From: an uncultured Prevotellaceae bacterium
GTDB lineage: Bacteria; Bacteroidota; Bacteroidia; Bacteroidales; Bacteroidaceae
Reading direction: 5' to 3'
NCBI GenBank assembly: GCA_900318555.1
Contig: ONKX01000005.1
Location: forward strand, 32,759 to 96,758
Length of the DNA: 64,000 nucleotides
The position numbers and the translations under genes are program-made. The notes beneath the pieces were generated by a model, which had not been told where the DNA came from, did not search any database, and worked only from the letters and a program-made list of their open reading frames with translations. Shown piece after piece: positions 1-64,000 of this stretch. Numbering within the stretch: the stretch's first letter is position 1; each line of letters begins with the position of its first letter.

Positions 1-3000
1 CAGTCTACAGAATAGCTGTTATCTGCAGGAATGCCGTTCTCTGTATACGACCACAGATGACGTCCGGAAATGTCAAACACGTCCAAAATAATATCCATAT
101 TACTACCCGTCCTGTCATGCAGGATGCGGAACGATGTCGTTGTCGTGGCTGGATTCTTCGTTGCCTCAACGTCGAAGAACAACGGTTCCAGACCTTTTAC
201 GACCTTGAATGTAAGTTCTGCCGTCGACGAGTTATTCAGTATGTCCCAAGCACGGAACAGCAATTTATGTTCTCCATACGACAGTTCGGGAATGCTATAG
301 CCTATCGTTCCCGTAGTATAGCTGCCAAAGTCGTACTTGAAATAATCGTTCAACGAATAAGTCTTCGTCATGTCACCGTCGATAATCAGCTCCAGGTCAT
401 GACCGATGCCGCTACCTGCCGCATTGATGCCATCCTCGTCGTTCAGCTGAGCGACGAAGTAAGGCGTCGGATTGACGCTACCACCATTGACAAACGACTC
501 ACTATTCAGATAACAATAGATGTTAGGTCCCGCTCCATCGTGTGGAAGCGGTCCCGAACCGCTCATCTTCACCTGATCGCAAATACCGCTGGCCTCCATA
601 GTCTTATCGTTGCTGACGGCATAGAGGTTGATGAGTCCGTTTGCATCGGAATAGCTGATATCCTTAGGAACAGCAAAAGTCAGCGTGAATCGTCCGTCCT
701 TCACCGCATTATTACCATTGAAGAGCACGTTCTGACGGTCGTAGTACACAAAGGGATCTTCAGCCTCCGTTGGGTCATTCAACTTACAAACCACCCGTTC
801 GAGCGCATCTCGCACTATCGTCGTCAGCGTGCCATTAAATCCAATAGCGGGCTGTCCGTCCTCTTCCAGGATATGTCCACTGATGGTTGCTGTCGATCCT
901 GCATTCAGAATCTGCGTCTGACTATCCGTTAAAGGCACATGGTTGATGGAATCAATCCGGATACTCATCGTTGGCGCTGCCAGTCTCATAGCAGGGTCGC
1001 CCAATAACGTATATTGCAGCTTGTTCTGCGTGCGGTCAGTGGAGTAAACAGGATTCCCGTTCACATATCCGGTGATGATACCAGTTTCTATGAGTTCGTT
1101 CTTTGCCCGTCGTACAGCTTCACCGATGGGGAGTAGCTGTGCGTTGTCGTCCTGACTTAGCACATGACGGGTAAATGCCAGGTTCATCAGTCGGTTCTGA
1201 GTCTGATATACTGTACGTGTCGTACCATAGAACGCCACAGCACCGCCTTTCTTGTTAAAGAATGCCGTCTCACCGATATTCTCTTCTTGTCCGTCAAAAG
1301 GCATAATGTCACAAGAGGCCGTCAACCACAAAGGCAGTCGCGGCGACACATTCTCGAAATCGGCCAAACGCAGCACATATTCATGTGAAATAGCGTCGGC
1401 ACGCCCGTGTCCAGCATAATTCATCATCAGCGCACCTTGCTGCATCTGCTGTTTGATGAGTCGCGTCACGTCAGGATAACTGTTTCCCGTCGAAGAACTG
1501 ACACGGGTGTAGGCATCCCACATGACACGCTTTACCTGATAAGCCGGATAGAGTTGTTCCACCATCCGTGCGACGCTATCGGCATCCTGCATGTGGGCAT
1601 TCTCATTACCATCGTCACCCATAAAGCAAAGCAGGTTTTGCCAAGCACCGGCATTATCGTTGTTGACATAGCTTTCTATTTTATCTACCACGCCAGCGGC
1701 ATCGTCAGCCGTTCGTGCAGAGATACGTCCTACTGCCACATCAGCCTTTGCCGTCAGCATATTGCCTCCTTCGCCGTCGTCCATCAGACAGAAATAGTCG
1801 TCCGTTACATAGCAATCAGTGGCACTCGACGAGTTCTCGCTCTCATAGCAGAGCAGGAAATCGTCAGGTGAATAGCCTTTCCATTCCGCACTGGCCATAC
1901 GGTTGTCCCATGCACCATCACCCATCAGCAACAAATAACGCGGCATATCTGCATCTGTCCCTGCGCGGTCGTAAAGCATCTTCAGGTAACGGCGATAGGC
2001 ATTGGCATCCGGAGTTCCGCTGGAAAACTCGTTGAACAGTTCGTCAGCAGGAACGATAGTAACCCTCAAGCCGTCCTCCTGCTCATGCATTGTCTTCAGA
2101 CGTTCTGCCTGTGCCTTGAGTTTTTGCGTCGTAGGAATGATAATGACCATATCTGCAAATGCATCGGCATGGTGGTCCTGATTCGTGATGTTATAGACAT
2201 ATTCCGGAACGGGGAATGTAGCAGACAAGTCTGGAGCTGCAGCGGGTTCATTGGCATGTAGGGAAATATAGTCCAATCGCACCGTAGCGCTGCCAGAGAG
2301 ATTCTTGATAGTCACCTTGTTAGATGTCTGCAGGTTATGAACGGCCTTCATACTCATCGCCTGACGCATCTTTTCATAACTGCCGTGCGCCGTGATTGTG
2401 ACGGAATCCAGAGGAACATCATTCAGGCTGATAGACACCTTTGCGGCATCATCCGCCGTCACCACCGTTGTCATCTGTCCTTCAGCGCCTGTTCCTTTTG
2501 TCGCAATGGTAAAAGTATGGCTTCCGCCTGCTCCTATCGCCGTCGCATCATACAAGTTACGACCTCCATGGAACCAGGCGAAGTCGTCAACCTCATACAA
2601 GGAGTTATAGTCGTCCGCCAAAGGATAATACTTTTCCTTGAATTCCGCTTCACTCATAGTCAGCGCAGTACTGTCGTTTTCCGTCAGGAAATAATAGCCA
2701 TAGTTCGAATACGGATTACGAATACGTTTATGGCTGGCATCCCAAGTGACTGGTCCAATGGCATAGAACAGTTTCCGTCCTCCGACCTCACACGTCGGTA
2801 CTTCCATCAGATCGTCGGTTTCTGCCAGATAGGTGGCCGTCAGCGTCTCGGGCTGCATTCCACCGCCATAACCATAGATCTTGACCTTATTGATATCCGA
2901 GAAACCAGCCTTTTTGATCAAATCAGTGGTTACTTGATAGATACCCGTCGACGGCACAGCGATTTTTGCCCATTTGCCCGTTGCCAACACAGAATGATCA

Positions 3001-3437
3001 GCATAACGCTGCGTTGCAGCCCTTTTACCTCTGACCACTGACTTCTGACCCCTGACATCCAGCATAAAACTTACTAGTTTCTGGAATCGGCCATCACGGA
3101 ATACCAGCGGAATAAACGAGACTGTCAATTCTCCCTGTTTCCTATCTACGCTAATGACCTGCGATACCTCAGGCATGGCGGGCAGAGACTTCGACATAAT
3201 CTTTTCACAGCGTTCGATGTCGGCCTCACTCATCGGAATAAATTCTGGATAGACAATGGAAACAGTATAGACGGAGTCGGCATAGTCCGGTCCCAGCGGC
3301 ACATGATGGGTGAATACCGGCAACAACGAATCAATCCTGACCTGCTCAGCAGTCAGGTTGAAAAATCGTTGCTGTGCTTTGGCCGTCAGGCTCATCAGCA
3401 ACAATCCTATACCTATTATATATATAAAGCGTCTCAC
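1..3437 (-). CDS. porU: Type IX secretion system sortase PorU (C25 family), C-terminus cut by window edge
   Basis: Cell-surface sortase that cleaves T9SS C-terminal signals and attaches cargo to A-LPS. The reading frame is open from a GTG at 3437 to the window edge (about 1145 residues), with a signal peptide ending near LTAKAQ. The gingipain-type catalytic pair is visible: His677 in NYAGHGRADAISHE and Cys709 in TASCDIMPFDGQEE, 32 residues apart as expected for C25 peptidases. The last residues seen (GRHLWSYTENGIPA) look like the FlgD-like Ig domain that closes PorU, so only a few tens of residues are missing. The GTG overlaps the TGA of the upstream gene by 4 nt (GTGA), which decides the start and suggests translational coupling. 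Three T9SS cargo genes lie within 25 kb. Confidence 0.95.
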   Translation of the reverse strand, partial: MRRFIYIIGIGLLLMSLTAKAQQRFFNLTAEQVRIDSLLPVFTHHVPLGPDYADSVYTVSIVYPEFIPMSEADIERCEKIMSKSLPAMPEVSQVISVDRKQGELTVSFIPLVFRDGRFQKLVSFMLDVRGQKSVVRGKRAATQRYADHSVLATGKWAKIAVPSTGIYQVTTDLIKKAGFSDINKVKIYGYGGGMQPETLTATYLAETDDLMEVPTCEVGGRKLFYAIGPVTWDASHKRIRNPYSNYGYYFLTENDSTALTMSEAEFKEKYYPLADDYNSLYEVDDFAWFHGGRNLYDATAIGAGGSHTFTIATKGTGAEGQMTTVVTADDAAKVSISLNDVPLDSVTITAHGSYEKMRQAMSMKAVHNLQTSNKVTIKNLSGSATVRLDYISLHANEPAAAPDLSATFPVPEYVYNITNQDHHADAFADMVIIIPTTQKLKAQAERLKTMHEQEDGLRVTIVPADELFNEFSSGTPDANAYRRYLKMLYDRAGTDADMPRYLLLMGDGAWDNRMASAEWKGYSPDDFLLCYESENSSSATDCYVTDDYFCLMDDGEGGNMLTAKADVAVGRISARTADDAAGVVDKIESYVNNDNAGAWQNLLCFMGDDGNENAHMQDADSVARMVEQLYPAYQVKRVMWDAYTRVSSSTGNSYPDVTRLIKQQMQQGALMMNYAGHGRADAISHEYVLRLADFENVSPRLPLWLTASCDIMPFDGQEENIGETAFFNKKGGAVAFYGTTRTVYQTQNRLMNLAFTRHVLSQDDNAQLLPIGEAVRRAKNELIETGIITGYVNGNPVYSTDRTQNKLQYTLLGDPAMRLAAPTMSIRIDSINHVPLTDSQTQILNAGSTATISGHILEEDGQPAIGFNGTLTTIVRDALERVVCKLNDPTEAEDPFVYYDRQNVLFNGNNAVKDGRFTLTFAVPKDISYSDANGLINLYAVSNDKTMEASGICDQVKMSGSGPLPHDGAGPNIYCYLNSESFVNGGSVNPTPYFVAQLNDEDGINAAGSGIGHDLELIIDGDMTKTYSLNDYFKYDFGSYTTGTIGYSIPELSYGEHKLLFRAWDILNNSSTAELTFKVVKGLEPLFFDVEATKNPATTTTSFRILHDRTGSNMDIILDVFDISGRHLWSYTENGIPADNSYSVD

Positions 3438-4051
3438 TTACAATTGAATTCCAATACTTTTCTTTCTTCCAGCCACCCTTCCAGATGGTCGTTGATATGA
3501 ACAGGACCGACGCCCACAGGAGTTCCTGTATATAACAGGTCACCGGTTTTCAGCGTGAAGAACTGCGAAATATAAGCTATCAGCTCGTCAATCTTATAGA
3601 GCATATCGCTCGCACAGCCTTCCTGCACCGTCGTCCCATTGATGTCGAGATGGAAGTGCAACGCCTGCACATCCAGGAATTTTTCTTTCGGCACCCACTC
3701 GCCAATCACCGCCGACCCGTCGAAACCCTTACAGATTTCCCAGGGATGCCCCTCTTTGCGGGCCTCACGCTGCCAGTCACGTGCCGTAAAGTCAATACCT
3801 ACAGTGACAGCGTCATAATAACGGTGGGCGAAGCGCTCGGGAATGCTCTTGCCCAGCCTGCAGATGCGTACTACCAGCTCTGTCTCATAATCCACCTGCT
3901 CGCTCCAGTCGGGGATGAAGAACGGCTTATGGTCCTTCAGCATCGCGGAGTCTGCTTTGGTGAAAATAACAGGCCTCTCTGGTTTATATAACGCGCCATC
4001 CAGCTCTTTATTGTGCTGGATATAATTCATTCCTACAGCAAATATCTTCAT
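3434..4051 (-). CDS. Fumarylacetoacetate hydrolase (FAH) family protein
   Basis: 205 residues, the usual size of the single-domain FAH family (acylpyruvate hydrolase or oxaloacetate decarboxylase type metal enzymes). Family sequence is clear: MNYIQHNKELDG near the start, the central DFTARDWQ and GFDGSAVIGEWVP stretches, and a C-terminal LLYTGTPVGVGPV loop. The substrate cannot be told from sequence. It is first in a two-gene unit with porU, overlapping it by 4 nt. A TATCTTTG box on this strand lies 19 nt upstream of the ATG. Confidence 0.9.
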   Translation of the reverse strand: MKIFAVGMNYIQHNKELDGALYKPERPVIFTKADSAMLKDHKPFFIPDWSEQVDYETELVVRICRLGKSIPERFAHRYYDAVTVGIDFTARDWQREARKEGHPWEICKGFDGSAVIGEWVPKEKFLDVQALHFHLDINGTTVQEGCASDMLYKIDELIAYISQFFTLKTGDLLYTGTPVGVGPVHINDHLEGWLEERKVLEFNCK

Positions 4052-4070
4052 ATTTCTCTAATTTTTGGTG

Positions 4071-4099
4071 CAAAGATACAAAAATATTGTGTATCTTTG
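4071..4099. promoter_or_regulatory. Divergent -7 boxes forming an inverted repeat
   Basis: CAAAGATA (4071-4078, TATCTTTG on the minus strand) and TATCTTTG (4092-4099, plus strand) are mirror copies of the Bacteroidetes -7 consensus TAnnTTTG. They form a near-perfect inverted repeat (GCAAAGATAC / GTATCTTTGC). The minus box serves the FAH gene and the plus box the exported protein at 4108. The -33 elements would overlap the opposite -7 box, so the two promoters may compete. Confidence 0.65.
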
Positions 4100-4107
4100 C
4101 AGCGAAA

Positions 4108-5091
4108 ATGAAGAAAATAACGTTTATCATCCTCCTGTTGGTAGCAGTACTGACCGTTTCTGCACAGCCACAGGGCGACCCACGAAGCATCTCTTTGATG
4201 GGTATTCCCATCGAAGGACCTATCGACTCGCTGCGACAGACGCTGGCAGAAGCCCAGTTTGCAGAATGGGGACAGTCCGACGATGGCGAAGACTATTATT
4301 TCCGTGGCAATTTCTACGGTTTCCGCTCGAAGCTGATGGTCAGCGTGGCTCCTGAGACGAAATTCGCCACGTCGGCCTACATCACTATCGGTCCTTATAG
4401 CACACAGAAAATGTTAGACAAGAACCTGCAGTATTTCCTTTATAAGTTAGAAAAGGATCACGGAAAATTCACGCAGCGTGACGACAGCTGGTTCTACATC
4501 GACGATTTCGGCAGCATCAAACTCTCTATCATCGACAATGACAACGGTTCCCACGACATCCGCGTGCTGTATCTTGGTTCCACTCCTTATTATAAGGATG
4601 CCCTTTCCATGGGACTGCGTGGCGATGTTCAGGAGGTCGTGACGGAGAATGCCGTCGCTGAAGACCAGTTCATGCACTTCCACGGAAATGGCCAGATAGA
4701 GAATCTCGACCTTATCGACCGCGAATATAACCGCTATGGTTATCTGCTTCGGGCACGTATGAAGGAACAGGAGGGTTTCAGCTCAATTACCTATGCCTAC
4801 GACGACAGCTACCGCCTCGTCAAACGTACGCTGACCAACGAAGAGGCTGGCATCAGCTATGTCAACGACTACACATACAACGACCAGGACGAGGTGTTGA
4901 CGCAGAATCAGAAAGTGTTCGACAAAAGTGGCGAGTGCATCATGACCATCAATATGCGCAACAACTACATCACACGCGACGACAACGGCAATTGGACCAG
5001 CAACTCGCTCAGTCTGACCTATTGGGAAAAAGGTTCGAAGACTCAGAATACTACCGTCCTACAACGGCGGACACTTGCCTATTGGGAGTGA
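4108..5091 (+). CDS. Exported protein of unknown function
   Basis: 327 residues from the ATG at 4108, which gives a standard signal peptide (KKITFIILLLVAVLTVSAQ); a longer in-frame start at 4087 would lie inside the promoter. The mature protein has an N-terminal half with repeated aromatic strands and a C-terminal half of YD-like strands (ITYAYDDSYRLVKR, VNDYTYNDQDEV) resembling beta-rich RHS/YD-type hairpins, too few to claim a repeat domain. I do not recognise a named family. The -7 box ends only 8 nt before the ATG, implying a very short leader. rpoN follows after a short repeat-filled spacer. Confidence 0.8.
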   Translation: MKKITFIILLLVAVLTVSAQPQGDPRSISLMGIPIEGPIDSLRQTLAEAQFAEWGQSDDGEDYYFRGNFYGFRSKLMVSVAPETKFATSAYITIGPYSTQKMLDKNLQYFLYKLEKDHGKFTQRDDSWFYIDDFGSIKLSIIDNDNGSHDIRVLYLGSTPYYKDALSMGLRGDVQEVVTENAVAEDQFMHFHGNGQIENLDLIDREYNRYGYLLRARMKEQEGFSSITYAYDDSYRLVKRTLTNEEAGISYVNDYTYNDQDEVLTQNQKVFDKSGECIMTINMRNNYITRDDNGNWTSNSLSLTYWEKGSKTQNTTVLQRRTLAYWE

Positions 5092-5092
5092 C

Positions 5093-5116
5093 GTAATGTC
5101 GTAATAACGTAATAAC
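5093..5116 (+). repeat. 8-bp tandem repeat in the spacer before rpoN
   Basis: Three consecutive 8-bp units (GTAATGTC, GTAATAAC, GTAATAAC) fill the gap between the TGA at 5089-5091 and the rpoN ATG at 5123. The unit is the same as in the longer array upstream of purE (7241-7296). Confidence 0.8.
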
Positions 5117-5122
5117 GAAAAA

Positions 5123-6616
5123 ATGGCACAGGGACAGATACAGGAACAGCGGCTCACGCAGCAACAGAAACTGACGCAGAGCATTACGCAGCAACAGTTG
5201 TTGCAGGCGCAACTCACTGAGTTGCCCATTACCCAACTGCTGGAACGTATCAAGACCGAGATGGACGACAACCCTGCGCTGGAACTCTCCCCAGAAGAAA
5301 ATCTAGATAATCTAGATCCTCTAGAAAATCTAGACACCCCCAAAAACGACACCGACGACTACGAACAGGAGGAGCGCCAATCTGCTCTGGATGCTGCCTT
5401 GGAGTCTATTGGTCGCGACGACGAGGACCTGCCGGTCTATCAAGGCGGCCAGTCCAATCAGGAGGATCGCGAGGAAATGGTCTATGGCCAGACGGAATCG
5501 TTTATGGATCAGCTGAACGAACAGATGAACATGGCCAACATCACCGAACGCCAGCGCGACATCATGGAATATCTCATTGGTTCGTTGGACGATGACGGAC
5601 TGCTGCGCAAGTCGCTAGATAACATCAGCGACGAACTGGCCATCTATCACCATCTCGACGCTACGACGCACGAAATAGAACAAGTACTGCTGCTGTTACA
5701 AGAGTTTGACCCTGCCGGCATCGGAGCACGTTCGCTGCAGGAATGTCTGTTGCTGCAGATTCAACGGCGCGACCCGTCCCGTCTGAGAGACCTCATGGAG
5801 AAAACCATCAGCGAATATTTTGAGCTTTTCACCAAGAAACACTGGCAACGCCTGCAACAGGTGCTGAAACTGAGTGACCTGCAGGCAGAGACGCTCATTG
5901 CTGAACTACGCAAGTTGAATCCGAAACCCGGTTCTTCCATCAGTGAAACAGTCGGACGTTCCCTGCAACAGATTACCCCTGATTTCATCATCGATACTCA
6001 CGACGACGGCACGGTGACCTTCTCACTGAATGCTGCCGAAGTGCCGGAACTATGCGTCTCGCCGTCGTTCACCGACACGCTGCGCGACTATCAGGACAAC
6101 AAGGAACACCTCAGTCGCCAGATGACGGAGGCTTTGGTGTATACGAAGAAGAAGGTCGAAGCCGCTCAGGGTTTCATCGATGCTATCCAGGTGCGTCGCC
6201 ACACGCTGACCGTTACCATGCGGGCCATCATCCAGTGGCAGCACCGTTTCTTCGAGGATGGCGACGAGGCCTCGTTGCGCCCGATGATACTGAAAGACAT
6301 TGCCGAACGTACGGGACTGGACATCAGTACCATCTCACGCGTCAGCAATTCGAAATACGCCCAGACACGCTGGGGTACATTCCCCTTGCGCCATTTCTTC
6401 AGCGACGGTTATACGACAGCTGATGGTGAGGAACTCTCGACGCGTGAAATCAAAGCCGCCCTTCAGGAACTCGTCGAAGGGGAAGACAAGCGCAAGCCTC
6501 TGAGCGACGAGACACTTAAAGACCTGTTGGCCGAGAAAGGCTATCCCATAGCCCGTCGTACCGTATCGAAATATCGCGAACAACTGGGCATCCCAGTAGC
6601 AAGACTAAGAAAATGA
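5123..6616 (+). CDS. rpoN: RNA polymerase sigma-54 factor RpoN
   Basis: 497 residues with the full sigma-54 architecture: a Gln/Leu-rich region I at residues 1-45 (TQQQKLTQSITQQQLLQAQL) that contacts activators, an acidic variable linker, the core-binding domain (SLDDDGLLRKSLDNISDEL, FDPAGIGARSLQECLL) and the C-terminal DNA-binding part with the helix-turn-helix and RpoN box (ARRTVSKYREQ, about residues 476-486). Residues 59-71 in the acidic linker are encoded by a 9-bp TCTAGA-containing tandem repeat (see repeat entry). The stop overlaps the start of the next gene by 4 nt (ATGA). No sigma-54 activator is encoded in the window. Confidence 0.97.
   Translation: MAQGQIQEQRLTQQQKLTQSITQQQLLQAQLTELPITQLLERIKTEMDDNPALELSPEENLDNLDPLENLDTPKNDTDDYEQEERQSALDAALESIGRDDEDLPVYQGGQSNQEDREEMVYGQTESFMDQLNEQMNMANITERQRDIMEYLIGSLDDDGLLRKSLDNISDELAIYHHLDATTHEIEQVLLLLQEFDPAGIGARSLQECLLLQIQRRDPSRLRDLMEKTISEYFELFTKKHWQRLQQVLKLSDLQAETLIAELRKLNPKPGSSISETVGRSLQQITPDFIIDTHDDGTVTFSLNAAEVPELCVSPSFTDTLRDYQDNKEHLSRQMTEALVYTKKKVEAAQGFIDAIQVRRHTLTVTMRAIIQWQHRFFEDGDEASLRPMILKDIAERTGLDISTISRVSNSKYAQTRWGTFPLRHFFSDGYTTADGEELSTREIKAALQELVEGEDKRKPLSDETLKDLLAEKGYPIARRTVSKYREQLGIPVARLRK
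5299..5334 (+). repeat. In-frame 9-bp TCTAGA repeat, 4 units, inside rpoN
   Basis: Units AAATCTAGA, TAATCTAGA, TCCTCTAGA, AAATCTAGA. In the rpoN frame they read as N-L-D / P-L-E type tripeptides in the acidic linker after region I. Same unit as in murF and the RluA-family gene. Confidence 0.9.
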
Positions 6617-7233
6617 AACGAGAAAAGGAAATCATCTTGGTTGCTCGCATCATGAGCATGGTGTTCACGCCATTCTACCTACCCATCGTAGGACTGGTGG
6701 CACTCTTCGTGTTCAGCTATCTCAGCATGTTCTCCTGGCCCTACAAGCTACAGGTACTACTGCTGACTTATCTGTTCACCATCCTCCTCCCTACCCTGCT
6801 CATCCACCTTTACCGCCGCTATCAGGGCTGGAACCTTATCGAACTGGGCCACCGCGAACGACGCATGGTGCCGTACGTCATCTCCATCATCTGCTATTTC
6901 ACCTGCATCTATGTCATGGAGCGTCTCCACATGCCTCATTTCATGGGTTCTATCGTGGTAGCAGCCTTGACATTGCAGATTGTCTGTGCACTCATCAACG
7001 TCTGGTGGAAGATTTCCACCCACACGGCAGCCATCGGAGGCGTGGGCGGAGCACTCTTTGCCTTTGCCTACTATCTGGGATTCAATCCTGTGTGGTGGCT
7101 TTGTCTGGTATTCATCGTAGGCGGAATTGTCGGCACCAGCCGTATGATTCTGCGCCAACACACGCTGGCTCAGGTGGTTGTCGGATTCTGGACGGGTTTC
7201 TTCAGCGCCGCCATAGCGATACTTTTCCTTTAA
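6613..7233 (+). CDS. PAP2-like integral membrane protein
   Basis: 206 residues with about five to six hydrophobic segments. The C-terminal half keeps a reduced PAP2 signature: STHTAAIGG (in place of the PSGH-type motif) followed by RMILRQHTLAQVVVGFWTG, where Arg and His match the third PAP2 motif. This suggests a lipid phosphatase or transferase fold, but the first PAP2 motif (KxxxxxxRP) is weak (GHRERRMVP). It is translationally coupled to rpoN by a 4-nt overlap and followed by purE after a repeat-filled spacer. Confidence 0.65.
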   Translation: MKREKEIILVARIMSMVFTPFYLPIVGLVALFVFSYLSMFSWPYKLQVLLLTYLFTILLPTLLIHLYRRYQGWNLIELGHRERRMVPYVISIICYFTCIYVMERLHMPHFMGSIVVAALTLQIVCALINVWWKISTHTAAIGGVGGALFAFAYYLGFNPVWWLCLVFIVGGIVGTSRMILRQHTLAQVVVGFWTGFFSAAIAILFL

Positions 7234-7240
7234 AACATCG

Positions 7241-7296
7241 TAATAACGGAATAACGAAATCACGGAATAACGATATAACGATATAACGAAATAACG
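7241..7296 (+). repeat. 8-bp tandem repeat in the spacer before purE
   Basis: Seven perfectly phased 8-bp units: TAATAACG, GAATAACG, AAATCACG, GAATAACG, ATATAACG, ATATAACG, AAATAACG. They occupy almost the whole spacer between the stop at 7231-7233 and the purE ATG at 7305. Related to the array before rpoN (5093-5116). Confidence 0.92.
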
Positions 7297-7304
7297 AAAA
7301 AAAT

Positions 7305-7811
7305 ATGACCCCATTAGTAAGCATTATCATGGGCAGCACTTCTGACCTGCCCATTATGGAAAAAGCCTGTAAGCAACTCAACGACTTACAGATTCCGTTT
7401 GAAGTCAACGCTCTCTCGGCACACCGCACACCCGAAGCTGTAGAAGAGTTTGCCCGTGGCGCCAAAGAACGCGGACTGAAAGTCATCATCGCCGCAGCTG
7501 GCATGGCCGCAGCACTGCCTGGCGTCATTGCCGCCTCAACGACACTGCCAGTCATCGGTGTACCCATCAAGGGAATGCTCGACGGACTGGATGCCATGCT
7601 CTCGATTATCCAGATGCCTCCAGGCATTCCTGTAGCTACCGTTGGCGTGAATGCCGCACAGAATGCAGCCATCCTCGCTGTCGAAATGCTGGCACTCACT
7701 GATGATGCCATTGCCCAGCGACTTGCCGACTACAAGAGCGGCCTCAAGGCTAAGATTGAAAAGGCAAATAAGGACTTAGCAGAAGTGAAGTATGAGTACA
7801 AGACGAATTAG
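7305..7811 (+). CDS. purE: 5-(carboxyamino)imidazole ribonucleotide mutase PurE
   Basis: 168 residues, class I PurE size. Converts N5-CAIR to CAIR in de novo purine synthesis. Diagnostic motifs are present: IIMGSTSDLP at the N-terminus, the catalytic SAHRTPE loop, AAAGMAAALPGV and GVPIKGMLDGLDAMLSIIQMPPGIPVATV. The 3' end overlaps ispG by 20 nt, so the two are co-transcribed. In other Bacteroidales purE and ispG are commonly neighbours, often with gcvH upstream; here a PAP2-like gene is in that place. Confidence 0.97.
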   Translation: MTPLVSIIMGSTSDLPIMEKACKQLNDLQIPFEVNALSAHRTPEAVEEFARGAKERGLKVIIAAAGMAAALPGVIAASTTLPVIGVPIKGMLDGLDAMLSIIQMPPGIPVATVGVNAAQNAAILAVEMLALTDDAIAQRLADYKSGLKAKIEKANKDLAEVKYEYKTN

Positions 7812-9246
7812 TACGGTTTGTCACGTAGGTAATATCGCCATCGGTGGCGATAATCCCATCCGCATACAGTCGATGGCAACTACGGACACCAACGACACGG
7901 AAGCCAGCGTGGCTCAGGCCAAACGCATCATTGATGCTGGTGGTGAACTGGTTCGTTTCACCACCCAAGGCACTCGCGAAGCGGAGAACATGAAGAATAT
8001 CTCTGCCCGTCTGAAGGCTGACGGCTATAACACACCGTTGGTGGCTGACGTTCATTTCACGGCACATACGGCTGATGTCGCTGCGCAGTACTGCGAAAAG
8101 GTCCGCATCAATCCCGGCAACTACGTCGATCCGGGCCGTACTTTCAAACATCTGGAATATACCGACGAGGAATATGCCGAGGAACTGAAGAAGATTGAGG
8201 CCAAGCTCGTGCCTTTTATCAATATCTGTAAGGAGCATCACACCGCCGTGCGTATCGGTGTAAACCACGGTTCGCTCTCCGACCGCATTATGTCGCGCTA
8301 CGGCGATACACCTGAGGGAATCGTCGAGAGTTGTATGGAGTTTCTGCGCATCTTCCGTCGAGAACAGTTCGACGACGTTGTGATTTCCATCAAAGCCTCG
8401 AACACCGTCGTGATGGTCACCACCGTGCGTCTGCTGGTGAAAACGATGGATGCTGAGGACATGCACTATCCCTTGCACCTCGGCGTTACTGAAGCCGGTG
8501 AAGGCGAGGACGGACGCATCAAGAGTGCTGTTGGCATTGGTGCTTTGCTTACCGAGGGCATTGGCGATACCATCCGCGTGTCGCTCAGCGAGGAACCCGA
8601 ATGCGAAATTCCCGTTGCACGCAAGTTAGTGGAGCTCATTCCCGAATGCACCCGCCTGCGCGCCGAAGCCGAAGCCAGCATCAAGGATGACACTATCACC
8701 CTTGACCTGTCGGGCGTTGAAGATGTTGCTGTGACACAGCAACAAACGGAACAGGAGGCTTGGGAGACCCTCCAACTCACAGCCGCCATGGCCGTAGGAG
8801 CCCTCCTCATCGACCGCCGCGCCACAAAGCTGATTATCCAAAGTGGTTCGCGGTTCTTTGACCACGGCTCAAAGTGTGGCGTTGCATTTGGCCGCGAACA
8901 ACTCGTCACCCTTGCTGACGCCATTCTCCAAGCCGCCCGCATCAAATTCACCAAGACGGAATACATCTCTTGTCCGGGCTGTGGCCGCACGCTTTACAAC
9001 CTGCAGGAAACCATCGCGCGCATAAAAGCCGCTACCAGCCACCTGGTGGGTCTGAAGATAGGTATCATGGGCTGTATTGTCAATGGTCCCGGTGAAATGG
9101 CGGATGCCGACTATGGCTACGTCGGAGCAGGCCGTGGCAAGATATCACTTTACCGCGGAAAGGAATGCGTCGAGAAGAACATTCCCGAGGAAGAAGCCGT
9201 CGAACGCCTACTTCAGCTCATCGAGGCGGAAGTAAAAGCGCAATGA
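7792..9246 (+). CDS. ispG: 4-hydroxy-3-methylbut-2-enyl diphosphate synthase IspG
   Basis: 484 residues. Converts MEcPP to HMBPP in the MEP isoprenoid pathway. The N-terminal TIM barrel (about 1-275: IQSMATTDTNDTEA, VADVHFTAHTA, GVNHGSLSDRI, LGVTEAGEGEDGRIKSA) and the C-terminal Fe-S domain (CPGCGRTLYNLQE, GIMGCIVNGPGEMADADYGYVGAGRGKI) are intact, including the three cluster cysteines. The sequence is of the long Bacteroidetes/plant type, but the central A* domain of that type is almost absent: only about 50 residues (280-330) separate EIPVARKLVEL from the ETLQLTAAMAVGALLID segment. A palindrome coding VAVTQQQ sits in this shortened linker. Confidence 0.95.
   Translation: MSTRRISTVCHVGNIAIGGDNPIRIQSMATTDTNDTEASVAQAKRIIDAGGELVRFTTQGTREAENMKNISARLKADGYNTPLVADVHFTAHTADVAAQYCEKVRINPGNYVDPGRTFKHLEYTDEEYAEELKKIEAKLVPFINICKEHHTAVRIGVNHGSLSDRIMSRYGDTPEGIVESCMEFLRIFRREQFDDVVISIKASNTVVMVTTVRLLVKTMDAEDMHYPLHLGVTEAGEGEDGRIKSAVGIGALLTEGIGDTIRVSLSEEPECEIPVARKLVELIPECTRLRAEAEASIKDDTITLDLSGVEDVAVTQQQTEQEAWETLQLTAAMAVGALLIDRRATKLIIQSGSRFFDHGSKCGVAFGREQLVTLADAILQAARIKFTKTEYISCPGCGRTLYNLQETIARIKAATSHLVGLKIGIMGCIVNGPGEMADADYGYVGAGRGKISLYRGKECVEKNIPEEEAVERLLQLIEAEVKAQ
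8725..8743. repeat. In-frame palindrome GTTGCTGTG-A-CACAGCAAC in ispG
   Basis: Perfect 9-bp arms around a single A, coding for residues 312-318 (VAVTQQQ region). The core TTGCTGTGACACAGCAA recurs twice in the helix-hairpin-helix barrel gene (34138-34162 and 35221-35251). Confidence 0.9.
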
Positions 9247-9283
9247 GCCCGAAGAGAAAAATCGCTTAGCCCGTAATAAAAGT

Positions 9284-9316
9284 CCGTTTTGTCCGTTGCA
9301 AAACAGGACAAAACGG
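9284..9316. terminator. Hairpin between convergent ispG and the acetyltransferase gene
   Basis: Perfect 11-bp stem CCGTTTTGTCC (9284-9294) / GGACAAAACGG (9306-9316) with an 11-nt loop. On the minus strand it is followed by ACTTTTATT, so it could terminate the minus-strand gene. On the plus strand there is no U-run. Confidence 0.5.
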
Positions 9317-9325
9317 GTAGATAAA

Positions 9326-9409
9326 GTTAAAACTGCGTCGGCGGACGTTAAAACTGCGTCGATGAATGATAAAACTGCGACAATGGATGACAAAACAGCG
9401 TCGCAGTTT
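9326..9409 (+). repeat. 21-bp imperfect tandem repeat, 4 copies
   Basis: Four phased 21-bp units, each with a core close to AAAACTGCGTCG, fill the stretch up to the stop codon (9408-9410) of the minus-strand gene. A plus-strand reading frame crosses it (KTAS repeats) but has only a TTG start and no other support. Confidence 0.85.
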
Positions 9410-10550
9410 ATAGTTTTTTCTTATAGCAGCGGTGCTTGCGGTGGATGCGCGATTCCAGATACTGCCACTGCGAGCGAACGCCGTCGTTGGTTTCCATCTG
9501 CTGCATGGCCTCAGCATACTCGAAACCATAGCGCTGGAACCACTGGATGAGGTCGTCGAAAATCAACGAATTGGCGCCTTTCTGGCGATAGTCAGGCAAT
9601 ACGCCGATGAGCAGCAAATCGACAACGCTCGTCTTGTGCCATTTTAGCGTGCGTAGCAGGTGCCACCAGCCGAAAGGGAACAGTCGCCCATCACGCGTCT
9701 TACGCAGTGCCGACGTAAACGAGGGGAACGTAATACCGAAACCAATCATCTTATGTTCGGGCGTGTTCCAATCCTCAATGGCTGTAATCAGATTCAAGTC
9801 AGCTATCTTGATGTATTCGTCAACCAACTGATTAATCTGGCGGTCTGACAGCTGCGAATAGCCGTAAAGGTCTTTATAGGTCTCGTTGATGATATCAAAG
9901 ATTTCACGACCCTTATTCCCGTCTATCAACTCCTTGCGAGTAAACTTCTTCACCTGCAGGTTATAGCGCTTCGACACCATTTCGGCTATCTTATGGAACT
10001 TCTCAGGCACCCGCTCAGGCACCTTCACCTTGTATTCCATATAGTCGTTGTCCTTCTCGAAACCGCCCATTTCTTCGATATGCTGCTGGTAGTAGGCGTA
10101 GTTGTAGTTGACGTACATCGTGGCGTCTTCTTCAAAACCTTCTATCATCAGACCCTCGCGGTCCATATCCGTAAATCCCAAAGGTCCGACCATTTCCGTC
10201 ATACCGCGCTCACGGCCCCACTGCGCTACCGTATCCATCAGCGCTTTCGACACCTCGCGGTCGTCCACGAAATCGAGCCAGCCAAAGCGCACCTGCTTCC
10301 GTTCCCAGCGCTCGTTGGCGCGGCGATTGATGATAGCAGCCACGCGGCCTACCGCCTTGCCGTCTTTGTAGGCTATGAAATAGTCAGCCTCACAGCACTC
10401 AAAGGCAGCATTCTTGTCGTGGCTCAGCGTGTTTATCTCGTCGGAATACAAAAACGGCACCGCCCATGGACAGTCGCGGTACATATCGTAGCGTAACTGC
10501 ACGAATTGCTTCAGTCCCTTGCGGTCTTCGACCTTCTTTATCTCAATCAT
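9408..10550 (-). CDS. GNAT-like N-acetyltransferase family protein
   Basis: 380 residues. The N-terminal part (residues 1-135) has acetyltransferase-like features: FVQLRYDMYRDCPWAVPFL, YFIAYKDGKAVGRVAAIINRRAN and GMTEMVGPLGFTDMDREGLMIEGF. The C-terminal part carries a second GNAT-like stretch (LLLIGVLPDYRQKGANSLIFDDLIQWFQRYGFEYAEAMQQMETN). It resembles the widespread YghO-like proteins, whose substrate is unknown to me. The gene stands alone, convergent with ispG. The TATCTTTG box ends 4 nt before the ATG, so the message is probably leaderless. Confidence 0.8.
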   Translation of the reverse strand: MIEIKKVEDRKGLKQFVQLRYDMYRDCPWAVPFLYSDEINTLSHDKNAAFECCEADYFIAYKDGKAVGRVAAIINRRANERWERKQVRFGWLDFVDDREVSKALMDTVAQWGRERGMTEMVGPLGFTDMDREGLMIEGFEEDATMYVNYNYAYYQQHIEEMGGFEKDNDYMEYKVKVPERVPEKFHKIAEMVSKRYNLQVKKFTRKELIDGNKGREIFDIINETYKDLYGYSQLSDRQINQLVDEYIKIADLNLITAIEDWNTPEHKMIGFGITFPSFTSALRKTRDGRLFPFGWWHLLRTLKWHKTSVVDLLLIGVLPDYRQKGANSLIFDDLIQWFQRYGFEYAEAMQQMETNDGVRSQWQYLESRIHRKHRCYKKKL

Positions 10551-10554
10551 GCTG

Positions 10555-10562
10555 CAAAGATA
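10555..10562 (-). promoter_or_regulatory. -7 box TATCTTTG, 4 nt before the start codon
   Basis: CAAAGATA on the plus strand reads TATCTTTG on the minus strand, immediately upstream of the ATG at 10550. With the usual short distance from this box to the transcription start, the mRNA would begin at or next to the A of the ATG. Confidence 0.65.
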
Positions 10563-10637
10563 CGAATAAACGAGTAAAAAGCCAAAAGTTTTTGGACTTT
10601 TTCGAGTTGAAGTACCTTCACCAAGGGTGAAAGTTAT

Positions 10638-10677
10638 AAAAAAGCAGCGAACCTGTGCAAGGTTCGCTGCTTTTTTT
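10638..10677 (-). terminator. Intrinsic terminator of the 1760-residue T9SS cargo gene
   Basis: Stem AAAGCAGCGAACC / GGTTCGCTGCTTT with loop TGTGCAA, flanked by A-runs and T-runs on both sides, 15 nt past the stop of the minus-strand gene. Confidence 0.9.
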
Positions 10678-10691
10678 AGTTATGATTGTTA

Positions 10692-13600
10692 TTATTTAAC
10701 AACAACCTTTTTACCATTGTGGATGAAGACACCCTTAGAAGGCTTGTCAACACGAACACCCTGGATGGTGTACCAAGCACCCTCCTCGCCCTGCTTGTCA
10801 GCATTCAGCGTCTGGATACCGGTCGCACCGCCGTCGAGCCAGCGTGGGTCACCAATCTTGGCAGTCTTCTGCGGGCAGTCTGCCAAAGTATAGTTACCAA
10901 CGAAGATCAAAGGCACTGCCTCGCCATCGTTTGCATTATACTTAAAGGCAACTTCACCCTCGATGCAATCGTAGAGCTCAAACTTCTTCACATTGTCAAC
11001 CTCAGATGCGCTGGTATCCTCGTATGTAGCGTTGTCAGTACTCCACTGGAATGAATTGTACTTCACAATCCAGCTAGGATCATTACTGTCGCCTGCAGCA
11101 TTCAGACCCTTGATGAACTGGCCCTTCTTGCCGCTGTTGACGAAGATGTTATTCAGCACCTCGAAGCTCATGAAGTCCTTACCGCTTTCACGGAGCGTAG
11201 AAGTAGTCTTTTCCTTAGCAACATTGTAGAACGTGTTGTTCGTCAGCACGAACTTCTGCTGATAAGCACCGCACTCTGAAAGCTTGGTACCGCTCTGTGT
11301 GCTGAAGAAGCCACCATTCTGCCACTGTGTATCATCGTCTGCACTCAACGTAGACTTATTCACGGTCAGCTGCTCAACGAAGCCACCACCGCTGAAGTCG
11401 AAGAAGGTCTTCTTACTTGCTCTGTACATGCGGAGCTGGCAGTTGTCAACCGTCATCTGAGAAATCAGATACTTCTGCTTGTTAGCATAGAATACCTGGC
11501 CCTTCATACCTACGAGGTTAAGGTTCTTGAAGACAACCTTATTAATGTTGTCATAGAAGCCCTTCTCGTTAGTGTAGTCAGTGGGCACCCAATCGCCATG
11601 AATCTGAACGAACGGATTTGCACCCAGAGCGTCAGCATAGATCAAAGCATTGGTCTCATCGCTACCGGTAATCTCGATAGAGGTCATGATATTCAGAGGC
11701 TTAGAGATGGTATAAATCTCATTAGGCTCCAGCGTCAGCTTGATGTAAACAGGATTCTCGCTGTCCTTCAGATAGTATTCCAGGAAGTAATACAGGTCAG
11801 TAAATCCTGCCTCACCATCCATCTTACCCAACTTACCGGGAACCGTCACGTCAATGGGATCGGTAACTGTGGCGAAGATATACTTATCAGAGAACCAACG
11901 TGGGTCACCAACGCGATACTTGCGGTGGATTGAAGAAGCGCCAAGCGTGAAGTCGCCACTTGCAGCATTAGCAAACTCGGGAACATCGTCGACACAGTTC
12001 TTGACGATATCCTCACCGTCCTTCTGGCCGGCCTTGGTAACCTCAGCCTCGTTGGTGCATTCACCACCCCAAACGAAGGTATTGCCTGTAACATCCCACT
12101 GCGGAGTAGAACTGGTCTGGCCCTTGTTGAAGCCAACAACCGTCTGGCCGTTCTTACCACAGTCAACGAACATATTGCTCTTCAGGATGTAAACATTCTG
12201 TGCAGTACCGTTCTGCTTCAGGTCGCAGACGTTCTTGCCATTGGCAATATTGATAATATCAGAGTTCTCAACATCGAATACCTGCAACAGGTCACCGTTC
12301 ACGTTCTTGGGACGGCTGCCATACTGGGCGAAGAAGCCTGTGTTCATGCCGGCAGACCAGATGGTAGAGTTCTGAACCTTAACCTCGCCAACATAACCCT
12401 TACCGTTGAAGTCGATGAAGTTCTTGTTAGAAGCAGGCATCTCGATAACACAGTTATCAACAGTCAGCTTCTCCAACAGGGTCTTCTGGTTATCCTTGAT
12501 GAAGGCGCCAGTCATTCCTGTGATGGTCACACCCTTCACGGTAACAGCCTCAATCAGCTTGTGATCACTGTCACTACCGTCAGCCTTCTTGGCAAATTCC
12601 TCAGTGCCGTCGAGCACGATGAACGCACCACTCAAAGCAGAAGCGTCGATAGTTGACTTGTTACCATTGATGACAACGTTACCAGCAGAGGCAATCGAAG
12701 CAGTAATGGTATAGTCACCGGCTGCCAAGTTAATGGTGATGTTCTTGGGAACCTTGTTGACTGCTGTGGTAGCATCGAACAAAGCATCGTTGAGGTTTGC
12801 TCCTGGTTCTACTGATACAACAATATTCTCAGGTGCAGGCTCTAATGATGCATCAAGCCAGCGGGGGTCACCAATGTGGGCTGTGTTCTGTGCACAGTTA
12901 CCCAGTTTGAAGTTGCCATTTGCTGCGTCAGCAAATACGGGCACGCCTTCAATACATCTCTTAACGATGTCAGCACCGTCCTTCTGTCCGGCCTTGCTAA
13001 TTTCATTTGCATTGGTGCTAACACCATTCCATGCAAAGCTGTTGTTTGTGACATCCCACTGCGGGGTAGCACTGGTCTGACCGCCATTGAGGCCAACCAC
13101 CGTCTGACCGTTCTTGCCGCAGTTAACAAAGATGCTATTCTTTACAGTATAGACATTCTGAGCGGTACCTTGTTGCTTGAGATTATTAAAGTTCTGACCA
13201 CTGCTGAGATCAGCGTTAGCACCCATATTAACGAGCGTTGAATTCTGGATGTCGAACTCCTGCAGCAATGCCTCGTCGACATTCTTAGGACGAGAACCAT
13301 ACTTGGCCAAGTTCTTGTTATTGCCTTCGGGTGCCCAGAGGGTAGACTTCAAGATAGTAACCTTACCAACATATCCCTTACCATCAAAATCGATAGAAGG
13401 CTTACCGTCAGATACCTGAATGACACTATTATCAATAACAAGTGTATTCAGCAACGACTTCTGAAGATCTCTAATAATAGCTTTCTTCAAGCCCTTAACA
13501 GTAACGTCCTTAATGGTCACATTGTCAACGGCAAAATGATCACTGTTAGTTCCATCAGCTTTCGGAGCATAAACAGTCGTACCTGAAAGCTCAATGAAGT

Positions 13601-15974
13601 TTACGTCACCGGCACTTGTAATCGTTGCACCGTTACCATTGATAGTCAGACTACCGGGAACCTTTAATGCCTTTGCAAAGGTATAGTCACCAGCAGCCAG
13701 CTCAAGTGTGATGTTAGCAGGCTTCTTGAATTCAGCTCTCATCTCAGCAGTCTTGTTACTAATAGCCTGAGAGAGATCTGTACCGGGTTCAACTGTGATC
13801 GTTACATCCTCGGGCTGATAGACGTCGTACCAGAAGATTTCAGACTTCTTCTCTTCGCCACCACCGCAGTAGATGCTCTGAATACCAATCTGATCCCAAG
13901 CGCTGAAGTCCATGTTCAGGTAGAGACGGTCGTTATACACATCCCAATCATCGGAGAAGTTATACGGAATCACCGTCATGTCTTCGGTCAACTCTGTATA
14001 GAGGTCAGTGGTCAGTGTCAAAGGATACTCCGTACCACCCTGCTTATAATAATAGCGGTAGAATAACTTGCCGCTCAGGATGGGATTACCATCTACGTCC
14101 TCAACAGGAATATTGACAGAGATATTAGGATAGGACGTATCAACAAACTTAGATTCATAAATCATGGGTTGTGCAGGAGTAGCAGCTACATCAGGAATTG
14201 CCTGCAATACGACGTCCGCATAAATATCATACGGATTTACAAGCAGCCAGCAGCCATTCTCAAAGCAGTAAAGGGGTGACTCCATGGTCAAGGTCTTTTT
14301 AGCAGTATCGTAAGACATCACGACATCCTCAAGACCATTCTCACCATAACCTGCAAAGTAGATAGGTATTTCGATAAGAGAATATGTATTCCAGTCAATT
14401 TCATAAGAAACACCCATGCACTGACCAGTCTTGAAGGTTACCTTATTTGTTGCAGGGTCGAGTGTGCCCTTCACAATACCATCGGACAAACCTTCGAACA
14501 TATTCAGTACATAAACATCATTGCCTGCAATGCCGACGTTTACAGTAGATTTATATTCCTCAAATCCTTCGTCACCAGATCTTTGTGCCTTCAGTGCCCA
14601 CTCTTCGGTCAACAGGCCGATAGGCATTTCATTAACAGCAGGAGCAGCACCCTTGAAGGTAAGAACGTCGAAGTACAGACCATAAGCATACATCTCATCA
14701 GCAGCGCCATTCTCAAGGATGTAAGCATCCGCAGGCCATGTAATAGTGCCATTCTCAGCATCGTAAGTTGCGGTTATACTCTCCAGATAGTTGAATTCAG
14801 CATCAGCAGCAGCAAACCACATGTCATAGGTATTGGCATAAGCTCCATAATACTGGCCAGAAGCAAACGTAATGCTCTTGCCATCATCGCTCAAAGTACC
14901 CTTAATCCAAGCCTCGGGCTGATAGTTACCAATACCCTGGACATAGACGTCTTTACCGTCAACGCCAACCTGCAGAGCCTTCTCCGTAGGATACTCATCC
15001 TGGCCATCATAGAAGTAGCCAGCGAAGAACCAGTCTTCAGTTACCAGTCCAGCAGGAGGAGTTACACGGGGATCAACAGGTGCAGTATCTGAAACAACAT
15101 CGTCGATGGTGATATCGTCAACATCAAGTAGGAACTCGTCAGAGCAACCGTAGTGACGAATAGCCACATAACCCTCACCGCCATAGGAACTCAGATCAAC
15201 TACATATTTGTACCAGGTACCCTGTGCGCGGCGCGAAGAGCGGAATTGATTAGCTTTAGCAAAAGGTGCTGGAGCAAGTGAGGGAGCTGCGGTCATCGTC
15301 CAACTCTGAACCATCGTAAAGTCAGCAGCATCGGTATTACCAGTGGTAGACACGGCAACTCCGAACACTTCAGCAGCATAGTTGGCATCCTGACCACAGG
15401 CGTAGAAAGTAAACGAACCAGTCAGCTTCACCTTAGGAGATACCAAATAGTTATCTGGGGTCAATGCTCCAACCACATTACTATAAGACGCTGAGGTTAC
15501 AAAATCTTCAGAGGAATTATGTCCTGTACCGGCAAGAGAGGCACCATCTACCAGATAAATTCCTCCTGTTTGTGAGCCAAGCACCCAAGTATAGCCATCA
15601 CCATCGGCATCGATGGTGGTCCACTCTTGCATGGAGCTGTCGTCGAAATTGTAGGTCTTGGGATAACCCCCACCAGAACGACGGAGAGCCTGCTGAGCCG
15701 TAGCTGCGGCTACATCTAACTTCTTAACCGGAAAATTCAGGTTACGCTGCTGCTTCTTGATAATCTGAGAAGCCGCAGGCTTGTTGTACTTGAATTGCGC
15801 AATAGTCTCCTTATTCAGCTGCTTTCCTTCACGCTTAGCCTGAAGGATCTGCTGCTTCAAAGTCGGCTGCTTTTTCAGACTTGGCAGAGCTTTCTGCTCA
15901 GTCTGCTGCGCAAACGCGACGACCGACATCATTACAAATGTCAGCGTCATGAGAGTAAATTTTTTAATTCTCAT
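10692..15974 (-). CDS. Large T9SS-secreted beta-helix/adhesin-like protein
   Basis: 1760 residues. Signal peptide at 1-22 (LMTLTFVMMSVVAFA). Residues about 105-295 resemble a cleaved-adhesin/jelly-roll domain (YNFDDSSMQEWTTIDADGDGY, VSPKVKLTGSFTFYACGQD, LLDVDDITIDD). Two paralogous domains and a third diverged copy, about 320 residues each, occupy the C-terminal 1000 residues. Each starts with an EPG(T/A)(D/N)L stretch, contains YGSRPKNV (or a relic), and ends in GDPRWLD. They look like DUF4957/DUF5123-type parallel beta-helix modules. The last residues (WYTIQGVRVDKPSKGVFIH to KKVVVK) are a typical short T9SS type A sorting tail, so PorU is the expected processing enzyme. No catalytic residues recognised; binding or adhesion is an inference. 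Confidence 0.88.
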   Translation of the reverse strand: MRIKKFTLMTLTFVMMSVVAFAQQTEQKALPSLKKQPTLKQQILQAKREGKQLNKETIAQFKYNKPAASQIIKKQQRNLNFPVKKLDVAAATAQQALRRSGGGYPKTYNFDDSSMQEWTTIDADGDGYTWVLGSQTGGIYLVDGASLAGTGHNSSEDFVTSASYSNVVGALTPDNYLVSPKVKLTGSFTFYACGQDANYAAEVFGVAVSTTGNTDAADFTMVQSWTMTAAPSLAPAPFAKANQFRSSRRAQGTWYKYVVDLSSYGGEGYVAIRHYGCSDEFLLDVDDITIDDVVSDTAPVDPRVTPPAGLVTEDWFFAGYFYDGQDEYPTEKALQVGVDGKDVYVQGIGNYQPEAWIKGTLSDDGKSITFASGQYYGAYANTYDMWFAAADAEFNYLESITATYDAENGTITWPADAYILENGAADEMYAYGLYFDVLTFKGAAPAVNEMPIGLLTEEWALKAQRSGDEGFEEYKSTVNVGIAGNDVYVLNMFEGLSDGIVKGTLDPATNKVTFKTGQCMGVSYEIDWNTYSLIEIPIYFAGYGENGLEDVVMSYDTAKKTLTMESPLYCFENGCWLLVNPYDIYADVVLQAIPDVAATPAQPMIYESKFVDTSYPNISVNIPVEDVDGNPILSGKLFYRYYYKQGGTEYPLTLTTDLYTELTEDMTVIPYNFSDDWDVYNDRLYLNMDFSAWDQIGIQSIYCGGGEEKKSEIFWYDVYQPEDVTITVEPGTDLSQAISNKTAEMRAEFKKPANITLELAAGDYTFAKALKVPGSLTINGNGATITSAGDVNFIELSGTTVYAPKADGTNSDHFAVDNVTIKDVTVKGLKKAIIRDLQKSLLNTLVIDNSVIQVSDGKPSIDFDGKGYVGKVTILKSTLWAPEGNNKNLAKYGSRPKNVDEALLQEFDIQNSTLVNMGANADLSSGQNFNNLKQQGTAQNVYTVKNSIFVNCGKNGQTVVGLNGGQTSATPQWDVTNNSFAWNGVSTNANEISKAGQKDGADIVKRCIEGVPVFADAANGNFKLGNCAQNTAHIGDPRWLDASLEPAPENIVVSVEPGANLNDALFDATTAVNKVPKNITINLAAGDYTITASIASAGNVVINGNKSTIDASALSGAFIVLDGTEEFAKKADGSDSDHKLIEAVTVKGVTITGMTGAFIKDNQKTLLEKLTVDNCVIEMPASNKNFIDFNGKGYVGEVKVQNSTIWSAGMNTGFFAQYGSRPKNVNGDLLQVFDVENSDIINIANGKNVCDLKQNGTAQNVYILKSNMFVDCGKNGQTVVGFNKGQTSSTPQWDVTGNTFVWGGECTNEAEVTKAGQKDGEDIVKNCVDDVPEFANAASGDFTLGASSIHRKYRVGDPRWFSDKYIFATVTDPIDVTVPGKLGKMDGEAGFTDLYYFLEYYLKDSENPVYIKLTLEPNEIYTISKPLNIMTSIEITGSDETNALIYADALGANPFVQIHGDWVPTDYTNEKGFYDNINKVVFKNLNLVGMKGQVFYANKQKYLISQMTVDNCQLRMYRASKKTFFDFSGGGFVEQLTVNKSTLSADDDTQWQNGGFFSTQSGTKLSECGAYQQKFVLTNNTFYNVAKEKTTSTLRESGKDFMSFEVLNNIFVNSGKKGQFIKGLNAAGDSNDPSWIVKYNSFQWSTDNATYEDTSASEVDNVKKFELYDCIEGEVAFKYNANDGEAVPLIFVGNYTLADCPQKTAKIGDPRWLDGGATGIQTLNADKQGEEGAWYTIQGVRVDKPSKGVFIHNGKKVVVK

Positions 15975-16034
15975 GTTGCAAATTGTTTTGGTTTGACTTA
16001 TTATAATAATTTAAATATTAAACAGTTTTGCTTG

Positions 16035-16066
16035 CAAAGGTAAGTATTTTATTCGAAACTACCAAA
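16035..16066 (-). promoter_or_regulatory. Promoter of the 1760-residue T9SS cargo gene
   Basis: Minus-strand TACCTTTG (plus 16035-16042) with TTTG exactly 20 nt upstream (plus CAAA at 16063-16066). The predicted leader is about 50 nt. Confidence 0.8.
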
Positions 16067-16083
16067 TAATTCGCTAAAAAACA

Positions 16084-17466
16084 TTAATTTTGGAAGTCTG
16101 GAGCGACAGAAAGGTGCATATTTATGCCTGTAACAGGATGATGAAACCAAATTTCTGCTGCATGAAGCATCAGTCGCTGACCTTTTTCGCGGGTGCCGTA
16201 AAGCTCGTCACCAACAATGGGACGACCCAAACCGTCGGGGTGGGCACAATGGATGCGCAGTTGGTGGGTGCGACCGGTCTGAGGCCATAATGCCACGAGG
16301 CTATCTGACAGGAATTCATAATCTGTAACGGCGCGTTTACCGTGCTCGGGATCCACAAGCTGTCGCGGACGGTTCATCGGGTCCGGCCGCAGGGGCAAAC
16401 TGATGGTGCCACGTTTATCTAGAATATCTAGTTTTTCTAGAGCATCTAGAGATTCTAGAACCGCTAGATATTTTTTCTTCACCTGGTGTTTCACGAACTG
16501 CTCCTGTAAGTTACGATAGACCTCCAGCGTTTTCGCCACGATGAGCAGACCGCTGGTAGCCATATCCAAGCGGTGGGCAATCATACTACCAGGATAACGC
16601 TCCTGCATAATGGTTTCAACGCTATATTCTTCTACGCGGCCCGGCGCGGAGAGCAATCCACTGGGTTTGTTGACCACCAGCAACCATTCATCCTCATAGA
16701 CAACGGGCAGTTCCTGACGTTCGAAAGCCAGCGACTCCGGGTCGGGATCAACATCGAGCCCTTGCAGCATCCACGTCAGGACGGGTTTGCACTTGCCCCT
16801 GCAGGCTGGATAATAATTCAGATGATGGCGAAGCTCTGTCTTCGTCGTCTCGCCCCACCAGAATTCCGCCATACACAGCGGCTTCAAGCCCTGCTGATAG
16901 GCATATTGCAACAGTTTAGGCGCACAACAGTCACCAGTCCCTCCCGGAGGCAGCGGATATTTACGCAACAGTTTCGGACGGTTGTAATATTCCTGCCAAA
17001 TATCAATAAGATCCTTCACCTCCCCACGAGCATTCAACAGCCGATATTGGTGGAAGAGCCAAGTCTGCAGCTCCTGTGAGAGCTGCTTAGAGCTAAAGTC
17101 ACTAGAATCCCTAGACGATCTAGATGATCTAGATATTCTAGAGATCTCCCTTTCCTGCGTCTTGAAATACCCATCAGGCTGTTGCGCGTCGAAGATGGGC
17201 GGTACGAAATACGGCCAGTCGTTCCGTCCTGCCAACAGCCCGCTATAGGCTGCCAAAAAGCCCTGCTGCCCTGGCGACATCTCCACCACCAACACTCCAA
17301 ACATTTTTCCTTTATCTGCATCCTCTAGAATCTCCTCATGACTAGCAATATAGGCCTGCACCGCCTTAGCAGCCAATTGGCACAAAGGGTGCGGCTCGTA
17401 AGCGAAGGGATAGGTAAACCGCTTTGGCGGTGCTATCCTGCTCTCTAACGGATGCACATATTTCAT
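16084..17466 (-). CDS. RluA-family pseudouridine synthase with extra N-terminal domain
   Basis: 460 residues. The C-terminal 220 residues are a pseudouridine synthase: VVNKPSGLLSAPGR, the catalytic HRLDMATSGLLIVAK (Asp in RLD), PLRPDPMNRPRQ, and the WPQTGRTHQLRIH motif. Residues 1-215 are an N-terminal domain of unknown function with GVLVVEMSPGQQGFLAAYSG, PPGGTGDCCAPKLLQYAYQQGLKPLCMAEFWWG and a Cys-containing ACRGKCKPVL near its end. The RNA target cannot be assigned. Two separate 9-bp TCTAGA arrays are inserted in frame: residues 109-123 (Arg-Ser-rich) and residues 333-351 (Leu-Asp-rich), one in the N-terminal domain and one in the catalytic domain between YLAVLE and RGTISLPL. Confidence 0.92.
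   Translation of the reverse strand: MKYVHPLESRIAPPKRFTYPFAYEPHPLCQLAAKAVQAYIASHEEILEDADKGKMFGVLVVEMSPGQQGFLAAYSGLLAGRNDWPYFVPPIFDAQQPDGYFKTQEREISRISRSSRSSRDSSDFSSKQLSQELQTWLFHQYRLLNARGEVKDLIDIWQEYYNRPKLLRKYPLPPGGTGDCCAPKLLQYAYQQGLKPLCMAEFWWGETTKTELRHHLNYYPACRGKCKPVLTWMLQGLDVDPDPESLAFERQELPVVYEDEWLLVVNKPSGLLSAPGRVEEYSVETIMQERYPGSMIAHRLDMATSGLLIVAKTLEVYRNLQEQFVKHQVKKKYLAVLESLDALEKLDILDKRGTISLPLRPDPMNRPRQLVDPEHGKRAVTDYEFLSDSLVALWPQTGRTHQLRIHCAHPDGLGRPIVGDELYGTREKGQRLMLHAAEIWFHHPVTGINMHLSVAPDFQN
16415..16468 (-). repeat. In-frame 9-bp TCTAGA repeat, 6 units, in the RluA-family gene (catalytic domain)
   Basis: Plus-strand units TTATCTAGA, ATATCTAGT, TTTTCTAGA, GCATCTAGA, GATTCTAGA, ACCGCTAGA. 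On the coding strand they give L-D/L-E tripeptides between conserved catalytic segments. Confidence 0.92.
17098..17142 (-). repeat. In-frame 9-bp TCTAGA repeat, 5 units, in the RluA-family gene (N-terminal domain)
   Basis: Plus-strand units GTCACTAGA, ATCCCTAGA, CGATCTAGA, TGATCTAGA, TATTCTAGA. Here the reading frame is shifted relative to the other arrays, so the unit codes for S-R-x tripeptides (RISRSSRSSRDSS) instead of L-D-x. Confidence 0.92.
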
Positions 17467-17475
17467 TTTCGGCTG

Positions 17476-17483
17476 CGAAGATA
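17476..17483 (-). promoter_or_regulatory. -7 box TATCTTCG upstream of the RluA-family gene
   Basis: Minus-strand TATCTTCG, a close variant of TAnnTTTG, 9 nt upstream of the ATG at 17466. Confidence 0.5.
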
Positions 17484-17580
17484 CACAAAAAAATCAACTC
17501 AAGAGAGCATATAATAATAAATAAGGTTAAAGCCATGCAAAAAAATCAATTATCAACGGGCAATAATCAATTTTTCTAGT

Positions 17581-17588
17581 TACCTTTG
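17581..17588 (+). promoter_or_regulatory. -7 box TACCTTTG upstream of the M6 protease
   Basis: TACCTTTG, 14 nt before the ATG at 17603. No clear -33 element at the usual distance. Confidence 0.6.
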
Positions 17589-17602
17589 CAGTCTGTTTGA
17601 TT

Positions 17603-19984
17603 ATGAAAAGAACAATTTTATTACTGATTCCGATGCTATTGATGAGCATCATGGCATTAGCCATTCCTGCGAAGCGTGGTCTGACGAGAACCATTACCCT
17701 GAAAGACGGTTCGACCATGCAGGCAAGACTGGTAGGTGATGAATACGGTCATTTCTGGCTGGCGGAAAACGGAAATGCCTATATTCAGGTCTCCAATCAA
17801 GAATACTTTACAAAAATTGATGCAGAGGCTGTGAAACAACAGGCACAGGCACGCCGTTCGGCTGCCAATGTTAGTCGTGCTCAGCGGTTGCCCGGAATGA
17901 AAAAACACGGTCGTCGTGTAGGGCAGGTTGGATCTTACTTCGGCGCCAAGAAGGCACTGGTCGTTTTGGTCAATTTCACCGACAAAAAATTCAAAGCAAC
18001 CAACGACAGCGCCCTCTACGACCGTATTGCTAATGAAAAAGATTTCAAGGAAGGTAATTTCGTGGGGTCAATGTATGATTATTTCTACGCCCAAAGCGAA
18101 GGCCAGTTTGAACTGACGTTCGACATCATGGGTCCCGTCACCGTATCGCAAAAGCACAGCTACTATGGCAGCAATAATCCTCAGGGAGACGACAAGCATC
18201 CTGGCGAAATGATTCATGAGGCCATTGAAATAGTGAAAGACAGCATTAACGACTGGGAGCAATACGACTGGGATAACGACGGATTTGTTGACCAGGTATA
18301 TGTCATCTATGCCGGTAATGGTGAAGCTGACGGTGGTGCCAGCACAACCATCTGGCCCCATACCTGGGATTTGGAGTCCAGCGGCGCCGGAATGGTTAGT
18401 GTCGGTGAAGGACTGCTGGTAAACACCTATGCCTGTGGCAGTGAACTGAACGGCAGCAACCAGATAGGAGGCATTGGTACCATGTGTCACGAATTCAGCC
18501 ACTGTCTGGGTTATCCCGACTTTTATGATATTGACTATTCCGGTGGCCAGGGTATGGACGAATGGGATCTGATGAGCAGCGGTTCATACAATGGTGACGG
18601 ATATTGTCCAGCAGGCTATACCGGTTATGAACGCTGGATGGCAGGATGGAAAACACCCGTAGAATTGGACTATGGCAAAGTTTCCGTCGAAGTCATGAAG
18701 GGCCTGCAGGAAGGAGGTGAGTTCTATGTAATGTATAATGACGGCTGGCGTGATGAATACTTCATACTGGAAAACCGTACGCAGACAGGTTGGGACAAAA
18801 GTCTGCCGGGCAGCGGACTGCTCATCGTGCATGTAGATTACGACGAAATGGTATGGGCTTATAACCAGCCTAACGACGACCCCGACCACCAGCGCATGAC
18901 ATGGATACCCTCCGATGGCAGTTATAACTTCTACGGATATGGCGAAGACATATATCCGACACATGTCGGCAAGGATGCCTACCCCAATGCTAACGGCAAC
19001 AATGCTTTCGGCGACAGGACGACACCCGCCGCGGAACTGTACAACAAAAACACGGACGGCAGCAAACTGCTACATAAAGGCATTAAAAACATTACCAAAC
19101 ATAATGATGGCAGTATCTCATTCGACTACATAAACGGTGCTATGGTGAAGGTCCCCGTATTCTCGCACAAAGGTGGCACCTTCCTCGAGCCCATACAGTT
19201 AAGCATGACCTGTGACACTAACGCTGCTACCATCTATTATACAACAGACGGTTCAACGCCTACGGTGAATAGCAGCATCTATTCTGCGCCCCTGGAGATA
19301 GACAGCGACGTGACTGTCAAGGCAATTGCTGCTACGGCGGAATATGAGAGTTACATGACAGAGGCAACATACAAAATTGTTACCCTCATTTCCACGCCCG
19401 ACTCGCTGCGCTATGCCTGGAAAGAAGATTTCGATGGCTATACCGCAGAGACCGCTGCAGAAGATATCATCAGCGAACAGGCTTTCTATGATTGTGACGG
19501 TGGGCAATACTGTAAAATATATAGAGATAATCTTGCCGGGGGAAAAGTTCCAGAATTGCTAATACCTCATCAAGGCCGTCCTGTCAACAAACTGAATGCC
19601 ATCATTGCTCTCGGTATGGTATATGGCGATTTCGAATTGTCGTATAAGAGTAACCATCCCTTATCTATAAGCACGGAAACGGAAGGTGTGGTCATTACGG
19701 AAGGCGAAGTCGACGGTAAGACCTATCACTTTACGGTAACTGTCCCGGAAGGCATCCATGCACTGCAGCTGTCGTTTGTCAACAATAACATACTGAACAC
19801 CCGCATTGACGACATCATGTTGATAAAGCCAAAAAACAGTGGAGGAACAAGCGGCATTGCAAATCATTCGCCCTCGAACACGCAATCCAACGATGATGCT
19901 TACTATACCATTCAGGGCGTTCGGGTTGCAAAACCCACCCATGGTATATTTATTCACCGCGGAAAGATACACATTTGTAAGTAA
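17603..19984 (+). CDS. T9SS-secreted M6-family metalloprotease
   Basis: 793 residues from the ATG at 17603; an in-frame TTG six bases upstream is less likely. Signal peptide at 1-21. Zinc motif HEFSH at residues 296-300 (GTMCHEFSHCLGYPDFYD) with the following EWDLMSSGSYNGDG loop is typical of immune-inhibitor-A-like M6 peptidases. A chitobiase C-terminal-like domain (CHB_HEX_C: IYYTTDGSTPTVNSSIYSAP) lies near residues 535-600, and a jelly-roll-like region follows. It ends with YTIQGVRVAKPTHGIFIH and a short basic tail, a T9SS sorting signal; the terminal KIHICK departs from the usual KKVVVK. Expected to be exported and cleaved by PorU. Confidence 0.92.
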   Translation: MKRTILLLIPMLLMSIMALAIPAKRGLTRTITLKDGSTMQARLVGDEYGHFWLAENGNAYIQVSNQEYFTKIDAEAVKQQAQARRSAANVSRAQRLPGMKKHGRRVGQVGSYFGAKKALVVLVNFTDKKFKATNDSALYDRIANEKDFKEGNFVGSMYDYFYAQSEGQFELTFDIMGPVTVSQKHSYYGSNNPQGDDKHPGEMIHEAIEIVKDSINDWEQYDWDNDGFVDQVYVIYAGNGEADGGASTTIWPHTWDLESSGAGMVSVGEGLLVNTYACGSELNGSNQIGGIGTMCHEFSHCLGYPDFYDIDYSGGQGMDEWDLMSSGSYNGDGYCPAGYTGYERWMAGWKTPVELDYGKVSVEVMKGLQEGGEFYVMYNDGWRDEYFILENRTQTGWDKSLPGSGLLIVHVDYDEMVWAYNQPNDDPDHQRMTWIPSDGSYNFYGYGEDIYPTHVGKDAYPNANGNNAFGDRTTPAAELYNKNTDGSKLLHKGIKNITKHNDGSISFDYINGAMVKVPVFSHKGGTFLEPIQLSMTCDTNAATIYYTTDGSTPTVNSSIYSAPLEIDSDVTVKAIAATAEYESYMTEATYKIVTLISTPDSLRYAWKEDFDGYTAETAAEDIISEQAFYDCDGGQYCKIYRDNLAGGKVPELLIPHQGRPVNKLNAIIALGMVYGDFELSYKSNHPLSISTETEGVVITEGEVDGKTYHFTVTVPEGIHALQLSFVNNNILNTRIDDIMLIKPKNSGGTSGIANHSPSNTQSNDDAYYTIQGVRVAKPTHGIFIHRGKIHICK

Positions 19985-19991
19985 TATATCA

Positions 19992-20035
19992 TAAAAAAGG
20001 GGCCTGTTTTGAGCGAAACGGGTCCCTTTTTTATG
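19992..20035 (+). terminator. Intrinsic terminator after the M6 protease
   Basis: Stem AAAAAAGGGGCCTGTTT / GAAACGGGTCCCTTTTTT with a short GAGC-type loop, ending in a T-run. Confidence 0.88.
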
Positions 20036-20061
20036 TTTTTTTGCACTTTTTTAGGAAAAAT

Positions 20062-20093
20062 GTTGCATATTTGCAAAATAATTCGTACCTTCG
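20062..20093 (+). promoter_or_regulatory. Promoter of the OmpA-family gene
   Basis: GTTG (20062-20065), 20-nt spacer, then TACCTTCG (20086-20093). The leader is about 35-40 nt. The gene uses GGT/CTG/AAG-type codons throughout, consistent with high expression. Confidence 0.7.
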
Positions 20094-20134
20094 CCACCAA
20101 ATAGCTTATTTTATTCACTTAATATTAAGTAATT

Positions 20135-21268
20135 ATGAAAATGAAAATGTTTTTGATAGCAGCTCTTGCCTTAGTAGGTATGAGTGCTATGGCACAGCGT
20201 CAGGAGAAGGTCGTTGACCGTGTTGACCAGCGCACTGTGCAGGAATTGGATCACGTTGACGTGACCACTAAGTTCAAGCCCTACTGGTACCTGGATTTAC
20301 AGGGTGGTGGCCAGTGGACCATTGGTGAGGCCAAGTTCAAGGACCTGATTTCTCCTAACGTCCAGCTTGGTTTGGGTTATCAGTTCTCTAAGGTTGTTGG
20401 TGCTCGTTTGGCATTCAACGGCTGGCAGTCTAAGGGTGGTTTCGACAACCGCGAAATCATGAATTACAAGTGGAAGTATATTGCTGGTGGTATCGACCTG
20501 ACCTTCAACCTGTCTAACCTGGTTGCTGGCTGGAACCCCAAGCGCGTGTTCAACCTCTCACTCTTTGTTGGTGGTGGTGCTAACATGGGCTTCGACAACG
20601 ATGAAGCTAAGGACTTGGATGCTAAAGGCTACAAGATGCAGTATCTGTGGGATGGCACGAAGTTCCGTCCTTATGGCCGTGTTGGTCTGCAGGCTATGTT
20701 CCGTCTGAGCGATGCAGTGAACCTGCTGTTCGAGGGTAACGCCAATGGTCTGAGCGACAAGTACAACTCTAAGTATGGTAACAATATCGACAAGTACGTG
20801 AACGCACTTGTTGGTCTGCGCATCAACTTGGGTAAGACCTATCGTGAGGAGTCTCATGAGGTTTATCGCGACGTTGTTGTTTACGATACCATTTACAAGT
20901 ACGTCACCATCGAGGAACCGAAACCCGTTAAGATTGAGCCTCTGCGCCGTGATGTATTCTTCATCATCAACAAATACGACATTCGCGAGACTGAGGTTGA
21001 CAAGATTTCTGACATTGCCAACTTCATGAAGCAGTATCCCAAAGCAACTGTTAGCGTAGTGGGTTATGCTGACGCTGGTACTGGTAACGACAAGATTAAC
21101 GACCGTCTGGCTAAGCAGCGTGCTGACATTGTTGTGAAGGAACTGATTGAGAAGTACGAGATTGCTCCCGAGCGCATCAGCTACGATTCAAAGGGTGCAC
21201 ACGAGCAGCCGTTCGAAGAGAACGACAAGAACCGTGTTTCTATCATGATTGCTGTACCAAACGATTAA
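20135..21268 (+). CDS. OmpA-family outer-membrane protein
   Basis: 377 residues: signal peptide (1-20, ending SAMAQ), an 8-strand-like N-terminal beta-barrel (about 45-235, with alternating aromatic strands such as YWYLDLQGGGQWTIG and GLRINLG), a short YRDVVVYDTIYKYV linker, and a C-terminal OmpA peptidoglycan-binding domain (about 265-375: VFFIINKYDIRETEVDKISDIA, VSVVGYADAGTGNDKINDRLAKQRA, NRVSIMI). It probably ties the outer membrane to peptidoglycan and, from its codon use and strong flanking signals, is likely abundant. It has its own promoter and terminator. Confidence 0.95.
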   Translation: MKMKMFLIAALALVGMSAMAQRQEKVVDRVDQRTVQELDHVDVTTKFKPYWYLDLQGGGQWTIGEAKFKDLISPNVQLGLGYQFSKVVGARLAFNGWQSKGGFDNREIMNYKWKYIAGGIDLTFNLSNLVAGWNPKRVFNLSLFVGGGANMGFDNDEAKDLDAKGYKMQYLWDGTKFRPYGRVGLQAMFRLSDAVNLLFEGNANGLSDKYNSKYGNNIDKYVNALVGLRINLGKTYREESHEVYRDVVVYDTIYKYVTIEEPKPVKIEPLRRDVFFIINKYDIRETEVDKISDIANFMKQYPKATVSVVGYADAGTGNDKINDRLAKQRADIVVKELIEKYEIAPERISYDSKGAHEQPFEENDKNRVSIMIAVPND

Positions 21269-21286
21269 TTAGAGTACACATAACAA

Positions 21287-21320
21287 AAAAGGGGCTGCTC
21301 AAGCGAGCAGCCCCTTTTAT
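21287..21320 (+). terminator. Intrinsic terminator after the OmpA-family gene
   Basis: Stem AAAAGGGGCTGCTC / GAGCAGCCCCTTTT with a 4-nt AAGC loop and flanking A- and T-runs. It can act on both strands between convergent genes. Confidence 0.92.
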
Positions 21321-21330
21321 TATTACCACG

Positions 21331-21753
21331 TTAATTCAACTTTTCACCCGTCAGGTCAATGCTAACCTCTCCACCGTTGCTCTGAACGACTACAGTGCGA
21401 GAGAATTCTCCTGGAGTGAGGTGATTGGTATCTAACGATATCTTAAGTGTTCTACCATGTCCAGGGGCAATAGGCTTGTCAACGAACTCTGTCGTTGTAC
21501 ACGAGCAGAGGTTCTCTATGTTAGTAATCAGGAGGTCTTCACTGCCATCATTGATCATGGCAACCTCCTTTTCTATAACCCCGCTCCCCTGCGGAATAGA
21601 GCCCAACTGTAACTCGGTAGGCTGTACGACCAGATGGGCCGGTCCCTCCTTGGGCTCTACTATCTTGTGTTTATCCTTACAGCTCGTCATACCCAGGGAC
21701 AGGAAACACAAAAGAATTAATGTAGTAAATTGAATGAGACGATACTTTTTCAT
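21331..21753 (-). CDS. DUF1573 lipoprotein
   Basis: 140 residues: lipoprotein signal (LLCFLSLGMTSC) and one DUF1573 Ig-like domain (LGSIPQGSGVIEKEVAMINDGSEDLLITNIENLCSC, then TLKISLDTNHLTPGEFSRTVVVQSNGG). The conserved CSCTT motif follows the first strands. Function is unknown. It lies downstream of the Ig-like T9SS cargo gene but behind a terminator. Confidence 0.88.
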   Translation of the reverse strand: MKKYRLIQFTTLILLCFLSLGMTSCKDKHKIVEPKEGPAHLVVQPTELQLGSIPQGSGVIEKEVAMINDGSEDLLITNIENLCSCTTTEFVDKPIAPGHGRTLKISLDTNHLTPGEFSRTVVVQSNGGEVSIDLTGEKLN

Positions 21754-21784
21754 TTTATTTCTTAATAGGGTTTGCTCATCATAA

Positions 21785-21815
21785 ACGGATTACAAGACTA
21801 ACACCTTGTAATCCG
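21785..21815 (-). terminator. Intrinsic terminator of the 1117-residue T9SS cargo gene
   Basis: Stem CGGATTACAAG / CTTGTAATCCG with an 8-nt loop, 35 nt past the stop codon on the minus strand; T-rich on both flanks. Confidence 0.82.
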
Positions 21816-21849
21816 TTTTGATAAATGCAGAACTAAATCTGTTTTTCAA

Positions 21850-24800
21850 TTATTTAATCACGATCTTTTGGCCATTGACGATGTAAACGCCTTTCTTATT
21901 CATACTCTGAACGCGACGGCCCTGCAGGTCGAAGATAACCTTAGAGGAATCGCCATCAATAACGTTATTACTAATTGCACTCACCTCCTGGAATGTCACT
22001 GTCAGCATCGTGTCAGCTGTTATGTTGTTGATGGTATAGCTATTGTCAGAAACCTGTGAAGTCACATCGCTGTTGTTCACTATCACGCTGGCAATGCCAT
22101 TACCTTCATCAGGCAAGAACGTAACTATTGCATTCGTTCCTTCATTCACAGTGAACGATGTGGTTTCGTTTCTTACCGATGTTTCACCATACGTTGCACT
22201 ACCATTACCCGTTGCAGTAATGCTCAGCGTATAAGTTGGTACAGGTATGGCCTCGAACTCCACCTCCAGAGTCGTATTACTACTGATGTCACTAATGGTG
22301 TATGTATTGTTCGATACAGACGACGTTACATCCGAATCGTTTTCCTTTACGCTCTTTATCCTGTATCCATCATCAGGTGTTATAGAAACCGTTGCATTCG
22401 TTCCTTCATTCACAGTGAACGATTTGGTTTCATTTCTTACCGATGTTTCATCATACGTTGCACTACCATTACCCGTTGCAATAATGCTCAGCGTATAAGT
22501 TTTTGTTGTTGGTGTAGCCCTGTCGTTATCCACAAGGAAGTGTGGAGATAAAACACCGGGATTAACAATACAGTCTTCCTTCTTGATACTCTCGGGATTT
22601 TCAAGATACAACTTAAAATTAGCATCACCGAAAGCACCCTCCGGAATATGATAGCTGTAAGTGTCGGGGCTATTCTGCAAAGCACCCTTAGCAACAGGTT
22701 CATCCATCACCAGTTTAATGGCTACTGTATAACCATCGGCATAATACTGGGGATAATCCTCAGCAAATGTGGGATATTCTTCAAAGTGTCCTCTGCCCAC
22801 CACATTAGCCATGTTATACGCATTGACAATTTCTACTACGGCATTCGGATTAGGCACCAAAGCGTTATAGAACCTCGGTACCTGAGCCATAATTACCAGA
22901 TCATTCAAGTCAACATCACTGATAATATCGATAGCATGAGAATTTCTCTCTATCACCTGCAAAACAGAATAGAGATCGTAAGTTGTATTAAACTGTGGCT
23001 CAGGCTCCGCCAGACTGAACTTTGCGGTCAATGCGACATCCGTGACAAGTTTGTCATTATTGCTATAATCAAATGTGCCTATCGGCATTTGCAGATAATA
23101 GATGCCAGGATTATTCAGACCATTCAAATGAACGATAAAGCTGTTTTCTTCCTTATCACTCTTGGTCAAGATGTCAACATCGCTGGTTGTTTCCACCTTC
23201 TTTTCGCCAAGTGCATCTGAAGAGAAATAGACCTTCTTTACATCTTTCAGCTCTACTCTTGACAAGTTCTTGAAGGTTAAGACTATACTCTCTGTCGTTG
23301 TCAGTATTGAAGTTGCCGAAAGAGCGATTTCCGGATCCACAAGGGTCGGATTTGGGGCATCAACAAATGTGAATGCACTTGACAATGCAGCATCAAAGTG
23401 CAGATCAGGCTGACCTTCAACCAGCGGATGATTGACAATCACGTTGTTGGTGTAGTCAATCGCCTCTGTGGCAAAGCCAAGATCATTGTCTCCTGCGTCA
23501 CGTCCTTGCCATCCTATAATATAGAACAAAGCAAACACATCTTCATTATCTACACCGTCGATAAGCAATTTCTTGACGTCCAAGCCATTTTTCTTTCCTG
23601 GCTCAGGGGTAGTATTATCGTTTGTAGAAGGCAAAATAGTGATAAAGCGACCATCAGCCGTTTTGAAGAACAAGGAGTCACTCGTTTCAGATTTAACAGC
23701 CTGGAATGGTGTAGCCTCTTCCTGGCTGGTCACTACAGTCACCTTCTGCTCGCTATAGGCAAGATAGCATTCCTTCTTTTCAGCTTCCTTACCACCATTG
23801 ACACCTTTGATAAAATACCAACTATCCTTGGCGGGCATCACCACATTGGTTTCTGCGTAGAAAGCAGCGATAGCAGCTTCCAGCGATGCTTTTTGTTCAT
23901 CATGAGTCTTTGTCGTGCCTTCCTTGGTGTCATCCAATGCCTGATCGATAGCTTTATCTGCATTACTTCCTGAGACAGGATAACCGATAGCACTTCCAAT
24001 CTGACTCTTCAGCGTGTTTACCTCTGTTATAAGATCTTTCAGATCAGCATAAGGATCTTGGATGGTATAGGTAATATTAAATTCTGCATTCCATCGATCG
24101 TAGGTGGCAGCTTGATTTGTGCCATAGGCTGTCGTATGCACGGTTCCCTCTGGTACATTGATGACGTATGTTCCATATTTCGTGTTAGATTTGGTTCTAA
24201 TCACTATCTGATTGCGATTTCCTGCTGCAACATAAATATTCTCCAATGTTTCCACATACTCACCGTCTAATGTCAAGTTCAGTACTGTTCCAGCAGGCAC
24301 TTTAACCGCTTTGTCAAATTCCACCTTGATCGGATCAGGTAGTTCTTGGACTATTGTCTCCGATTCAGGAGTGATTGAAACTACCTTCAACGAGTTACGC
24401 GGTTCAAACACGCTAAAGGCGCGTGCTATTTCAACATTTGCATAACCCTCCGGGTCCTCGAAACTACCTGCAGGCACATGGAGCACAAAATCGCCATCCG
24501 TTGTAATTTCTTCATCGCCAGGCAATGACAGGGTTACAACTTTGCCTGAAACATTTACGTCTAAAGCCTTAAGACCATCTATTCCAGTACCCGTTAAACC
24601 GATACCGGAAGTGGATACCTGCTTCATGTCGCTATCAAAAGTCAGATTGACAGATTTAAAGGACGGAACCTGCCCTGCCAAACTGATAGATGGTTTAAGC
24701 GCATTCTTTAAAGCAGTATAGTTAACAGTGACTTTCTTCCATTCAGAACCGCCATCAGTGAAGAGTTGAACTGACGTGACATTACTGGAGGTAGCTGTCC

Positions 24801-25203
24801 ATGTATGACCAACAAGATTTCCTGAACCTGTTGAGCGATTCAACAAATCACCCATAGAACTGTCATCACTCCATGTAATCGAATTAATCGTAGCACCATC
24901 TTTGGCAGTAAAAGTAATGAGAGTACCTGAAGTCAGACGCAATGAATAAGTTAATCCATCCACAGTTCTGGTTACAATCTGTGCACCACCATTTCTGGCG
25001 ACACCACTGGAAAAAGACATGCTGATTTTCCCATCCTCAAAGATTTTATCGAAAACATTTAGCTTTCCACCTTCATAATCCATCGGGGTCATGGAGGGAT
25101 TGAGTCCTGTCGGATTCGCATAGTCAAATACAGCAGTCAACTGTATCTGTGCAAGTGTTGGCAGCGATGCTACTAGTAAGAGTAATAACAGTGCTTTCTT
25201 CAT
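21850..25203 (-). CDS. T9SS-secreted multidomain Ig-like surface protein
   Basis: 1117 residues. Signal peptide 1-18 (KKALLLLLLVASLPTLA). The N-terminal part and centre contain several SbsA/Big-like strands (ISLAGQVPSFKSVNLTFDSDM, IKVEFDKAVKVPAGTVLNL). Two 88-residue tandem modules follow near residues 905-1080 (TYTLSI-ATGNGSATY to L-V-F), like divergent InlB-type beta repeats. The tail (IFDLQGRRVQSMNKKGVYIV to QKIVIK) is a T9SS sorting signal. No catalytic motif seen. Own terminator at the 3' end. Confidence 0.85.
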   Translation of the reverse strand: MKKALLLLLLVASLPTLAQIQLTAVFDYANPTGLNPSMTPMDYEGGKLNVFDKIFEDGKISMSFSSGVARNGGAQIVTRTVDGLTYSLRLTSGTLITFTAKDGATINSITWSDDSSMGDLLNRSTGSGNLVGHTWTATSSNVTSVQLFTDGGSEWKKVTVNYTALKNALKPSISLAGQVPSFKSVNLTFDSDMKQVSTSGIGLTGTGIDGLKALDVNVSGKVVTLSLPGDEEITTDGDFVLHVPAGSFEDPEGYANVEIARAFSVFEPRNSLKVVSITPESETIVQELPDPIKVEFDKAVKVPAGTVLNLTLDGEYVETLENIYVAAGNRNQIVIRTKSNTKYGTYVINVPEGTVHTTAYGTNQAATYDRWNAEFNITYTIQDPYADLKDLITEVNTLKSQIGSAIGYPVSGSNADKAIDQALDDTKEGTTKTHDEQKASLEAAIAAFYAETNVVMPAKDSWYFIKGVNGGKEAEKKECYLAYSEQKVTVVTSQEEATPFQAVKSETSDSLFFKTADGRFITILPSTNDNTTPEPGKKNGLDVKKLLIDGVDNEDVFALFYIIGWQGRDAGDNDLGFATEAIDYTNNVIVNHPLVEGQPDLHFDAALSSAFTFVDAPNPTLVDPEIALSATSILTTTESIVLTFKNLSRVELKDVKKVYFSSDALGEKKVETTSDVDILTKSDKEENSFIVHLNGLNNPGIYYLQMPIGTFDYSNNDKLVTDVALTAKFSLAEPEPQFNTTYDLYSVLQVIERNSHAIDIISDVDLNDLVIMAQVPRFYNALVPNPNAVVEIVNAYNMANVVGRGHFEEYPTFAEDYPQYYADGYTVAIKLVMDEPVAKGALQNSPDTYSYHIPEGAFGDANFKLYLENPESIKKEDCIVNPGVLSPHFLVDNDRATPTTKTYTLSIIATGNGSATYDETSVRNETKSFTVNEGTNATVSITPDDGYRIKSVKENDSDVTSSVSNNTYTISDISSNTTLEVEFEAIPVPTYTLSITATGNGSATYGETSVRNETTSFTVNEGTNAIVTFLPDEGNGIASVIVNNSDVTSQVSDNSYTINNITADTMLTVTFQEVSAISNNVIDGDSSKVIFDLQGRRVQSMNKKGVYIVNGQKIVIK
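22131..22500 (-). repeat. Recent tandem duplication of an InlB-like module
   Basis: About 106 bp at 22131-22236 recurs at 22395-22500 with only a few mismatches, an offset of 264 bp (88 codons). The flanking parts of each module are more diverged, so this block may have been homogenised by gene conversion. Confidence 0.85.
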
Positions 25204-25243
25204 TATTGGAATGTATTAATAATTTTAAAAAGAATAATCTCGA

Positions 25244-25744
25244 TTATAGATGTTCTTCATCAACCTCTTTTTCAGGAGCCTTCACACAAAGTTTCCATTC
25301 TCCATCAACTTTGACGGGGTTGAACATAAACATCGTCGTAGGAGCCTCTCCCGTTCCCGATTGTTCGGACGTTGCGAAAGTGACTTTGTATTTAACATCA
25401 TTACAGCCTTCCAGCATGAATGAATAATATTCACGACGATAATCTAAAACAGGGAATAGCTTAAAACGGCGCTTTAGACTTTTCTTCATAGAGTCTGACA
25501 AAGGCAACAGTTCCCTGGTGCTGTCATTATACTCGTTAAGCGAAGCTATCACTTCATCAATCTTCTTACCTTTCAGCAATTCCATGGCATTATCGCAAAT
25601 CTGCAGCATCTGTGTGGTATCCGATGCTGTCAGCATACTACGGAACTCTTCAATCTGTTCCTCGCGTGTTTGTTTCTTTTTATTACAAGCAGTGACAAGG
25701 CACAAAGCTGCCACAGCAATTAAGATGTAATTAATCTTTTTCAT
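25244..25744 (-). CDS. Small lipoprotein of unknown function
   Basis: 166 residues with a lipoprotein signal (ILIAVAALCLVTAC, Cys20) followed by a charged linker (NKKKQTREEQIEEF). The mature part is mixed alpha/beta and ends with FNPVKVDGEWKLCVKAPEKE, a pattern seen in small NTF2-like or DUF4878-type lipoproteins, which I cannot confirm. It sits between two large surface-protein genes on the same strand. Confidence 0.8.
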   Translation of the reverse strand: MKKINYILIAVAALCLVTACNKKKQTREEQIEEFRSMLTASDTTQMLQICDNAMELLKGKKIDEVIASLNEYNDSTRELLPLSDSMKKSLKRRFKLFPVLDYRREYYSFMLEGCNDVKYKVTFATSEQSGTGEAPTTMFMFNPVKVDGEWKLCVKAPEKEVDEEHL

Positions 25745-25772
25745 CTTGAATAATATTATTTAAAGAGAAAAA

Positions 25773-25806
25773 GAGAGTGCGTCCGCTCTCTGCGAGACGC
25801 ACTCTC
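25773..25806 (-). terminator. Intrinsic terminator of the 1462-residue lipoprotein gene
   Basis: Perfect 11-bp stem GAGAGTGCGTC / GACGCACTCTC, 12-nt loop. On the minus strand it is followed by a T-rich tract (TTTTTCTC). Confidence 0.85.
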
Positions 25807-25858
25807 CTATCAGAGCTTTTTAGATTCTTTTATAATTAAAAATCTTGAGTTTCATCAA

Positions 25859-28800
25859 TTAGTGTTGACCATGAGTACTGTCAATCACGAAGTCAGCGAA
25901 GCGTGTGATCCAACCCCACTCATACTCAATGGTGTAAGGAATGTAAACATCGAAGATCTGTACATTGTGACCATTGTTCTGATAGTAGACTGTACCGAAG
26001 CGCTGCTTCTGGGCATGATACTTCAGAGTAGGATTCTCGAAGTTCGGTGTACCCATGAAGTTCTCGATATTGGTCTCCTTGTATGAGCTGTTGAAGTTGT
26101 AGATACCGCGTGCAATGCCAGCAGGTGTCATATCAGGACCTTCGTTGAAGTTGAAGATAGACAGACCGGAATTACCAGCGCCACCAAATGCATCACTTGC
26201 AGCCCACAGGTCAACATCTGTAGAGATAGTGTTCAGCGTGTTGTAAGCATTGCCATAGTGCAGGTTGGTGTAAACGCTCAGCGGATCCAGATCCAGAATA
26301 ATTGACTTCAACTGGTAGTAAGCCCAGAACCAGTAGTGATCCTCGTACATGTAACCCTGGTTAGGCTTGTTACCACGCCAGTCGTACAGCTTCAGGTAGT
26401 CAATCATGTGGAAGTAGTTCTCGTTCGTGGTAGCATCCAGAGCAGGCTTGATAGGCTCAGCATCGGTGTTGATAGGACGCTGCCAAGAAATCAAGAATGT
26501 ATTCAGGTTGTCGTTGGTCTTTTCAGGATAGGTGTACATAGCAACTTCACAACCAAGGTCAGCAACGAGACCTACCCAAGTACGGAGCTCCTTATAGATA
26601 TTCGTGTGGTTGCCCTCGTAACCATAAGCATTCAGGACGAGCTTAGCCTCCTCGAAGCTGGTCTGGTTAGCCTTCAGCAGCTGGATCTCACCAGTAGCCT
26701 GATTCAGTTCAGCAATCTTGATATACGTCTTGGTATCAGGATTGTAAGAGTACAGATCCTTGTTAGCAAATACACCACGAGTGTAGTCAATAGCACACTT
26801 AGTCATGATAGACTCCAGATCGCTCTCAATCCACTTGTGAGCATCCTGCTTGATATTATCACTTACAGGCTCAGCTTCGAATCTAGGATCGAGGTTATTA
26901 TAATCGTGGGTCCAAACATACTTGCAGTACATCAAATCCCAATCACCATCAGCATTGAACGTTCCACCGGCCTGAGGAGTAATCCAACGAGTCTCCTTCT
27001 TCACCTTACCGCTCTTCAGCAACTTAGTCTGGAGATCAGCAGGCAGCTTCTCGAAGTCCTCAACAACAGACTTAATAGTCATCGGAGCGATTACAGTACC
27101 AGCCTGTACATAAGGACTTGCAGCAATAGCCTCAGAAATTCTCGTGCTACCATCAGATGTTCTGGTGTAGGTGTAGAATTCGAGCTTCTCGGGCTTCGGA
27201 GCGAAGTAGTGCTTGTACTTCTTACCACCAACATTCCACTTGTTACCAACAACAGAGTTCAGGATAGTACGGTTGAAGGTCGTGATACGGAAGTCGTTTC
27301 TCGGAGCCTGGATATCCCAAGCCAGAGCAGACCAGTTCACAGCACTTTCAGCAGGAATGCCAACGTTGTTAGCACCAGTGTTCCAGTGATACCAGTAGTT
27401 AGTATCCTTAGTCTTATAAGCAACCTTGTTGTCGCCACGAGTGATCTTCATAGTCATCTTCACCCACAGATATGGATAAGGAGCACTATAGTTGTTCACC
27501 TCACGCATACGTCTTTCGTCCTTAGCAACATAACGGAACCAGCGAGTTACAGTTACAGGATACTGATCATCCTTCAGGTCGTGAGTGATGTACTCAATTT
27601 CCTCAGGAGACAGATACCAGTGGAATACGTGGTTGGTTGTACCCTCACCATTAGGCTTGTAGTAAACAACACCAAGACCCTGGTTGGTCTGGAATCCAGC
27701 AATCTTATTCTCCTCGTATGCAGAAGCACCACCATTCTTCATAGCCTTCAGAGCTTCAGCAGAAACGTTCTGACCGAACTTATCACCGAAGTTGTAGAGC
27801 TTCAGCTGGTACTGAGCGTGACCGTCAGCTGCATCCTGAACACGACGTGCATCAGGAGAAACATACTTACCGTCATCACCATAGACCGTACCACCAGTCT
27901 TACAATCAGCCCAATAGTAATCATCGAAAGCAAGCATCTTCTCGTTGTTCAGAGAGGTCTGCAGAACGATGTTAGAGAACTGTGACCAGTTAGAAGACAG
28001 AGTCAGACCATTGCAGAGGTCGAATGTCTTTGCAGTTTCAGGATAAACAATCTCCAAGTTATCGGGCTCGTGATTGATGTGGAGCAGGATATAACCATCG
28101 AGGAGAACCTTGTTGGCCTCGTTCTTCAGCAGTACGCGAACCAGAGGCTCACGGTCAACAGAAGTAGTGCTCTCAACATCCTGAGTCTTACCATCAACAG
28201 TTACACTCTTAACCTTAATGATACCAGTCTTGTTCATCTTAGTACCATTATTGTCAGTGTTATTGGTAGCTACCCAAGAATCCCAGTTACCATCCCAGTC
28301 GTTAAATGCAGCATAACGAGAATCGTGAGTCTGGTTAGTGCTGTTATAGTAGTCAACGAATTGGAACTCATAGTGCAGACCGAATGCGGCTTCCTCACCA
28401 TACTTCCAGCAACCTACCTCGTAAACATCCTCGAAGTCGTTGTTGTTAGCAACAGCCTTCTCCTTCTTCTTCAGGTTCTCCTTCATGAAGTGAACACCGA
28501 GATACTTGGTCAGGTCAACCTCATCGCCAACCCAAAGCTCAAGAGCAGCACCACGGGGATCGTTCAGAGCCTCCTCAGGAGAGTCCCAAACGTGGATACG
28601 GTTTGCAGTACAATCGAAGTTGTTAACCTTGCAAGTACCTTCCTCGTCACCATCTTGGTTTCCAGGACCATAGCTATAGCCAGGCATGTTCGGCTCCTTA
28701 TACTCAGGCTTATTGTACCAAATCAGACCTTCGAGCTGTACGCGAGTCGGAACGAGCAGAGCATAGTCAGAAGTAACGATACCCTCCTCACCATTGTTCA

Positions 28801-30247
28801 GCTGAAGAGCTACAGTATTGTCTGTGTTATTGTAGTTTGCGTCATACTTTGACAGACCGAACCAGTCCCAATCACCATACTTATAAGTAGGAGTAGCTGT
28901 ATCAAGTCCATCAGGATTGAGTGTCTCGTCTGTAGGCCAGGGAGAGAGACGGTTAGGATGCTCAATCTGGATACCAGCGGTCAGCACACCTTCAGATGCG
29001 GTGAAGGAACCGTTTCTCTGGCTCCAAATACCATACTTACCATATTCCTTAGCCTCAAGCTTACCATAGATACCATAAGTAGCAGCCTTAGGAGTAGCAC
29101 CAACCCAGAAATTCTGAGGAGAGGTGATGTTCAACTTATTAGCAGCAGCACGCGTGTTATAGTAAATCACGTCGGGCTCAAGCACATTGAACTTAGGAGC
29201 ATTAACGCTGTAATCAGCAGCTGCAGAAGCGGGGTTCATGTGATACTGAACAGCCCAAGCGGGACCGTAGATCCACTCGTTAGCAGCAGTCAGAGCCTTC
29301 TGCTTCTTTGCATACTTGTTACCGCCAGTCGGTCTAATCTTCTTAGCATCAACATCGTAGTAACGAGCCAATGTGTTGGGGATGTAGTCATAGAGAGGAT
29401 CCTGAATGTCCTGCAGCTCCTTAGCATCAGTACCATGGTGGCTCAGGTCTTTCCAGTCACTCTTAATTGTATTTCTCTCCAAGAACTGACCGCCAATCCA
29501 AGGATACTCGATACCCTCAATACCATCGAGGTAGAGCTGGGGAACGAATACCAGGCTCTTCAGCGTGCCATTCAGAGCAATCGTAACAGCAGTAACGTTA
29601 CCGTTAGAATCAACCAGACCGCTCAGAGTCAGAGTGTTGTTGCTGCTATCCCATGCTGCGTTAACAACAGGATTACCAGTACCACCCTGGTTGCTCCACT
29701 TAATGTCAGTCTTGGTCTTGGTGCCAGTGTTAGGATCAACTACATAGAAATAGCCATCCTCACCGGGAACGTAGTAAACGCCATCAGCGCCCTTCTCGCC
29801 ACCGGCAGCACCGTCCTTGCCGTCCTTACCGTCTTTACCGTCCTTGCCGTCAAGGCCGTCCTTGCCGTCCTTGCCGTCCTTACCATTCTCGCCCTTGGCT
29901 TTGTACTCGGTCTTGGTACCGTTCTTGTACCAGTAACCGTCGTCACCGATAGTCCAAACGTCACCGTCCTTACCATCAGCACCAGCAGCACCATCCTTTC
30001 CATTAAGGATGTCATAAGATTGCTTGTTGGTGATAATTCTAACACCACCTGCAATTTGCTCAACTTTCTGCAGAACTTCGCCATTTTCGATGGACTTCTG
30101 AAGCGCATCAAGTGTCGCCTTGAGCTGGTCGACTTGTCCTTGTAAGTTCTTGATGTCGTCATCGTAGTCCTTACAAGAAACGAACGCACTTCCTGCGGCA
30201 AACAGAATTGCCACTGAAAGCATTGCACTCAAAATTTTTTTGTTCAT
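25859..30247 (-). CDS. Giant collagen-like lipoprotein (PL29 N-terminal-domain-like)
   Basis: 1462 residues. Lipoprotein signal (LFAAGSAFVSC, Cys25), then a coiled-coil segment (about 27-65: IKNLQGQVDQLKATLDALQKSIENGE) and collagen-like Gly-X-Y runs (about residues 83-150, GKDGKDG and GAAGADG blocks) of the kind annotated as PL29 lyase N-terminal domains. The remaining 1300 residues are aromatic and Asn-rich, with no recognised enzyme motif. Codon use is strongly biased, leaving very long antisense open frames, consistent with high expression. It has its own promoter, a leader of about 150 nt and a terminator. A trimeric surface structure is an inference from the coiled coil plus Gly-X-Y. Confidence 0.85.
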   Translation of the reverse strand: MNKKILSAMLSVAILFAAGSAFVSCKDYDDDIKNLQGQVDQLKATLDALQKSIENGEVLQKVEQIAGGVRIITNKQSYDILNGKDGAAGADGKDGDVWTIGDDGYWYKNGTKTEYKAKGENGKDGKDGKDGLDGKDGKDGKDGKDGAAGGEKGADGVYYVPGEDGYFYVVDPNTGTKTKTDIKWSNQGGTGNPVVNAAWDSSNNTLTLSGLVDSNGNVTAVTIALNGTLKSLVFVPQLYLDGIEGIEYPWIGGQFLERNTIKSDWKDLSHHGTDAKELQDIQDPLYDYIPNTLARYYDVDAKKIRPTGGNKYAKKQKALTAANEWIYGPAWAVQYHMNPASAAADYSVNAPKFNVLEPDVIYYNTRAAANKLNITSPQNFWVGATPKAATYGIYGKLEAKEYGKYGIWSQRNGSFTASEGVLTAGIQIEHPNRLSPWPTDETLNPDGLDTATPTYKYGDWDWFGLSKYDANYNNTDNTVALQLNNGEEGIVTSDYALLVPTRVQLEGLIWYNKPEYKEPNMPGYSYGPGNQDGDEEGTCKVNNFDCTANRIHVWDSPEEALNDPRGAALELWVGDEVDLTKYLGVHFMKENLKKKEKAVANNNDFEDVYEVGCWKYGEEAAFGLHYEFQFVDYYNSTNQTHDSRYAAFNDWDGNWDSWVATNNTDNNGTKMNKTGIIKVKSVTVDGKTQDVESTTSVDREPLVRVLLKNEANKVLLDGYILLHINHEPDNLEIVYPETAKTFDLCNGLTLSSNWSQFSNIVLQTSLNNEKMLAFDDYYWADCKTGGTVYGDDGKYVSPDARRVQDAADGHAQYQLKLYNFGDKFGQNVSAEALKAMKNGGASAYEENKIAGFQTNQGLGVVYYKPNGEGTTNHVFHWYLSPEEIEYITHDLKDDQYPVTVTRWFRYVAKDERRMREVNNYSAPYPYLWVKMTMKITRGDNKVAYKTKDTNYWYHWNTGANNVGIPAESAVNWSALAWDIQAPRNDFRITTFNRTILNSVVGNKWNVGGKKYKHYFAPKPEKLEFYTYTRTSDGSTRISEAIAASPYVQAGTVIAPMTIKSVVEDFEKLPADLQTKLLKSGKVKKETRWITPQAGGTFNADGDWDLMYCKYVWTHDYNNLDPRFEAEPVSDNIKQDAHKWIESDLESIMTKCAIDYTRGVFANKDLYSYNPDTKTYIKIAELNQATGEIQLLKANQTSFEEAKLVLNAYGYEGNHTNIYKELRTWVGLVADLGCEVAMYTYPEKTNDNLNTFLISWQRPINTDAEPIKPALDATTNENYFHMIDYLKLYDWRGNKPNQGYMYEDHYWFWAYYQLKSIILDLDPLSVYTNLHYGNAYNTLNTISTDVDLWAASDAFGGAGNSGLSIFNFNEGPDMTPAGIARGIYNFNSSYKETNIENFMGTPNFENPTLKYHAQKQRFGTVYYQNNGHNVQIFDVYIPYTIEYEWGWITRFADFVIDSTHGQH

Positions 30248-30404
30248 ACGATTAAAATTAAATTAATAATAAAAAAAGAATTTATTTGTTCTCTATATTT
30301 TCTGCTATTTTATGCAATTTTATATAATTGTTTAACGTCCATTTTACGCGCTATTTCACACGCCACGCGGCCCTTCCACATGCATGGAGCCACGTTTTTG
30401 GGTG

Positions 30405-30435
30405 CAAATATAGGCATTAATTCGCGAATCTGCAA
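30405..30435 (-). promoter_or_regulatory. Promoter and long leader of the collagen-like lipoprotein gene
   Basis: Minus-strand TATATTTG (plus 30405-30412) with TTG 20 nt upstream (plus CAA at 30433-30435). The ATG is at 30247, so the 5' leader is about 150 nt, AT-rich. The surrounding stretch 30248-30640 holds no gene; a short frame at 30310-30519 has no homology I recognise. Confidence 0.7.
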
Positions 30436-30644
30436 GGATTTTTGAACTTTTTTTTCATTTTTGTGCAAAAAAATTGCTTTTCGAGGGGGGTTGAGGGCCC
30501 AAATAGGGATTTTTTCCACATTTTTTTGAATTTTTAAGATTGTGAGCCGATTTTAAAGTTTTTTTTAGTTACACCTTATTTATATATATAGGAGATTGGT
30601 TCACGAACTACGTTTCACAACTCCCGTTTACTTTCTCATGAAAT

Positions 30645-30667
30645 AGGGCGGTCAAAACAACCGCCCT
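30645..30667 (-). terminator. Hairpin after tRNA-Leu
   Basis: Stem AGGGCGGT / ACCGCCCT with a 7-nt loop just downstream of the tRNA on the minus strand, followed by a weak ATTTC tract. Confidence 0.6.
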
Positions 30668-30673
30668 AACTTG

Positions 30674-30755
30674 TACCCAGACCCGGGCTCGAACCGGGAT
30701 GGGTTTCCCCACTGGTGTTTGAGACCAGCGCGTCTACCGATTCCGCCATCTGGGC
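30674..30755 (-). tRNA. tRNA-Leu (anticodon CAA)
   Basis: Read on the minus strand: acceptor GCCCAGA ... TCTGGGT with discriminator A, D-loop GGCGGAATCGGTAGACGCG, anticodon arm CTGGT-CTCAAAC-ACCAG giving CAA, a long class II variable arm, and T-arm GGTTCGAGCCC. The CCA end is not fully encoded. Confidence 0.96.
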
Positions 30756-30766
30756 TTAAGCGGGTG

Positions 30767-30774
30767 CAAAGATA
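30767..30774 (-). promoter_or_regulatory. -7 box TATCTTTG of tRNA-Leu
   Basis: Minus-strand TATCTTTG 11 nt upstream of the tRNA 5' end; CAAA boxes (TTTG on the minus strand) lie 18 and 22 nt further upstream. Confidence 0.7.
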
Positions 30775-30834
30775 CGCAAAAAAATTGAATAACAAACAAA
30801 TTATCATGAATTATTTTAAAAAAGATTGATTTTT

Positions 30835-30865
30835 TTGTTTATTCGGATTATTATTCGTACCTTAG
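30835..30865 (+). promoter_or_regulatory. Promoter of the mannose-1-phosphate guanylyltransferase gene
   Basis: TTG (30835-30837), 20-nt spacer, TACCTTAG (30858-30865); start codon at 30897. Confidence 0.65.
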
Positions 30866-30896
30866 CAGTCAGAAACAAACACTTATTCTAATATAT

Positions 30897-32006
30897 ATGA
30901 TGGAACAAAGTAACAAGAACTATTGCGTTATCCTGGCAGGAGGCATGGGACGACGCCTATGGCCGTGCAGTCGTGAGCACAAACCCAAACAGTTTCTGGA
31001 CTTCTTCGGTATAGGCCGCACCCAACTGCAGCAAACCTTTGACCGTTTCGTCCGCATCCTACCTAAAGAGAACATACTCGTTTGCACAAACCACGAACAT
31101 GCACCTTTGGTAAGAGAACAGTTGCCGGACCTGCATGAGGAGAACCTACTTGTGGAACCCGTGAACCGCGGCACAGCTCCCAGCGTAGCGTGGGCTGACA
31201 TGCGTATATGCCGTCGCGACATCAATGCCAACGTGGTGATTACACCCTCAGACCAGTTTGTGCTGAACGAAGAAGCCTTCTACGATAACATCAAGGAAGC
31301 TTTGCTATTTGTATCCTTGCATAACAATCTGCTGACACTGGGTGTCCAGCCCACCCGCCCTGAGCCAGGCTATGGCTATATCCAGCAGGGAGAACTAATT
31401 ATGCCAGAAATTGTGAAGGTGGCAAAGATCAGCCACGTAAAGTCGTTCGTCGAGAAACCAGAGCGTGACTTCGCCCAGATGTTTATGGACTCGGGCGAGT
31501 TTCTGTGGAATACGGGAGTCATCCTGGCCAACGCCCGCTATCTGAACATCTGTTTCCGCAGGTTGTTCCCTGATGTGCTGAAGCGCTTCGACGGTGAACT
31601 GGAACATTACACCATTGAACAGGAGATGGCATTCGTCAACGAACACTACCCCGCCTACCCCAACCTATCGATTGACAAGGGCGTGCTAGAAAAGTGTGAA
31701 GATGTTTGCGTCATGAAGTGCGACTTCGGATGGGCAGACCTCGGCACATGGCACTCTATCTACGAATGTAAACAACGCGGAGATGGTGACAACGTGGTGG
31801 TAGACTCAGAAGTGATGATAGAGGACTCTCACAACAACGTCATCAAACTGCCTAAAGGAAGACTTGGGGTCATCAACGGGCTGGACGGCTATATCGTGGC
31901 AGAGTCGGATAATGTGCTACTGATATGCAAAAAGGGTGACTCGTCGGCACTGGTCAGGAAATATGTCAACGAAGTACAGATTAAATTCGGAGACGAGTTT
32001 ATTTAG
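30897..32006 (+). CDS. manC: Mannose-1-phosphate guanylyltransferase
   Basis: 369 residues, single nucleotidyltransferase domain without the C-terminal isomerase domain of the bifunctional enzymes. Makes GDP-mannose from mannose-1-P and GTP. Signature loop LAGGMGRRLWPCSREHKPKQF at residues 13-33, then TPSDQFV, PEPGYGYIQ, KSFVEKPERD, FLWNTGV and DFGWADLGTW. Two adjacent ATGs (30897 and 30900) are possible starts. GDP-mannose would feed the GT4 gene just downstream and, via GDP-fucose, the GT11 gene at 49 kb, although the genes converting it to GDP-fucose are not in the window. Confidence 0.95.
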   Translation: MMEQSNKNYCVILAGGMGRRLWPCSREHKPKQFLDFFGIGRTQLQQTFDRFVRILPKENILVCTNHEHAPLVREQLPDLHEENLLVEPVNRGTAPSVAWADMRICRRDINANVVITPSDQFVLNEEAFYDNIKEALLFVSLHNNLLTLGVQPTRPEPGYGYIQQGELIMPEIVKVAKISHVKSFVEKPERDFAQMFMDSGEFLWNTGVILANARYLNICFRRLFPDVLKRFDGELEHYTIEQEMAFVNEHYPAYPNLSIDKGVLEKCEDVCVMKCDFGWADLGTWHSIYECKQRGDGDNVVVDSEVMIEDSHNNVIKLPKGRLGVINGLDGYIVAESDNVLLICKKGDSSALVRKYVNEVQIKFGDEFI

Positions 32007-32055
32007 GGTTAACGGTTAATGATTAATGGTTATTGGTTAACGTTTATTGGTTATG
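32007..32055 (+). repeat. 7-bp tandem repeat exactly filling the spacer before the GT4 gene
   Basis: Seven phased units: GGTTAAC, GGTTAAT, GATTAAT, GGTTATT, GGTTAAC, GTTTATT, GGTTATG. The first begins directly after the stop codon (TAG, 32004-32006) and the last contains the ATG start codon (32053-32055). Confidence 0.93.
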
Positions 32056-33180
32056 ATCGTTGGGGTTGATGCAAAACGGATAGTGCGCAACGGAACTGGA
32101 CTGGGCAGTTACGGGCGGACATTGGTGAACGATCTGTTACGGTGTGGCGACAGCACACTAGATCTACGGCTCTATGCACCCGACGAAGGGAAAGAGGAAC
32201 TGAGGGGGCAGATCATAGAAGGCGCCCAATTTTGCTACCCAGCAGGGAAACCAGGCGCCATACGGAAGGCGTGGTGGCGGACGAAGGGTATCGTGAAAGA
32301 CCTAAAACGCGACGGTGTCTGCGTGTATCATGGTATGTCCGGTGAACTGCCTATCGGTTTGCGCAAAGCCGGCATCCACGGAGTAGTCACCATCCACGAC
32401 CTTATCTTCCTCCGACATCCCGAATACTACAACTGGATAGACACGAAAATCTACGAATGGAAATTTCGCCAGACACTGCGCGAGGCAGAACACATCATTG
32501 CCATCAGTGAACGTACCAAACAAGACATCATCGAATTGGGCGGAGCAGAATATGCTGACCGCATCAGCGTCATCTACCAGAGTTTTGCGCCAAGGTTTTC
32601 CACCATGGTAACAGCAGAAAGGAAAGCCAAGGTAAGAGAACGCTACGGACTGCCTGCCCGTTTTGTGTTGAACGTAGGTACTATCGAACGTCGGAAGAAC
32701 CTGCTGCTGGCAATAGAAGCACTGGACCTGCTGCCAAAAGACATACATCTGGTGGCGGTAGGTAGGCAGACGGCCTATGTTCAGGAATTACCGAAGGATG
32801 AGCGTATCCACCTGTTGAGCGGTGTGCCGGATGAAGACCTGGCAGCTATCTATGCTTTGGGCGAGGCTTTCGTCTATCCATCGCGTTACGAGGGATTCGG
32901 CATTCCCATCATTGAAGCCATTGCTGCCGGACTACCCGTAGTAGCCTGCACGGGATCGTGTTTGGAAGAAGCCGGTGGCCCGAATTGCCGCTATGTGGGT
33001 CCAGACGATGTGACCGGTATGGCCGAAGCGTTAAAGATGTCGCTACGCGGTGCCCGTGATAGAGAGGAACGAATAGCCAGGAGCCGCGAATATATCAAAC
33101 GGTTTGAGGGGCGCGACGTAGCAGGGCAGGTTGCGGAGGTGTACAAGGCTGTCGCGGGAGAACCGCGACACACTCTATAG
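32053..33180 (+). CDS. Glycosyltransferase family 4 protein
   Basis: 375 residues from the ATG at 32053 (a TTG two codons upstream is less likely). GT-B fold: N-terminal VDAKRIVRNGTGLGSYGRTLVNDLL, the linker VVTIHDLIFLRHPEYY and IIAISERTKQDI, and the C-terminal nucleotide-sugar site NVGTIERRKNLLLAIEAL ... VYPSRYEGFGIPIIEAIAAGLPVVA with the E-x7-E motif. It is probably a mannosyltransferase using the GDP-mannose made by the gene upstream, from context only. Its spacer consists wholly of a 7-bp repeat. Confidence 0.92.
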   Translation: MIVGVDAKRIVRNGTGLGSYGRTLVNDLLRCGDSTLDLRLYAPDEGKEELRGQIIEGAQFCYPAGKPGAIRKAWWRTKGIVKDLKRDGVCVYHGMSGELPIGLRKAGIHGVVTIHDLIFLRHPEYYNWIDTKIYEWKFRQTLREAEHIIAISERTKQDIIELGGAEYADRISVIYQSFAPRFSTMVTAERKAKVRERYGLPARFVLNVGTIERRKNLLLAIEALDLLPKDIHLVAVGRQTAYVQELPKDERIHLLSGVPDEDLAAIYALGEAFVYPSRYEGFGIPIIEAIAAGLPVVACTGSCLEEAGGPNCRYVGPDDVTGMAEALKMSLRGARDREERIARSREYIKRFEGRDVAGQVAEVYKAVAGEPRHTL

Positions 33181-33193
33181 CGACAGCGGCACA

Positions 33194-35287
33194 CTATAGC
33201 TTGAGGCGGAACTGAAAGAGGAGATCCGTCTGGGAGGAAGCATTGATTTGCTGATAACCACTGGAGATAACGGCACGGTCGAAATAGTCGGTCGTGCCGA
33301 TTTTTGCTGAAAACGACCAGCGTCCAAGGTCTGCTCGTGCCATCAGGGAATAGCGGATGCCATGTCCATAGAATGCAGGGAAGGAGAAATCGTAAGGTAC
33401 AGAGGGTTCATACTGATAAAGACGGCTATCGTAGTCGTCGGTATGGAACCAGCCTGCAAAACCATTCAGTCGTAAGGCACGATAACGGAAGACTATCTGC
33501 TGGCTTACCATGATGCCACGGGAAGTCTGTTGTTCGCGACAGGCAAGCATGGCGCCATCGAGCTGGGTCTTGAAATTGAGGGAAGGTTGCGACACCGTTG
33601 CAACAGACGCTGAAGAAGATGGATAGGCGAAAGAGATACGGGCACGATGCTCATAGCGATTGTTGAGGTAGGAATGGGTATCGTTGTCGCGTTGCCTGAC
33701 ATGAAAACGATAGTGAGTTTCCAGCACCCCTATATTAAATAATGTACGCGCGCGAAGGAAAGCATCGAAAGCATCACTCGGAGCACCGACCTGATAACGG
33801 AGGAAAGGGAAATGGGCGTAGTCCACATAACCTTGGAACGACAACGAACGTGAAGGCGACCAAGTGGCACCCAGATAAAGCCCATGCTCGTTCTGCGCGG
33901 AAGAACCCTCACCGAAACTACGCGCATGAAGGGCAGTGTACCGTTTGTCGTAGTAACGGTGAAGCAACATGAGGCTGAGTTGGTCTGTAGCACGGAAACT
34001 CGCTGTATGAATAGCCGCTAAGGCACCATCACCATTAAGTGCCGTTTCGCCAATAAAAGAAAAACGGGAAGAGGTCAGCCCATAGTCGAGGGAAGCATTA
34101 AAGAAAGATGTGCCGGAAGGGGCGTAGGAGCGGTAGTTATATTGCTGTGACACAGCAATATACGGAACAAGAGATCGGTCAAAATGAGTATAGACAGCGT
34201 TGAAGGAGAGAGTGGGCTTGTAGGTTTTGTGAGGAGAGTTTGGATGGTAAGTAACGCGAAAGCCCAAATCGGTCTCATGACTGTTATGCTTCTTTTCCAT
34301 CTCAGTTTCCGTACGGTGATAACCATCAGTCAAAAGCGTACGAATGGTGCCGTCATTGTTAAGCGTGGCATCTATGGGACGATAAGAGGCAAAGGCTGTT
34401 ACGCTCCATGCGGGTGCGAGACGGATTTGGGCAGCCGCACCTTGCAGATAACTCCCCACAGAGCGTGAAGAATGAGCCGTCAAGGTCTGCGTGCTGCGTC
34501 CCAAAGACTGTAGGGTGGCCTGTTTGCCGAGATAAAATCCCGTATTCATAACCAATCCCATGCCGAATTGCACACGAAACATGCCAAGATTCAAAGCTTC
34601 TATACAACCAATCTTACGGAGTTGGAAATAATAGGAATAATGGTCGTATCCCCAGCGGTTACGTCCAGAGAAAAAGGGTTCGCCTGCATCCTGTGCTGCC
34701 GTCAGACCAAATTTCAGCTGGTCGTGGGAAGAGAATTGCAGTCGCAAATCGTGGCGCTGCTGATAACCCAGATAGCCATTGATATCGCCCTTACGTTTAT
34801 AAAGTGGCTGACGTAATGAACCTTCAAACGTGAAATGTCCGTCGTGAAGCAAATGTGACAAGACGGACTTAGCGCTTCGGGTTGGGCTAAGCGTATCGCC
34901 AATGACGACAAAATAGTTCAGCAACAGACGAGTATCGCGATCCAGACTCTCTATCATCTGCAGTTCACTCAGCGAGCGCAGGGGACGGTAGCGATCGATA
35001 TAAGCCACGAGTTCTTCTATCTGCTCAGCAGAAAGAAAAGGCAACTGTTCGAGTTGAGCCTTCGAAGTCTGATTGAGGTTCAAAGGGTTCTCCGCAAGAG
35101 CAGAAAGGAGTTCGAAGGTTGCTTCGCTATATCCTTCGTCAGCATCATCGGCAGAGAGCCAGGAGCGGAAGGCTTCCTGCCAGTCGTTAGAAGGCTGCGG
35201 CGATGCCGCAGCATACGGGACAGTATATTGCTGTGACACAGCAACATACTGAGCAGAAAGAAAGAGGAGTGAGAGGAGGATACGCAT
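33194..35287 (-). CDS. Helix-hairpin-helix plus beta-barrel outer-membrane protein
   Basis: 697 residues from the ATG at 35287, which gives a signal peptide (RILLSLLFLSAQ) and lies 4 nt after the upstream stop; the longer frame adds an implausible leader. Residues 45-120 contain helix-hairpin-helix-like repeats (NPLNLNQTSKAQLEQLPFLS, IEELVAYIDRYRPLRSLSEL). The rest is aromatic, alternating beta strands ending in F-R-L-K-L, typical of an outer-membrane barrel. Three palindromic insertions are in frame: residues 13-23 and 24-32 right after the signal peptide, and 376-384. Last gene of the Lrp-headed operon. Confidence 0.82.
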   Translation of the reverse strand: MRILLSLLFLSAQYVAVSQQYTVPYAAASPQPSNDWQEAFRSWLSADDADEGYSEATFELLSALAENPLNLNQTSKAQLEQLPFLSAEQIEELVAYIDRYRPLRSLSELQMIESLDRDTRLLLNYFVVIGDTLSPTRSAKSVLSHLLHDGHFTFEGSLRQPLYKRKGDINGYLGYQQRHDLRLQFSSHDQLKFGLTAAQDAGEPFFSGRNRWGYDHYSYYFQLRKIGCIEALNLGMFRVQFGMGLVMNTGFYLGKQATLQSLGRSTQTLTAHSSRSVGSYLQGAAAQIRLAPAWSVTAFASYRPIDATLNNDGTIRTLLTDGYHRTETEMEKKHNSHETDLGFRVTYHPNSPHKTYKPTLSFNAVYTHFDRSLVPYIAVSQQYNYRSYAPSGTSFFNASLDYGLTSSRFSFIGETALNGDGALAAIHTASFRATDQLSLMLLHRYYDKRYTALHARSFGEGSSAQNEHGLYLGATWSPSRSLSFQGYVDYAHFPFLRYQVGAPSDAFDAFLRARTLFNIGVLETHYRFHVRQRDNDTHSYLNNRYEHRARISFAYPSSSASVATVSQPSLNFKTQLDGAMLACREQQTSRGIMVSQQIVFRYRALRLNGFAGWFHTDDYDSRLYQYEPSVPYDFSFPAFYGHGIRYSLMARADLGRWSFSAKIGTTDYFDRAVISSGYQQINASSQTDLLFQFRLKL
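34138..34162. repeat. In-frame palindrome, 25 bp, copy 2 of the TTGCTGTGACACAGCAA family
   Basis: Perfect 12-bp arms around a single A (34150). Codes for residues near IAVSQQYN of the barrel protein. Same core as in ispG and at 35221-35251. Confidence 0.92.
35192..35218. repeat. In-frame palindromic element GCTGCGGC-GAT-GCCGCAGC, copy 1
   Basis: Identical over 27 bp to 36570-36596 in the M28 gene. Codes for YAAASPQP at residues 25-32 of the barrel protein, two nt away from the other palindrome at 35221. Confidence 0.92.
35221..35251. repeat. In-frame palindrome, 31 bp with one mismatch, copy 3 of the TTGCTGTGACACAGCAA family
   Basis: 15-bp arms around A35236 with a single A/C mismatch. Codes for QYVAVSQQYT directly after the signal peptide of the barrel protein. 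Confidence 0.9.
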
Positions 35288-35291
35288 GGCG

Positions 35292-35909
35292 TTACAATTG
35301 TCCAGCCTCAACCATGAGGACGACACGTTCCGTCAAACGATCGATACCCTCAGGGTCATATTCTTTCTTCAACGAAGCGCCAAAAGCCCAGGCAAAGGCC
35401 TGATAGAAACCTGCGCGTACAGGACCGAGGAAGGCCTGAATCAGTTCATAACTCGAAGAATGGCTCTCGCGATAGATGAGTTTAATCAGCAGTTTCCCTT
35501 GCGAATAGGTCAGTTTCTTCATGCGAGGCTTATATTCCTTCATGATGCTCTTTTCGACGCGTTTCATGTGTTCCGCCTTTGCTTTCTTATCAGGCAGCGT
35601 TTCCAGATATTCCGCCGTTTCCATCATGATCATATTAGCCTCCTTTGCAATGGGAAGCACCAACTTGACATTCTTTACCAGACGCATGTAGGCACCTTCC
35701 TGTTTCTTATTCTCAAAGGTGACGGGCGGAAAGACATAGACATTGTTCATTTCCATATACTGAATGCTGTCCCCCCCCTCATAGACCTTGCCGACCTTCA
35801 CGGTAGGAACGAAAGTCGGACTGTCCATATCGACCTTCTCCGCTTTGGTCTTCTGTGCCATCACAGCAACAGGCACCAACAACAATCCTATTAGCAAGAC
35901 CTTTCTCAT
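35292..35909 (-). CDS. DUF4294 exported protein
   Basis: 205 residues with a signal peptide (KVLLIGLLLVPVAVMAQ). The mature part matches DUF4294: GDSIQYMEMNNVYVFPPVTFENKKQEGAYMRLVKNVKLVLPIAKEA followed by KKAKAEHMKRVEKSIMKEYKPRMKKLTYSQGKLLIKLIYRE. The function of this Bacteroidetes family is not known to me. It lies 4 nt upstream of the barrel gene and 3 nt after the M28 gene, so it is co-expressed with them. Confidence 0.9.
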   Translation of the reverse strand: MRKVLLIGLLLVPVAVMAQKTKAEKVDMDSPTFVPTVKVGKVYEGGDSIQYMEMNNVYVFPPVTFENKKQEGAYMRLVKNVKLVLPIAKEANMIMMETAEYLETLPDKKAKAEHMKRVEKSIMKEYKPRMKKLTYSQGKLLIKLIYRESHSSSYELIQAFLGPVRAGFYQAFAWAFGASLKKEYDPEGIDRLTERVVLMVEAGQL

Positions 35910-35912
35910 ATA

Positions 35913-36899
35913 CTATTCAGAATAGATGAGTTGCACCAACGTTTGTCCTACAGCCTGCAGGGTATTACGATCGATGTGCTGCATATCGTCAGAGACGGTG
36001 TGCCACGTAGGACCGAAGGAACTCTGCTCACAGTCAGGATAGTGATTGATGATGTCGATACAGGGAATACCCGCCTTTTCATTCACAGGCACATGATCAT
36101 CAGTGACGCCACCGCTATCCTTATAAGGGAAGATGCTGCCGTAACCAGCAGTATTAGCGGCCTGCCAGACGCGCTCAACAATATTGCGGGCATAGTGCAT
36201 AGAGTAGTATTCACGATAGAACTTGGCACCCTGACCACCAACCATATCAAGCAGAATGGCATATTGGTAGGTTTTGGATTTTGCCTCATCGCTAGCGGCC
36301 CAATACTGGGCACCAAGAGCCCAAGAATCGCCATTGACGTCTTCTTCCCATTGGGGAATCCCCCAGTCTTCCGCGTCGAAACAAATGAAATCAACTGCCA
36401 GGCGGACAGAATCGTTTTGCTGTAGCATACGAGCCAATTCCAGCATGACAGCGACACCCGAGGCGCCATCGTTAGCCGCCATCACGGGCTTGCGCCAATT
36501 CGCTTCGTCAGGGTCGTTATCAGCCCAGGGACGACTGTCCCAGTGGGCGCAGATGAAGATGCGGGGAGCAGGCTGCGGCGATGCCGCAGCATACGGTGAA
36601 GTAGCGATGATGTTGGTACTTTTGAGGATAGTACCGTCATAACCTTTCAGGTCAGCCTTCTGGAGGGTTACCTGATAACCATACTGCTCGAACTTCTGTT
36701 GAATCCATTGGGCGCATTGTTCGTGGGCGGTACTATTCATCGTACGAGGTCCAAAATCACACTGTGCTGCACAAAACTCATAGGCCGAGTCTGCATTAAA
36801 GGTCAGAGCCACCGCAGACTGTGTGGCCTGGCTTTTTTTAGTAGTGCCACAAGCTGCCAACAGGCTCACAGTCAATAATATATAGATGATTCTTTTCAT
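35913..36899 (-). CDS. M28-family peptidase / glutaminyl-peptide cyclotransferase-like lipoprotein
   Basis: 328 residues with lipoprotein signal (LLTVSLLAACG, Cys17). Zinc-binding pattern of M28: CAHWDSRPWADNDP, AANDGASGVAVMLELARML, ICFDAEDWG, then GGVTDDHVPVNEKAGIPCIDI. It could be an aminopeptidase or a glutaminyl cyclase; sequence alone does not separate these. Residues 102-110 (YAAASPQP) come from the palindromic element shared with the neighbouring barrel gene and sit in the loop just before the first zinc ligand strand. Confidence 0.9.
   Translation of the reverse strand: MKRIIYILLTVSLLAACGTTKKSQATQSAVALTFNADSAYEFCAAQCDFGPRTMNSTAHEQCAQWIQQKFEQYGYQVTLQKADLKGYDGTILKSTNIIATSPYAAASPQPAPRIFICAHWDSRPWADNDPDEANWRKPVMAANDGASGVAVMLELARMLQQNDSVRLAVDFICFDAEDWGIPQWEEDVNGDSWALGAQYWAASDEAKSKTYQYAILLDMVGGQGAKFYREYYSMHYARNIVERVWQAANTAGYGSIFPYKDSGGVTDDHVPVNEKAGIPCIDIINHYPDCEQSSFGPTWHTVSDDMQHIDRNTLQAVGQTLVQLIYSE
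36570..36596. repeat. In-frame palindromic element GCTGCGGC-GAT-GCCGCAGC, copy 2
   Basis: 27 bp identical to 35192-35218, same orientation and same reading frame (YAAASPQP), in a different gene. Confidence 0.92.
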
Positions 36900-36900
36900 A

Positions 36901-38661
36901 CTATTCTCTTACACTTTGTACTTGGGTCATGACACGCAGGAAGTTGCCTCCCCAAATCTTTTCGATGTCCTGTTCGCTATAGCCACGAGCCAGCAGTAAA
37001 CGGGTAAAGTTCAGCAATTCCGATGAGTTAGCCATTCCACGCACACCACCATCGCCATCGAAATCAGTACCGATACCTACGTGATCGATTCCCATCACCT
37101 CGATAGCATGTGCCAAATGGCGCAGGGCATCAAGGACAGTAGCTTCACCATCCTTCACGAGGAAACCATTATACATGGTAATCTGCATCACCCCACCCTT
37201 TGCAGCTAAAGCGCGCATCTGGTCATCCGTCAGATTACGCGGATGGTCGCAAAGCGCACGACAACTGCTATGACTGCACACAATAGGCTGACTGCTCAAC
37301 TCCAGTGCATCATAAAAGCTCTTCTCGCCAGCATGACTGAGGTCAACGAGAATGCCTAGACGGTTCATCTCACGAACTACTTGTTTTCCAAAAGGACTGA
37401 TGCCGTTATGCGTATGATTGCCACGCGCAGAATCGCAGATATCGTTGTCGCCATTATGGCACAAGGTCATATAGACGATACCACGCTGGGCAAAATGCTG
37501 CAGACGATCCAAATGACCATCGAGTGCCAGACCGTTCTCAATGCCCAGCATGATACTTTTGCGCCCTTGCTGCTTATTGGCATAGAGGTCGGCAGGCGTA
37601 CGAGCTATAGCTAAGTACTGCTTGTTTTGTTCGACGATAGTCTCTATCTTGTCGAAGATAAGGTCAGCATATTCAGTAGGGCCATTGACGTCGAAATCGA
37701 CCTTCGATGAGAAGGTCTCATCCTGCTGAGGTTGAGGAAGATAGCACACCATGATGGTCGCATCTTGATGACCCTCCGACATCTTATGGAGGTCAACGAG
37801 AATGCGTGGGTCGCGACTGCCGAAATCGACACCTTGAGGGAAGAACATTGGCGTGTCGCAATGGGTATCAAGCATGAGAATGCGCTGATGCAGGTCGCAG
37901 GTACGACGATAGTCAGCAGCCTGCCGAACGAGCCAGGAGAAGATGGGGGAACCATCTTCCGCAGACATACACTCTGGATGCCACTGGACACCGATGATGC
38001 TTTTATACTCACGACTTTCTATCGCTTCAATGATGCCATCAGCGGAATGGGCTATCACTCGGAAACGCTCGCCTGGGTCACAGACGGCCTGATGATGGAA
38101 GGAGTTAACGAATAACTTCTCCTTATTATATATATTAAATAAGGTGGAGTCAGGTTCGATGGTAACGCTATGAGTTGGTTCCGAACGGTCGGCATCTTGC
38201 GAATGGCGAATCTGCGCAACGTCGCTGATATCTTGCTGAACCTTACCACCAAGGGCCATTGCCAACGTCTGGATACCTCGACAGATGCCCAGCATAGGAA
38301 TCTGGCGATTATAGGCCAGTTGGGTAATCAGCAATTCAGGCAGGTCACGTTCCGCATTGATACCACCCAAACGGGGAGAAGGCTCCTCGCCAGCATAGAG
38401 CGGATTAAAATCAGCACCACCCGTCAACAACAGACCATCGATATGCTCAAGCGTATTGATGAGCACATCAGTATCGGCAATAGGCGGAATGATGACAGGC
38501 ACGCCGCCAGCACGCCAAATAGACTTGTAGTAGCCCTCGTTGAGCTTACAAGCCAATTCACCATAGTTACCCGTCAAACCAATCACGGGTTTCCTCTTGG
38601 CTTCCGGAAAAGAACCATAGGCTGTCGTCAGATACGACTGCCAGTCAAAGCGATTGTCCAT
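36901..38661 (-). CDS. C26 amidase - M19 dipeptidase fusion
   Basis: 586 residues with two complete enzyme domains. Residues 22-250 form a class I amidotransferase-like gamma-glutamyl hydrolase (PuuD/C26): TGGADFNP, nucleophile Cys127 in LGICRGIQ, His228/Glu230 in GVQWHPE. Residues 258-580 form a membrane-dipeptidase-like M19 enzyme: metal ligands H267 and D269 in LDTHCDTP, GIENG, VDLSHAGEK, VCSHSSCRALCDHPRN and GIGTDFDGDGG. No signal peptide. It would act on gamma-glutamyl compounds and dipeptides in the cytoplasm. It starts 6 nt after the Lrp regulator stop. Confidence 0.93.
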   Translation of the reverse strand: MDNRFDWQSYLTTAYGSFPEAKRKPVIGLTGNYGELACKLNEGYYKSIWRAGGVPVIIPPIADTDVLINTLEHIDGLLLTGGADFNPLYAGEEPSPRLGGINAERDLPELLITQLAYNRQIPMLGICRGIQTLAMALGGKVQQDISDVAQIRHSQDADRSEPTHSVTIEPDSTLFNIYNKEKLFVNSFHHQAVCDPGERFRVIAHSADGIIEAIESREYKSIIGVQWHPECMSAEDGSPIFSWLVRQAADYRRTCDLHQRILMLDTHCDTPMFFPQGVDFGSRDPRILVDLHKMSEGHQDATIMVCYLPQPQQDETFSSKVDFDVNGPTEYADLIFDKIETIVEQNKQYLAIARTPADLYANKQQGRKSIMLGIENGLALDGHLDRLQHFAQRGIVYMTLCHNGDNDICDSARGNHTHNGISPFGKQVVREMNRLGILVDLSHAGEKSFYDALELSSQPIVCSHSSCRALCDHPRNLTDDQMRALAAKGGVMQITMYNGFLVKDGEATVLDALRHLAHAIEVMGIDHVGIGTDFDGDGGVRGMANSSELLNFTRLLLARGYSEQDIEKIWGGNFLRVMTQVQSVRE

Positions 38662-38667
38662 CGGTTG

Positions 38668-39132
38668 TTATTCGTCTAAGTTAACAGGAATATCACGCTT
38701 AATACTCTGTTCCAGAGAGATCAGCGTCTCAGTAGCCACCACGCCAGGAATATCCTGCAAGCGACCATTCAGCAGATGCATAAGCTGCTCATTGTCACGG
38801 GCATAGAGCTTCACCATCATGGTGTACGGGCCTGTCGTGAAGTGACACTCTACCACCTCTGGAATGTGCTGGAGGCGTTCGACGACTGTCTTATACATAG
38901 AACCACGCTCCAACGTAATACCCACATAGGTACAGGTAGAGTAACCCAGACTCTTGGGATTGATGTCAAAACCACTTCCCATGATGACTTCACCCTCAAT
39001 GAGGTGCTGAACACGCTGGTGAATGGCAGCTCGCGACACGTTACACTCTGCGGCTACATCCTTGAACGGGATGCGCGCATTCTTCGACAGGATACTGAGT
39101 ATCTTTTTGTCAAGATTGTCAATCTTATCCAT
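38668..39132 (-). CDS. Lrp/AsnC-family transcriptional regulator
   Basis: 154 residues from the ATG at 39132 (the longer frame begins within the promoter). N-terminal helix-turn-helix (DNLDKKILSILSKNARIPFKDVAAECNVSRAAIHQRVQHLIEGEVI) and C-terminal RAM ligand-binding domain (YVGITLERGSMYKTVVERLQHIPEVVECHFTTGPYTMMVKLYA). First gene of a five-gene operon of peptidases and envelope proteins, so amino-acid-responsive control of that operon is a fair inference. Confidence 0.94.
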   Translation of the reverse strand: MDKIDNLDKKILSILSKNARIPFKDVAAECNVSRAAIHQRVQHLIEGEVIMGSGFDINPKSLGYSTCTYVGITLERGSMYKTVVERLQHIPEVVECHFTTGPYTMMVKLYARDNEQLMHLLNGRLQDIPGVVATETLISLEQSIKRDIPVNLDE

Positions 39133-39165
39133 TTCTTTTTTCGTTGTTAGTTTACAAATTGTAAG

Positions 39166-39196
39166 CAAAAGTACGCATTTTTGTTGAAACTAGCAA
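39166..39196 (-). promoter_or_regulatory. Promoter and possible operator of the Lrp-headed operon
   Basis: Minus-strand TACTTTTG (plus 39166-39173) with TTG 20 nt upstream (plus CAA 39194-39196). The -33 region lies in the inverted repeat TGTTGAAACTAGCAACA (arms TGTTG/CAACA), a plausible autoregulatory Lrp site. Confidence 0.6.
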
Positions 39197-39239
39197 CATT
39201 TTGCTACTAAAATATGTAAAAATCGTGCATTTTGCCTAC

Positions 39240-39866
39240 TTATCGTTTCCGAATGAGCGTTAAACCATCCCTTAAAGGCAAGATAACACGTTCGACACGC
39301 TGGTCGCAAAGCACATAATCATTAAAGGTCTCGATACCCTGCGTCTGTGCGTCACGATCGTAGGCAGCATCAACCACATGACCGTCCCACAACGTGTTGT
39401 CAGCCAGGATAAAACCACCAGGACGCAACACGGAAAGCGCCATTTCGTAGGTCTCGCGATAGGTACGTTTGTCACCATCAATAAAAGCCATATCGAACGT
39501 CACGCCTAAACGTGGAGCCTCCGTCACAGCATCACCAATGATAAAACGGATTTTGTCAGCAACAGGAGATTTCTCAATCCAAGGACGCGTGAAATCCTCC
39601 TGTTCATCGTTGATTTCAAAAGTATAGACTAAGCCTCCTTCCTCCAGTCCTTCTGCCATACAAATGGCCGAATAGCCACTGAAAGTGCCTACTTCGAGGA
39701 TATTTTTGGGGCGAATCATCGTCACCAGCATCTTCAGCAAGCGCCCCTGCAGATGGCCTGAAGCCATCCGACCATGCAGCATATGGATATTCGTAGCACG
39801 CCAAAGCCGATAGAGGTAATCGGGCTCCGGGTCGATGTGCTGAAGGATATAGTCGTCGAGGGTCAT
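39240..39866 (-). CDS. Class I SAM-dependent O-methyltransferase
   Basis: 208 residues, the catechol O-methyltransferase-like family. SAM site ILEVGTFSGYSAICMAEGL, then YTFEINDEQEDF, IIGDAVTEAP, the metal-binding DMAFIDGDKRTYRETYEMAL and ILADNTLWDGHVVD. The substrate is unknown. Its ATG overlaps the aroQ stop by 4 nt. Confidence 0.92.
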   Translation of the reverse strand: MTLDDYILQHIDPEPDYLYRLWRATNIHMLHGRMASGHLQGRLLKMLVTMIRPKNILEVGTFSGYSAICMAEGLEEGGLVYTFEINDEQEDFTRPWIEKSPVADKIRFIIGDAVTEAPRLGVTFDMAFIDGDKRTYRETYEMALSVLRPGGFILADNTLWDGHVVDAAYDRDAQTQGIETFNDYVLCDQRVERVILPLRDGLTLIRKR

Positions 39867-40279
39867 ACCAGCAAAGCCTCAATGGCCAGACGGTAAGAGT
39901 CGAGACCAAAGCCACAGATGACACCCTTGCAAGCAGCAGAGATGAACGAATGGTGGCGGAATTCCTCGCGCTGATGGACGTTGGAGATGTGTACTTCTAT
40001 GACAGGACATTTCAACGAACGGATGCAGTCGTGGAGCGCCACAGAAGTGTGGGTATAGGCACCGGCGTTGAGCACGATTCCATCGAAAGAAAAGCCAACC
40101 TCCTGCATCTTGTTGATCAGTTCGCCCTCAACGTTGCTCTGATAGTAAGCTATCTCAACATCAGGATATTTTGCCTGCAACTGCGGCAGATACTGCTCGA
40201 ACGACGAAGAACCATAGATGCCTGGTTCGCGAACACCCAACAAGTTCAAATTAGGACCATTAATGATTTGAATTTTCAT
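39863..40279 (-). CDS. aroQ: Type II 3-dehydroquinate dehydratase
   Basis: 138 residues. Shikimate pathway enzyme, dodecameric type II. Motifs: IIDGPNLNLLG-like INGPNLNLLGVREPGIYG at the N-terminus with the catalytic Tyr, YYQSNVEGELINKMQE, IVLNAGAYTHTSVALHDCI, and IEVHISNVHQREEFRHHSFISAACKGVICGFG with the active-site His. Divergent from xerD. Confidence 0.96.
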   Translation of the reverse strand: MKIQIINGPNLNLLGVREPGIYGSSSFEQYLPQLQAKYPDVEIAYYQSNVEGELINKMQEVGFSFDGIVLNAGAYTHTSVALHDCIRSLKCPVIEVHISNVHQREEFRHHSFISAACKGVICGFGLDSYRLAIEALLV

Positions 40280-40296
40280 ATTTCAAAACTTTTTTG

Positions 40297-40318
40297 TACC
40301 TTTGTGGCGGCAAAGATA
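40297..40318. promoter_or_regulatory. Face-to-face promoters of aroQ and xerD
   Basis: TACCTTTG (40297-40304, plus, xerD) and TATCTTTG on the minus strand (plus CAAAGATA 40311-40318, aroQ) are only 6 nt apart and point at each other. Each transcript would start in the other -7 box. Confidence 0.7.
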
Positions 40319-40327
40319 CGAATTTAA

Positions 40328-41260
40328 ATGGAAACTGACAAGAAAAGCAAGGCAAATAATGTTGTAAAGGCCTACAAAAGGTACCTGAAACTGCAACGGG
40401 GGTATTCTGCAAATACCCTTGATGCCTATTTGCGCGACTTAGAGAAGCTGCTGAACTACCTGGAAGAAGAAAAGAAACGCGTTCAGGACGTGCAACTTTC
40501 AGACCTACAGCATTTTGCCGCATCTTTGCACGACATTGGCATCCATCCTCGTTCGCAATGCCGCATCCTAAGCGGAGTACGCGCTTTCTTCCGTTTCCTC
40601 CAATTGGAGGGCTATCGTGACGACGATCCCACAGAACTGCTGGAATCTCCCGTCTTAGGCGATCATCTGCCTGAAGTCCTGTCAACTAGCGAAATTGACC
40701 TGTTAGAACAATCTATCGACCTGTCAAAGTGGGAAGGCCAACGCAATCGCGCTATCATCGAAGTACTGTTTAGCTGTGGTTTGCGCGTCAGCGAACTGGT
40801 GAACCTGAAACTCAGCAACCTTTATTTGGAAGAACAATACATCCGCGTCTTTGGCAAGGGTTCCAAGGAACGTTTGGTTCCCATCTCGCCCAAAGCCATC
40901 AAGGAGCTAAACTACTGGTTTATGAACCGTAACCTCATGAAAATCAAGGCCGGAGAGGAAGACTACGTGTTCCTCAATCGTCGCGGAGCACACCTCACGC
41001 GTACCATGATACTTATTATGATCAAGCAACAGGCTGTTGAGGCAGGCATCACCAAGACTATTTCGCCCCACACGCTTCGACACTCCTTTGCCACAGCACT
41101 TTTGGAAGGTGGAGCCGACCTGCGCGTCATTCAGGCTATGCTGGGTCACGAATCGATAGGAACGACGGAAATCTACACCCATATCGACATGAGTACCCTG
41201 CGACAACAGATACTGGAACACCATCCTCGCAACATGAAAACGCCACAAGAAGAAAAATAA
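40328..41260 (+). CDS. xerD: Site-specific tyrosine recombinase XerD
   Basis: 310 residues: N-terminal SAM-like core-binding domain (YKRYLKLQRGYSANTLDAYLRDLEKLLNYL) and catalytic domain with the Arg (SCGLRVSELVNL), Lys (GKGSKERLVPI), HxxR (ISPHTLRHSFATALLEGGADLRVIQAMLGHESIGTTEIYTHI) and terminal Tyr. Acts with XerC at dif to resolve chromosome dimers. Chromosomal context (aroQ, murF) argues for the housekeeping enzyme over a mobile integrase. Confidence 0.93.
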   Translation: METDKKSKANNVVKAYKRYLKLQRGYSANTLDAYLRDLEKLLNYLEEEKKRVQDVQLSDLQHFAASLHDIGIHPRSQCRILSGVRAFFRFLQLEGYRDDDPTELLESPVLGDHLPEVLSTSEIDLLEQSIDLSKWEGQRNRAIIEVLFSCGLRVSELVNLKLSNLYLEEQYIRVFGKGSKERLVPISPKAIKELNYWFMNRNLMKIKAGEEDYVFLNRRGAHLTRTMILIMIKQQAVEAGITKTISPHTLRHSFATALLEGGADLRVIQAMLGHESIGTTEIYTHIDMSTLRQQILEHHPRNMKTPQEEK

Positions 41261-41295
41261 ATGAAGAAATATTTCCGTAGTCCGTTTTTTCTTTG

Positions 41296-41303
41296 TACCT
41301 TCG
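41296..41303 (+). promoter_or_regulatory. -7 box TACCTTCG, 4 nt before the murF start
   Basis: TACCTTCG is followed by CAGC and then the ATG at 41308, so the transcript probably starts at the ATG (leaderless). Confidence 0.6.
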
Positions 41304-41307
41304 CAGC

Positions 41308-42711
41308 ATGAAAATAGAAGAACTATACCAGCTATACCAGCAACATCCGTGTATCACGACGGATTCGCGCAACTGTCCAGAGGGAAGCATCTTTCTGGCC
41401 TTAAAGGGTGAGTCGTTCAATGGCAACCAGTTTGCAGTGTCAGCCCTCGAAAAGGGCTGTAGCTACGCAATTATCGACGAGCCACAGGTTCTAGAAAATC
41501 TAGAACATCTAGATCATCTAGACAATCTAGAGCCTCTAGATGCTTTAAAGCAACGCCTCATCCTCGTTGGCGACTGTCTGCAGACCTATAAGGATCTGGC
41601 TCGCGAGCACCGTCGCCAGTTCGACATTCCTGTCATCGGCATTACTGGTACCAACGGCAAGACGACCACGAAGGAACTGATTCGTGCTGTGTTGGCTGAG
41701 TGTTATAACGTCATGGCGACGGAGGGTAACTTCAACAACGACGTTGGCGTTCCCAAGACGCTGTTCCGCCTCAACGACAGCCACGATATTGCCGTTGTAG
41801 AGATGGGTGCCTCGCATCCTGGCGACATCAAGACACTCGTAGAGACTGCTGAGCCCAACTGTGGCCTGATCACCAACGTAGGACGCGCCCATCTGCAAGG
41901 CTTTGGCTCGTTTGAGGGCGTCTGCAAGACGAAGGGCGAGCTCTACGATTTCCTGTTGGCACACGATGGTCCGCTCTTTGTCAATCGCGACAACGAGCAC
42001 CTGATGAAGATGGTAAGAGAGAGAGGTGAGAGGTTAGAGGTGAGAGGTGAGAGAATAGCTCAGCCCGACATCTATTATTATGGTCAGAGTGACGCTGAGG
42101 ATATCCTCATTCGTGGCGAGGTCATCTCGTGTGCACCCTTCCTCAAGTTCCGCTGGCGCGAGCAGGACGCTGATGCTGGTTACGTGGGCGAATGGTTTAC
42201 CGTCCAGACGCATCTCATTGGTGCCTACAATTTGGATAACATGCTGGCAGCCATCACGATAGGCTACGTCAACAACATCCCTTTCGAGCAGATTAATCAC
42301 GCTCTCGAGAGCTACGTGCCTACCAACAACCGCTCACAATTGACGGAAACGGAGAAGAATCACCTCATCGTTGACGCCTATAACGCCAACCCTACTTCGA
42401 TGAAGGCCGCACTAGACAACTTCCGACTGATGGAGGTATCGCCCAAGATGGCCATTCTGGGTATGATGGGCGAACTGGGCGACGTCTCGCAAGAGGAGCA
42501 CCAGAAGATTATCGCCCTGCTTGAAGAAGCCCATTTTGACGAGGTCTGGCTCGTGGGCGCCGAGTTCCAAAAGGCACAGAGCCGCTTCCGCACCTTCGCC
42601 AATGTCGACGAGGTGAAGCAGGCTATCGCCCAAGAGCAGCCCGTTGGCCGTTACATCCTCATCAAAGGTTCGAACAGCACTCATCTTTACGAGCTGCCTA
42701 CCCTCCTTTAA
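41308..42711 (+). CDS. murF: UDP-MurNAc-tripeptide - D-Ala-D-Ala ligase MurF
   Basis: 467 residues from the ATG at 41308 (a start 5 codons upstream would lie in the promoter). Three Mur ligase domains: N-terminal (TDSRNCPEGSIFLALKGESFNGNQFA), central ATPase (P-loop GITGTNGKTTTKELI, GNFNNDVGVPKTLFRL, VVEMGASHPGDI) and C-terminal (VDAYNANPTSMKAALDNF, LGMMGELGDVS). Two tandem-repeat insertions are in frame: residues 60-78 (9-bp TCTAGA array, before the P-loop) and about 236-249 (7-bp GTGAGAG array). Essential peptidoglycan precursor enzyme of the cytoplasm. Confidence 0.96.
   Translation: MKIEELYQLYQQHPCITTDSRNCPEGSIFLALKGESFNGNQFAVSALEKGCSYAIIDEPQVLENLEHLDHLDNLEPLDALKQRLILVGDCLQTYKDLAREHRRQFDIPVIGITGTNGKTTTKELIRAVLAECYNVMATEGNFNNDVGVPKTLFRLNDSHDIAVVEMGASHPGDIKTLVETAEPNCGLITNVGRAHLQGFGSFEGVCKTKGELYDFLLAHDGPLFVNRDNEHLMKMVRERGERLEVRGERIAQPDIYYYGQSDAEDILIRGEVISCAPFLKFRWREQDADAGYVGEWFTVQTHLIGAYNLDNMLAAITIGYVNNIPFEQINHALESYVPTNNRSQLTETEKNHLIVDAYNANPTSMKAALDNFRLMEVSPKMAILGMMGELGDVSQEEHQKIIALLEEAHFDEVWLVGAEFQKAQSRFRTFANVDEVKQAIAQEQPVGRYILIKGSNSTHLYELPTLL
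41487..41540 (+). repeat. In-frame 9-bp TCTAGA repeat, 6 units, in murF
   Basis: Units GGTTCTAGA, AAATCTAGA, ACATCTAGA, TCATCTAGA, CAATCTAGA, GCCTCTAGA, coding for L-E/L-D tripeptides between YAIIDEPQ and RLILVGDC of the N-terminal domain. Confidence 0.93.
42013..42053 (+). repeat. In-frame 7-bp GTGAGAG repeat in murF
   Basis: About six units (GTAAGAG, AGAGAG, GTGAGAG, GTTAGAG, GTGAGAG, GTGAGAG; one is 6 bp) coding for RERGERLEVRGER between LMKM and the IYYYGQ strand. Confidence 0.85.
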
Positions 42712-42718
42712 AAGTCGG

Positions 42719-42804
42719 TTGCGACCGGCCGCTCGCAATACTACGGCCTCCCGCCCGCATCAATTCGGGCGGGAGGCCGAATTAATTCGGGCTGCAGCCC
42801 GAAT
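42719..42804. repeat. Three consecutive palindromes after murF
   Basis: TTGCGA/TCGCAA (42719-42738), a 13-bp stem GGCCTCCCGCCCG / CGGGCGGGAGGCC with 8-nt loop (42745-42778), and the perfect 20-bp palindrome 42785-42804 (ATTCGGGCTG/CAGCCCGAAT). No U-run follows, so they do not look like terminators. Confidence 0.88.
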
Positions 42805-42814
42805 CCGTTTACCT

Positions 42815-42880
42815 CGGCACTCCGTCCCTGTTACATCGGCACTAAATCCCTGTTTGCACGGCACTTTCCCCCTTTCTACT
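42815..42880. repeat. 22-bp tandem repeat, 2.5 copies, between murF and recO
   Basis: CGGCACT-nnn-TCCCTGTT units start at 42815, 42837 and 42859. With the three palindromes next to it, this fills the 222-bp gap between the convergent murF and recO genes; no ORF seen. Confidence 0.85.
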
Positions 42881-42933
42881 ACTAAGTGTAAATGTAGCAG
42901 GGCTTCTTTCCCCGATTTCTCCCTTTAATTGTT

Positions 42934-43662
42934 TCATTCCGCCCATAGTTCCTGAAGAACGCTGAGGCTCTTGAGTTCAGGGAATTGGGGAATGTGGAGA
43001 CTGTAGTAGCGAAGCAGGACGTCAACAATGCGGTTACGATCCGTGCGGTTTAAGCGGTAGAGGTGCATCGTGGGGAAGTCCATTCGCATGAGGGTATGGA
43101 TGCGGCGCGCGTCGTCTGGTTGCAGGAAATCGCGGTGGGTAGGAATCAACAAAGAGAACGTTGCAGCACGCAGGTCGAACACACAACCTTCTACGAAGTC
43201 GTCGAGATTAGGATAAAAACCCAGGAAACGGCTCATGCGCATAAGAAAAGTAAGGTGGAAGTTGGCGAAATTCTTCTCTGCAATATCGAGCCATTGCATG
43301 GAATCGCAGATATAGGCGAAGAGGTGTTCGTTTTTCTGTTCTGAGCGCAGGGCGTGATAAAGGAACTCTGCAACGAACAGCGACAAAGCCAGCTTCTCTG
43401 GTGAAAAAGGAATAGTGGCATAGGCCGACAACAATCGGGCATCCTTCATCTTCTGCAGTTGCAGGCGCTGGCGCAGGTCTATCTCCACTTCGAGCAGCGT
43501 CATAGGTTGGAAGTATTGCTTCTTCAGTCGCGACCTGGGTGTCTTCGGAAGTGGCACGATACACGACAAACGACCCGCCTCTCTCGTAAACAAATCGACG
43601 ATGAGACGCGTCTCTCCATACTTCAAAGAATGGAGCACAATGGCTTCCGTTTTCACTAACAT
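42934..43662 (-). CDS. recO: DNA repair protein RecO
   Basis: 242 residues from the ATG at 43662 (six upstream codons in frame are unlikely). N-terminal OB fold (LVKTEAIVLHSLKYGETRLIVDLFTREAGRLSCIVPLP) and helical C-terminal part (FVAEFLYHALRSEQKNEHLFAYI, LTFLMRMSRFLGFYPNL). Mediates RecA loading and strand annealing in the RecFOR pathway. The zinc cysteines of some RecO proteins are not evident, as is usual in Bacteroidetes. Confidence 0.92.
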   Translation of the reverse strand: MLVKTEAIVLHSLKYGETRLIVDLFTREAGRLSCIVPLPKTPRSRLKKQYFQPMTLLEVEIDLRQRLQLQKMKDARLLSAYATIPFSPEKLALSLFVAEFLYHALRSEQKNEHLFAYICDSMQWLDIAEKNFANFHLTFLMRMSRFLGFYPNLDDFVEGCVFDLRAATFSLLIPTHRDFLQPDDARRIHTLMRMDFPTMHLYRLNRTDRNRIVDVLLRYYSLHIPQFPELKSLSVLQELWAE

Positions 43663-43714
43663 CGCCCCAAAATTACACAAAAATACGCAAATAACGCATT
43701 TTTTTCTAAGAAAA

Positions 43715-43746
43715 TTTGTTCATTCAAGAAAAAAGCAGTACCTTTG
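43715..43746 (+). promoter_or_regulatory. Promoter of tRNA-Glu
   Basis: TTTG (43715-43718), exactly 20 nt, TACCTTTG (43739-43746): the best consensus match in the window, 42 nt upstream of the tRNA. Confidence 0.85.
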
Positions 43747-43788
43747 CACCCACTTTTGCGCAATTGGGTAACTTTTTGCGTACGGAGG

Positions 43789-43860
43789 GGTCCCTTCGTC
43801 TATCGGTTAGGACGAGAGATTTTCATTCTCTAAAGAGGAGTTCGACTCTCCTAGGGACTA
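43789..43860 (+). tRNA. tRNA-Glu (anticodon UUC)
   Basis: 72 nt: acceptor GGTCCCT ... AGGGACT, D-arm with CTATCGGTTAGGAC, anticodon arm AGAGA-TTTTCAT-TCTCT (anticodon TTC), T-arm GAGGAGTTCGACTCTCC, discriminator A; CCA not encoded. Confidence 0.97.
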
Positions 43861-44076
43861 CAAATTAAGCCACGGGCTTGAACTCGTTCACGCTCGGCCA
43901 TTCAAGCAAGCTTGATGGCACTCGCTTAATCACGATTTTAAATCTGTCATCTGCACAGCCAAGTGCTACTCGTGAGGGGAATGGTGGCAGAGGGTGTAAA
44001 AACCCGCCCAGGGCAGCCCGCAAGAGGCGCAAGACCCACAAGCTTTAAGTTAAACATTTAAAAAACAAAAATTAAA
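43861..44076 (+). ncRNA. Structured spacer/leader RNA between tRNA-Glu and rpsT (candidate)
   Basis: A 216-nt stretch without an ORF. It has nested complementary segments: ATTAAGC (43864-43870) with GCTTAAT (43924-43930) enclosing GCTTGAA (43876-43882) with TTCAAGC (43901-43907). A GC-rich, purine-rich block follows (about 43970-44045, with GGGT/ACCC). No terminator is seen after the tRNA, so the tRNA promoter may also drive rpsT. A ribosomal-protein S20 autoregulatory leader is possible; I do not recognise a known RNA family. Confidence 0.4.
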
Positions 44077-44331
44077 ATGGCAAATCACAAATCATCCCTG
44101 AAGAGAATTCGTCAGGACAAGAAGAAGGCAGAGCACAATCACTACTATGCCAAGACTATGCGTAACGCTGTTCGCAAGCTGCGCGCTATGACCAACAAGG
44201 AAGAGGCAGCCGCCCTGTACCCCAAAGTACAGAAGATGCTGGATAAGCTGGCTAAGACCAACATCATCCACAAGAACAAGGCCGCTAACCTGAAGTCAAG
44301 TCTTGCTCTGCACATCAGCAAGCTGGGATAA
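44077..44331 (+). CDS. rpsT: 30S ribosomal protein S20
   Basis: 84 residues, the normal S20 length, Lys/Ala-rich helical: [63 protein letters not shown]. Binds 16S rRNA early in 30S assembly. Follows tRNA-Glu after an untranslated 216-nt region; own terminator downstream. Confidence 0.97.
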
Positions 44332-44352
44332 AGGAAAATAACCCAAGCATAG

Positions 44353-44395
44353 AGGCCGCACTTCGCAAAAAGAAGCGCGGTCTTTTATTTTTTAT
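44353..44395 (+). terminator. Intrinsic terminator after rpsT
   Basis: Stem AGGCCGCACTTC / GAAGCGCGGTCT with one mismatch and a short GCAAAAA loop, followed by TTTTATTTTTT. Confidence 0.88.
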
Positions 44396-44438
44396 AAAAA
44401 ATAAACACTTTTCTTTCGTTTAAGTCCCAGAAATTTAG

Positions 44439-44446
44439 TACCTTTG
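44439..44446 (+). promoter_or_regulatory. -7 box TACCTTTG of gyrB
   Basis: TACCTTTG 34 nt before the ATG at 44481, directly after the rpsT terminator. Confidence 0.7.
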
Positions 44447-44465
44447 CAACCTAAATAATCAATAA

Positions 44466-46457
<1,992 letters not shown>

Positions 46458-46466
46458 AGTGGTTTC

Positions 46467-48182
46467 ATGAAGTCCTTCATGAGGCCCATCGTGGAGCAGT
46501 GGCCACTGATGCTGGCCTATATCGTGTTAATCGGATGGAGTTCTGTGACGAAGAACCCCATCCCACGATGGATGCTGATCTTCCTTCACGCCTATATGCT
46601 GGCAGCTGTCGTCACCTTTAGCAAAAGCAAGGTGGTCAAGGCGCTGGCATATATTGTTATCTACGTGCTATTCACCACGGAGATTACCCTTGAATGGATC
46701 TTCGGCATGAATATCTCTCCTAACGTCATCATGCTGTTCGTAGAGACCAACGCCCGCGAGAGCAAGGAGTTTCTGGAATCCATGCTCGACAAGCCTCAGC
46801 TTTGGCAAGTGCCGCTATGCGTCGCAGGCATGATTGTCCTGAACATCATCGTTGAGAAGAATCGCCTGAGGGTCAATCAATGGTGTAAGGGACCTAAAAC
46901 CACGAAAGTCCTCAGAGGAATAGCAATCATCCTGTTGGTCGGAGGCGTCATCTTCAGCTACAATTACGTCAAACTGTTCTTGAGCGACGAGATGAACGAA
47001 GTCGATGAATGGCGCAGTCACATGCGAAATCCCGATGACCTCGTCACCAAGGTGGTGGTATCTTTCTATGATATGAGCATTGCCGAGAAGGAGATGTCGA
47101 GGGTCATCACATTGGCAGAACAGGTGGAAGCCCTGCCACAAAGTGCAAGCAACGACTCGCTGAACGTGATTGTCGTCATCGGCGAATCCTATATCCGCGA
47201 ACATGCTGCCCTCTACGGCTATCCTCTACAGACAACGCCCTTCCTCTCGAACGAGCAAAAGGAAGGACGACTGTTCGTCTTCACAGATATGGTAAGTCCC
47301 TACAACCAGACCACGCGCGTCATTCGCAATCTGCTTAGCTGCAACAGTCTCGGACATCATGAGGATTGGTCATCGGCCCCACCTTTCACAGCAATCTACA
47401 AGAAGAACGGCTATCACGTAACCATGTACGACAACCAGAAGAATTTCGACATGGGCTTCGTCTTTGCCTACTCTCTCAACACCTATCTCTATCATCCGCA
47501 AATCATGAAGGCCTGCTATCACGAAACCAACGACAGTACCTTCGAATTCGATGGACAGATGGTGGATGATTACCAGAAACGACAGACGCCCAGTGCCAAA
47601 CGTCTGGTGCTTTTCCATCTACTGGGACAGCATGTAGGCTTTGAATACCGTTATCCGAAAAACTTCGCCTATTTCAATGAGGACAGCCTCAGTTTCCGCA
47701 AGGAACCTTGGTTGACAAAAGACATGCGTGAAGATATTGTCCACTACGACAATGCCACACGCTATAACGACCATGTACTTCAGCAGATCATCGGCCTCTA
47801 CGACCAGCAGAACACCATTGTCGTCTATCTGTCAGATCACGGTGAAGAGGTCTACGACTACCGCGAAAACAGTGGACGCGACGACTGGGGAATGGGCAGC
47901 GATCCGCGTCAAGTGCTCCGTTGGCAGTATATGGTTCCCTTCGTAGTGTGGTGCTCCGACAAATATGCAGCAACACATCCTGACATCATCAAACAACTGC
48001 AAAACGCCACGTCGCGTCCTGCAATGCTCGACAACGTCTGTCAGCTGCTGTTCCACCTGTCAGACCTAAAAACGCCCTATTACAATAAGACGCGCGACGT
48101 GCTTTCTTCTGACTACGTTTGTCCGAAGAGAATATTGAATGAAAGCATCGATTGCGACAGTCTGATAAAGTCAACGGAATAG
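46467..48182 (+). CDS. Phosphoethanolamine-transferase-like sulfatase-family membrane protein
   Basis: 571 residues. Five N-terminal transmembrane segments (residues 10-175) precede a periplasmic alkaline-phosphatase-fold domain: VIVVIGESYIREHAALYGY, nucleophile Thr in SPYNQTTRVIRNLLSC, HLLGQHVGFEYRYP, and VVYLSDHGEEVYDYRENSGRDDWG. This is the EptA/Mcr-like family that adds phosphoethanolamine to lipid A or glycans; the precise acceptor is not evident. It starts 10 nt after gyrB, probably co-transcribed with it. Confidence 0.92.
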   Translation: MKSFMRPIVEQWPLMLAYIVLIGWSSVTKNPIPRWMLIFLHAYMLAAVVTFSKSKVVKALAYIVIYVLFTTEITLEWIFGMNISPNVIMLFVETNARESKEFLESMLDKPQLWQVPLCVAGMIVLNIIVEKNRLRVNQWCKGPKTTKVLRGIAIILLVGGVIFSYNYVKLFLSDEMNEVDEWRSHMRNPDDLVTKVVVSFYDMSIAEKEMSRVITLAEQVEALPQSASNDSLNVIVVIGESYIREHAALYGYPLQTTPFLSNEQKEGRLFVFTDMVSPYNQTTRVIRNLLSCNSLGHHEDWSSAPPFTAIYKKNGYHVTMYDNQKNFDMGFVFAYSLNTYLYHPQIMKACYHETNDSTFEFDGQMVDDYQKRQTPSAKRLVLFHLLGQHVGFEYRYPKNFAYFNEDSLSFRKEPWLTKDMREDIVHYDNATRYNDHVLQQIIGLYDQQNTIVVYLSDHGEEVYDYRENSGRDDWGMGSDPRQVLRWQYMVPFVVWCSDKYAATHPDIIKQLQNATSRPAMLDNVCQLLFHLSDLKTPYYNKTRDVLSSDYVCPKRILNESIDCDSLIKSTE

Positions 48183-48204
48183 AAACCGCTTAATCAGTAA
48201 TCCC

Positions 48205-49065
48205 TTATTTTATATAACGGTAGTTACGCTGGGGAAACAGTTTGTCTATCAGTTTGTGCAGCTTTTCCGCCGTACTCGACTTATGGATATAAATAGGTGT
48301 ATTCCTCAACAACTCATCAGTAATCGTATCCAGTTCCTCCTGCAGGGAGCTTTGTTTCATATACGAGCGCAGCAGCATATCCCTGGAAAGCGATTCCCAC
48401 TCTGGCTTATTACCCCAGAAATGACCTATACAGTCATCCGCTGCCATCAACTGGGTCTGTTCATGCATGCAGACTGACTGTGCATATTGCTCCAGAATAA
48501 AGCAGTTACCACCATCGTCAAGCATTCCGTCACAGATGGCCAGAGAGGTCGAAATCACTTTGTCCAGTCTGTCTTTGGGAACAGCTACTACACCAGCATT
48601 CCACATATCATGTTGCTCTCCTATGGTAATACCTGCGTAGGTATGTCCTTTCACCGTATTCCATAACCTCAACGAACCGCTTTTCATCTTGCTCGGATGA
48701 CCCTCCCGACAATGCATCATACCATTGCCATTATCGAGCCGTTGTTTCAACACGTCAAGGTCGCCATAAAGGAACGTATCACTATCCAGATACAGAATAT
48801 GCTGATGAGGATATCTCTGAGCCAACAGTTCCATAGCCTTGATCTTGACACGGAAGAAAAAGTGGTGCGGTCCCTTCCAATCCTCAATCTCCTTATCGGT
48901 AATATCAAGCGTTGTGACACAAGCGTGACGATAATATTCCGGACGAGTGGTTACCACGAATAACTGATCGTCTTCTTTCATCTGTTTCTGAATACTTCTG
49001 ATGGACAGATAGGCCTGCAGATGATAGTCAAGCTTGTCGCCGAACACAATATATAGGATATTCAT
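48205..49065 (-). CDS. Glycosyltransferase (GT-A, GT8/GT24-like)
   Basis: 286 residues. GT-A features: N-terminal ILYIVFGDKLDYHLQAYLSIRSIQKQ, a DxD motif in HILYLDSDTFLYGDLD, and a WNAGVVAVPKDR acceptor segment. The donor and acceptor cannot be assigned. Last gene of a minus-strand LPS-type cluster, 4 nt after the fucosyltransferase. Confidence 0.82.
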   Translation of the reverse strand: MNILYIVFGDKLDYHLQAYLSIRSIQKQMKEDDQLFVVTTRPEYYRHACVTTLDITDKEIEDWKGPHHFFFRVKIKAMELLAQRYPHQHILYLDSDTFLYGDLDVLKQRLDNGNGMMHCREGHPSKMKSGSLRLWNTVKGHTYAGITIGEQHDMWNAGVVAVPKDRLDKVISTSLAICDGMLDDGGNCFILEQYAQSVCMHEQTQLMAADDCIGHFWGNKPEWESLSRDMLLRSYMKQSSLQEELDTITDELLRNTPIYIHKSSTAEKLHKLIDKLFPQRNYRYIK

Positions 49066-49069
49066 AGCT

Positions 49070-49873
49070 TTAATAGATATGTTGGAATAAATAATCGAAT
49101 GTCTTGAAACGCTCCTCCGTCATTGGCAAGGCTGGGTCTTCAATCCAGTAAAGGGGCAGATTACGATACATCGACGCCACAAGTGTAAAGGTACTCGGAG
49201 CGCCAATCAGGTAATGGCAATGCGACAAGAGACACATGTCCTCACCAGGATTACCATCAGGAAACACCACCTCACAACCATCCAGTTGCTGACGGTAATA
49301 GTCGCGATTCAGATTGGGATCATTACCACATACATATACCATTATCTCTTTGTCAGGATGTAGCTGGACAAAACTGCGAATCACACTTACATATTGCTCG
49401 TCGCTATAGAGAAAGCGCCCTCCATGAAAACTGGCATAGTCGCCACGCCGGATATGGACACCCAGTCGCAGACCATCATGCAGCAAGCTACTCGTATGTT
49501 GCTCTACGGCTTTGTCGAAAGCAAACAACTGGACGATTTCCTTTTTGTATTTCAAAAACAAATCATACCAGCGTGCCTCCCACCCCGTAACGACCAACAA
49601 ACGGCGTTTCAGCATCTGTTGCTCATAATCGCTGTAGTCTGCGTCTTTATCGTCGAAATGGAGCGTAGGAATCAGCCCCCATTTAGCTGCATACTTCGCA
49701 AATACATAAGAAAGAAAGTTGTGATAGCGCGTGTGGCAAATATGGAAATACTGGTACTTATAGGCAAAGCGCATCGACATGGTCTTGCGGCCATGTTCGC
49801 GTCCCCAGGCATAGAAATGGCCATACTGCAGCATGTTGTTAGCCATGCGACCTTTGTCGTGAACAAATATCAT
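49070..49873 (-). CDS. Alpha-1,2-fucosyltransferase-like protein (GT11)
   Basis: 267 residues. GT11 features: an N-terminal MANNMLQYGHFYAWGREHGR segment, the GDP-fucose-binding motif HIRRGDYASFHGGRFLYSDEQYV, VYVCGNDPNLN, and DMCLLSHCHYLIGAPSTFTLVASMY. Probably decorates LPS or capsule with fucose, inferred from family and neighbours. Its start overlaps the acyltransferase stop by 4 nt. Confidence 0.88.
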   Translation of the reverse strand: MIFVHDKGRMANNMLQYGHFYAWGREHGRKTMSMRFAYKYQYFHICHTRYHNFLSYVFAKYAAKWGLIPTLHFDDKDADYSDYEQQMLKRRLLVVTGWEARWYDLFLKYKKEIVQLFAFDKAVEQHTSSLLHDGLRLGVHIRRGDYASFHGGRFLYSDEQYVSVIRSFVQLHPDKEIMVYVCGNDPNLNRDYYRQQLDGCEVVFPDGNPGEDMCLLSHCHYLIGAPSTFTLVASMYRNLPLYWIEDPALPMTEERFKTFDYLFQHIY

Positions 49874-50832
49874 AGCAGTCCCTTTCTTTTCTTGATGGTT
49901 TCAAGATCTTCCAAACTCACCCGTCCCGTTTCCTCGTCATAACGGATATTAAACTCCTCACGCGTACGTTTCCAGCGATTATGCGTCCACAAATAACATT
50001 GTGGGGCCTGGACGATACTGGCTTCCAGATGTTTGAAATAGGCGTCCGTCAGTTCAAAATCCTTCGTATTCTTCGGATTCTGTTCTATTAATTTGAATTC
50101 TCCCTCGTAGTAACCGCGACGAACACGGCGAACATCCAAATAGAAAACAGCCTGACCAGTACCACGAATCAAACGTTCCGTCCCTGTCAGCACGGGGGTA
50201 TCGTGATGCAGGAAATCCACCCAGTGGTGGATATTGTTCCAGAAAGGCACCTGATCAGAAATATATCCTATCACTACCGGATGCCCTTGTTGCCGGAATG
50301 TGGCAAGCCTGCGCAGGACCTCCGACATCGGTATGGAAATGGCACCCAAGCGTCCACGCAACTTCAGGAAGAGACGGTCAGCCCAAGGATTCTCCAACAC
50401 ATGATACACCTGGCAGCATTTTGCTTTGGGCGTGAACCAGAGTGGCAGGGAAGTAATCCATTCCCAATTGCAGTAATGCCCCAGATAAAGTGCACACGAC
50501 TGTCCTGTTTCCACTATCTCGTTCACCTTTTCGGCCCCCTTAAAGACCATATGCCGCTTGAGGTTCTCCGCACTGATGGAAAGCAGTTTCACCGTTTCTA
50601 CGAAATAGTCGCAGAGCCAGTGGTAAAACGCTTTCTCTATCGTCAACAGTTCTTTTGCCGATTTCTCAGGGAAACTGTCTGCCAGATTCTTGCGCACCAG
50701 TTTCTTCCTGTAACCAACCAAATAATATACTATAAGAAAAACGCCGTCGGAAATGACGTAATGTATCCTCAGCGGCAGCAATGAAAACAGCCATAGGACA
50801 CCGTAAACAAGATAATAGACCAGCTTTCCCAT
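49870..50832 (-). CDS. LpxL/HtrB-family lipid A acyltransferase-like protein
   Basis: 320 residues from the ATG at 50832, one base after the upstream stop; the longer frame overlaps the GT2 gene. N-terminal hydrophobic anchor (LVYYLVYGVLWLFSLLPLRIHYV), then RKNLADSFPEKS, the catalytic HxxxxE in YLGHYCNWEWIT, and IGYISDQVPFWN. Secondary acyltransferase of lipid A or an equivalent lysolipid acyltransferase of the same fold. Confidence 0.9.
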   Translation of the reverse strand: MGKLVYYLVYGVLWLFSLLPLRIHYVISDGVFLIVYYLVGYRKKLVRKNLADSFPEKSAKELLTIEKAFYHWLCDYFVETVKLLSISAENLKRHMVFKGAEKVNEIVETGQSCALYLGHYCNWEWITSLPLWFTPKAKCCQVYHVLENPWADRLFLKLRGRLGAISIPMSEVLRRLATFRQQGHPVVIGYISDQVPFWNNIHHWVDFLHHDTPVLTGTERLIRGTGQAVFYLDVRRVRRGYYEGEFKLIEQNPKNTKDFELTDAYFKHLEASIVQAPQCYLWTHNRWKRTREEFNIRYDEETGRVSLEDLETIKKRKGLL

Positions 50833-50833
50833 C

Positions 50834-51610
50834 TTATGCCTGTTGTTGCGATTGTTTCTTTTCAATGATTTTTGCCACGAGTTCAAACTGATAGACACCC
50901 TTCAATCCGGCATATATCAGCCCGTGAATGCCGTCACGCCAACCGCCCTCCATGACATAACACTTAAAGAACCGCCAGAACGGACGCCAGAGCAGGGCCC
51001 CCGCACCATAATTCTTCCCGGCCTTCTTGTCCACGTCGTTGTCGCTATAACGGTTGTCCTTCTCCATGATGGTGTGAATCGAGTCATTGGCTAAATGGAC
51101 AAAGGCCAGTTCCTTTTGTTCCTTCGGCAGATAATCCAAACGTCCGTTCACCTTGGGGAAAGTATGCACATAGGGAGGCCATTCCGTACCCTCGCGAATG
51201 AAGAAGCGCAACTGATAGTCGGGGTAGGCACATTTCATCGTCTTCCCCATAAACTGGTTCAGACGAGGAATATACAGTCCCTCTGCCGCCTTCTCCTGCC
51301 GGATATGACGGTAAAGGGCTTCGCGGAGTTCAGGGGTTACTATCTCGTCGGCATCCACCACAAGCACCCACGGCGATGAGGCCGACTGAATGGCAAAGGT
51401 CCTTGCCGGCTCCGCACTCTTATGGTCCGCCTTGGGAAATGTCACAATTCGACAACCATTCTTCTGGGCGATCTCCAATGTTGAATCCGTGCTTTCCATA
51501 TCACACACCAACACCTCGTCGAAGTCCTTTACGGCATCGAGCACGCGTTGCAAATGCTGCTCCGCATTATAGGTGTTGATGACCACCGATATCTTCTTCT
51601 CTTCATTCAT
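50834..51610 (-). CDS. Glycosyltransferase family 2 (WaaE/KdtX-like)
   Basis: 258 residues from the ATG at 51610; the longer frame crosses the intergenic region. GT-A: ISVVINTYNAEQHLQRVLDAVKDFDEVLVCDMESTDSTLEIAQKNG, DADEIVTPELREAL, then RFFIREGTEWPPYVHTFPKV. Resembles the inner-core LPS glucosyltransferases of the WaaE type. First gene of a four-gene unit with the LpxL-like, GT11 and GT8-like genes. Confidence 0.88.
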   Translation of the reverse strand: MNEEKKISVVINTYNAEQHLQRVLDAVKDFDEVLVCDMESTDSTLEIAQKNGCRIVTFPKADHKSAEPARTFAIQSASSPWVLVVDADEIVTPELREALYRHIRQEKAAEGLYIPRLNQFMGKTMKCAYPDYQLRFFIREGTEWPPYVHTFPKVNGRLDYLPKEQKELAFVHLANDSIHTIMEKDNRYSDNDVDKKAGKNYGAGALLWRPFWRFFKCYVMEGGWRDGIHGLIYAGLKGVYQFELVAKIIEKKQSQQQA

Positions 51611-51667
51611 TGTGGCAAAATTACAAAATAAATCCCAAATATCAGTTATCAATTGGTAATTATTTGT

Positions 51668-51675
51668 TATCTTTG
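51668..51675 (+). promoter_or_regulatory. -7 box TATCTTTG of the GT87 gene
   Basis: TATCTTTG 16 nt before the ATG at 51692. No -33 element at the standard spacing. Confidence 0.6.
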
Positions 51676-51691
51676 CACAAAATTTCCGATT

Positions 51692-52861
51692 ATGATAGAG
51701 AAATGTAAGGCTTTTCTGGCAAAACCCTTCTTCCACGACTATCGCACGTTGTTGGGGTTATGGCTGATATTAGGCATCGTATCGGCATTGGCAAAAATGC
51801 ATAGTCACAACAACTTTTTGGTATTCCGCGGCGTTTTCTGGCATGCTTGGAATCAGGTGTCACTCTACGGGTTGTATCCTGCCGAATATTTCGATGCCAA
51901 TTATTACGGTCCACTATTCTCACTGATCATCGCTCCCTTTGCTGTCGTGCCGGAATGGTTAGGCCTCGTATTGTGGTGCGTCATACTGTCATTGTTCCTT
52001 TATGTGGCCGTGCGACGTTCCGACATGACGAAATACCAGCAGATCTTTATTTTCTGGTTCTGCGCCCACGAATTGCTGACGGCACTCTTCATGCAACAGT
52101 TTAACATCGCTATCGCGGCCATTATCCTGCTGGCATTTTTCCTTATAGAGAAAGAACGTGACACCGAGGCGGCTTTCTTCATCGTGGTAGGAACGCTGGT
52201 GAAACTTTATGGCATCGTGGGACTGGCCTTCTTCTTCTTTTCCAAGCACAAAATCAGGTTCATCCTGTCATTAATCGGCTGGAGCATCCTCTTGTTTGCA
52301 CTGCCAATGCTCATCACCAACCCTGACTACATCATCAGTCAGTATCACGAATGGTTTGTATGGCTGACGGAGAAAAACACCGAGAATTTGGACTCGATAG
52401 CCCAGAACATCTCCCTGCTGGGCATGATGCATCGTACCACGGGCCTGGCATTCAGCGACCTTTGGCTCATTCTTCCTGGCATGTTGCTGTTCGCCATTCC
52501 ATACTTGCGCTTCTCGCAATACAAGCATGTGGCCTTCCGCCAGACGCTATTAGCTTCCGTACTGATGTTCGTAGTATTGTTCTCGACGGGCAGCGAGTCC
52601 AGCGGCTACATCATTCCGTTTGTGGGAGTCGTCATCTGGTTTACCGCGGCACCCTGGAAACGCACTGGTTGGGATGTCGCATTATTGGTCTTTGCCTTTG
52701 TGCTAAGCAGCCTGTCACCTAGCGACCTCTTCCCAGCCTATTTACGCAAGGAATGGGTACAGCCCTACGCGCTGAAGGCGCTGCCGATAACATTGATATG
52801 GCTGAAACTCTGTTGGGAGATGTATACCAAGGATTACAAAGGCTTGCGCCCAACACGATGA
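51692..52861 (+). CDS. GT87/DUF2029-family polytopic mannosyltransferase-like protein
   Basis: 389 residues from the ATG at 51692 (the longer frame crosses the promoter). About ten transmembrane helices and GT-C-type loops: DYRTLLGLWLILG at the start, a periplasmic segment with LYGLYPAEYFDANYYGPLFSLIIAPF, LVKLYGIVGLAFF, and AQNISLLGMMHR. Related to polyprenol-phosphate-mannose-dependent transferases (DUF2029). Convergent with the DPM1-like gene, which could provide its polyprenyl donor. Confidence 0.85.
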   Translation: MIEKCKAFLAKPFFHDYRTLLGLWLILGIVSALAKMHSHNNFLVFRGVFWHAWNQVSLYGLYPAEYFDANYYGPLFSLIIAPFAVVPEWLGLVLWCVILSLFLYVAVRRSDMTKYQQIFIFWFCAHELLTALFMQQFNIAIAAIILLAFFLIEKERDTEAAFFIVVGTLVKLYGIVGLAFFFFSKHKIRFILSLIGWSILLFALPMLITNPDYIISQYHEWFVWLTEKNTENLDSIAQNISLLGMMHRTTGLAFSDLWLILPGMLLFAIPYLRFSQYKHVAFRQTLLASVLMFVVLFSTGSESSGYIIPFVGVVIWFTAAPWKRTGWDVALLVFAFVLSSLSPSDLFPAYLRKEWVQPYALKALPITLIWLKLCWEMYTKDYKGLRPTR

Positions 52862-52864
52862 ATC

Positions 52865-53797
52865 CTATTTCCTTTGTCCGTTATACGAATTCAGGAAATA
52901 CCCCGGGCGACCTTTCACCTCGTTGAACACCTTTCCAAGATATTCGCCCAAAATGCCCAGACTGAGCAGTTGCACACCACCCAGAAACAGCACAGTCACC
53001 ATGATAGTTGGATAGCCCTGAACGGGTTCGCCATACAGATTGGTGACAATAATGATATAAATAAGATACAGGAAAGCGATAAACGACACCAGCAATCCCA
53101 GTACAGACGCCAGTCGCAAGGGCGCTGTGGTGTACGACATGATACCGTTCAGGGCAAGGTTCACCAACGACCTCGTGCTCCATTTGCTGACACCTTCCTG
53201 TCGTTCCAATTGCTGGTAGGTGATGCCTTTTTTGTGGAAACCAATCCACGAATACATGCCTTTCGTGTTCCTTTCAGTTTCACGCATCTGTTTCAGGGCC
53301 TCCACACACGACCGGTCTAACAGGCGGAAATCGCCGGTATCTTTCTGAATAGGGACTTTGGTAACCGATTGTAGCAATTTGTAGTACCAATGCGAGGTCT
53401 TACGCTTCAACCACGACTCCTTACTGCCCTGGCGCTGGGCATAGACGTCGTCATAGCCCTCTTCCCAATACTTTAGCATCTCTGGAATCACCTCAATAGG
53501 ATGCTGCATGTCGGCATCCATCACGATGACGGCATCACCCGTAGCATAGTCGAAACCCGCCATCATGGCAATCTCCTTACCGTAGTTGCGCGAAAGGTCA
53601 AGGTAGCTGTAATGCGGGTCTTCATCATGCAACCTCATCATCTGCTGAAGCGTATTGTCCATACTGCCGTCATTGACAAGAAGAAACTCCCAATCGTAAC
53701 TGGGATTTTGCTTGACGACTTGCCCCATGCGCTCTCGAATAAGCTGAAACGATGCTTCTTCGTTATAAGCAGGAAGAATAATGGTGACCTTTTTCAT
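52865..53797 (-). CDS. DPM1/GtrB-like polyprenyl-phosphate glycosyltransferase
   Basis: 310 residues. GT2 domain (VTIILPAYNEEASFQLIRERM, LVNDGSMDNTLQQM, VIVMDADMQHPIEVIPEML, AQRQGSKESWLKRKTSHW) followed by two C-terminal transmembrane helices (LRLASVLGLLVSFIAFLYL and the GVQLLSLGILGEYLGKV segment). Makes a polyprenyl-phosphate sugar at the inner leaflet. The start overlaps the deacetylase stop by 4 nt. Confidence 0.92.
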   Translation of the reverse strand: MKKVTIILPAYNEEASFQLIRERMGQVVKQNPSYDWEFLLVNDGSMDNTLQQMMRLHDEDPHYSYLDLSRNYGKEIAMMAGFDYATGDAVIVMDADMQHPIEVIPEMLKYWEEGYDDVYAQRQGSKESWLKRKTSHWYYKLLQSVTKVPIQKDTGDFRLLDRSCVEALKQMRETERNTKGMYSWIGFHKKGITYQQLERQEGVSKWSTRSLVNLALNGIMSYTTAPLRLASVLGLLVSFIAFLYLIYIIIVTNLYGEPVQGYPTIMVTVLFLGGVQLLSLGILGEYLGKVFNEVKGRPGYFLNSYNGQRK

Positions 53798-54564
53798 CGG
53801 CTCGTTACAAATTCGTTGAAGGTTATAAAATCATGCTCCTTTTTCAGCATTTTTATCAGGTTATCCAGTCGTTGCACCATCTCCCGACCGCTATGGTTCT
53901 TGATGATGAAGGGAATCTTGAATTCCGGGTGATCCTTCAGGTCGAAGAACTCCCAGGGATGGAAATAGGTGACGAAATAGCCGTCGTGCTTCACCGTGCG
54001 ACGCACGAGCCAGTGGTACAACCCCTCCGGCAGGTTATGCAAGGCGAGCCAGAACAACGGGAACCGGATCCAAGGAGTCACCGAGGCGGGAATCTGCATC
54101 ACCCCACCCTTCATAAACCATGTGCGCGGTGCTGTCAGGTGCATATATCGCCCTGGAATGAAGGCGGGATTCAGCGACGAATTATAGCGATAACCTACGC
54201 GCTCAATCTCACTGTCGCTAACAGGAAACATACGGGGCTGGCGATAACCATACACCGTACGTCCCGTCACGCGTTCCACAATCTGTTTCGACACTTCAAA
54301 GTCAGTCTCTTTGGGCTGCCAGTGGTCCACACCATGACACGCCACCTCGTGGCCTTCCTCCATGATGCGCTGCATCACTTCCGGCGCATGCTCGGCAAAG
54401 TTACCCGTACAGAAGAATGTAGCTTTGACGCCATTCTGTTTCAGCACATCCAGAATACGGTTCGTACCCTCGATGCTGACCTTCATGCCCTCCTCCAACG
54501 AGATGTCGACGCCATGCTCGCGAGGCACGTCAAACTCTTCTGTGTCAAAACTCAGCAGAATCAT
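53794..54564 (-). CDS. Polysaccharide deacetylase (NodB-family, PuuE/DUF3473-like)
   Basis: 256 residues. LLSFDTEEFDVPREHGVDISLEEG at the start provides the catalytic Asp; metal ligands in EVACHGVDHWQP; KATFFCTGNF, YRQPRMFPVSD and TYFHPWEFFDL (terminal motif). Likely deacetylates an N-acetyl sugar of an envelope glycan. In an operon greA-HIT-nucleotidyltransferase-deacetylase-GT2. Confidence 0.92.
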   Translation of the reverse strand: MILLSFDTEEFDVPREHGVDISLEEGMKVSIEGTNRILDVLKQNGVKATFFCTGNFAEHAPEVMQRIMEEGHEVACHGVDHWQPKETDFEVSKQIVERVTGRTVYGYRQPRMFPVSDSEIERVGYRYNSSLNPAFIPGRYMHLTAPRTWFMKGGVMQIPASVTPWIRFPLFWLALHNLPEGLYHWLVRRTVKHDGYFVTYFHPWEFFDLKDHPEFKIPFIIKNHSGREMVQRLDNLIKMLKKEHDFITFNEFVTSR

Positions 54565-54574
54565 GCTCTTGGGA

Positions 54575-55303
54575 TTAATACAACTCGCTGGGAATCAACT
54601 CTTTGGCACGCTCAAAATCCTCTACCGTATCCAGCTCAATGGAGAACAAATCGGTAGTATCCACCACGCGGAAATGATGTCCCTGGGGAATGAGTCGTTC
54701 GAAGGCACGCTCATAGAAAATGTCGATGAGTCCTTCGCGTTCTATCATCTGCTCCAACTCACGGAACAATGCCATCGAATAGTCAGCGGCAATACGCTCG
54801 ATACCCACCGACTCACCGATGGAATCGGCAATGCTGCACGTCTTGCTGAGTTCCACGACACGACCGGTCTCGTCGGTGATGATCTTGATTTCCTCCTCAC
54901 CACACTCATGGCGGTTCAGCGCCAGGGCCGTGCCCTGCTCATTCACCATCCGCCGCACGGCCTCAGGATCACACAGGATATCGCTATCCATCAACAGGAA
55001 GTCCTTGCCATCGGTAAAAGGACGCGTCATCCAAAGCGAAAAGATATTGTTGTTGTGCTCGTAGTCGGCATTATGGATGAAATGGATGTTCAACTGCGGA
55101 TAATGCTCCGTCAGAAAACCACGCAACATCTCTCCACGATAGCCTGTCACCACCACCAACTCGTTGATGCCGGCAGCAATCATCGCATCGACAGTACGAG
55201 CCAGCAACGTGCGCTCGCCCACCTTCAGCAGACACTTCGGACACGCATCGGTCAGCGGACGCAGGCGCTTTGCCATTCCCGCTGCAAGAATTACTCCTAT
55301 CAT
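54575..55303 (-). CDS. Sugar/alcohol-phosphate nucleotidyltransferase (LicC-like)
   Basis: 242 residues. Nucleotidyltransferase fold with VILAAGMAKRLRPLTDACPKCLLKVGERTLL at the N-terminus, VVTGYRGEML, NADYEHNNNIFSLW, LLMDSDILCDPEAV and IELDTVEDFERAKEL. The NIFSLW segment is typical of phosphocholine cytidylyltransferase-type (LicC) enzymes, so a CDP-activated alcohol is as likely as a sugar. Overlaps the HIT gene by 4 nt. Confidence 0.85.
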   Translation of the reverse strand: MIGVILAAGMAKRLRPLTDACPKCLLKVGERTLLARTVDAMIAAGINELVVVTGYRGEMLRGFLTEHYPQLNIHFIHNADYEHNNNIFSLWMTRPFTDGKDFLLMDSDILCDPEAVRRMVNEQGTALALNRHECGEEEIKIITDETGRVVELSKTCSIADSIGESVGIERIAADYSMALFRELEQMIEREGLIDIFYERAFERLIPQGHHFRVVDTTDLFSIELDTVEDFERAKELIPSELY

Positions 55304-55692
55304 ACGAATGCAGCCTGGATTTTAGCAGCAATCTCCTTGAACTCCTCCTCGCTCAGCTTCAGCTTCTCACGACGGAAGTCGGCATCGGCCTCACTCTGCA
55401 TCGGGATGAGGTGAATATGTGCGTGGGCCACTTCCAGCCCCAACACCACCTGAGCCACCTTCTTACAGGGGAACGCCTTCTTGATGGCCACGGCCACGCG
55501 CTTTGCAAACTGCTGATAACGAGCGAGTTCGGCATCGTCCATATCGAAGAAATAGTCCACCTCACGACGGGGAATGACCAGCGTATGGCCCTTCACCAAC
55601 GGATTGATATCGAGGAAAGCATAGAACTCCTCGTTCTCTGCACACTTATAGCTGGGAATCTCACCGGCAGCAATCTTTGCGAAAATATCCAT
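55300..55692 (-). CDS. HIT-family nucleotide hydrolase
   Basis: 130 residues. DIFAKIAAGEIPSYKCAEN start, GHTLVIPRREVDYF, and the histidine triad AHAHIHLIPM. Probably a purine nucleoside phosphoramidase or dinucleoside polyphosphate hydrolase. Lies 23 nt after greA. Confidence 0.93.
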   Translation of the reverse strand: MDIFAKIAAGEIPSYKCAENEEFYAFLDINPLVKGHTLVIPRREVDYFFDMDDAELARYQQFAKRVAVAIKKAFPCKKVAQVVLGLEVAHAHIHLIPMQSEADADFRREKLKLSEEEFKEIAAKIQAAFV

Positions 55693-55715
55693 AGTTTTTG
55701 TCGTTATTACGATGA

Positions 55716-56183
55716 TTATGCAATCGAAATGTTCTCAATGCGCAGCTTGATGGTGCCACGGGGAATCGTAATCTCCACCTCTTCACCCACTTTCTTACCA
55801 AGCAAACCCTGAGCTATCGGCGTCTTGATACTGATCTTGCCGGCACGCAGGTCGGCCTCGTTCTCGCTAACAATGGTGTAACTCATCTTCGCATTATTCG
55901 TCAGATTGGTCATCTCCACCTTCGTCAGAATCTGCACCGAATCAGTGCTCAGACGCGACGTATCCACGATCTTTGCCTCAGAAATCGTTGCCTTCAGCTT
56001 GTTGATCTTATCCTCCAGATGGGCCTGGGCCTCCTTGGCGGCATCATACTCGCTGTTCTCACTCAAATCGCCCTTCTCACGGGCCTCAGCAATGGCTGCC
56101 GAAGCCTTCGGACGTTCCACCGCTTCCAGGCGGTGCAGTTCGGCTATGAGCTTGTCATAGCCCTCTTGTGACATGTATGCCAT
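55716..56183 (-). CDS. greA: Transcription elongation factor GreA
   Basis: 155 residues. N-terminal coiled coil with the acidic tip (IAEAREKGDLSENSEYDAAKEAQAHLEDKINKL) that reaches into the RNA polymerase secondary channel, and the C-terminal FKBP-like domain (ISIKTPIAQGLLGKKVGEEVEITIPRG). Rescues backtracked polymerase. Its own leader carries a terminator (56228-56267) between a strong promoter and the start codon. Confidence 0.96.
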   Translation of the reverse strand: MAYMSQEGYDKLIAELHRLEAVERPKASAAIAEAREKGDLSENSEYDAAKEAQAHLEDKINKLKATISEAKIVDTSRLSTDSVQILTKVEMTNLTNNAKMSYTIVSENEADLRAGKISIKTPIAQGLLGKKVGEEVEITIPRGTIKLRIENISIA

Positions 56184-56227
56184 AATGTATATATTTTAAT
56201 TTATTTGATGTTTCAGTCTTCAGACGT

Positions 56228-56267
56228 AAAAAAGAAAGAATCCCGACTCTTCACTCTGTCGGAATCC
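56228..56267 (-). terminator. Intrinsic terminator inside the greA leader (attenuator or leader RNA)
   Basis: Minus-strand stem GGATTCCGAC (plus 56258-56267) / GTCGGGATTC (plus 56238-56247), 10 bp with two G-U pairs, 10-nt loop, followed by TTTCTTTTTT. It lies 45 nt before the greA ATG. Confidence 0.82.
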
Positions 56268-56296
56268 TAAGCTTTTACCATGTCTTTTTCCGTTTG

Positions 56297-56328
56297 CAAA
56301 GATAGCAATTAATTCCCAACCGACCAAA
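56297..56328 (-). promoter_or_regulatory. greA promoter
   Basis: Minus-strand TTTG, 20-nt spacer, TATCTTTG (plus 56297-56304 and 56325-56328): full consensus. The predicted start near 56290 would give a leader of about 105 nt, or a 60-nt RNA if it stops at the terminator. Confidence 0.85.
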
Positions 56329-56430
56329 TTTTCGGCAAAAAACTTTAAAAAAAAGTTGATTTAAGTCAAGAAACCATCTCTCGTACCTCATATTTTTAGG
56401 GTTTCGCGTTTTAGGTTTCACGTAAATTCG

Positions 56431-56438
56431 TAAATTTG
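56431..56438 (+). promoter_or_regulatory. -7 box TAAATTTG upstream of the SDR gene
   Basis: Match to TAnnTTTG 82 nt before the ATG at 56520. The 56184-56519 gap holds only this promoter, the greA promoter and two terminator-like hairpins. Confidence 0.6.
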
Positions 56439-56483
56439 CAGCGTGTTTTTCATAGTATTAGATTTAAGGTTAACAAAAGGTTC

Positions 56484-56507
56484 GGGACTCAGCGGAGTCC
56501 CTTTTTT
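56484..56507 (+). terminator. Terminator-like hairpin in the leader of the SDR gene
   Basis: GGGACTC (56484-56490) / GAGTCCC (56495-56501) with 4-nt loop and six T's (56502-56507), ending 12 nt before the ATG. TTCGG just upstream can also pair with CCGAA just before the start codon, an alternative fold. Confidence 0.7.
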
Positions 56508-56519
56508 AGTCCGAAGCGT

Positions 56520-57545
56520 ATGAATCAAAAGATATTAATCACAGGAGCCAGTGGTTTCATCGGCTCATTCATAGTGGAAGAGGCTCTCCGCAGGGGCTTC
56601 GAAGTGTGGGCTGCAGTACGCAAGAGCAGCTCACGGCAGTTCCTTACCGACGACCGTATCAACTTCATTGAACTCGATTTCTCGTCCGAGACGCAGCTCA
56701 CCGAACAACTCACAGGGCTGCAGTTCGACTACATCGTGCATGCCGCCGGTGTCACCAAATGTCTCGACAAAGCCGACTTCCATCGCATCAACACCGAGGG
56801 CACCCAACATCTCGTTCACGTCCTGGAAGCCCTCCAGATGCGCATCGAGCGTTTCGTCTATATCAGCAGTCTCAGCATCATGGGCGCCATCCGTGAAGAG
56901 CAGCCTTATACCGAGATCCGCGAGAGCGACACCCCCCACCCCAACACCGCCTACGGTCAGAGCAAGCTCGATGCCGAGCGATGGCTCGAAGACAACAACA
57001 ATCACCTCATTGCCAACGGTCAACAGCCGTTGCCCTACGTCATCCTACGTCCCACGGGGGTCTATGGTCCTCGCGAACGCGACTACTTCATGATGGCGAA
57101 GAGCATCAAGGCTCACACCGATTTCGCCGTAGGCTTCAAACAGCAGGACATCACCTTCATCTATGTCACCGACGTCGTACAGGCCGTATTCCTCGCATTG
57201 GAGAAAGGCGTCACAGGGCGTCGTTACTTCCTCTCCGACGGCGAAGTCTATCAGTCGTCCACCTTCAGCGACCTCATCCGCAAGGAACTCGGCAACCCCT
57301 GGTGGATTCGCATCACCGCCCCGCTCTGGCTCCTGCGCGTCATCACCTTCGTCGGCGAACGCATCGCACGCCGTACCGGCAAGGTCACGGCACTCAACGA
57401 CGACAAATACAACATCATGCGACAGCGCAACTGGCGGTGCGACATCGAACCCGCACGTCAGGAACTGGGCTTCCGTCCACAGGTACAGCTCCCTGAAGGC
57501 GTCCGTCGTAGCATTCAATGGTACAAGGAAAACAAATGGCTATAA
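56520..57545 (+). CDS. NAD(P)-dependent epimerase/dehydratase (extended SDR)
   Basis: 341 residues from the ATG at 56520; the upstream in-frame stretch is the leader with the hairpin. Rossmann motif ITGASGFIGSFIVEEALRRG, DYIVHAAGVTKCLDKADF, catalytic YGQSK (Tyr/Lys) after SSLSIMG, and YVILRPTGVYGPRERDYF. Some Bacteroidetes SDRs of this kind reduce 3-ketosphinganine in sphingolipid synthesis, which would fit the PAP2 neighbour, but a sugar epimerase is equally possible. Overlaps the PAP2 gene by 10 nt. Confidence 0.88.
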   Translation: MNQKILITGASGFIGSFIVEEALRRGFEVWAAVRKSSSRQFLTDDRINFIELDFSSETQLTEQLTGLQFDYIVHAAGVTKCLDKADFHRINTEGTQHLVHVLEALQMRIERFVYISSLSIMGAIREEQPYTEIRESDTPHPNTAYGQSKLDAERWLEDNNNHLIANGQQPLPYVILRPTGVYGPRERDYFMMAKSIKAHTDFAVGFKQQDITFIYVTDVVQAVFLALEKGVTGRRYFLSDGEVYQSSTFSDLIRKELGNPWWIRITAPLWLLRVITFVGERIARRTGKVTALNDDKYNIMRQRNWRCDIEPARQELGFRPQVQLPEGVRRSIQWYKENKWL

Positions 57546-58522
57546 AGGATTTCTTCACGCGCGACGACAGGTCCGACCGGTTCCGTCAGCATCCCCTCGC
57601 CTTCGAATTGGTGGGGCTCGCCTACGCCTTCTTCACCCTTATCCTGATTGTCTTCAACCTATCCGAATATGCGGATTTCAAGTCCATGATGGCACTACGT
57701 CTCTATTACATCGAGGCGACAGTGGCCGCATTCATCATCTACTACTTGCGCCCCACCCGCTTCGTGTTGCTGCTGCGCGTCATCGTTCAGATGGTATTCC
57801 TCTCGTGGTGGTACCCCGACACCTATGAACTCAACCGCATCTTCCCCAATCTCGACCACCTCTTCGCCGCCTGCGAACAGGCCATCTTCTCCTGCCAGCC
57901 ATCGCTTCTATTCTCGCAGTACGTCCCCTGGGGATGGTTCTCCGAACTCATGTGCCTCGGCTACGTCAGCTACTTCCCGCTCATGACGCTTCTGCTGCTC
58001 TACTATTTTTTCCGCCGCTACGATGAGCTCCCCATGGCGGCATTCGTCCTCCTCATATCCTTCTTCGCCTACTACCTCATATTCATATTCCTCCCCGTCA
58101 CAGGACCGCAGTTCTACTACCTCGCAGTAGGCACCGACAACATCGCAAACGGCATATTCCCCAACATCGGCGACTGGTTCCTTACCCACAGCGAACGCAT
58201 GGCGGCACCGGGGTGGAGCGATGGCTTCTTCTACCACCTGCTCGACATCACCCACGATGCCGGCGAACGGCCCACGGCGGCATTCCCCAGCAGCCATGTC
58301 GGCATTACCACCGTCGTACTGCTCCTCGCACAACGCACCCACTGCCGCTGGCTCACCTTCGTCATCCTGCCGTTCTACGTCCTCATGTGCCTCTCCACGG
58401 TGTACATCTATGCCCATTATGCCATCGATGCCATCGCCGGACTCCTCACGGGCGTACTATTCTATTATATAGCCCTGCGCGCCTATCAATGGAAGGCATT
58501 GCACAACAATAAGTTTATTTAA
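57536..58522 (+). CDS. PAP2-family membrane phosphatase/transferase
   Basis: 328 residues from the ATG at 57536. Six predicted transmembrane segments. PAP2 motifs: AGERPTAAFPSSHVGITTV (PSSH) and YIYAHYAIDAIAGLLTGVL with the catalytic His. In topology it resembles inositol-phosphoceramide-synthase (Aur1)-type PAP2 proteins, which transfer phospho head groups. Coupled to the SDR gene upstream. The region from here to 63.7 kb is visibly GC-richer than the rest, with many C-ending codons. Confidence 0.88.
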   Translation: MAIKDFFTRDDRSDRFRQHPLAFELVGLAYAFFTLILIVFNLSEYADFKSMMALRLYYIEATVAAFIIYYLRPTRFVLLLRVIVQMVFLSWWYPDTYELNRIFPNLDHLFAACEQAIFSCQPSLLFSQYVPWGWFSELMCLGYVSYFPLMTLLLLYYFFRRYDELPMAAFVLLISFFAYYLIFIFLPVTGPQFYYLAVGTDNIANGIFPNIGDWFLTHSERMAAPGWSDGFFYHLLDITHDAGERPTAAFPSSHVGITTVVLLLAQRTHCRWLTFVILPFYVLMCLSTVYIYAHYAIDAIAGLLTGVLFYYIALRAYQWKALHNNKFI

Positions 58523-58556
58523 CAGTAAAAAACGTCGTTTTTCCTCGTTTTTTTCG

Positions 58557-58564
58557 TACCTTCG
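58557..58564 (+). promoter_or_regulatory. -7 box TACCTTCG upstream of the OmpA/TPR lipoprotein
   Basis: TACCTTCG 30 nt before the ATG at 58595. Confidence 0.6.
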
Positions 58565-58594
58565 CGGCAAATTTCAATTTTGAAAAAGAATCAT

Positions 58595-60277
58595 ATGAAG
58601 ACAAAAGGATTGATTTTAGGTCTGGGCATCATGCTCTTGACCTCGTGTTCAGGAAAGTTAGGACAACTGACAAGTGACAATTTCAAAGTGACTCCAAACC
58701 CCTTGGAGGCAGAGGCCGGACAGGTCACAGCGACCGTCAACGCCACATTCCCCGAGAAGTACATGAACAAGAAGGCCGTCGTGACGGTCGTCCCCGAACT
58801 GCGCTTCACGCAGAATGGCGCACAGCAGGCCGTCAAGGGTCAGCCCGCCACATTCCAGGGTGAGAAGGTGCTTGGCAACGACCAGACCATCTCCTACCTC
58901 CTCGGTGGCCACTACACGATGAAGACCACCTTCCCCTATCAGGACGCCATGCAGAAGAGTGAGCTTTACCTCACCTTCGATGCCAAGATCGGCAAGAAGC
59001 AGGTGCAGGTACCTGCCATCAAGGTAGCCGACGGTGTCATCGCCACCAGCGAACTGTGGCACCAGACGCTGCTGCAGTCTGCCGGCTGCACCGCTCAGGA
59101 TGCCTACCAGCGCATCGTAGCCCAGAAGCAGGAGGCTAACATCAAGTTCCTCATCCAGCAGGCCGAGCTGCGTAAGAGCGAGCTGAAGAGCGGCTCCGTA
59201 CAGGAGTTTGTCGCCATGCTCAAGCGCATCAGCACGGACCGCGAGACCCTCAACCTCCAGAATGTCGAGGTGTCAGCATACGCTTCGCCCGACGGTGGTT
59301 TCGCCCTCAACGAGAAACTCGCCAACAAGCGTCAGCAGAATGCCGAGGGCTATGTCAAGCAGCAGATGAAGCAGGCCAAGCTCACCGACAATGTCGAGGC
59401 TACCTATACCGCCCAGGACTGGGAGGGTTTCCAGCAGCTCGTCGCTGCTTCCAACATCCAGGACAAGGATGTCATCCTCCGCGTCCTCTCGATGTATAAG
59501 GATCCCGAGGAGCGCGAACAGCAGATCAAGAACATGAGTGCCGGTTTCCGCGAGCTCGCCGACGGCATCCTCCCCGAACTGCGCCGTGCACGCCTCACCA
59601 TCAACTACGAGACCATCGGTCGCGACGACCAGCAGATCCAGCAGCAGTTCAAGGACGACGCCTCACAGCTCAGCGTCGAGGAGATGCTCTATGCCGCCAC
59701 GCTTACCGACGATGCCGCTGAGAAAAAGAACATCTTCCAGCAGACCGTCCGTCAGTATGCTCAGGACGTCCGCGCCTACAACAACCTCGCCACACTGGCT
59801 TGGCAGCAGGGCGACTTCGACGGTGCACGCCAGTGGCTCGACAAGGCACAGGCCGTCAACCCCAACTGCCCCGAAGTCTTTGCCAACCTCGGCATGCTCG
59901 CACTCCAACAGGGTGACCTCCAGGCTGCCGAAAACTATATCAGCAAGGCTGCCGGCGCCTACAACCTCGCTGAGGCTCTGGGTAACCTCCACCTCGCACA
60001 GGGCAACTACACGCTGGCCGCTCAGGATCTCCAGAATGTCGTGTCCAACAGTGCCGCGCTCGCACAGCTCCTCACCAAGGACTATGCTTCGGCTGCTCAG
60101 ACACTGCGTGCCGTGAAACCCGCCGACGCACTCACCGACTACCTGCAGGCCATCGTCTGCGCCCGTCAAGGTAACGAGGGCATGGCAGGCTTCTTCCTGC
60201 GTCAGGCCGTCGATAAGGATGGCAAGCTCGCCACCTATTCCGCTAACGACCTCGAGCTCCGCAACGTCGGAAAATAA
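58595..60277 (+). CDS. OmpA-like/TPR outer-membrane lipoprotein
   Basis: 560 residues from the ATG at 58595 (an in-frame TTG at 58580 is less likely). Lipoprotein signal LGLGIMLLTSC. N-terminal beta domain (about 25-150), an OmpA-like stretch (about 215-340: LNLQNVEVSAYASPDGGFALNEKLANKRQQNAEGYV) and TPR repeats (about 390-480: AYNNLATLAWQQGDFDGARQWLDKAQAVNP, VFANLGMLALQQGDLQAAENYISKAA). A periplasmic scaffold anchored in the outer membrane is likely; partner unknown. Confidence 0.85.
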   Translation: MKTKGLILGLGIMLLTSCSGKLGQLTSDNFKVTPNPLEAEAGQVTATVNATFPEKYMNKKAVVTVVPELRFTQNGAQQAVKGQPATFQGEKVLGNDQTISYLLGGHYTMKTTFPYQDAMQKSELYLTFDAKIGKKQVQVPAIKVADGVIATSELWHQTLLQSAGCTAQDAYQRIVAQKQEANIKFLIQQAELRKSELKSGSVQEFVAMLKRISTDRETLNLQNVEVSAYASPDGGFALNEKLANKRQQNAEGYVKQQMKQAKLTDNVEATYTAQDWEGFQQLVAASNIQDKDVILRVLSMYKDPEEREQQIKNMSAGFRELADGILPELRRARLTINYETIGRDDQQIQQQFKDDASQLSVEEMLYAATLTDDAAEKKNIFQQTVRQYAQDVRAYNNLATLAWQQGDFDGARQWLDKAQAVNPNCPEVFANLGMLALQQGDLQAAENYISKAAGAYNLAEALGNLHLAQGNYTLAAQDLQNVVSNSAALAQLLTKDYASAAQTLRAVKPADALTDYLQAIVCARQGNEGMAGFFLRQAVDKDGKLATYSANDLELRNVGK

Positions 60278-60383
60278 ATCCGTGAGATCCGTTAGATCCG
60301 TGGTCTTAAAATAATTCGTGAGATTCGTGCGATTCGTGTTCGTAAAAAAATCCGTTTTATCCGTGAGATCCGTGTTCGTTACA
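60276..60383 (+). repeat. 9-bp tandem repeat (xxATYCGTG), 12 units, spanning a spacer and a gene start
   Basis: Twelve consecutive 9-bp blocks in strict register, most ending ATCCGTG or ATTCGTG (for example AGATCCGTG, AGATTCGTG, CGATTCGTG), starting at the TAA stop of the upstream gene and running past the GTG candidate starts of the next gene. Confidence 0.9.
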
Positions 60384-61379
60384 AGAACCTTCGTGTTCTT
60401 CTTCGTCGGTTTGTTGCTGTCGTCCTGTGGGGTCGACAGCAACAAGTTCCGGCTGACCGGCCGACTGCGTAACGTCAATCAGGCCGAATTCCTTATCTAC
60501 AGCCCCGACGGAGCCATCAGCGGCATCGACACCATCCCCGTGCGCGACGGACGGTTCTCCTACGAAACCGAACTGCGCCATCCCGCCACCTTCGTTGTCG
60601 TCTTCCCCAACTTCTCCGAACAGCCCGTCTTTGCCGAACCCGGCGAAGAGGTCGATATCAAGGGTAACGCCTCACACATGAAGGAGATGATCATCAAGGG
60701 CACCGACGACAACGACGACATGACGGAGCTGCGCATGCAACTCAACGAACTCATGCCGCCCGACGTCCCCAAGGCCGTAGGGACATTCATCGACAAGCAC
60801 CCCCGCTCGCGCGTCAGCCGCTATCTCCTCCAGCGCTATTTCCTCGCCGAACCGCAGGCCAACCTCGAACAGGCCTACATCCTTGCCGCCCTCCTCCAGA
60901 AGGAGAACCCCGACGACGAACAGCTCGCCACGTGGAAGCAGCAGCTCGACGCCATGCGCCATACGCAGGTCAACGGCCGCCTCACCGACTTCTCCGCCAG
61001 CGACGTCAAAGGGCGCAGCGTGTCCCTCGCCGACCTCAAGGCGAAGGTCAATGTCATCACCGCCTGGGCGTCGTGGAGCTATCCCAGCACCGATATCCAG
61101 CGCCGCCTGCAGTCCTTGAAGAAAAAGGAGGGTGACCGCCTCGCCGTCGTCAGCATCTGTCTCGATGCCGACGCCAAGAAGTGCCGCCAGACCATCGAGC
61201 GCGACTCGCTGCCGTGGAAGACCGTCTGCGACGGCCGCATGTGGCAGTCGCCACTGATCTCGCGCCTGGGCATCTGCGACGTCCCTGGCAACATCATCCT
61301 CAATGCCAGCGGTGTCGTCCAGGCCCGCAACCTCGCTCCCCAACAGCTCGAAGACAAAATCCGACAACTCCTAAAATAA
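60372..61379 (+). CDS. DUF4369/TlpA-like lipoprotein lacking the CxxC active site
   Basis: About 335 residues. The start is uncertain: in-frame GTGs at 60318, 60363 and 60372 all lie within the 9-bp repeat; the last gives a compact lipoprotein signal (FFFVGLLLSSC). N-terminal DUF4369 domain (KFRLTGRLRNVNQAEFLIY, FAEPGEEVDIKG) and a C-terminal thioredoxin-like domain (ASDVKGRSVSLADLKAKVNVITAWASWSYPSTDIQRRLQSL, DVPGNIILNASGVV). The usual WCxxC is WSYPS, so both redox cysteines are missing and disulfide chemistry is unlikely. Confidence 0.82.
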   Translation: MFVTRTFVFFFVGLLLSSCGVDSNKFRLTGRLRNVNQAEFLIYSPDGAISGIDTIPVRDGRFSYETELRHPATFVVVFPNFSEQPVFAEPGEEVDIKGNASHMKEMIIKGTDDNDDMTELRMQLNELMPPDVPKAVGTFIDKHPRSRVSRYLLQRYFLAEPQANLEQAYILAALLQKENPDDEQLATWKQQLDAMRHTQVNGRLTDFSASDVKGRSVSLADLKAKVNVITAWASWSYPSTDIQRRLQSLKKKEGDRLAVVSICLDADAKKCRQTIERDSLPWKTVCDGRMWQSPLISRLGICDVPGNIILNASGVVQARNLAPQQLEDKIRQLLK

Positions 61380-61466
61380 TTCGTGAGATTCGTGCGATTC
61401 GTGTTCGTCCAATAATTCGTGTTCCTAAAACAATTCGTATCATTCGTGAGATTCGTGTTCGCTATG
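61377..61466 (+). repeat. 9-bp tandem repeat, 10 units, linking a stop and a start codon
   Basis: Ten 9-bp blocks in register (TAATTCGTG, AGATTCGTG, CGATTCGTG ... TTCGCTATG). The first unit contains the TAA stop of the upstream gene and the last contains the ATG of the next gene; the two codons are in the same reading frame. Confidence 0.92.
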
Positions 61467-63674
61467 AAGTCCGTGTTTAAGTGGTTACTCCGCGCCGTTA
61501 TCGCGCTTGTCGCCCTCGTCGTCATCCTGCTCGTTACAGGATTCTGCCTCGTCAATTCCAACTCCGTCCAGAACGAGCTCGTCCGTCGTGCCAAGACCAT
61601 GCTTCAGGACAAGCTCCAGACGCGTGTCGATATTGACAGCGTCAGCATCAACCTTGTCACGCTCAATGCCGAACTCTACGGACTCTACGTCGAGGACCGC
61701 CAGCAGCGACCCATGCTCCGTGCCAACCTCCTCAAGGTCAAGGCCGACCTCATGCCGCTCATCATCGATGGCGTTGTACGCATCGAGGAGGCACGCCTCA
61801 AGGGCATCCATGCCGAGATTCACCACATCCGCCACGACTCCATCGACTCCGTGCCGAACTACAAGTTCATCCTCGACGCCTTCAAGCGCGACCACAACCC
61901 CGACCAGAAGGCCGTGCGCAAGGAGCTGAAGAAGAAGAAGCAGAAAATCGCCCTCTCCATGAGCCGTCTCACCGCCGAGGATATCGACGTGCAGTTCAAC
62001 CAGTACCGCTTCTCCCTCGGTGCCCTCGCCTTCAAGGAAGGCAAGAACAACAAGCTCGGTGTCAACATCGAGCGCGTCGCCGCCCACTGGGACCGCACCA
62101 ACAAGAAAGGGTGGCAGGTCAGCCATGCCGCCACCATCGCCACCATCGCCCTGCGCAGCGAGCGCGAAGGCGAGGTGCTGGCCGACATCCACGGCGTCCA
62201 TTTCACCAACAACAACCACCACCCGCGCAAAAATGCCGGCAAGCCCAAGCGCGGCTTCTTCGATGCCGAGCATGTCAACGCCTATGCCGACATGAAGCTC
62301 AACGTCGATTATACCAAGCCCGACTCCATCTTCGGACGCCTCACCGAGTGTACCGTGCGCGACACCGTCATGGGAGCCGACATCCGCGACCTCCATACCG
62401 ACTTCTTCTACAACAAGGACGGTCTCCACCTGCGCGACTTCTTCGTCCAGCAGATCAACACCACGCTGCGCTTCGACAAGGCCCTCATCCAGCTGCCCAA
62501 CAAGAAGCAGGGACGGCCCTTCACCTTCCGCACGTCGTTCATCCATGGCCGCGCCATCCTCAAGGACATCTCGCGGCCCTTCGCCCCCGTGCTGAAGGAC
62601 TTCACCGAACCCCTCCTGCTCAGCGTGCGCTTCAGTGGCGATGCCACCACCTTGCGCTTCGACAATGTCCGCGTCAACACCGCCGACAAGCAGCTGCAGG
62701 TTGCTGCCCGCGGCACCATCACTGGTCTGAAGGACAAGACACAGCTGCGTGTCCATTTCGATATTGAACGCATGGAAGCCAAAGGCGGCAGCAAAGAACG
62801 CATCATCAAGCAGTTCCCCGTCAAGCGCTTGATGATGAAACAGCTCCACGCCCTCGGCACGCTCCACTATGCCGGTTCCTTCAATGTGCTCTATAAGAAG
62901 GAGGAGTTCCAGGGCCGCCTCTCTACCGCCGCCGGCGCACTCAATTTCTATTTCGCTCTCGACGAAAACAACAAATACCTTTCCGGCCGTGCCTCCACCG
63001 ACTCCCTCGAGATCGGGCGAGTCATGGATATGAAGGACATCGGTCCCGTCGCCGCCTCGGCTACCTTCAAAATCGACATCTCGAAGCCCCGTACCGCCAT
63101 CATGCGTAAGCGCCTCGGCGGCAAGCTGCCCATCGGCGAAGTCCACGCGCATGTCTCGCGCGCGTCCTATAAATTTGTTCGCACGCGCGATCTCACCGTC
63201 AACATCGTCAGCAATGGTGCCGTCGCCGAAGGTAACCTTGACGCCCCCGGCAAGTGGATGGACCTCAGCTGCACCTTCTCGTTCACCAATACCAACGAGA
63301 TGCAAAAGACGAAGATCAAGCCCAAGATGAAGCTCCACCTCTTCGGCAAGAGCGACCTCACCGACGAGGAGAAAGCCCAGCTGAAGGCTGAGAAGGAAGC
63401 CCGCAAGGCGCAGAAGCGTGCCGACAAGGAAGCCCGCAAGGCCCAGAAGCGTGAGGACCGTGCCGCCCTTGATGCCGAGAAACAAGTCCGCAAAGCAGAG
63501 AAGCAACAGCAGAAAGCCGCCGAAAAAGCCGCCAAGGCCGAGGCCAAAGCCGCCAAAGACGCCGCCAAGGCTGCCGAAAAACAGGCCAAAGCCGAAGCCA
63601 AAGCCCAGCGCAAAGCAGAAAAAGCCGCTGCCAAAGCCGCTAAAAAAGCCGCCAAAGAACAGTCTAACGACTGA
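61464..63674 (+). CDS. AsmA/TamB-like inner-membrane-anchored protein
   Basis: 736 residues from the ATG at 61464 (an in-frame start 15 codons upstream lies in the 9-bp repeat). One N-terminal membrane anchor (LLRAVIALVALVVILLVTGF) and an AsmA-like opening (VQNELVRRAKTMLQDKLQTRVDIDSVSINLVTLNAELYGLYVED, ANLLKVKADLMPLIIDGVVRIEEARLKGIHAEI). The last 100 residues are a highly charged Lys/Ala/Glu coiled coil (KAEKQQQKAAEKAAKAEAKA type), unusual for the family. A role in outer-membrane lipid or envelope assembly is inferred from the family. Confidence 0.8.
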   Translation: MKSVFKWLLRAVIALVALVVILLVTGFCLVNSNSVQNELVRRAKTMLQDKLQTRVDIDSVSINLVTLNAELYGLYVEDRQQRPMLRANLLKVKADLMPLIIDGVVRIEEARLKGIHAEIHHIRHDSIDSVPNYKFILDAFKRDHNPDQKAVRKELKKKKQKIALSMSRLTAEDIDVQFNQYRFSLGALAFKEGKNNKLGVNIERVAAHWDRTNKKGWQVSHAATIATIALRSEREGEVLADIHGVHFTNNNHHPRKNAGKPKRGFFDAEHVNAYADMKLNVDYTKPDSIFGRLTECTVRDTVMGADIRDLHTDFFYNKDGLHLRDFFVQQINTTLRFDKALIQLPNKKQGRPFTFRTSFIHGRAILKDISRPFAPVLKDFTEPLLLSVRFSGDATTLRFDNVRVNTADKQLQVAARGTITGLKDKTQLRVHFDIERMEAKGGSKERIIKQFPVKRLMMKQLHALGTLHYAGSFNVLYKKEEFQGRLSTAAGALNFYFALDENNKYLSGRASTDSLEIGRVMDMKDIGPVAASATFKIDISKPRTAIMRKRLGGKLPIGEVHAHVSRASYKFVRTRDLTVNIVSNGAVAEGNLDAPGKWMDLSCTFSFTNTNEMQKTKIKPKMKLHLFGKSDLTDEEKAQLKAEKEARKAQKRADKEARKAQKREDRAALDAEKQVRKAEKQQQKAAEKAAKAEAKAAKDAAKAAEKQAKAEAKAQRKAEKAAAKAAKKAAKEQSND

Positions 63675-64000
63675 TTTAGTCGGTTTATCGCGCAAAACAT
63701 TGCAAGCAGCAAGGGATTCCTGAAAATGATGATGAAAGGATCATGGTTCTCCAACCTGAAGGTATGGAGTGTGGCGTTGCAATGATAAGGGGCGGCTATA
63801 ACCGAGAGAGCAGTGAGCGCCATGATGCTTGCATCAATGGCCAAGTCGCGTTCGAGGTCGAACATAGTTCAATGCAGGGATTAAAAAAAAGAGAAAAATC
63901 CTGGGTCACTTGCAAAACCCTGTGTTGAAAATTTAGCTTAGAAGTCTGATATTTCAAATATTGTATGTACCTTTGCACGCAAAGAGTACAGCAATGAACG
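63675..64000. other. Gene-free right edge with a promoter
   Basis: No ORF with recognisable homology. A -7 box TACCTTTG at 63968-63975 points right, to a gene or RNA beyond the window. The short minus-strand frame at 63796-63978 has no recognised features. Confidence 0.6.

Follow-up and report, generated by a model that had tools for sequence, protein, structure and literature searches.

The window, by which we mean the whole 64,000-nucleotide stretch of DNA that was analysed, carries four tandem arrays of the palindromic hexamer TCTAGA, one in rpoN, two in an RluA-family gene and one in murF (Table 1). An earlier note on this DNA had described arrays with a 9-bp period in these three genes, and all four are present with that period. 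Of the 21 units it had counted, 17 are perfect copies of TCTAGA but four, all in the RluA-family gene, are imperfect, and the start coordinates needed slight correction. The imperfect units are TCTAGT and GCTAGA in the first RluA array, and ACTAGA and CCTAGA in the second, which has an extra decayed unit at 17092. Arrays account for 17 of the 18 copies of TCTAGA in the window. A three-unit pattern has eight matches here and none in 100 dinucleotide shuffles, and Tandem Repeats Finder scores the arrays at 46-83.

Table 1. Arrays and lone copy of TCTAGA in the window
Feature	Position	Strand	Gene and frame
TCTAGA array, 4 perfect units, spacers TAA TCC AAA	5302..5334	+	rpoN 5123-6616, frame NLDNLDPLENLD
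TCTAGA array, 6 units, 4 perfect	16418..16468	-	RluA-family gene 16084-17466, frame LESLDALEKLDILDK
TCTAGA array, 5 units, 3 perfect	17098..17142	-	RluA-family gene 16084-17466, other frame (ISRISRSSRSSRDSSD)
Lone TCTAGA, only window copy not in an array	17324..17329		RluA-family gene 16084-17466
TCTAGA array, 6 perfect units, spacers AAA ACA TCA CAA GCC	41490..41540	+	murF 41293-42711, frame LENLEHLDHLDNLEPLD

As had been claimed, all four arrays keep the reading frame of their gene. Three of them read xxT CTA GAx, giving x-Leu-Asp/Glu, and the second RluA array reads TCT AGA NNN, giving Ser-Arg-x; the third frame is closed because it contains TAG. The suggestion that all four lie in loops or linkers stands for only two. 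The rpoN array sits between the core-binding domain (residues 120-315) and a Sigma54_AID match at 10-55 that scores below its curated cut-off. The second RluA array falls outside the synthase domain, but the murF array is located inside a Pfam domain match and the first RluA array within the PseudoU_synth_2 match (Pfam).

A genome-wide family of arrays

The family extends across the whole genome, whose assembly (89% complete) holds 51 matches to (TCTAGANNN)3 against none for the corresponding pattern of AGATCT, a control that consists of the letters of TCTAGA reversed and is likewise a palindrome. When TCTAGANNN arrays were compared with AGATCTNNN arrays in 150 genomes of the genus, 31 genomes carried the former and only one (G009, a single array) the latter; reversed-word controls number 0 to 2 per genome. 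Carriers comprise 13 of 47 genomes of the Victivallales order and, for four-unit arrays, 1 of 246 other genomes of the bacterium's own order, a set with two genomes of its own family besides its own. At least 117 four-unit loci were listed, and one source genome, with two matches, is labelled Proteobacteria. Cultured isolates with arrays are Prevotella sp. tc2-28 (14), Prevotellaceae bacterium MN60 (40) and Prevotella sp. tf2-5. The count of 43 for genome G249 is an estimate (46 forward and 47 reverse with a looser pattern), which does not affect its place relative to the group threshold of 8. Viral contigs contain 27 stretches with three TCTAGA units.

The earlier note had argued that one shared process, specific to this word, generates the arrays, and its proposed genome search for arrays of three or more units bears this out: TCTAGA arrays occur genome-wide, and AGATCT arrays are at or near zero across the 150 genomes. 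Deep conservation of positions, which would have spoken against such a process, was not found either; sites are common to close relatives only (rpoN, murF, aroB, RluA) and carriers are rare across the order. The recurrence of the same exact word at dozens of sites points to a process that recognises the word.

Within the 117 listed loci, which were selected by four units at 9 bp, the distance between consecutive copies of TCTAGA is 9 bp in 543 cases, 18 bp in 38, 6 bp in two, 10 bp in one and some other value in 11, but never 8, 11 or 12 bp. This spacing is kept inside and outside long reading frames, as 66 of the 128 arrays in these loci fall outside any open frame of 150 codons (some frames being cut by contig ends). 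The remaining 62, in open frames of at least 150 codons (putative genes), divide into 42 x-Leu-Asp/Glu and 20 Ser-Arg-x. The majority class is in keeping with protein-level selection for Leu-Asp/Glu repeats, as is the fact that several aroB relatives have Leu at each third residue via other codons. However, codon use rules out such selection as sole cause. Leu is encoded by CTA in 68 of 81 units from 16 loops, eight of murF and eight of aroB, picked for a recognisable array (the set excluded the bacterium's own genome, array-less relatives, and G149 and G368, whose murF loops are decayed), although CTA is rare, making up 5.5% of Leu codons in 21 ORFs of the window. In addition, some arrays read in the Ser-Arg frame, and others lie in no recognised gene. 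We therefore consider this explanation highly improbable, although protein-level selection may shape where arrays survive.

The three spacer bases behave differently from the hexamer. In the same 16 loops, adjacent units are identical at 0.877 of core and 0.369 of spacer positions. Adjacent spacers are identical in 1 of 45 cases in the bacterium's own genome, where 20 of at least 23 arrays outside the window were analysed, and in 35 of 48 in the Victivallales order (20 regions, three genomes). Spacer strings common to two arrays number three pairs in the own genome against 1.7 +/- 1.3 in shuffles (P 0.23), and nine other assemblies (3 to 6 arrays each) likewise show no excess. In other words, the arrays of this genome are not recognisable copies of one another. 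This tells against one of the routes that had been offered, a mobile short element copying itself from site to site, which we judge very unlikely even though it would account for one motif in many dispersed copies. Among 24 Victivallales-order arrays of at least three units there are 10 different modal spacers, and ACC/GGT is modal in 12, which speaks for a mobile element and implies that in this order either the favoured unit exceeds the hexamer or some arrays are derived from others. The likeness beyond the recognition word that marks mobile or dispersed elements of the REP and RPE type is thus lacking in the own genome, and this verdict is weaker for the Victivallales order.

Change between close species

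Between close species the hexamer is kept at the DNA level and the spacer bases drift at an approximately neutral rate, the core diverging about three times less. Over six array sets (rpoN, two RluA, murF, a G249/G294 array and aroB), 36 of 828 core and 60 of 414 spacer positions differ in the most gap-lenient alignment, totals that pool non-independent species pairs; the core-spacer test on two independent pairs used rounded fractions. Stricter alignments put spacer divergence at 0.189-0.220, but the idea of hypervariable spacers was dropped, since the gap-lenient alignment and a synonymous-site yardstick give a roughly neutral rate. Leu codons differ at 10 of 98 positions in arrays and 233 of 964 in flanks, and third positions of same-residue codons at 21 of 300 and 1396 of 8090, array codons in both counts including spacer bases and the species pairs again not being independent; two independent species pairs give P = 0.009 (Leu) and 0.006 (third positions).

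The lower divergence of synonymous sites in arrays, together with the fixed 9-bp spacing and the palindromic core, would suit a functional array, that is, a cooperative platform for a host protein (e.g. ribbon-helix-helix) with its cores under selection. Among known tandem-site binders of the MetJ, omega and CopG type, these two features of spacing and core are all that fits. TCTAGA is also rare outside arrays: among 64 palindromic hexamers, its avoidance is the strongest in two of the four samples and ranks 3 and 7 in the others. Yet its avoidance is similar in array-free genomes (6 seen against 71.5 expected from dinucleotides) and in the bacterium's own clade (4 against 53.6), and higher-order composition, which predicts 5.8 and 5.5, respectively, explains the rarity. 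Restriction as its cause was rejected on the same grounds, TCTAGA being the XbaI site. Relatives differ in array sites and unit numbers, and no regulator was found. We regard a binding platform as unlikely.

Close species differ in array length mostly by increments of 9 or 18 bp, with +9 and -18 bp seen between relatives; the exception is the L208/L233 array, with a 1-bp difference in a spacer. Counting units across relatives, as had been proposed, gives varying numbers, and for murF, decayed units included, these are 6, 5, 6, 5, 4 and 4 in G000, G249, G258, G294, G033 and G007. Among the 110 arrays (of 122) with at most six spacers, spacers two units apart agree at 0.564 per base, compared with 0.494 +/- 0.015 when shuffled within arrays, in line with duplication of two units at a time. 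The description of the arrays as inserted fits murF, whose anchor-to-anchor loops measure 27-36 residues with an array and 19-25 in most relatives without one, although some relatives bearing other inserts have loops of 27-40 and three could not be anchored. For aroB simple insertion is less evident, because the array loops (47-53 residues) fall inside the span of other loops (39-66).

Origin of the arrays and choice of the word

We hypothesize, with confidence a little short of even, that the palindrome TCTAGA seeds a genome-wide family of degenerate 9-bp satellites, which grow by slippage, with the choice of hexamer perhaps made by a protein acting in trans. An array would start when TCTAGA and three neighbouring bases are duplicated in tandem, and would then grow and shrink by replication slippage; the simplest reading of the spacers is that they diverge after duplication. 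Within genes, arrays would be tolerated only in two of the three frames, and only at places where added x-Leu-Asp/Glu or Ser-Arg-x is harmless. Template slippage on a preferred seed had already been put forward, and it agrees with the mostly uniform interior of Victivallales arrays and with length changes of mainly 9 or 18 bp. With lower certainty, TCTAGA, and elsewhere CTATAG, may be chosen by a palindrome-recognising protein that stimulates duplication at its site or, alternatively, selects for keeping that site. We invoke a trans factor because one word recurs at many sites, carriers are patchy in distant groups, a second palindrome exists and reversed-word controls are near zero. Several observations count against this explanation. 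The core constraint is based on a small number of substitutions (four genes, four close species) and could be mimicked if unit turnover homogenises the arrays. ACC/GGT is modal in half of the Victivallales-order arrays, and non-palindromic period-9 arrays occur in the genus.

The second palindrome, CTATAG, is arrayed in an equivalent way in 29 of these 150 genomes. Seven genomes carry both kinds where six are expected (both occur in G167, G358, G220, G339 and G408), so that mutual exclusion was rejected; the two words are independent, with no sign of a single switchable system. The non-palindromic arrays of period 9 consist of ACGAAT, CTCCGA and GACAAC, each plus NNN, and a palindromic hexamer underlies 3 of 15 period-9 arrays in 617 kb from 22 genomes sampled irrespective of array sites (3 of its 20 stretches from array-free genomes are short, at 340, 3951 and 11435 bases). 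The genus is also rich in repeats of many further words and periods.

This abundance of other repeats, together with the favoured 18-bp steps, would also be expected if the arrays arose in cis alone, by plain replication slippage, with cores kept uniform by quasi-palindrome correction while loops drift. In TCTAGA-NNN-TCTAGA the two cores can pair as a 6-bp stem around a 3-nt loop, which would let any core template the repair of another, and the conserved part is palindromic in both TCTAGA and CTATAG. Single-stranded folding of the rpoN and murF arrays beats that of shuffles (z -3.44 and -3.67), but two shorter perfect runs fold like shuffles (z -0.73 and -0.66). Among 64 palindromes TCTAGA and CTATAG rank only 49th and 57th in hairpin stability, which is therefore not what picks them. 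Fold-back copying should leave reverse-complement spacers, yet these make up just 0.005 of adjacent pairs, without enrichment over between-array (0.030) or within-array (0.008) shuffles, and fold-back synthesis was rejected. Nor does this account explain the recurrence of the same word in distant phyla. An origin in cis alone is thus a plausible though unlikely account.

As to the trans protein of our preferred explanation, the one family tested, PF01797 (Y1 transposase/RAYT), yielded no candidate. It is present in 8 of 13 TCTAGA carriers, 7 of 14 CTATAG carriers, 9 of 20 genomes with neither and 3 of 5 others, while the own genome (89% complete) gave no match. A RAYT transposase was accordingly rejected as the agent.

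Known repeats and significance

Several known systems share parts of this pattern. The HIP1 octamer of cyanobacteria is a genome-wide palindromic word, found inside and outside genes, whose maintenance is unexplained, but it occurs as dispersed single copies and TCTAGA in arrays of fixed period. REP/RAYT and Rickettsia palindromic elements are short dispersed palindromes, those of Rickettsia in frame in genes; however, they have longer units and are copies of one another, and RAYT genes do not track TCTAGA arrays. A 25-residue protein motif resembles the arrays in its in-frame repeats, dyad symmetry and scattered distribution; it is described from ORFs without assigned function and its spread is attributed to gene transfer, whereas the TCTAGA unit is 9 bp of DNA in unrelated housekeeping genes and outside genes.

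Lineage-specific heptamer repeats such as TAACTGA are described from Beggiatoaceae, Cyanobacteria and five Bacteroidetes (PMC4679880). They too involve one exact short word in many small arrays genome-wide, related words rarely doing so, and they are scattered over distant groups with no mechanism known, some arrays overlapping genes. In that account, however, the full 7-mer is repeated, mostly in intergenic DNA upstream of start codons; TCTAGA arrays combine a fixed 6-bp palindrome with three free, drifting bases per 9-bp unit, and many are in frame within housekeeping genes. Prokaryotes also have long simple sequence repeats with units of 1-11 nt (Mrazek et al. 2007, via PMC4679880), short-unit arrays ascribed to slippage, in which multiple-of-three units are likeliest in coding regions. 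As described there, these repeat an entire unit, whatever its sequence, whereas in TCTAGA arrays the hexamer is fixed and the other bases vary. With lineage-specific short tandem repeats in general, heptamer repeats included, TCTAGA arrays share short head-to-tail units at many loci far above chance and, but for the L208/L233 array, whole-unit length changes between relatives. Whole-unit repetition largely holds in the three Victivallales-order genomes, but the own genome leaves three positions of every nine free, so that its arrays are not plain members of this class. The literature matches listed, which leave out most subscription papers, included none that deals with arrays of TCTAGA or CTATAG in this group.

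Bacterial short tandem repeats are usually viewed as perfect, made by slippage and free of any sequence rule. Here, one genome follows a strict rule: a single palindromic word is repeated at a single period and in only two of the three frames, with a kept core and a free spacer. The same rule recurs in distant phyla, some genomes having a second word. This raises the testable question of what chooses the repeat motif of a lineage. The arrays also supply in-frame length variation in the essential proteins RpoN, MurF and AroB. We offer, as a doubtful but concrete possibility, that a horizontally spread trans activity in rumen bacteria recognises a palindromic hexamer, either TCTAGA or CTATAG depending on the genome and in a few genomes both, and writes or maintains its 9-bp arrays. 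If so, the arrays in each genome, those in essential genes included, would show where this activity has been at work, and the enzyme would make tandem duplications at specific sites in a manner that no known transposase or restriction system shares.

TCTAGA arrays in the window and its genome

Nearly all TCTAGA hexamers of the window (17 of 18) fall in four arrays at a spacing of 9 bp, carried by three genes whose names are backed by Pfam (see table). Three arrays are read as xxT CTA GAx and one as TCT AGA NNN; the remaining frame has TAG. The same rpoN array is present in a Prevotella MAG of the goat reticulum (L106), and on this ground the source is probably a rumen Prevotella. The assembly from which the window comes (3.26 Mb, 131 contigs, 89.4% complete) holds 51 matches, that is, runs of three TCTAGA units at a 9-bp period, against none for AGATCT, the word reversed and likewise a palindrome.

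We examined 24 of these arrays closely, the four of the window and 20 fetched from elsewhere in the genome. Fourteen sit in ORFs with a Pfam match, including the three window genes; outside the window these matches are DPP-IV, GlcNAc 2-epimerase, DEAD helicase, release factor (PCRF/RF-1), homocysteine methyltransferase, AroB, GH95, a GltD-like oxidoreductase, a ferredoxin-type protein and a DUF5112 kinase. The DPP-IV array likely lies upstream of the probable start. Six further ORFs gave no Pfam match when searched, and the longest frames at the last four arrays are under 90 codons.

Repeats of other kinds also occur in the window, and the essential gene murF holds two, a TCTAGA array and GAGAGGT. 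Relatives carry ACGAAT/ACGGAT (G249) and ACGAAT (G294) arrays related to ATTCGT/ATCCGT, and the pattern of the 8-bp repeat of the window, ATAACG with two free bases, is found again in G249 and G258.

Repeats and other features in the window and in loci of relatives
Feature	Location	Coordinates	Copies	Remarks
TCTAGA-NNN	window, rpoN		4 units
TCTAGA-NNN	window, RluA-family gene		6 units (4 perfect)
TCTAGA-NNN	window, RluA-family gene		5 units (3 perfect)
TCTAGA-NNN	window, murF		6 units
AATAACGA	window	7242-7299	7.2	8-bp repeat
CCGTCCTTG	window	29811-29881	7.9	9-bp repeat, inside ORF 25859-30247
GAGAGGT	window, murF	42021-42053	4.7	7-bp repeat, encodes RERGERLEVRGER
FopS small RNA	window	56443-56511		Rfam RF04319, 75.3 bits
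ATTCGT/ATCCGT + NNN	window	60266-60379, 61369-61477		period 9, around ORF 60318-61379
CTATAG-NNN	aroB of G167, L263	1947-1991
CTCCGA-NNN	aroB of G339, L255	1947-1982
GACAAC-NNN	murF of G138, L169	2272-2299

Distribution of array carriers

Matches occur in 31 of 150 genomes of the genus sample (own genome included), with counts up to 172, and in 17 of 32 additional close relatives. At a threshold of four units, only the own genome and G622 carry arrays among 247 genomes of the order, and G522, a congener of G622, has none. Among the matches listed in a scan of named genome contigs, most belong to Prevotella and other Bacteroidales MAGs, many of them ruminant-derived, and Victivallales, Lentisphaeria and Kiritimatiellae also appear. 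Recounting carrier genomes gave matches in 14 of 14 (range 2 to 285), and within the order of the Victivallales MAG 13 of 47 genomes have matches, with a maximum of 285. Contamination would hardly account for whole-genome counts this high. Mapped onto a MurF tree with 30 relatives, a label of "eight or more" requires 5 changes versus 10.2 when shuffled, and carriage is therefore partly inherited.

Core retention and the origin of arrays

In 16 loops of murF and aroB where an array can be recognised, adjacent units agree at 0.877 in the core and 0.369 in the three-base spacer, and CTA stands at the Leu position in 68 of 81 units. Orthologous units under the most lenient alignment differ at 36/828 core versus 60/414 spacer positions. 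Leu codons differ less in arrays than in flanks (10/98 versus 233/964), as do third positions of same-residue codons (21/300 versus 1396/8090); two independent species pairs give P = 0.009 and 0.006, respectively. The spacers therefore diverge at a rate close to neutral, while the core is held back. Selection for binding and a turnover that homogenises the units fit these data equally.

Adjacent spacers are identical in 35 of 48 pairs in Victivallales-order arrays (20 regions, L316-L335, from three genomes) versus 1 of 45 in the own genome (P ~1e-13). The simplest reading of the spacer data is that tandem duplication of TCTAGA together with its own three neighbouring bases would start an array, after which the spacers would drift. 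The 24 Victivallales-order arrays of at least three units have 10 modal spacers, with ACC/GGT modal in 12; so frequent a spacer implies either that a longer unit is preferred there or that certain arrays derive from others. The own genome has no excess of spacer strings common to different arrays. Spacers two units apart are more similar than those one unit apart, suggesting frequent 18-bp steps, and between species at ~93% identity (82-86% in the RluA region) arrays differ chiefly by one unit or a pair.

Choice of the repeated word

Relatives differ in the word of the in-frame 9-bp repeats in their aroB loop, TCTAGA-NNN in some, and the murF and aroB loops are hot spots of such repeats. In the murF loop of G327 and G074 (L176, L182) the array is replaced by another insert, encoding PLNSPKGG (or PLNPPKGG)...LPSFGGEGGG. 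CTATAG-NNN is a separate genome-wide family, found in 29 of 150 genus genomes, with at most 109 matches in one genome, and in 10 of 42 others. Certain genomes hold both families, and carriage of the two is independent (7 of 150 shared, 6 expected). By eye, many spacers at the CTATAG places listed for G167, G358 and G234 are GNA, TNA or the reverse complement of these; the core may be longer, ACTATAGT.

A cis-only account of the TCTAGA arrays must explain why TCTAGA is chosen and AGATCT is not, why two palindromes with weak hairpins are amplified, and why the identical word recurs across distant phyla. All three are explained if a trans factor acts. RAYT, a Y1 transposase family (PF01797), was the family tested for this role and does not fit, and no candidate was found. 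That such a factor is specific to palindromes is argued against by the non-palindromic period-9 repeats that likewise occur in the genus: 356 kb from 20 genomes without TCTAGA or CTATAG arrays hold three of these and no palindromic ones, and with G009 and G091 added palindromes make up 3 of 15 period-9 arrays. Whether or not arrays are present, few palindromic hexamers of the genus are avoided as strongly as TCTAGA (four samples rank it 1, 1, 3 and 7 among 64); such avoidance does not count as evidence of restriction.

None of the literature matches listed describes arrays of TCTAGA or CTATAG in this group. Closest to them are lineage-specific short tandem repeats, such as the TAACTGA heptamers, which PMC4679880 places in Beggiatoaceae, Cyanobacteria and five Bacteroidetes and which, according to that paper, are also spread over distant groups without a known mechanism. 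TCTAGA arrays consist of a fixed palindromic core and three free bases, and because the unit is not wholly repeated we set them apart as a variant of this kind.
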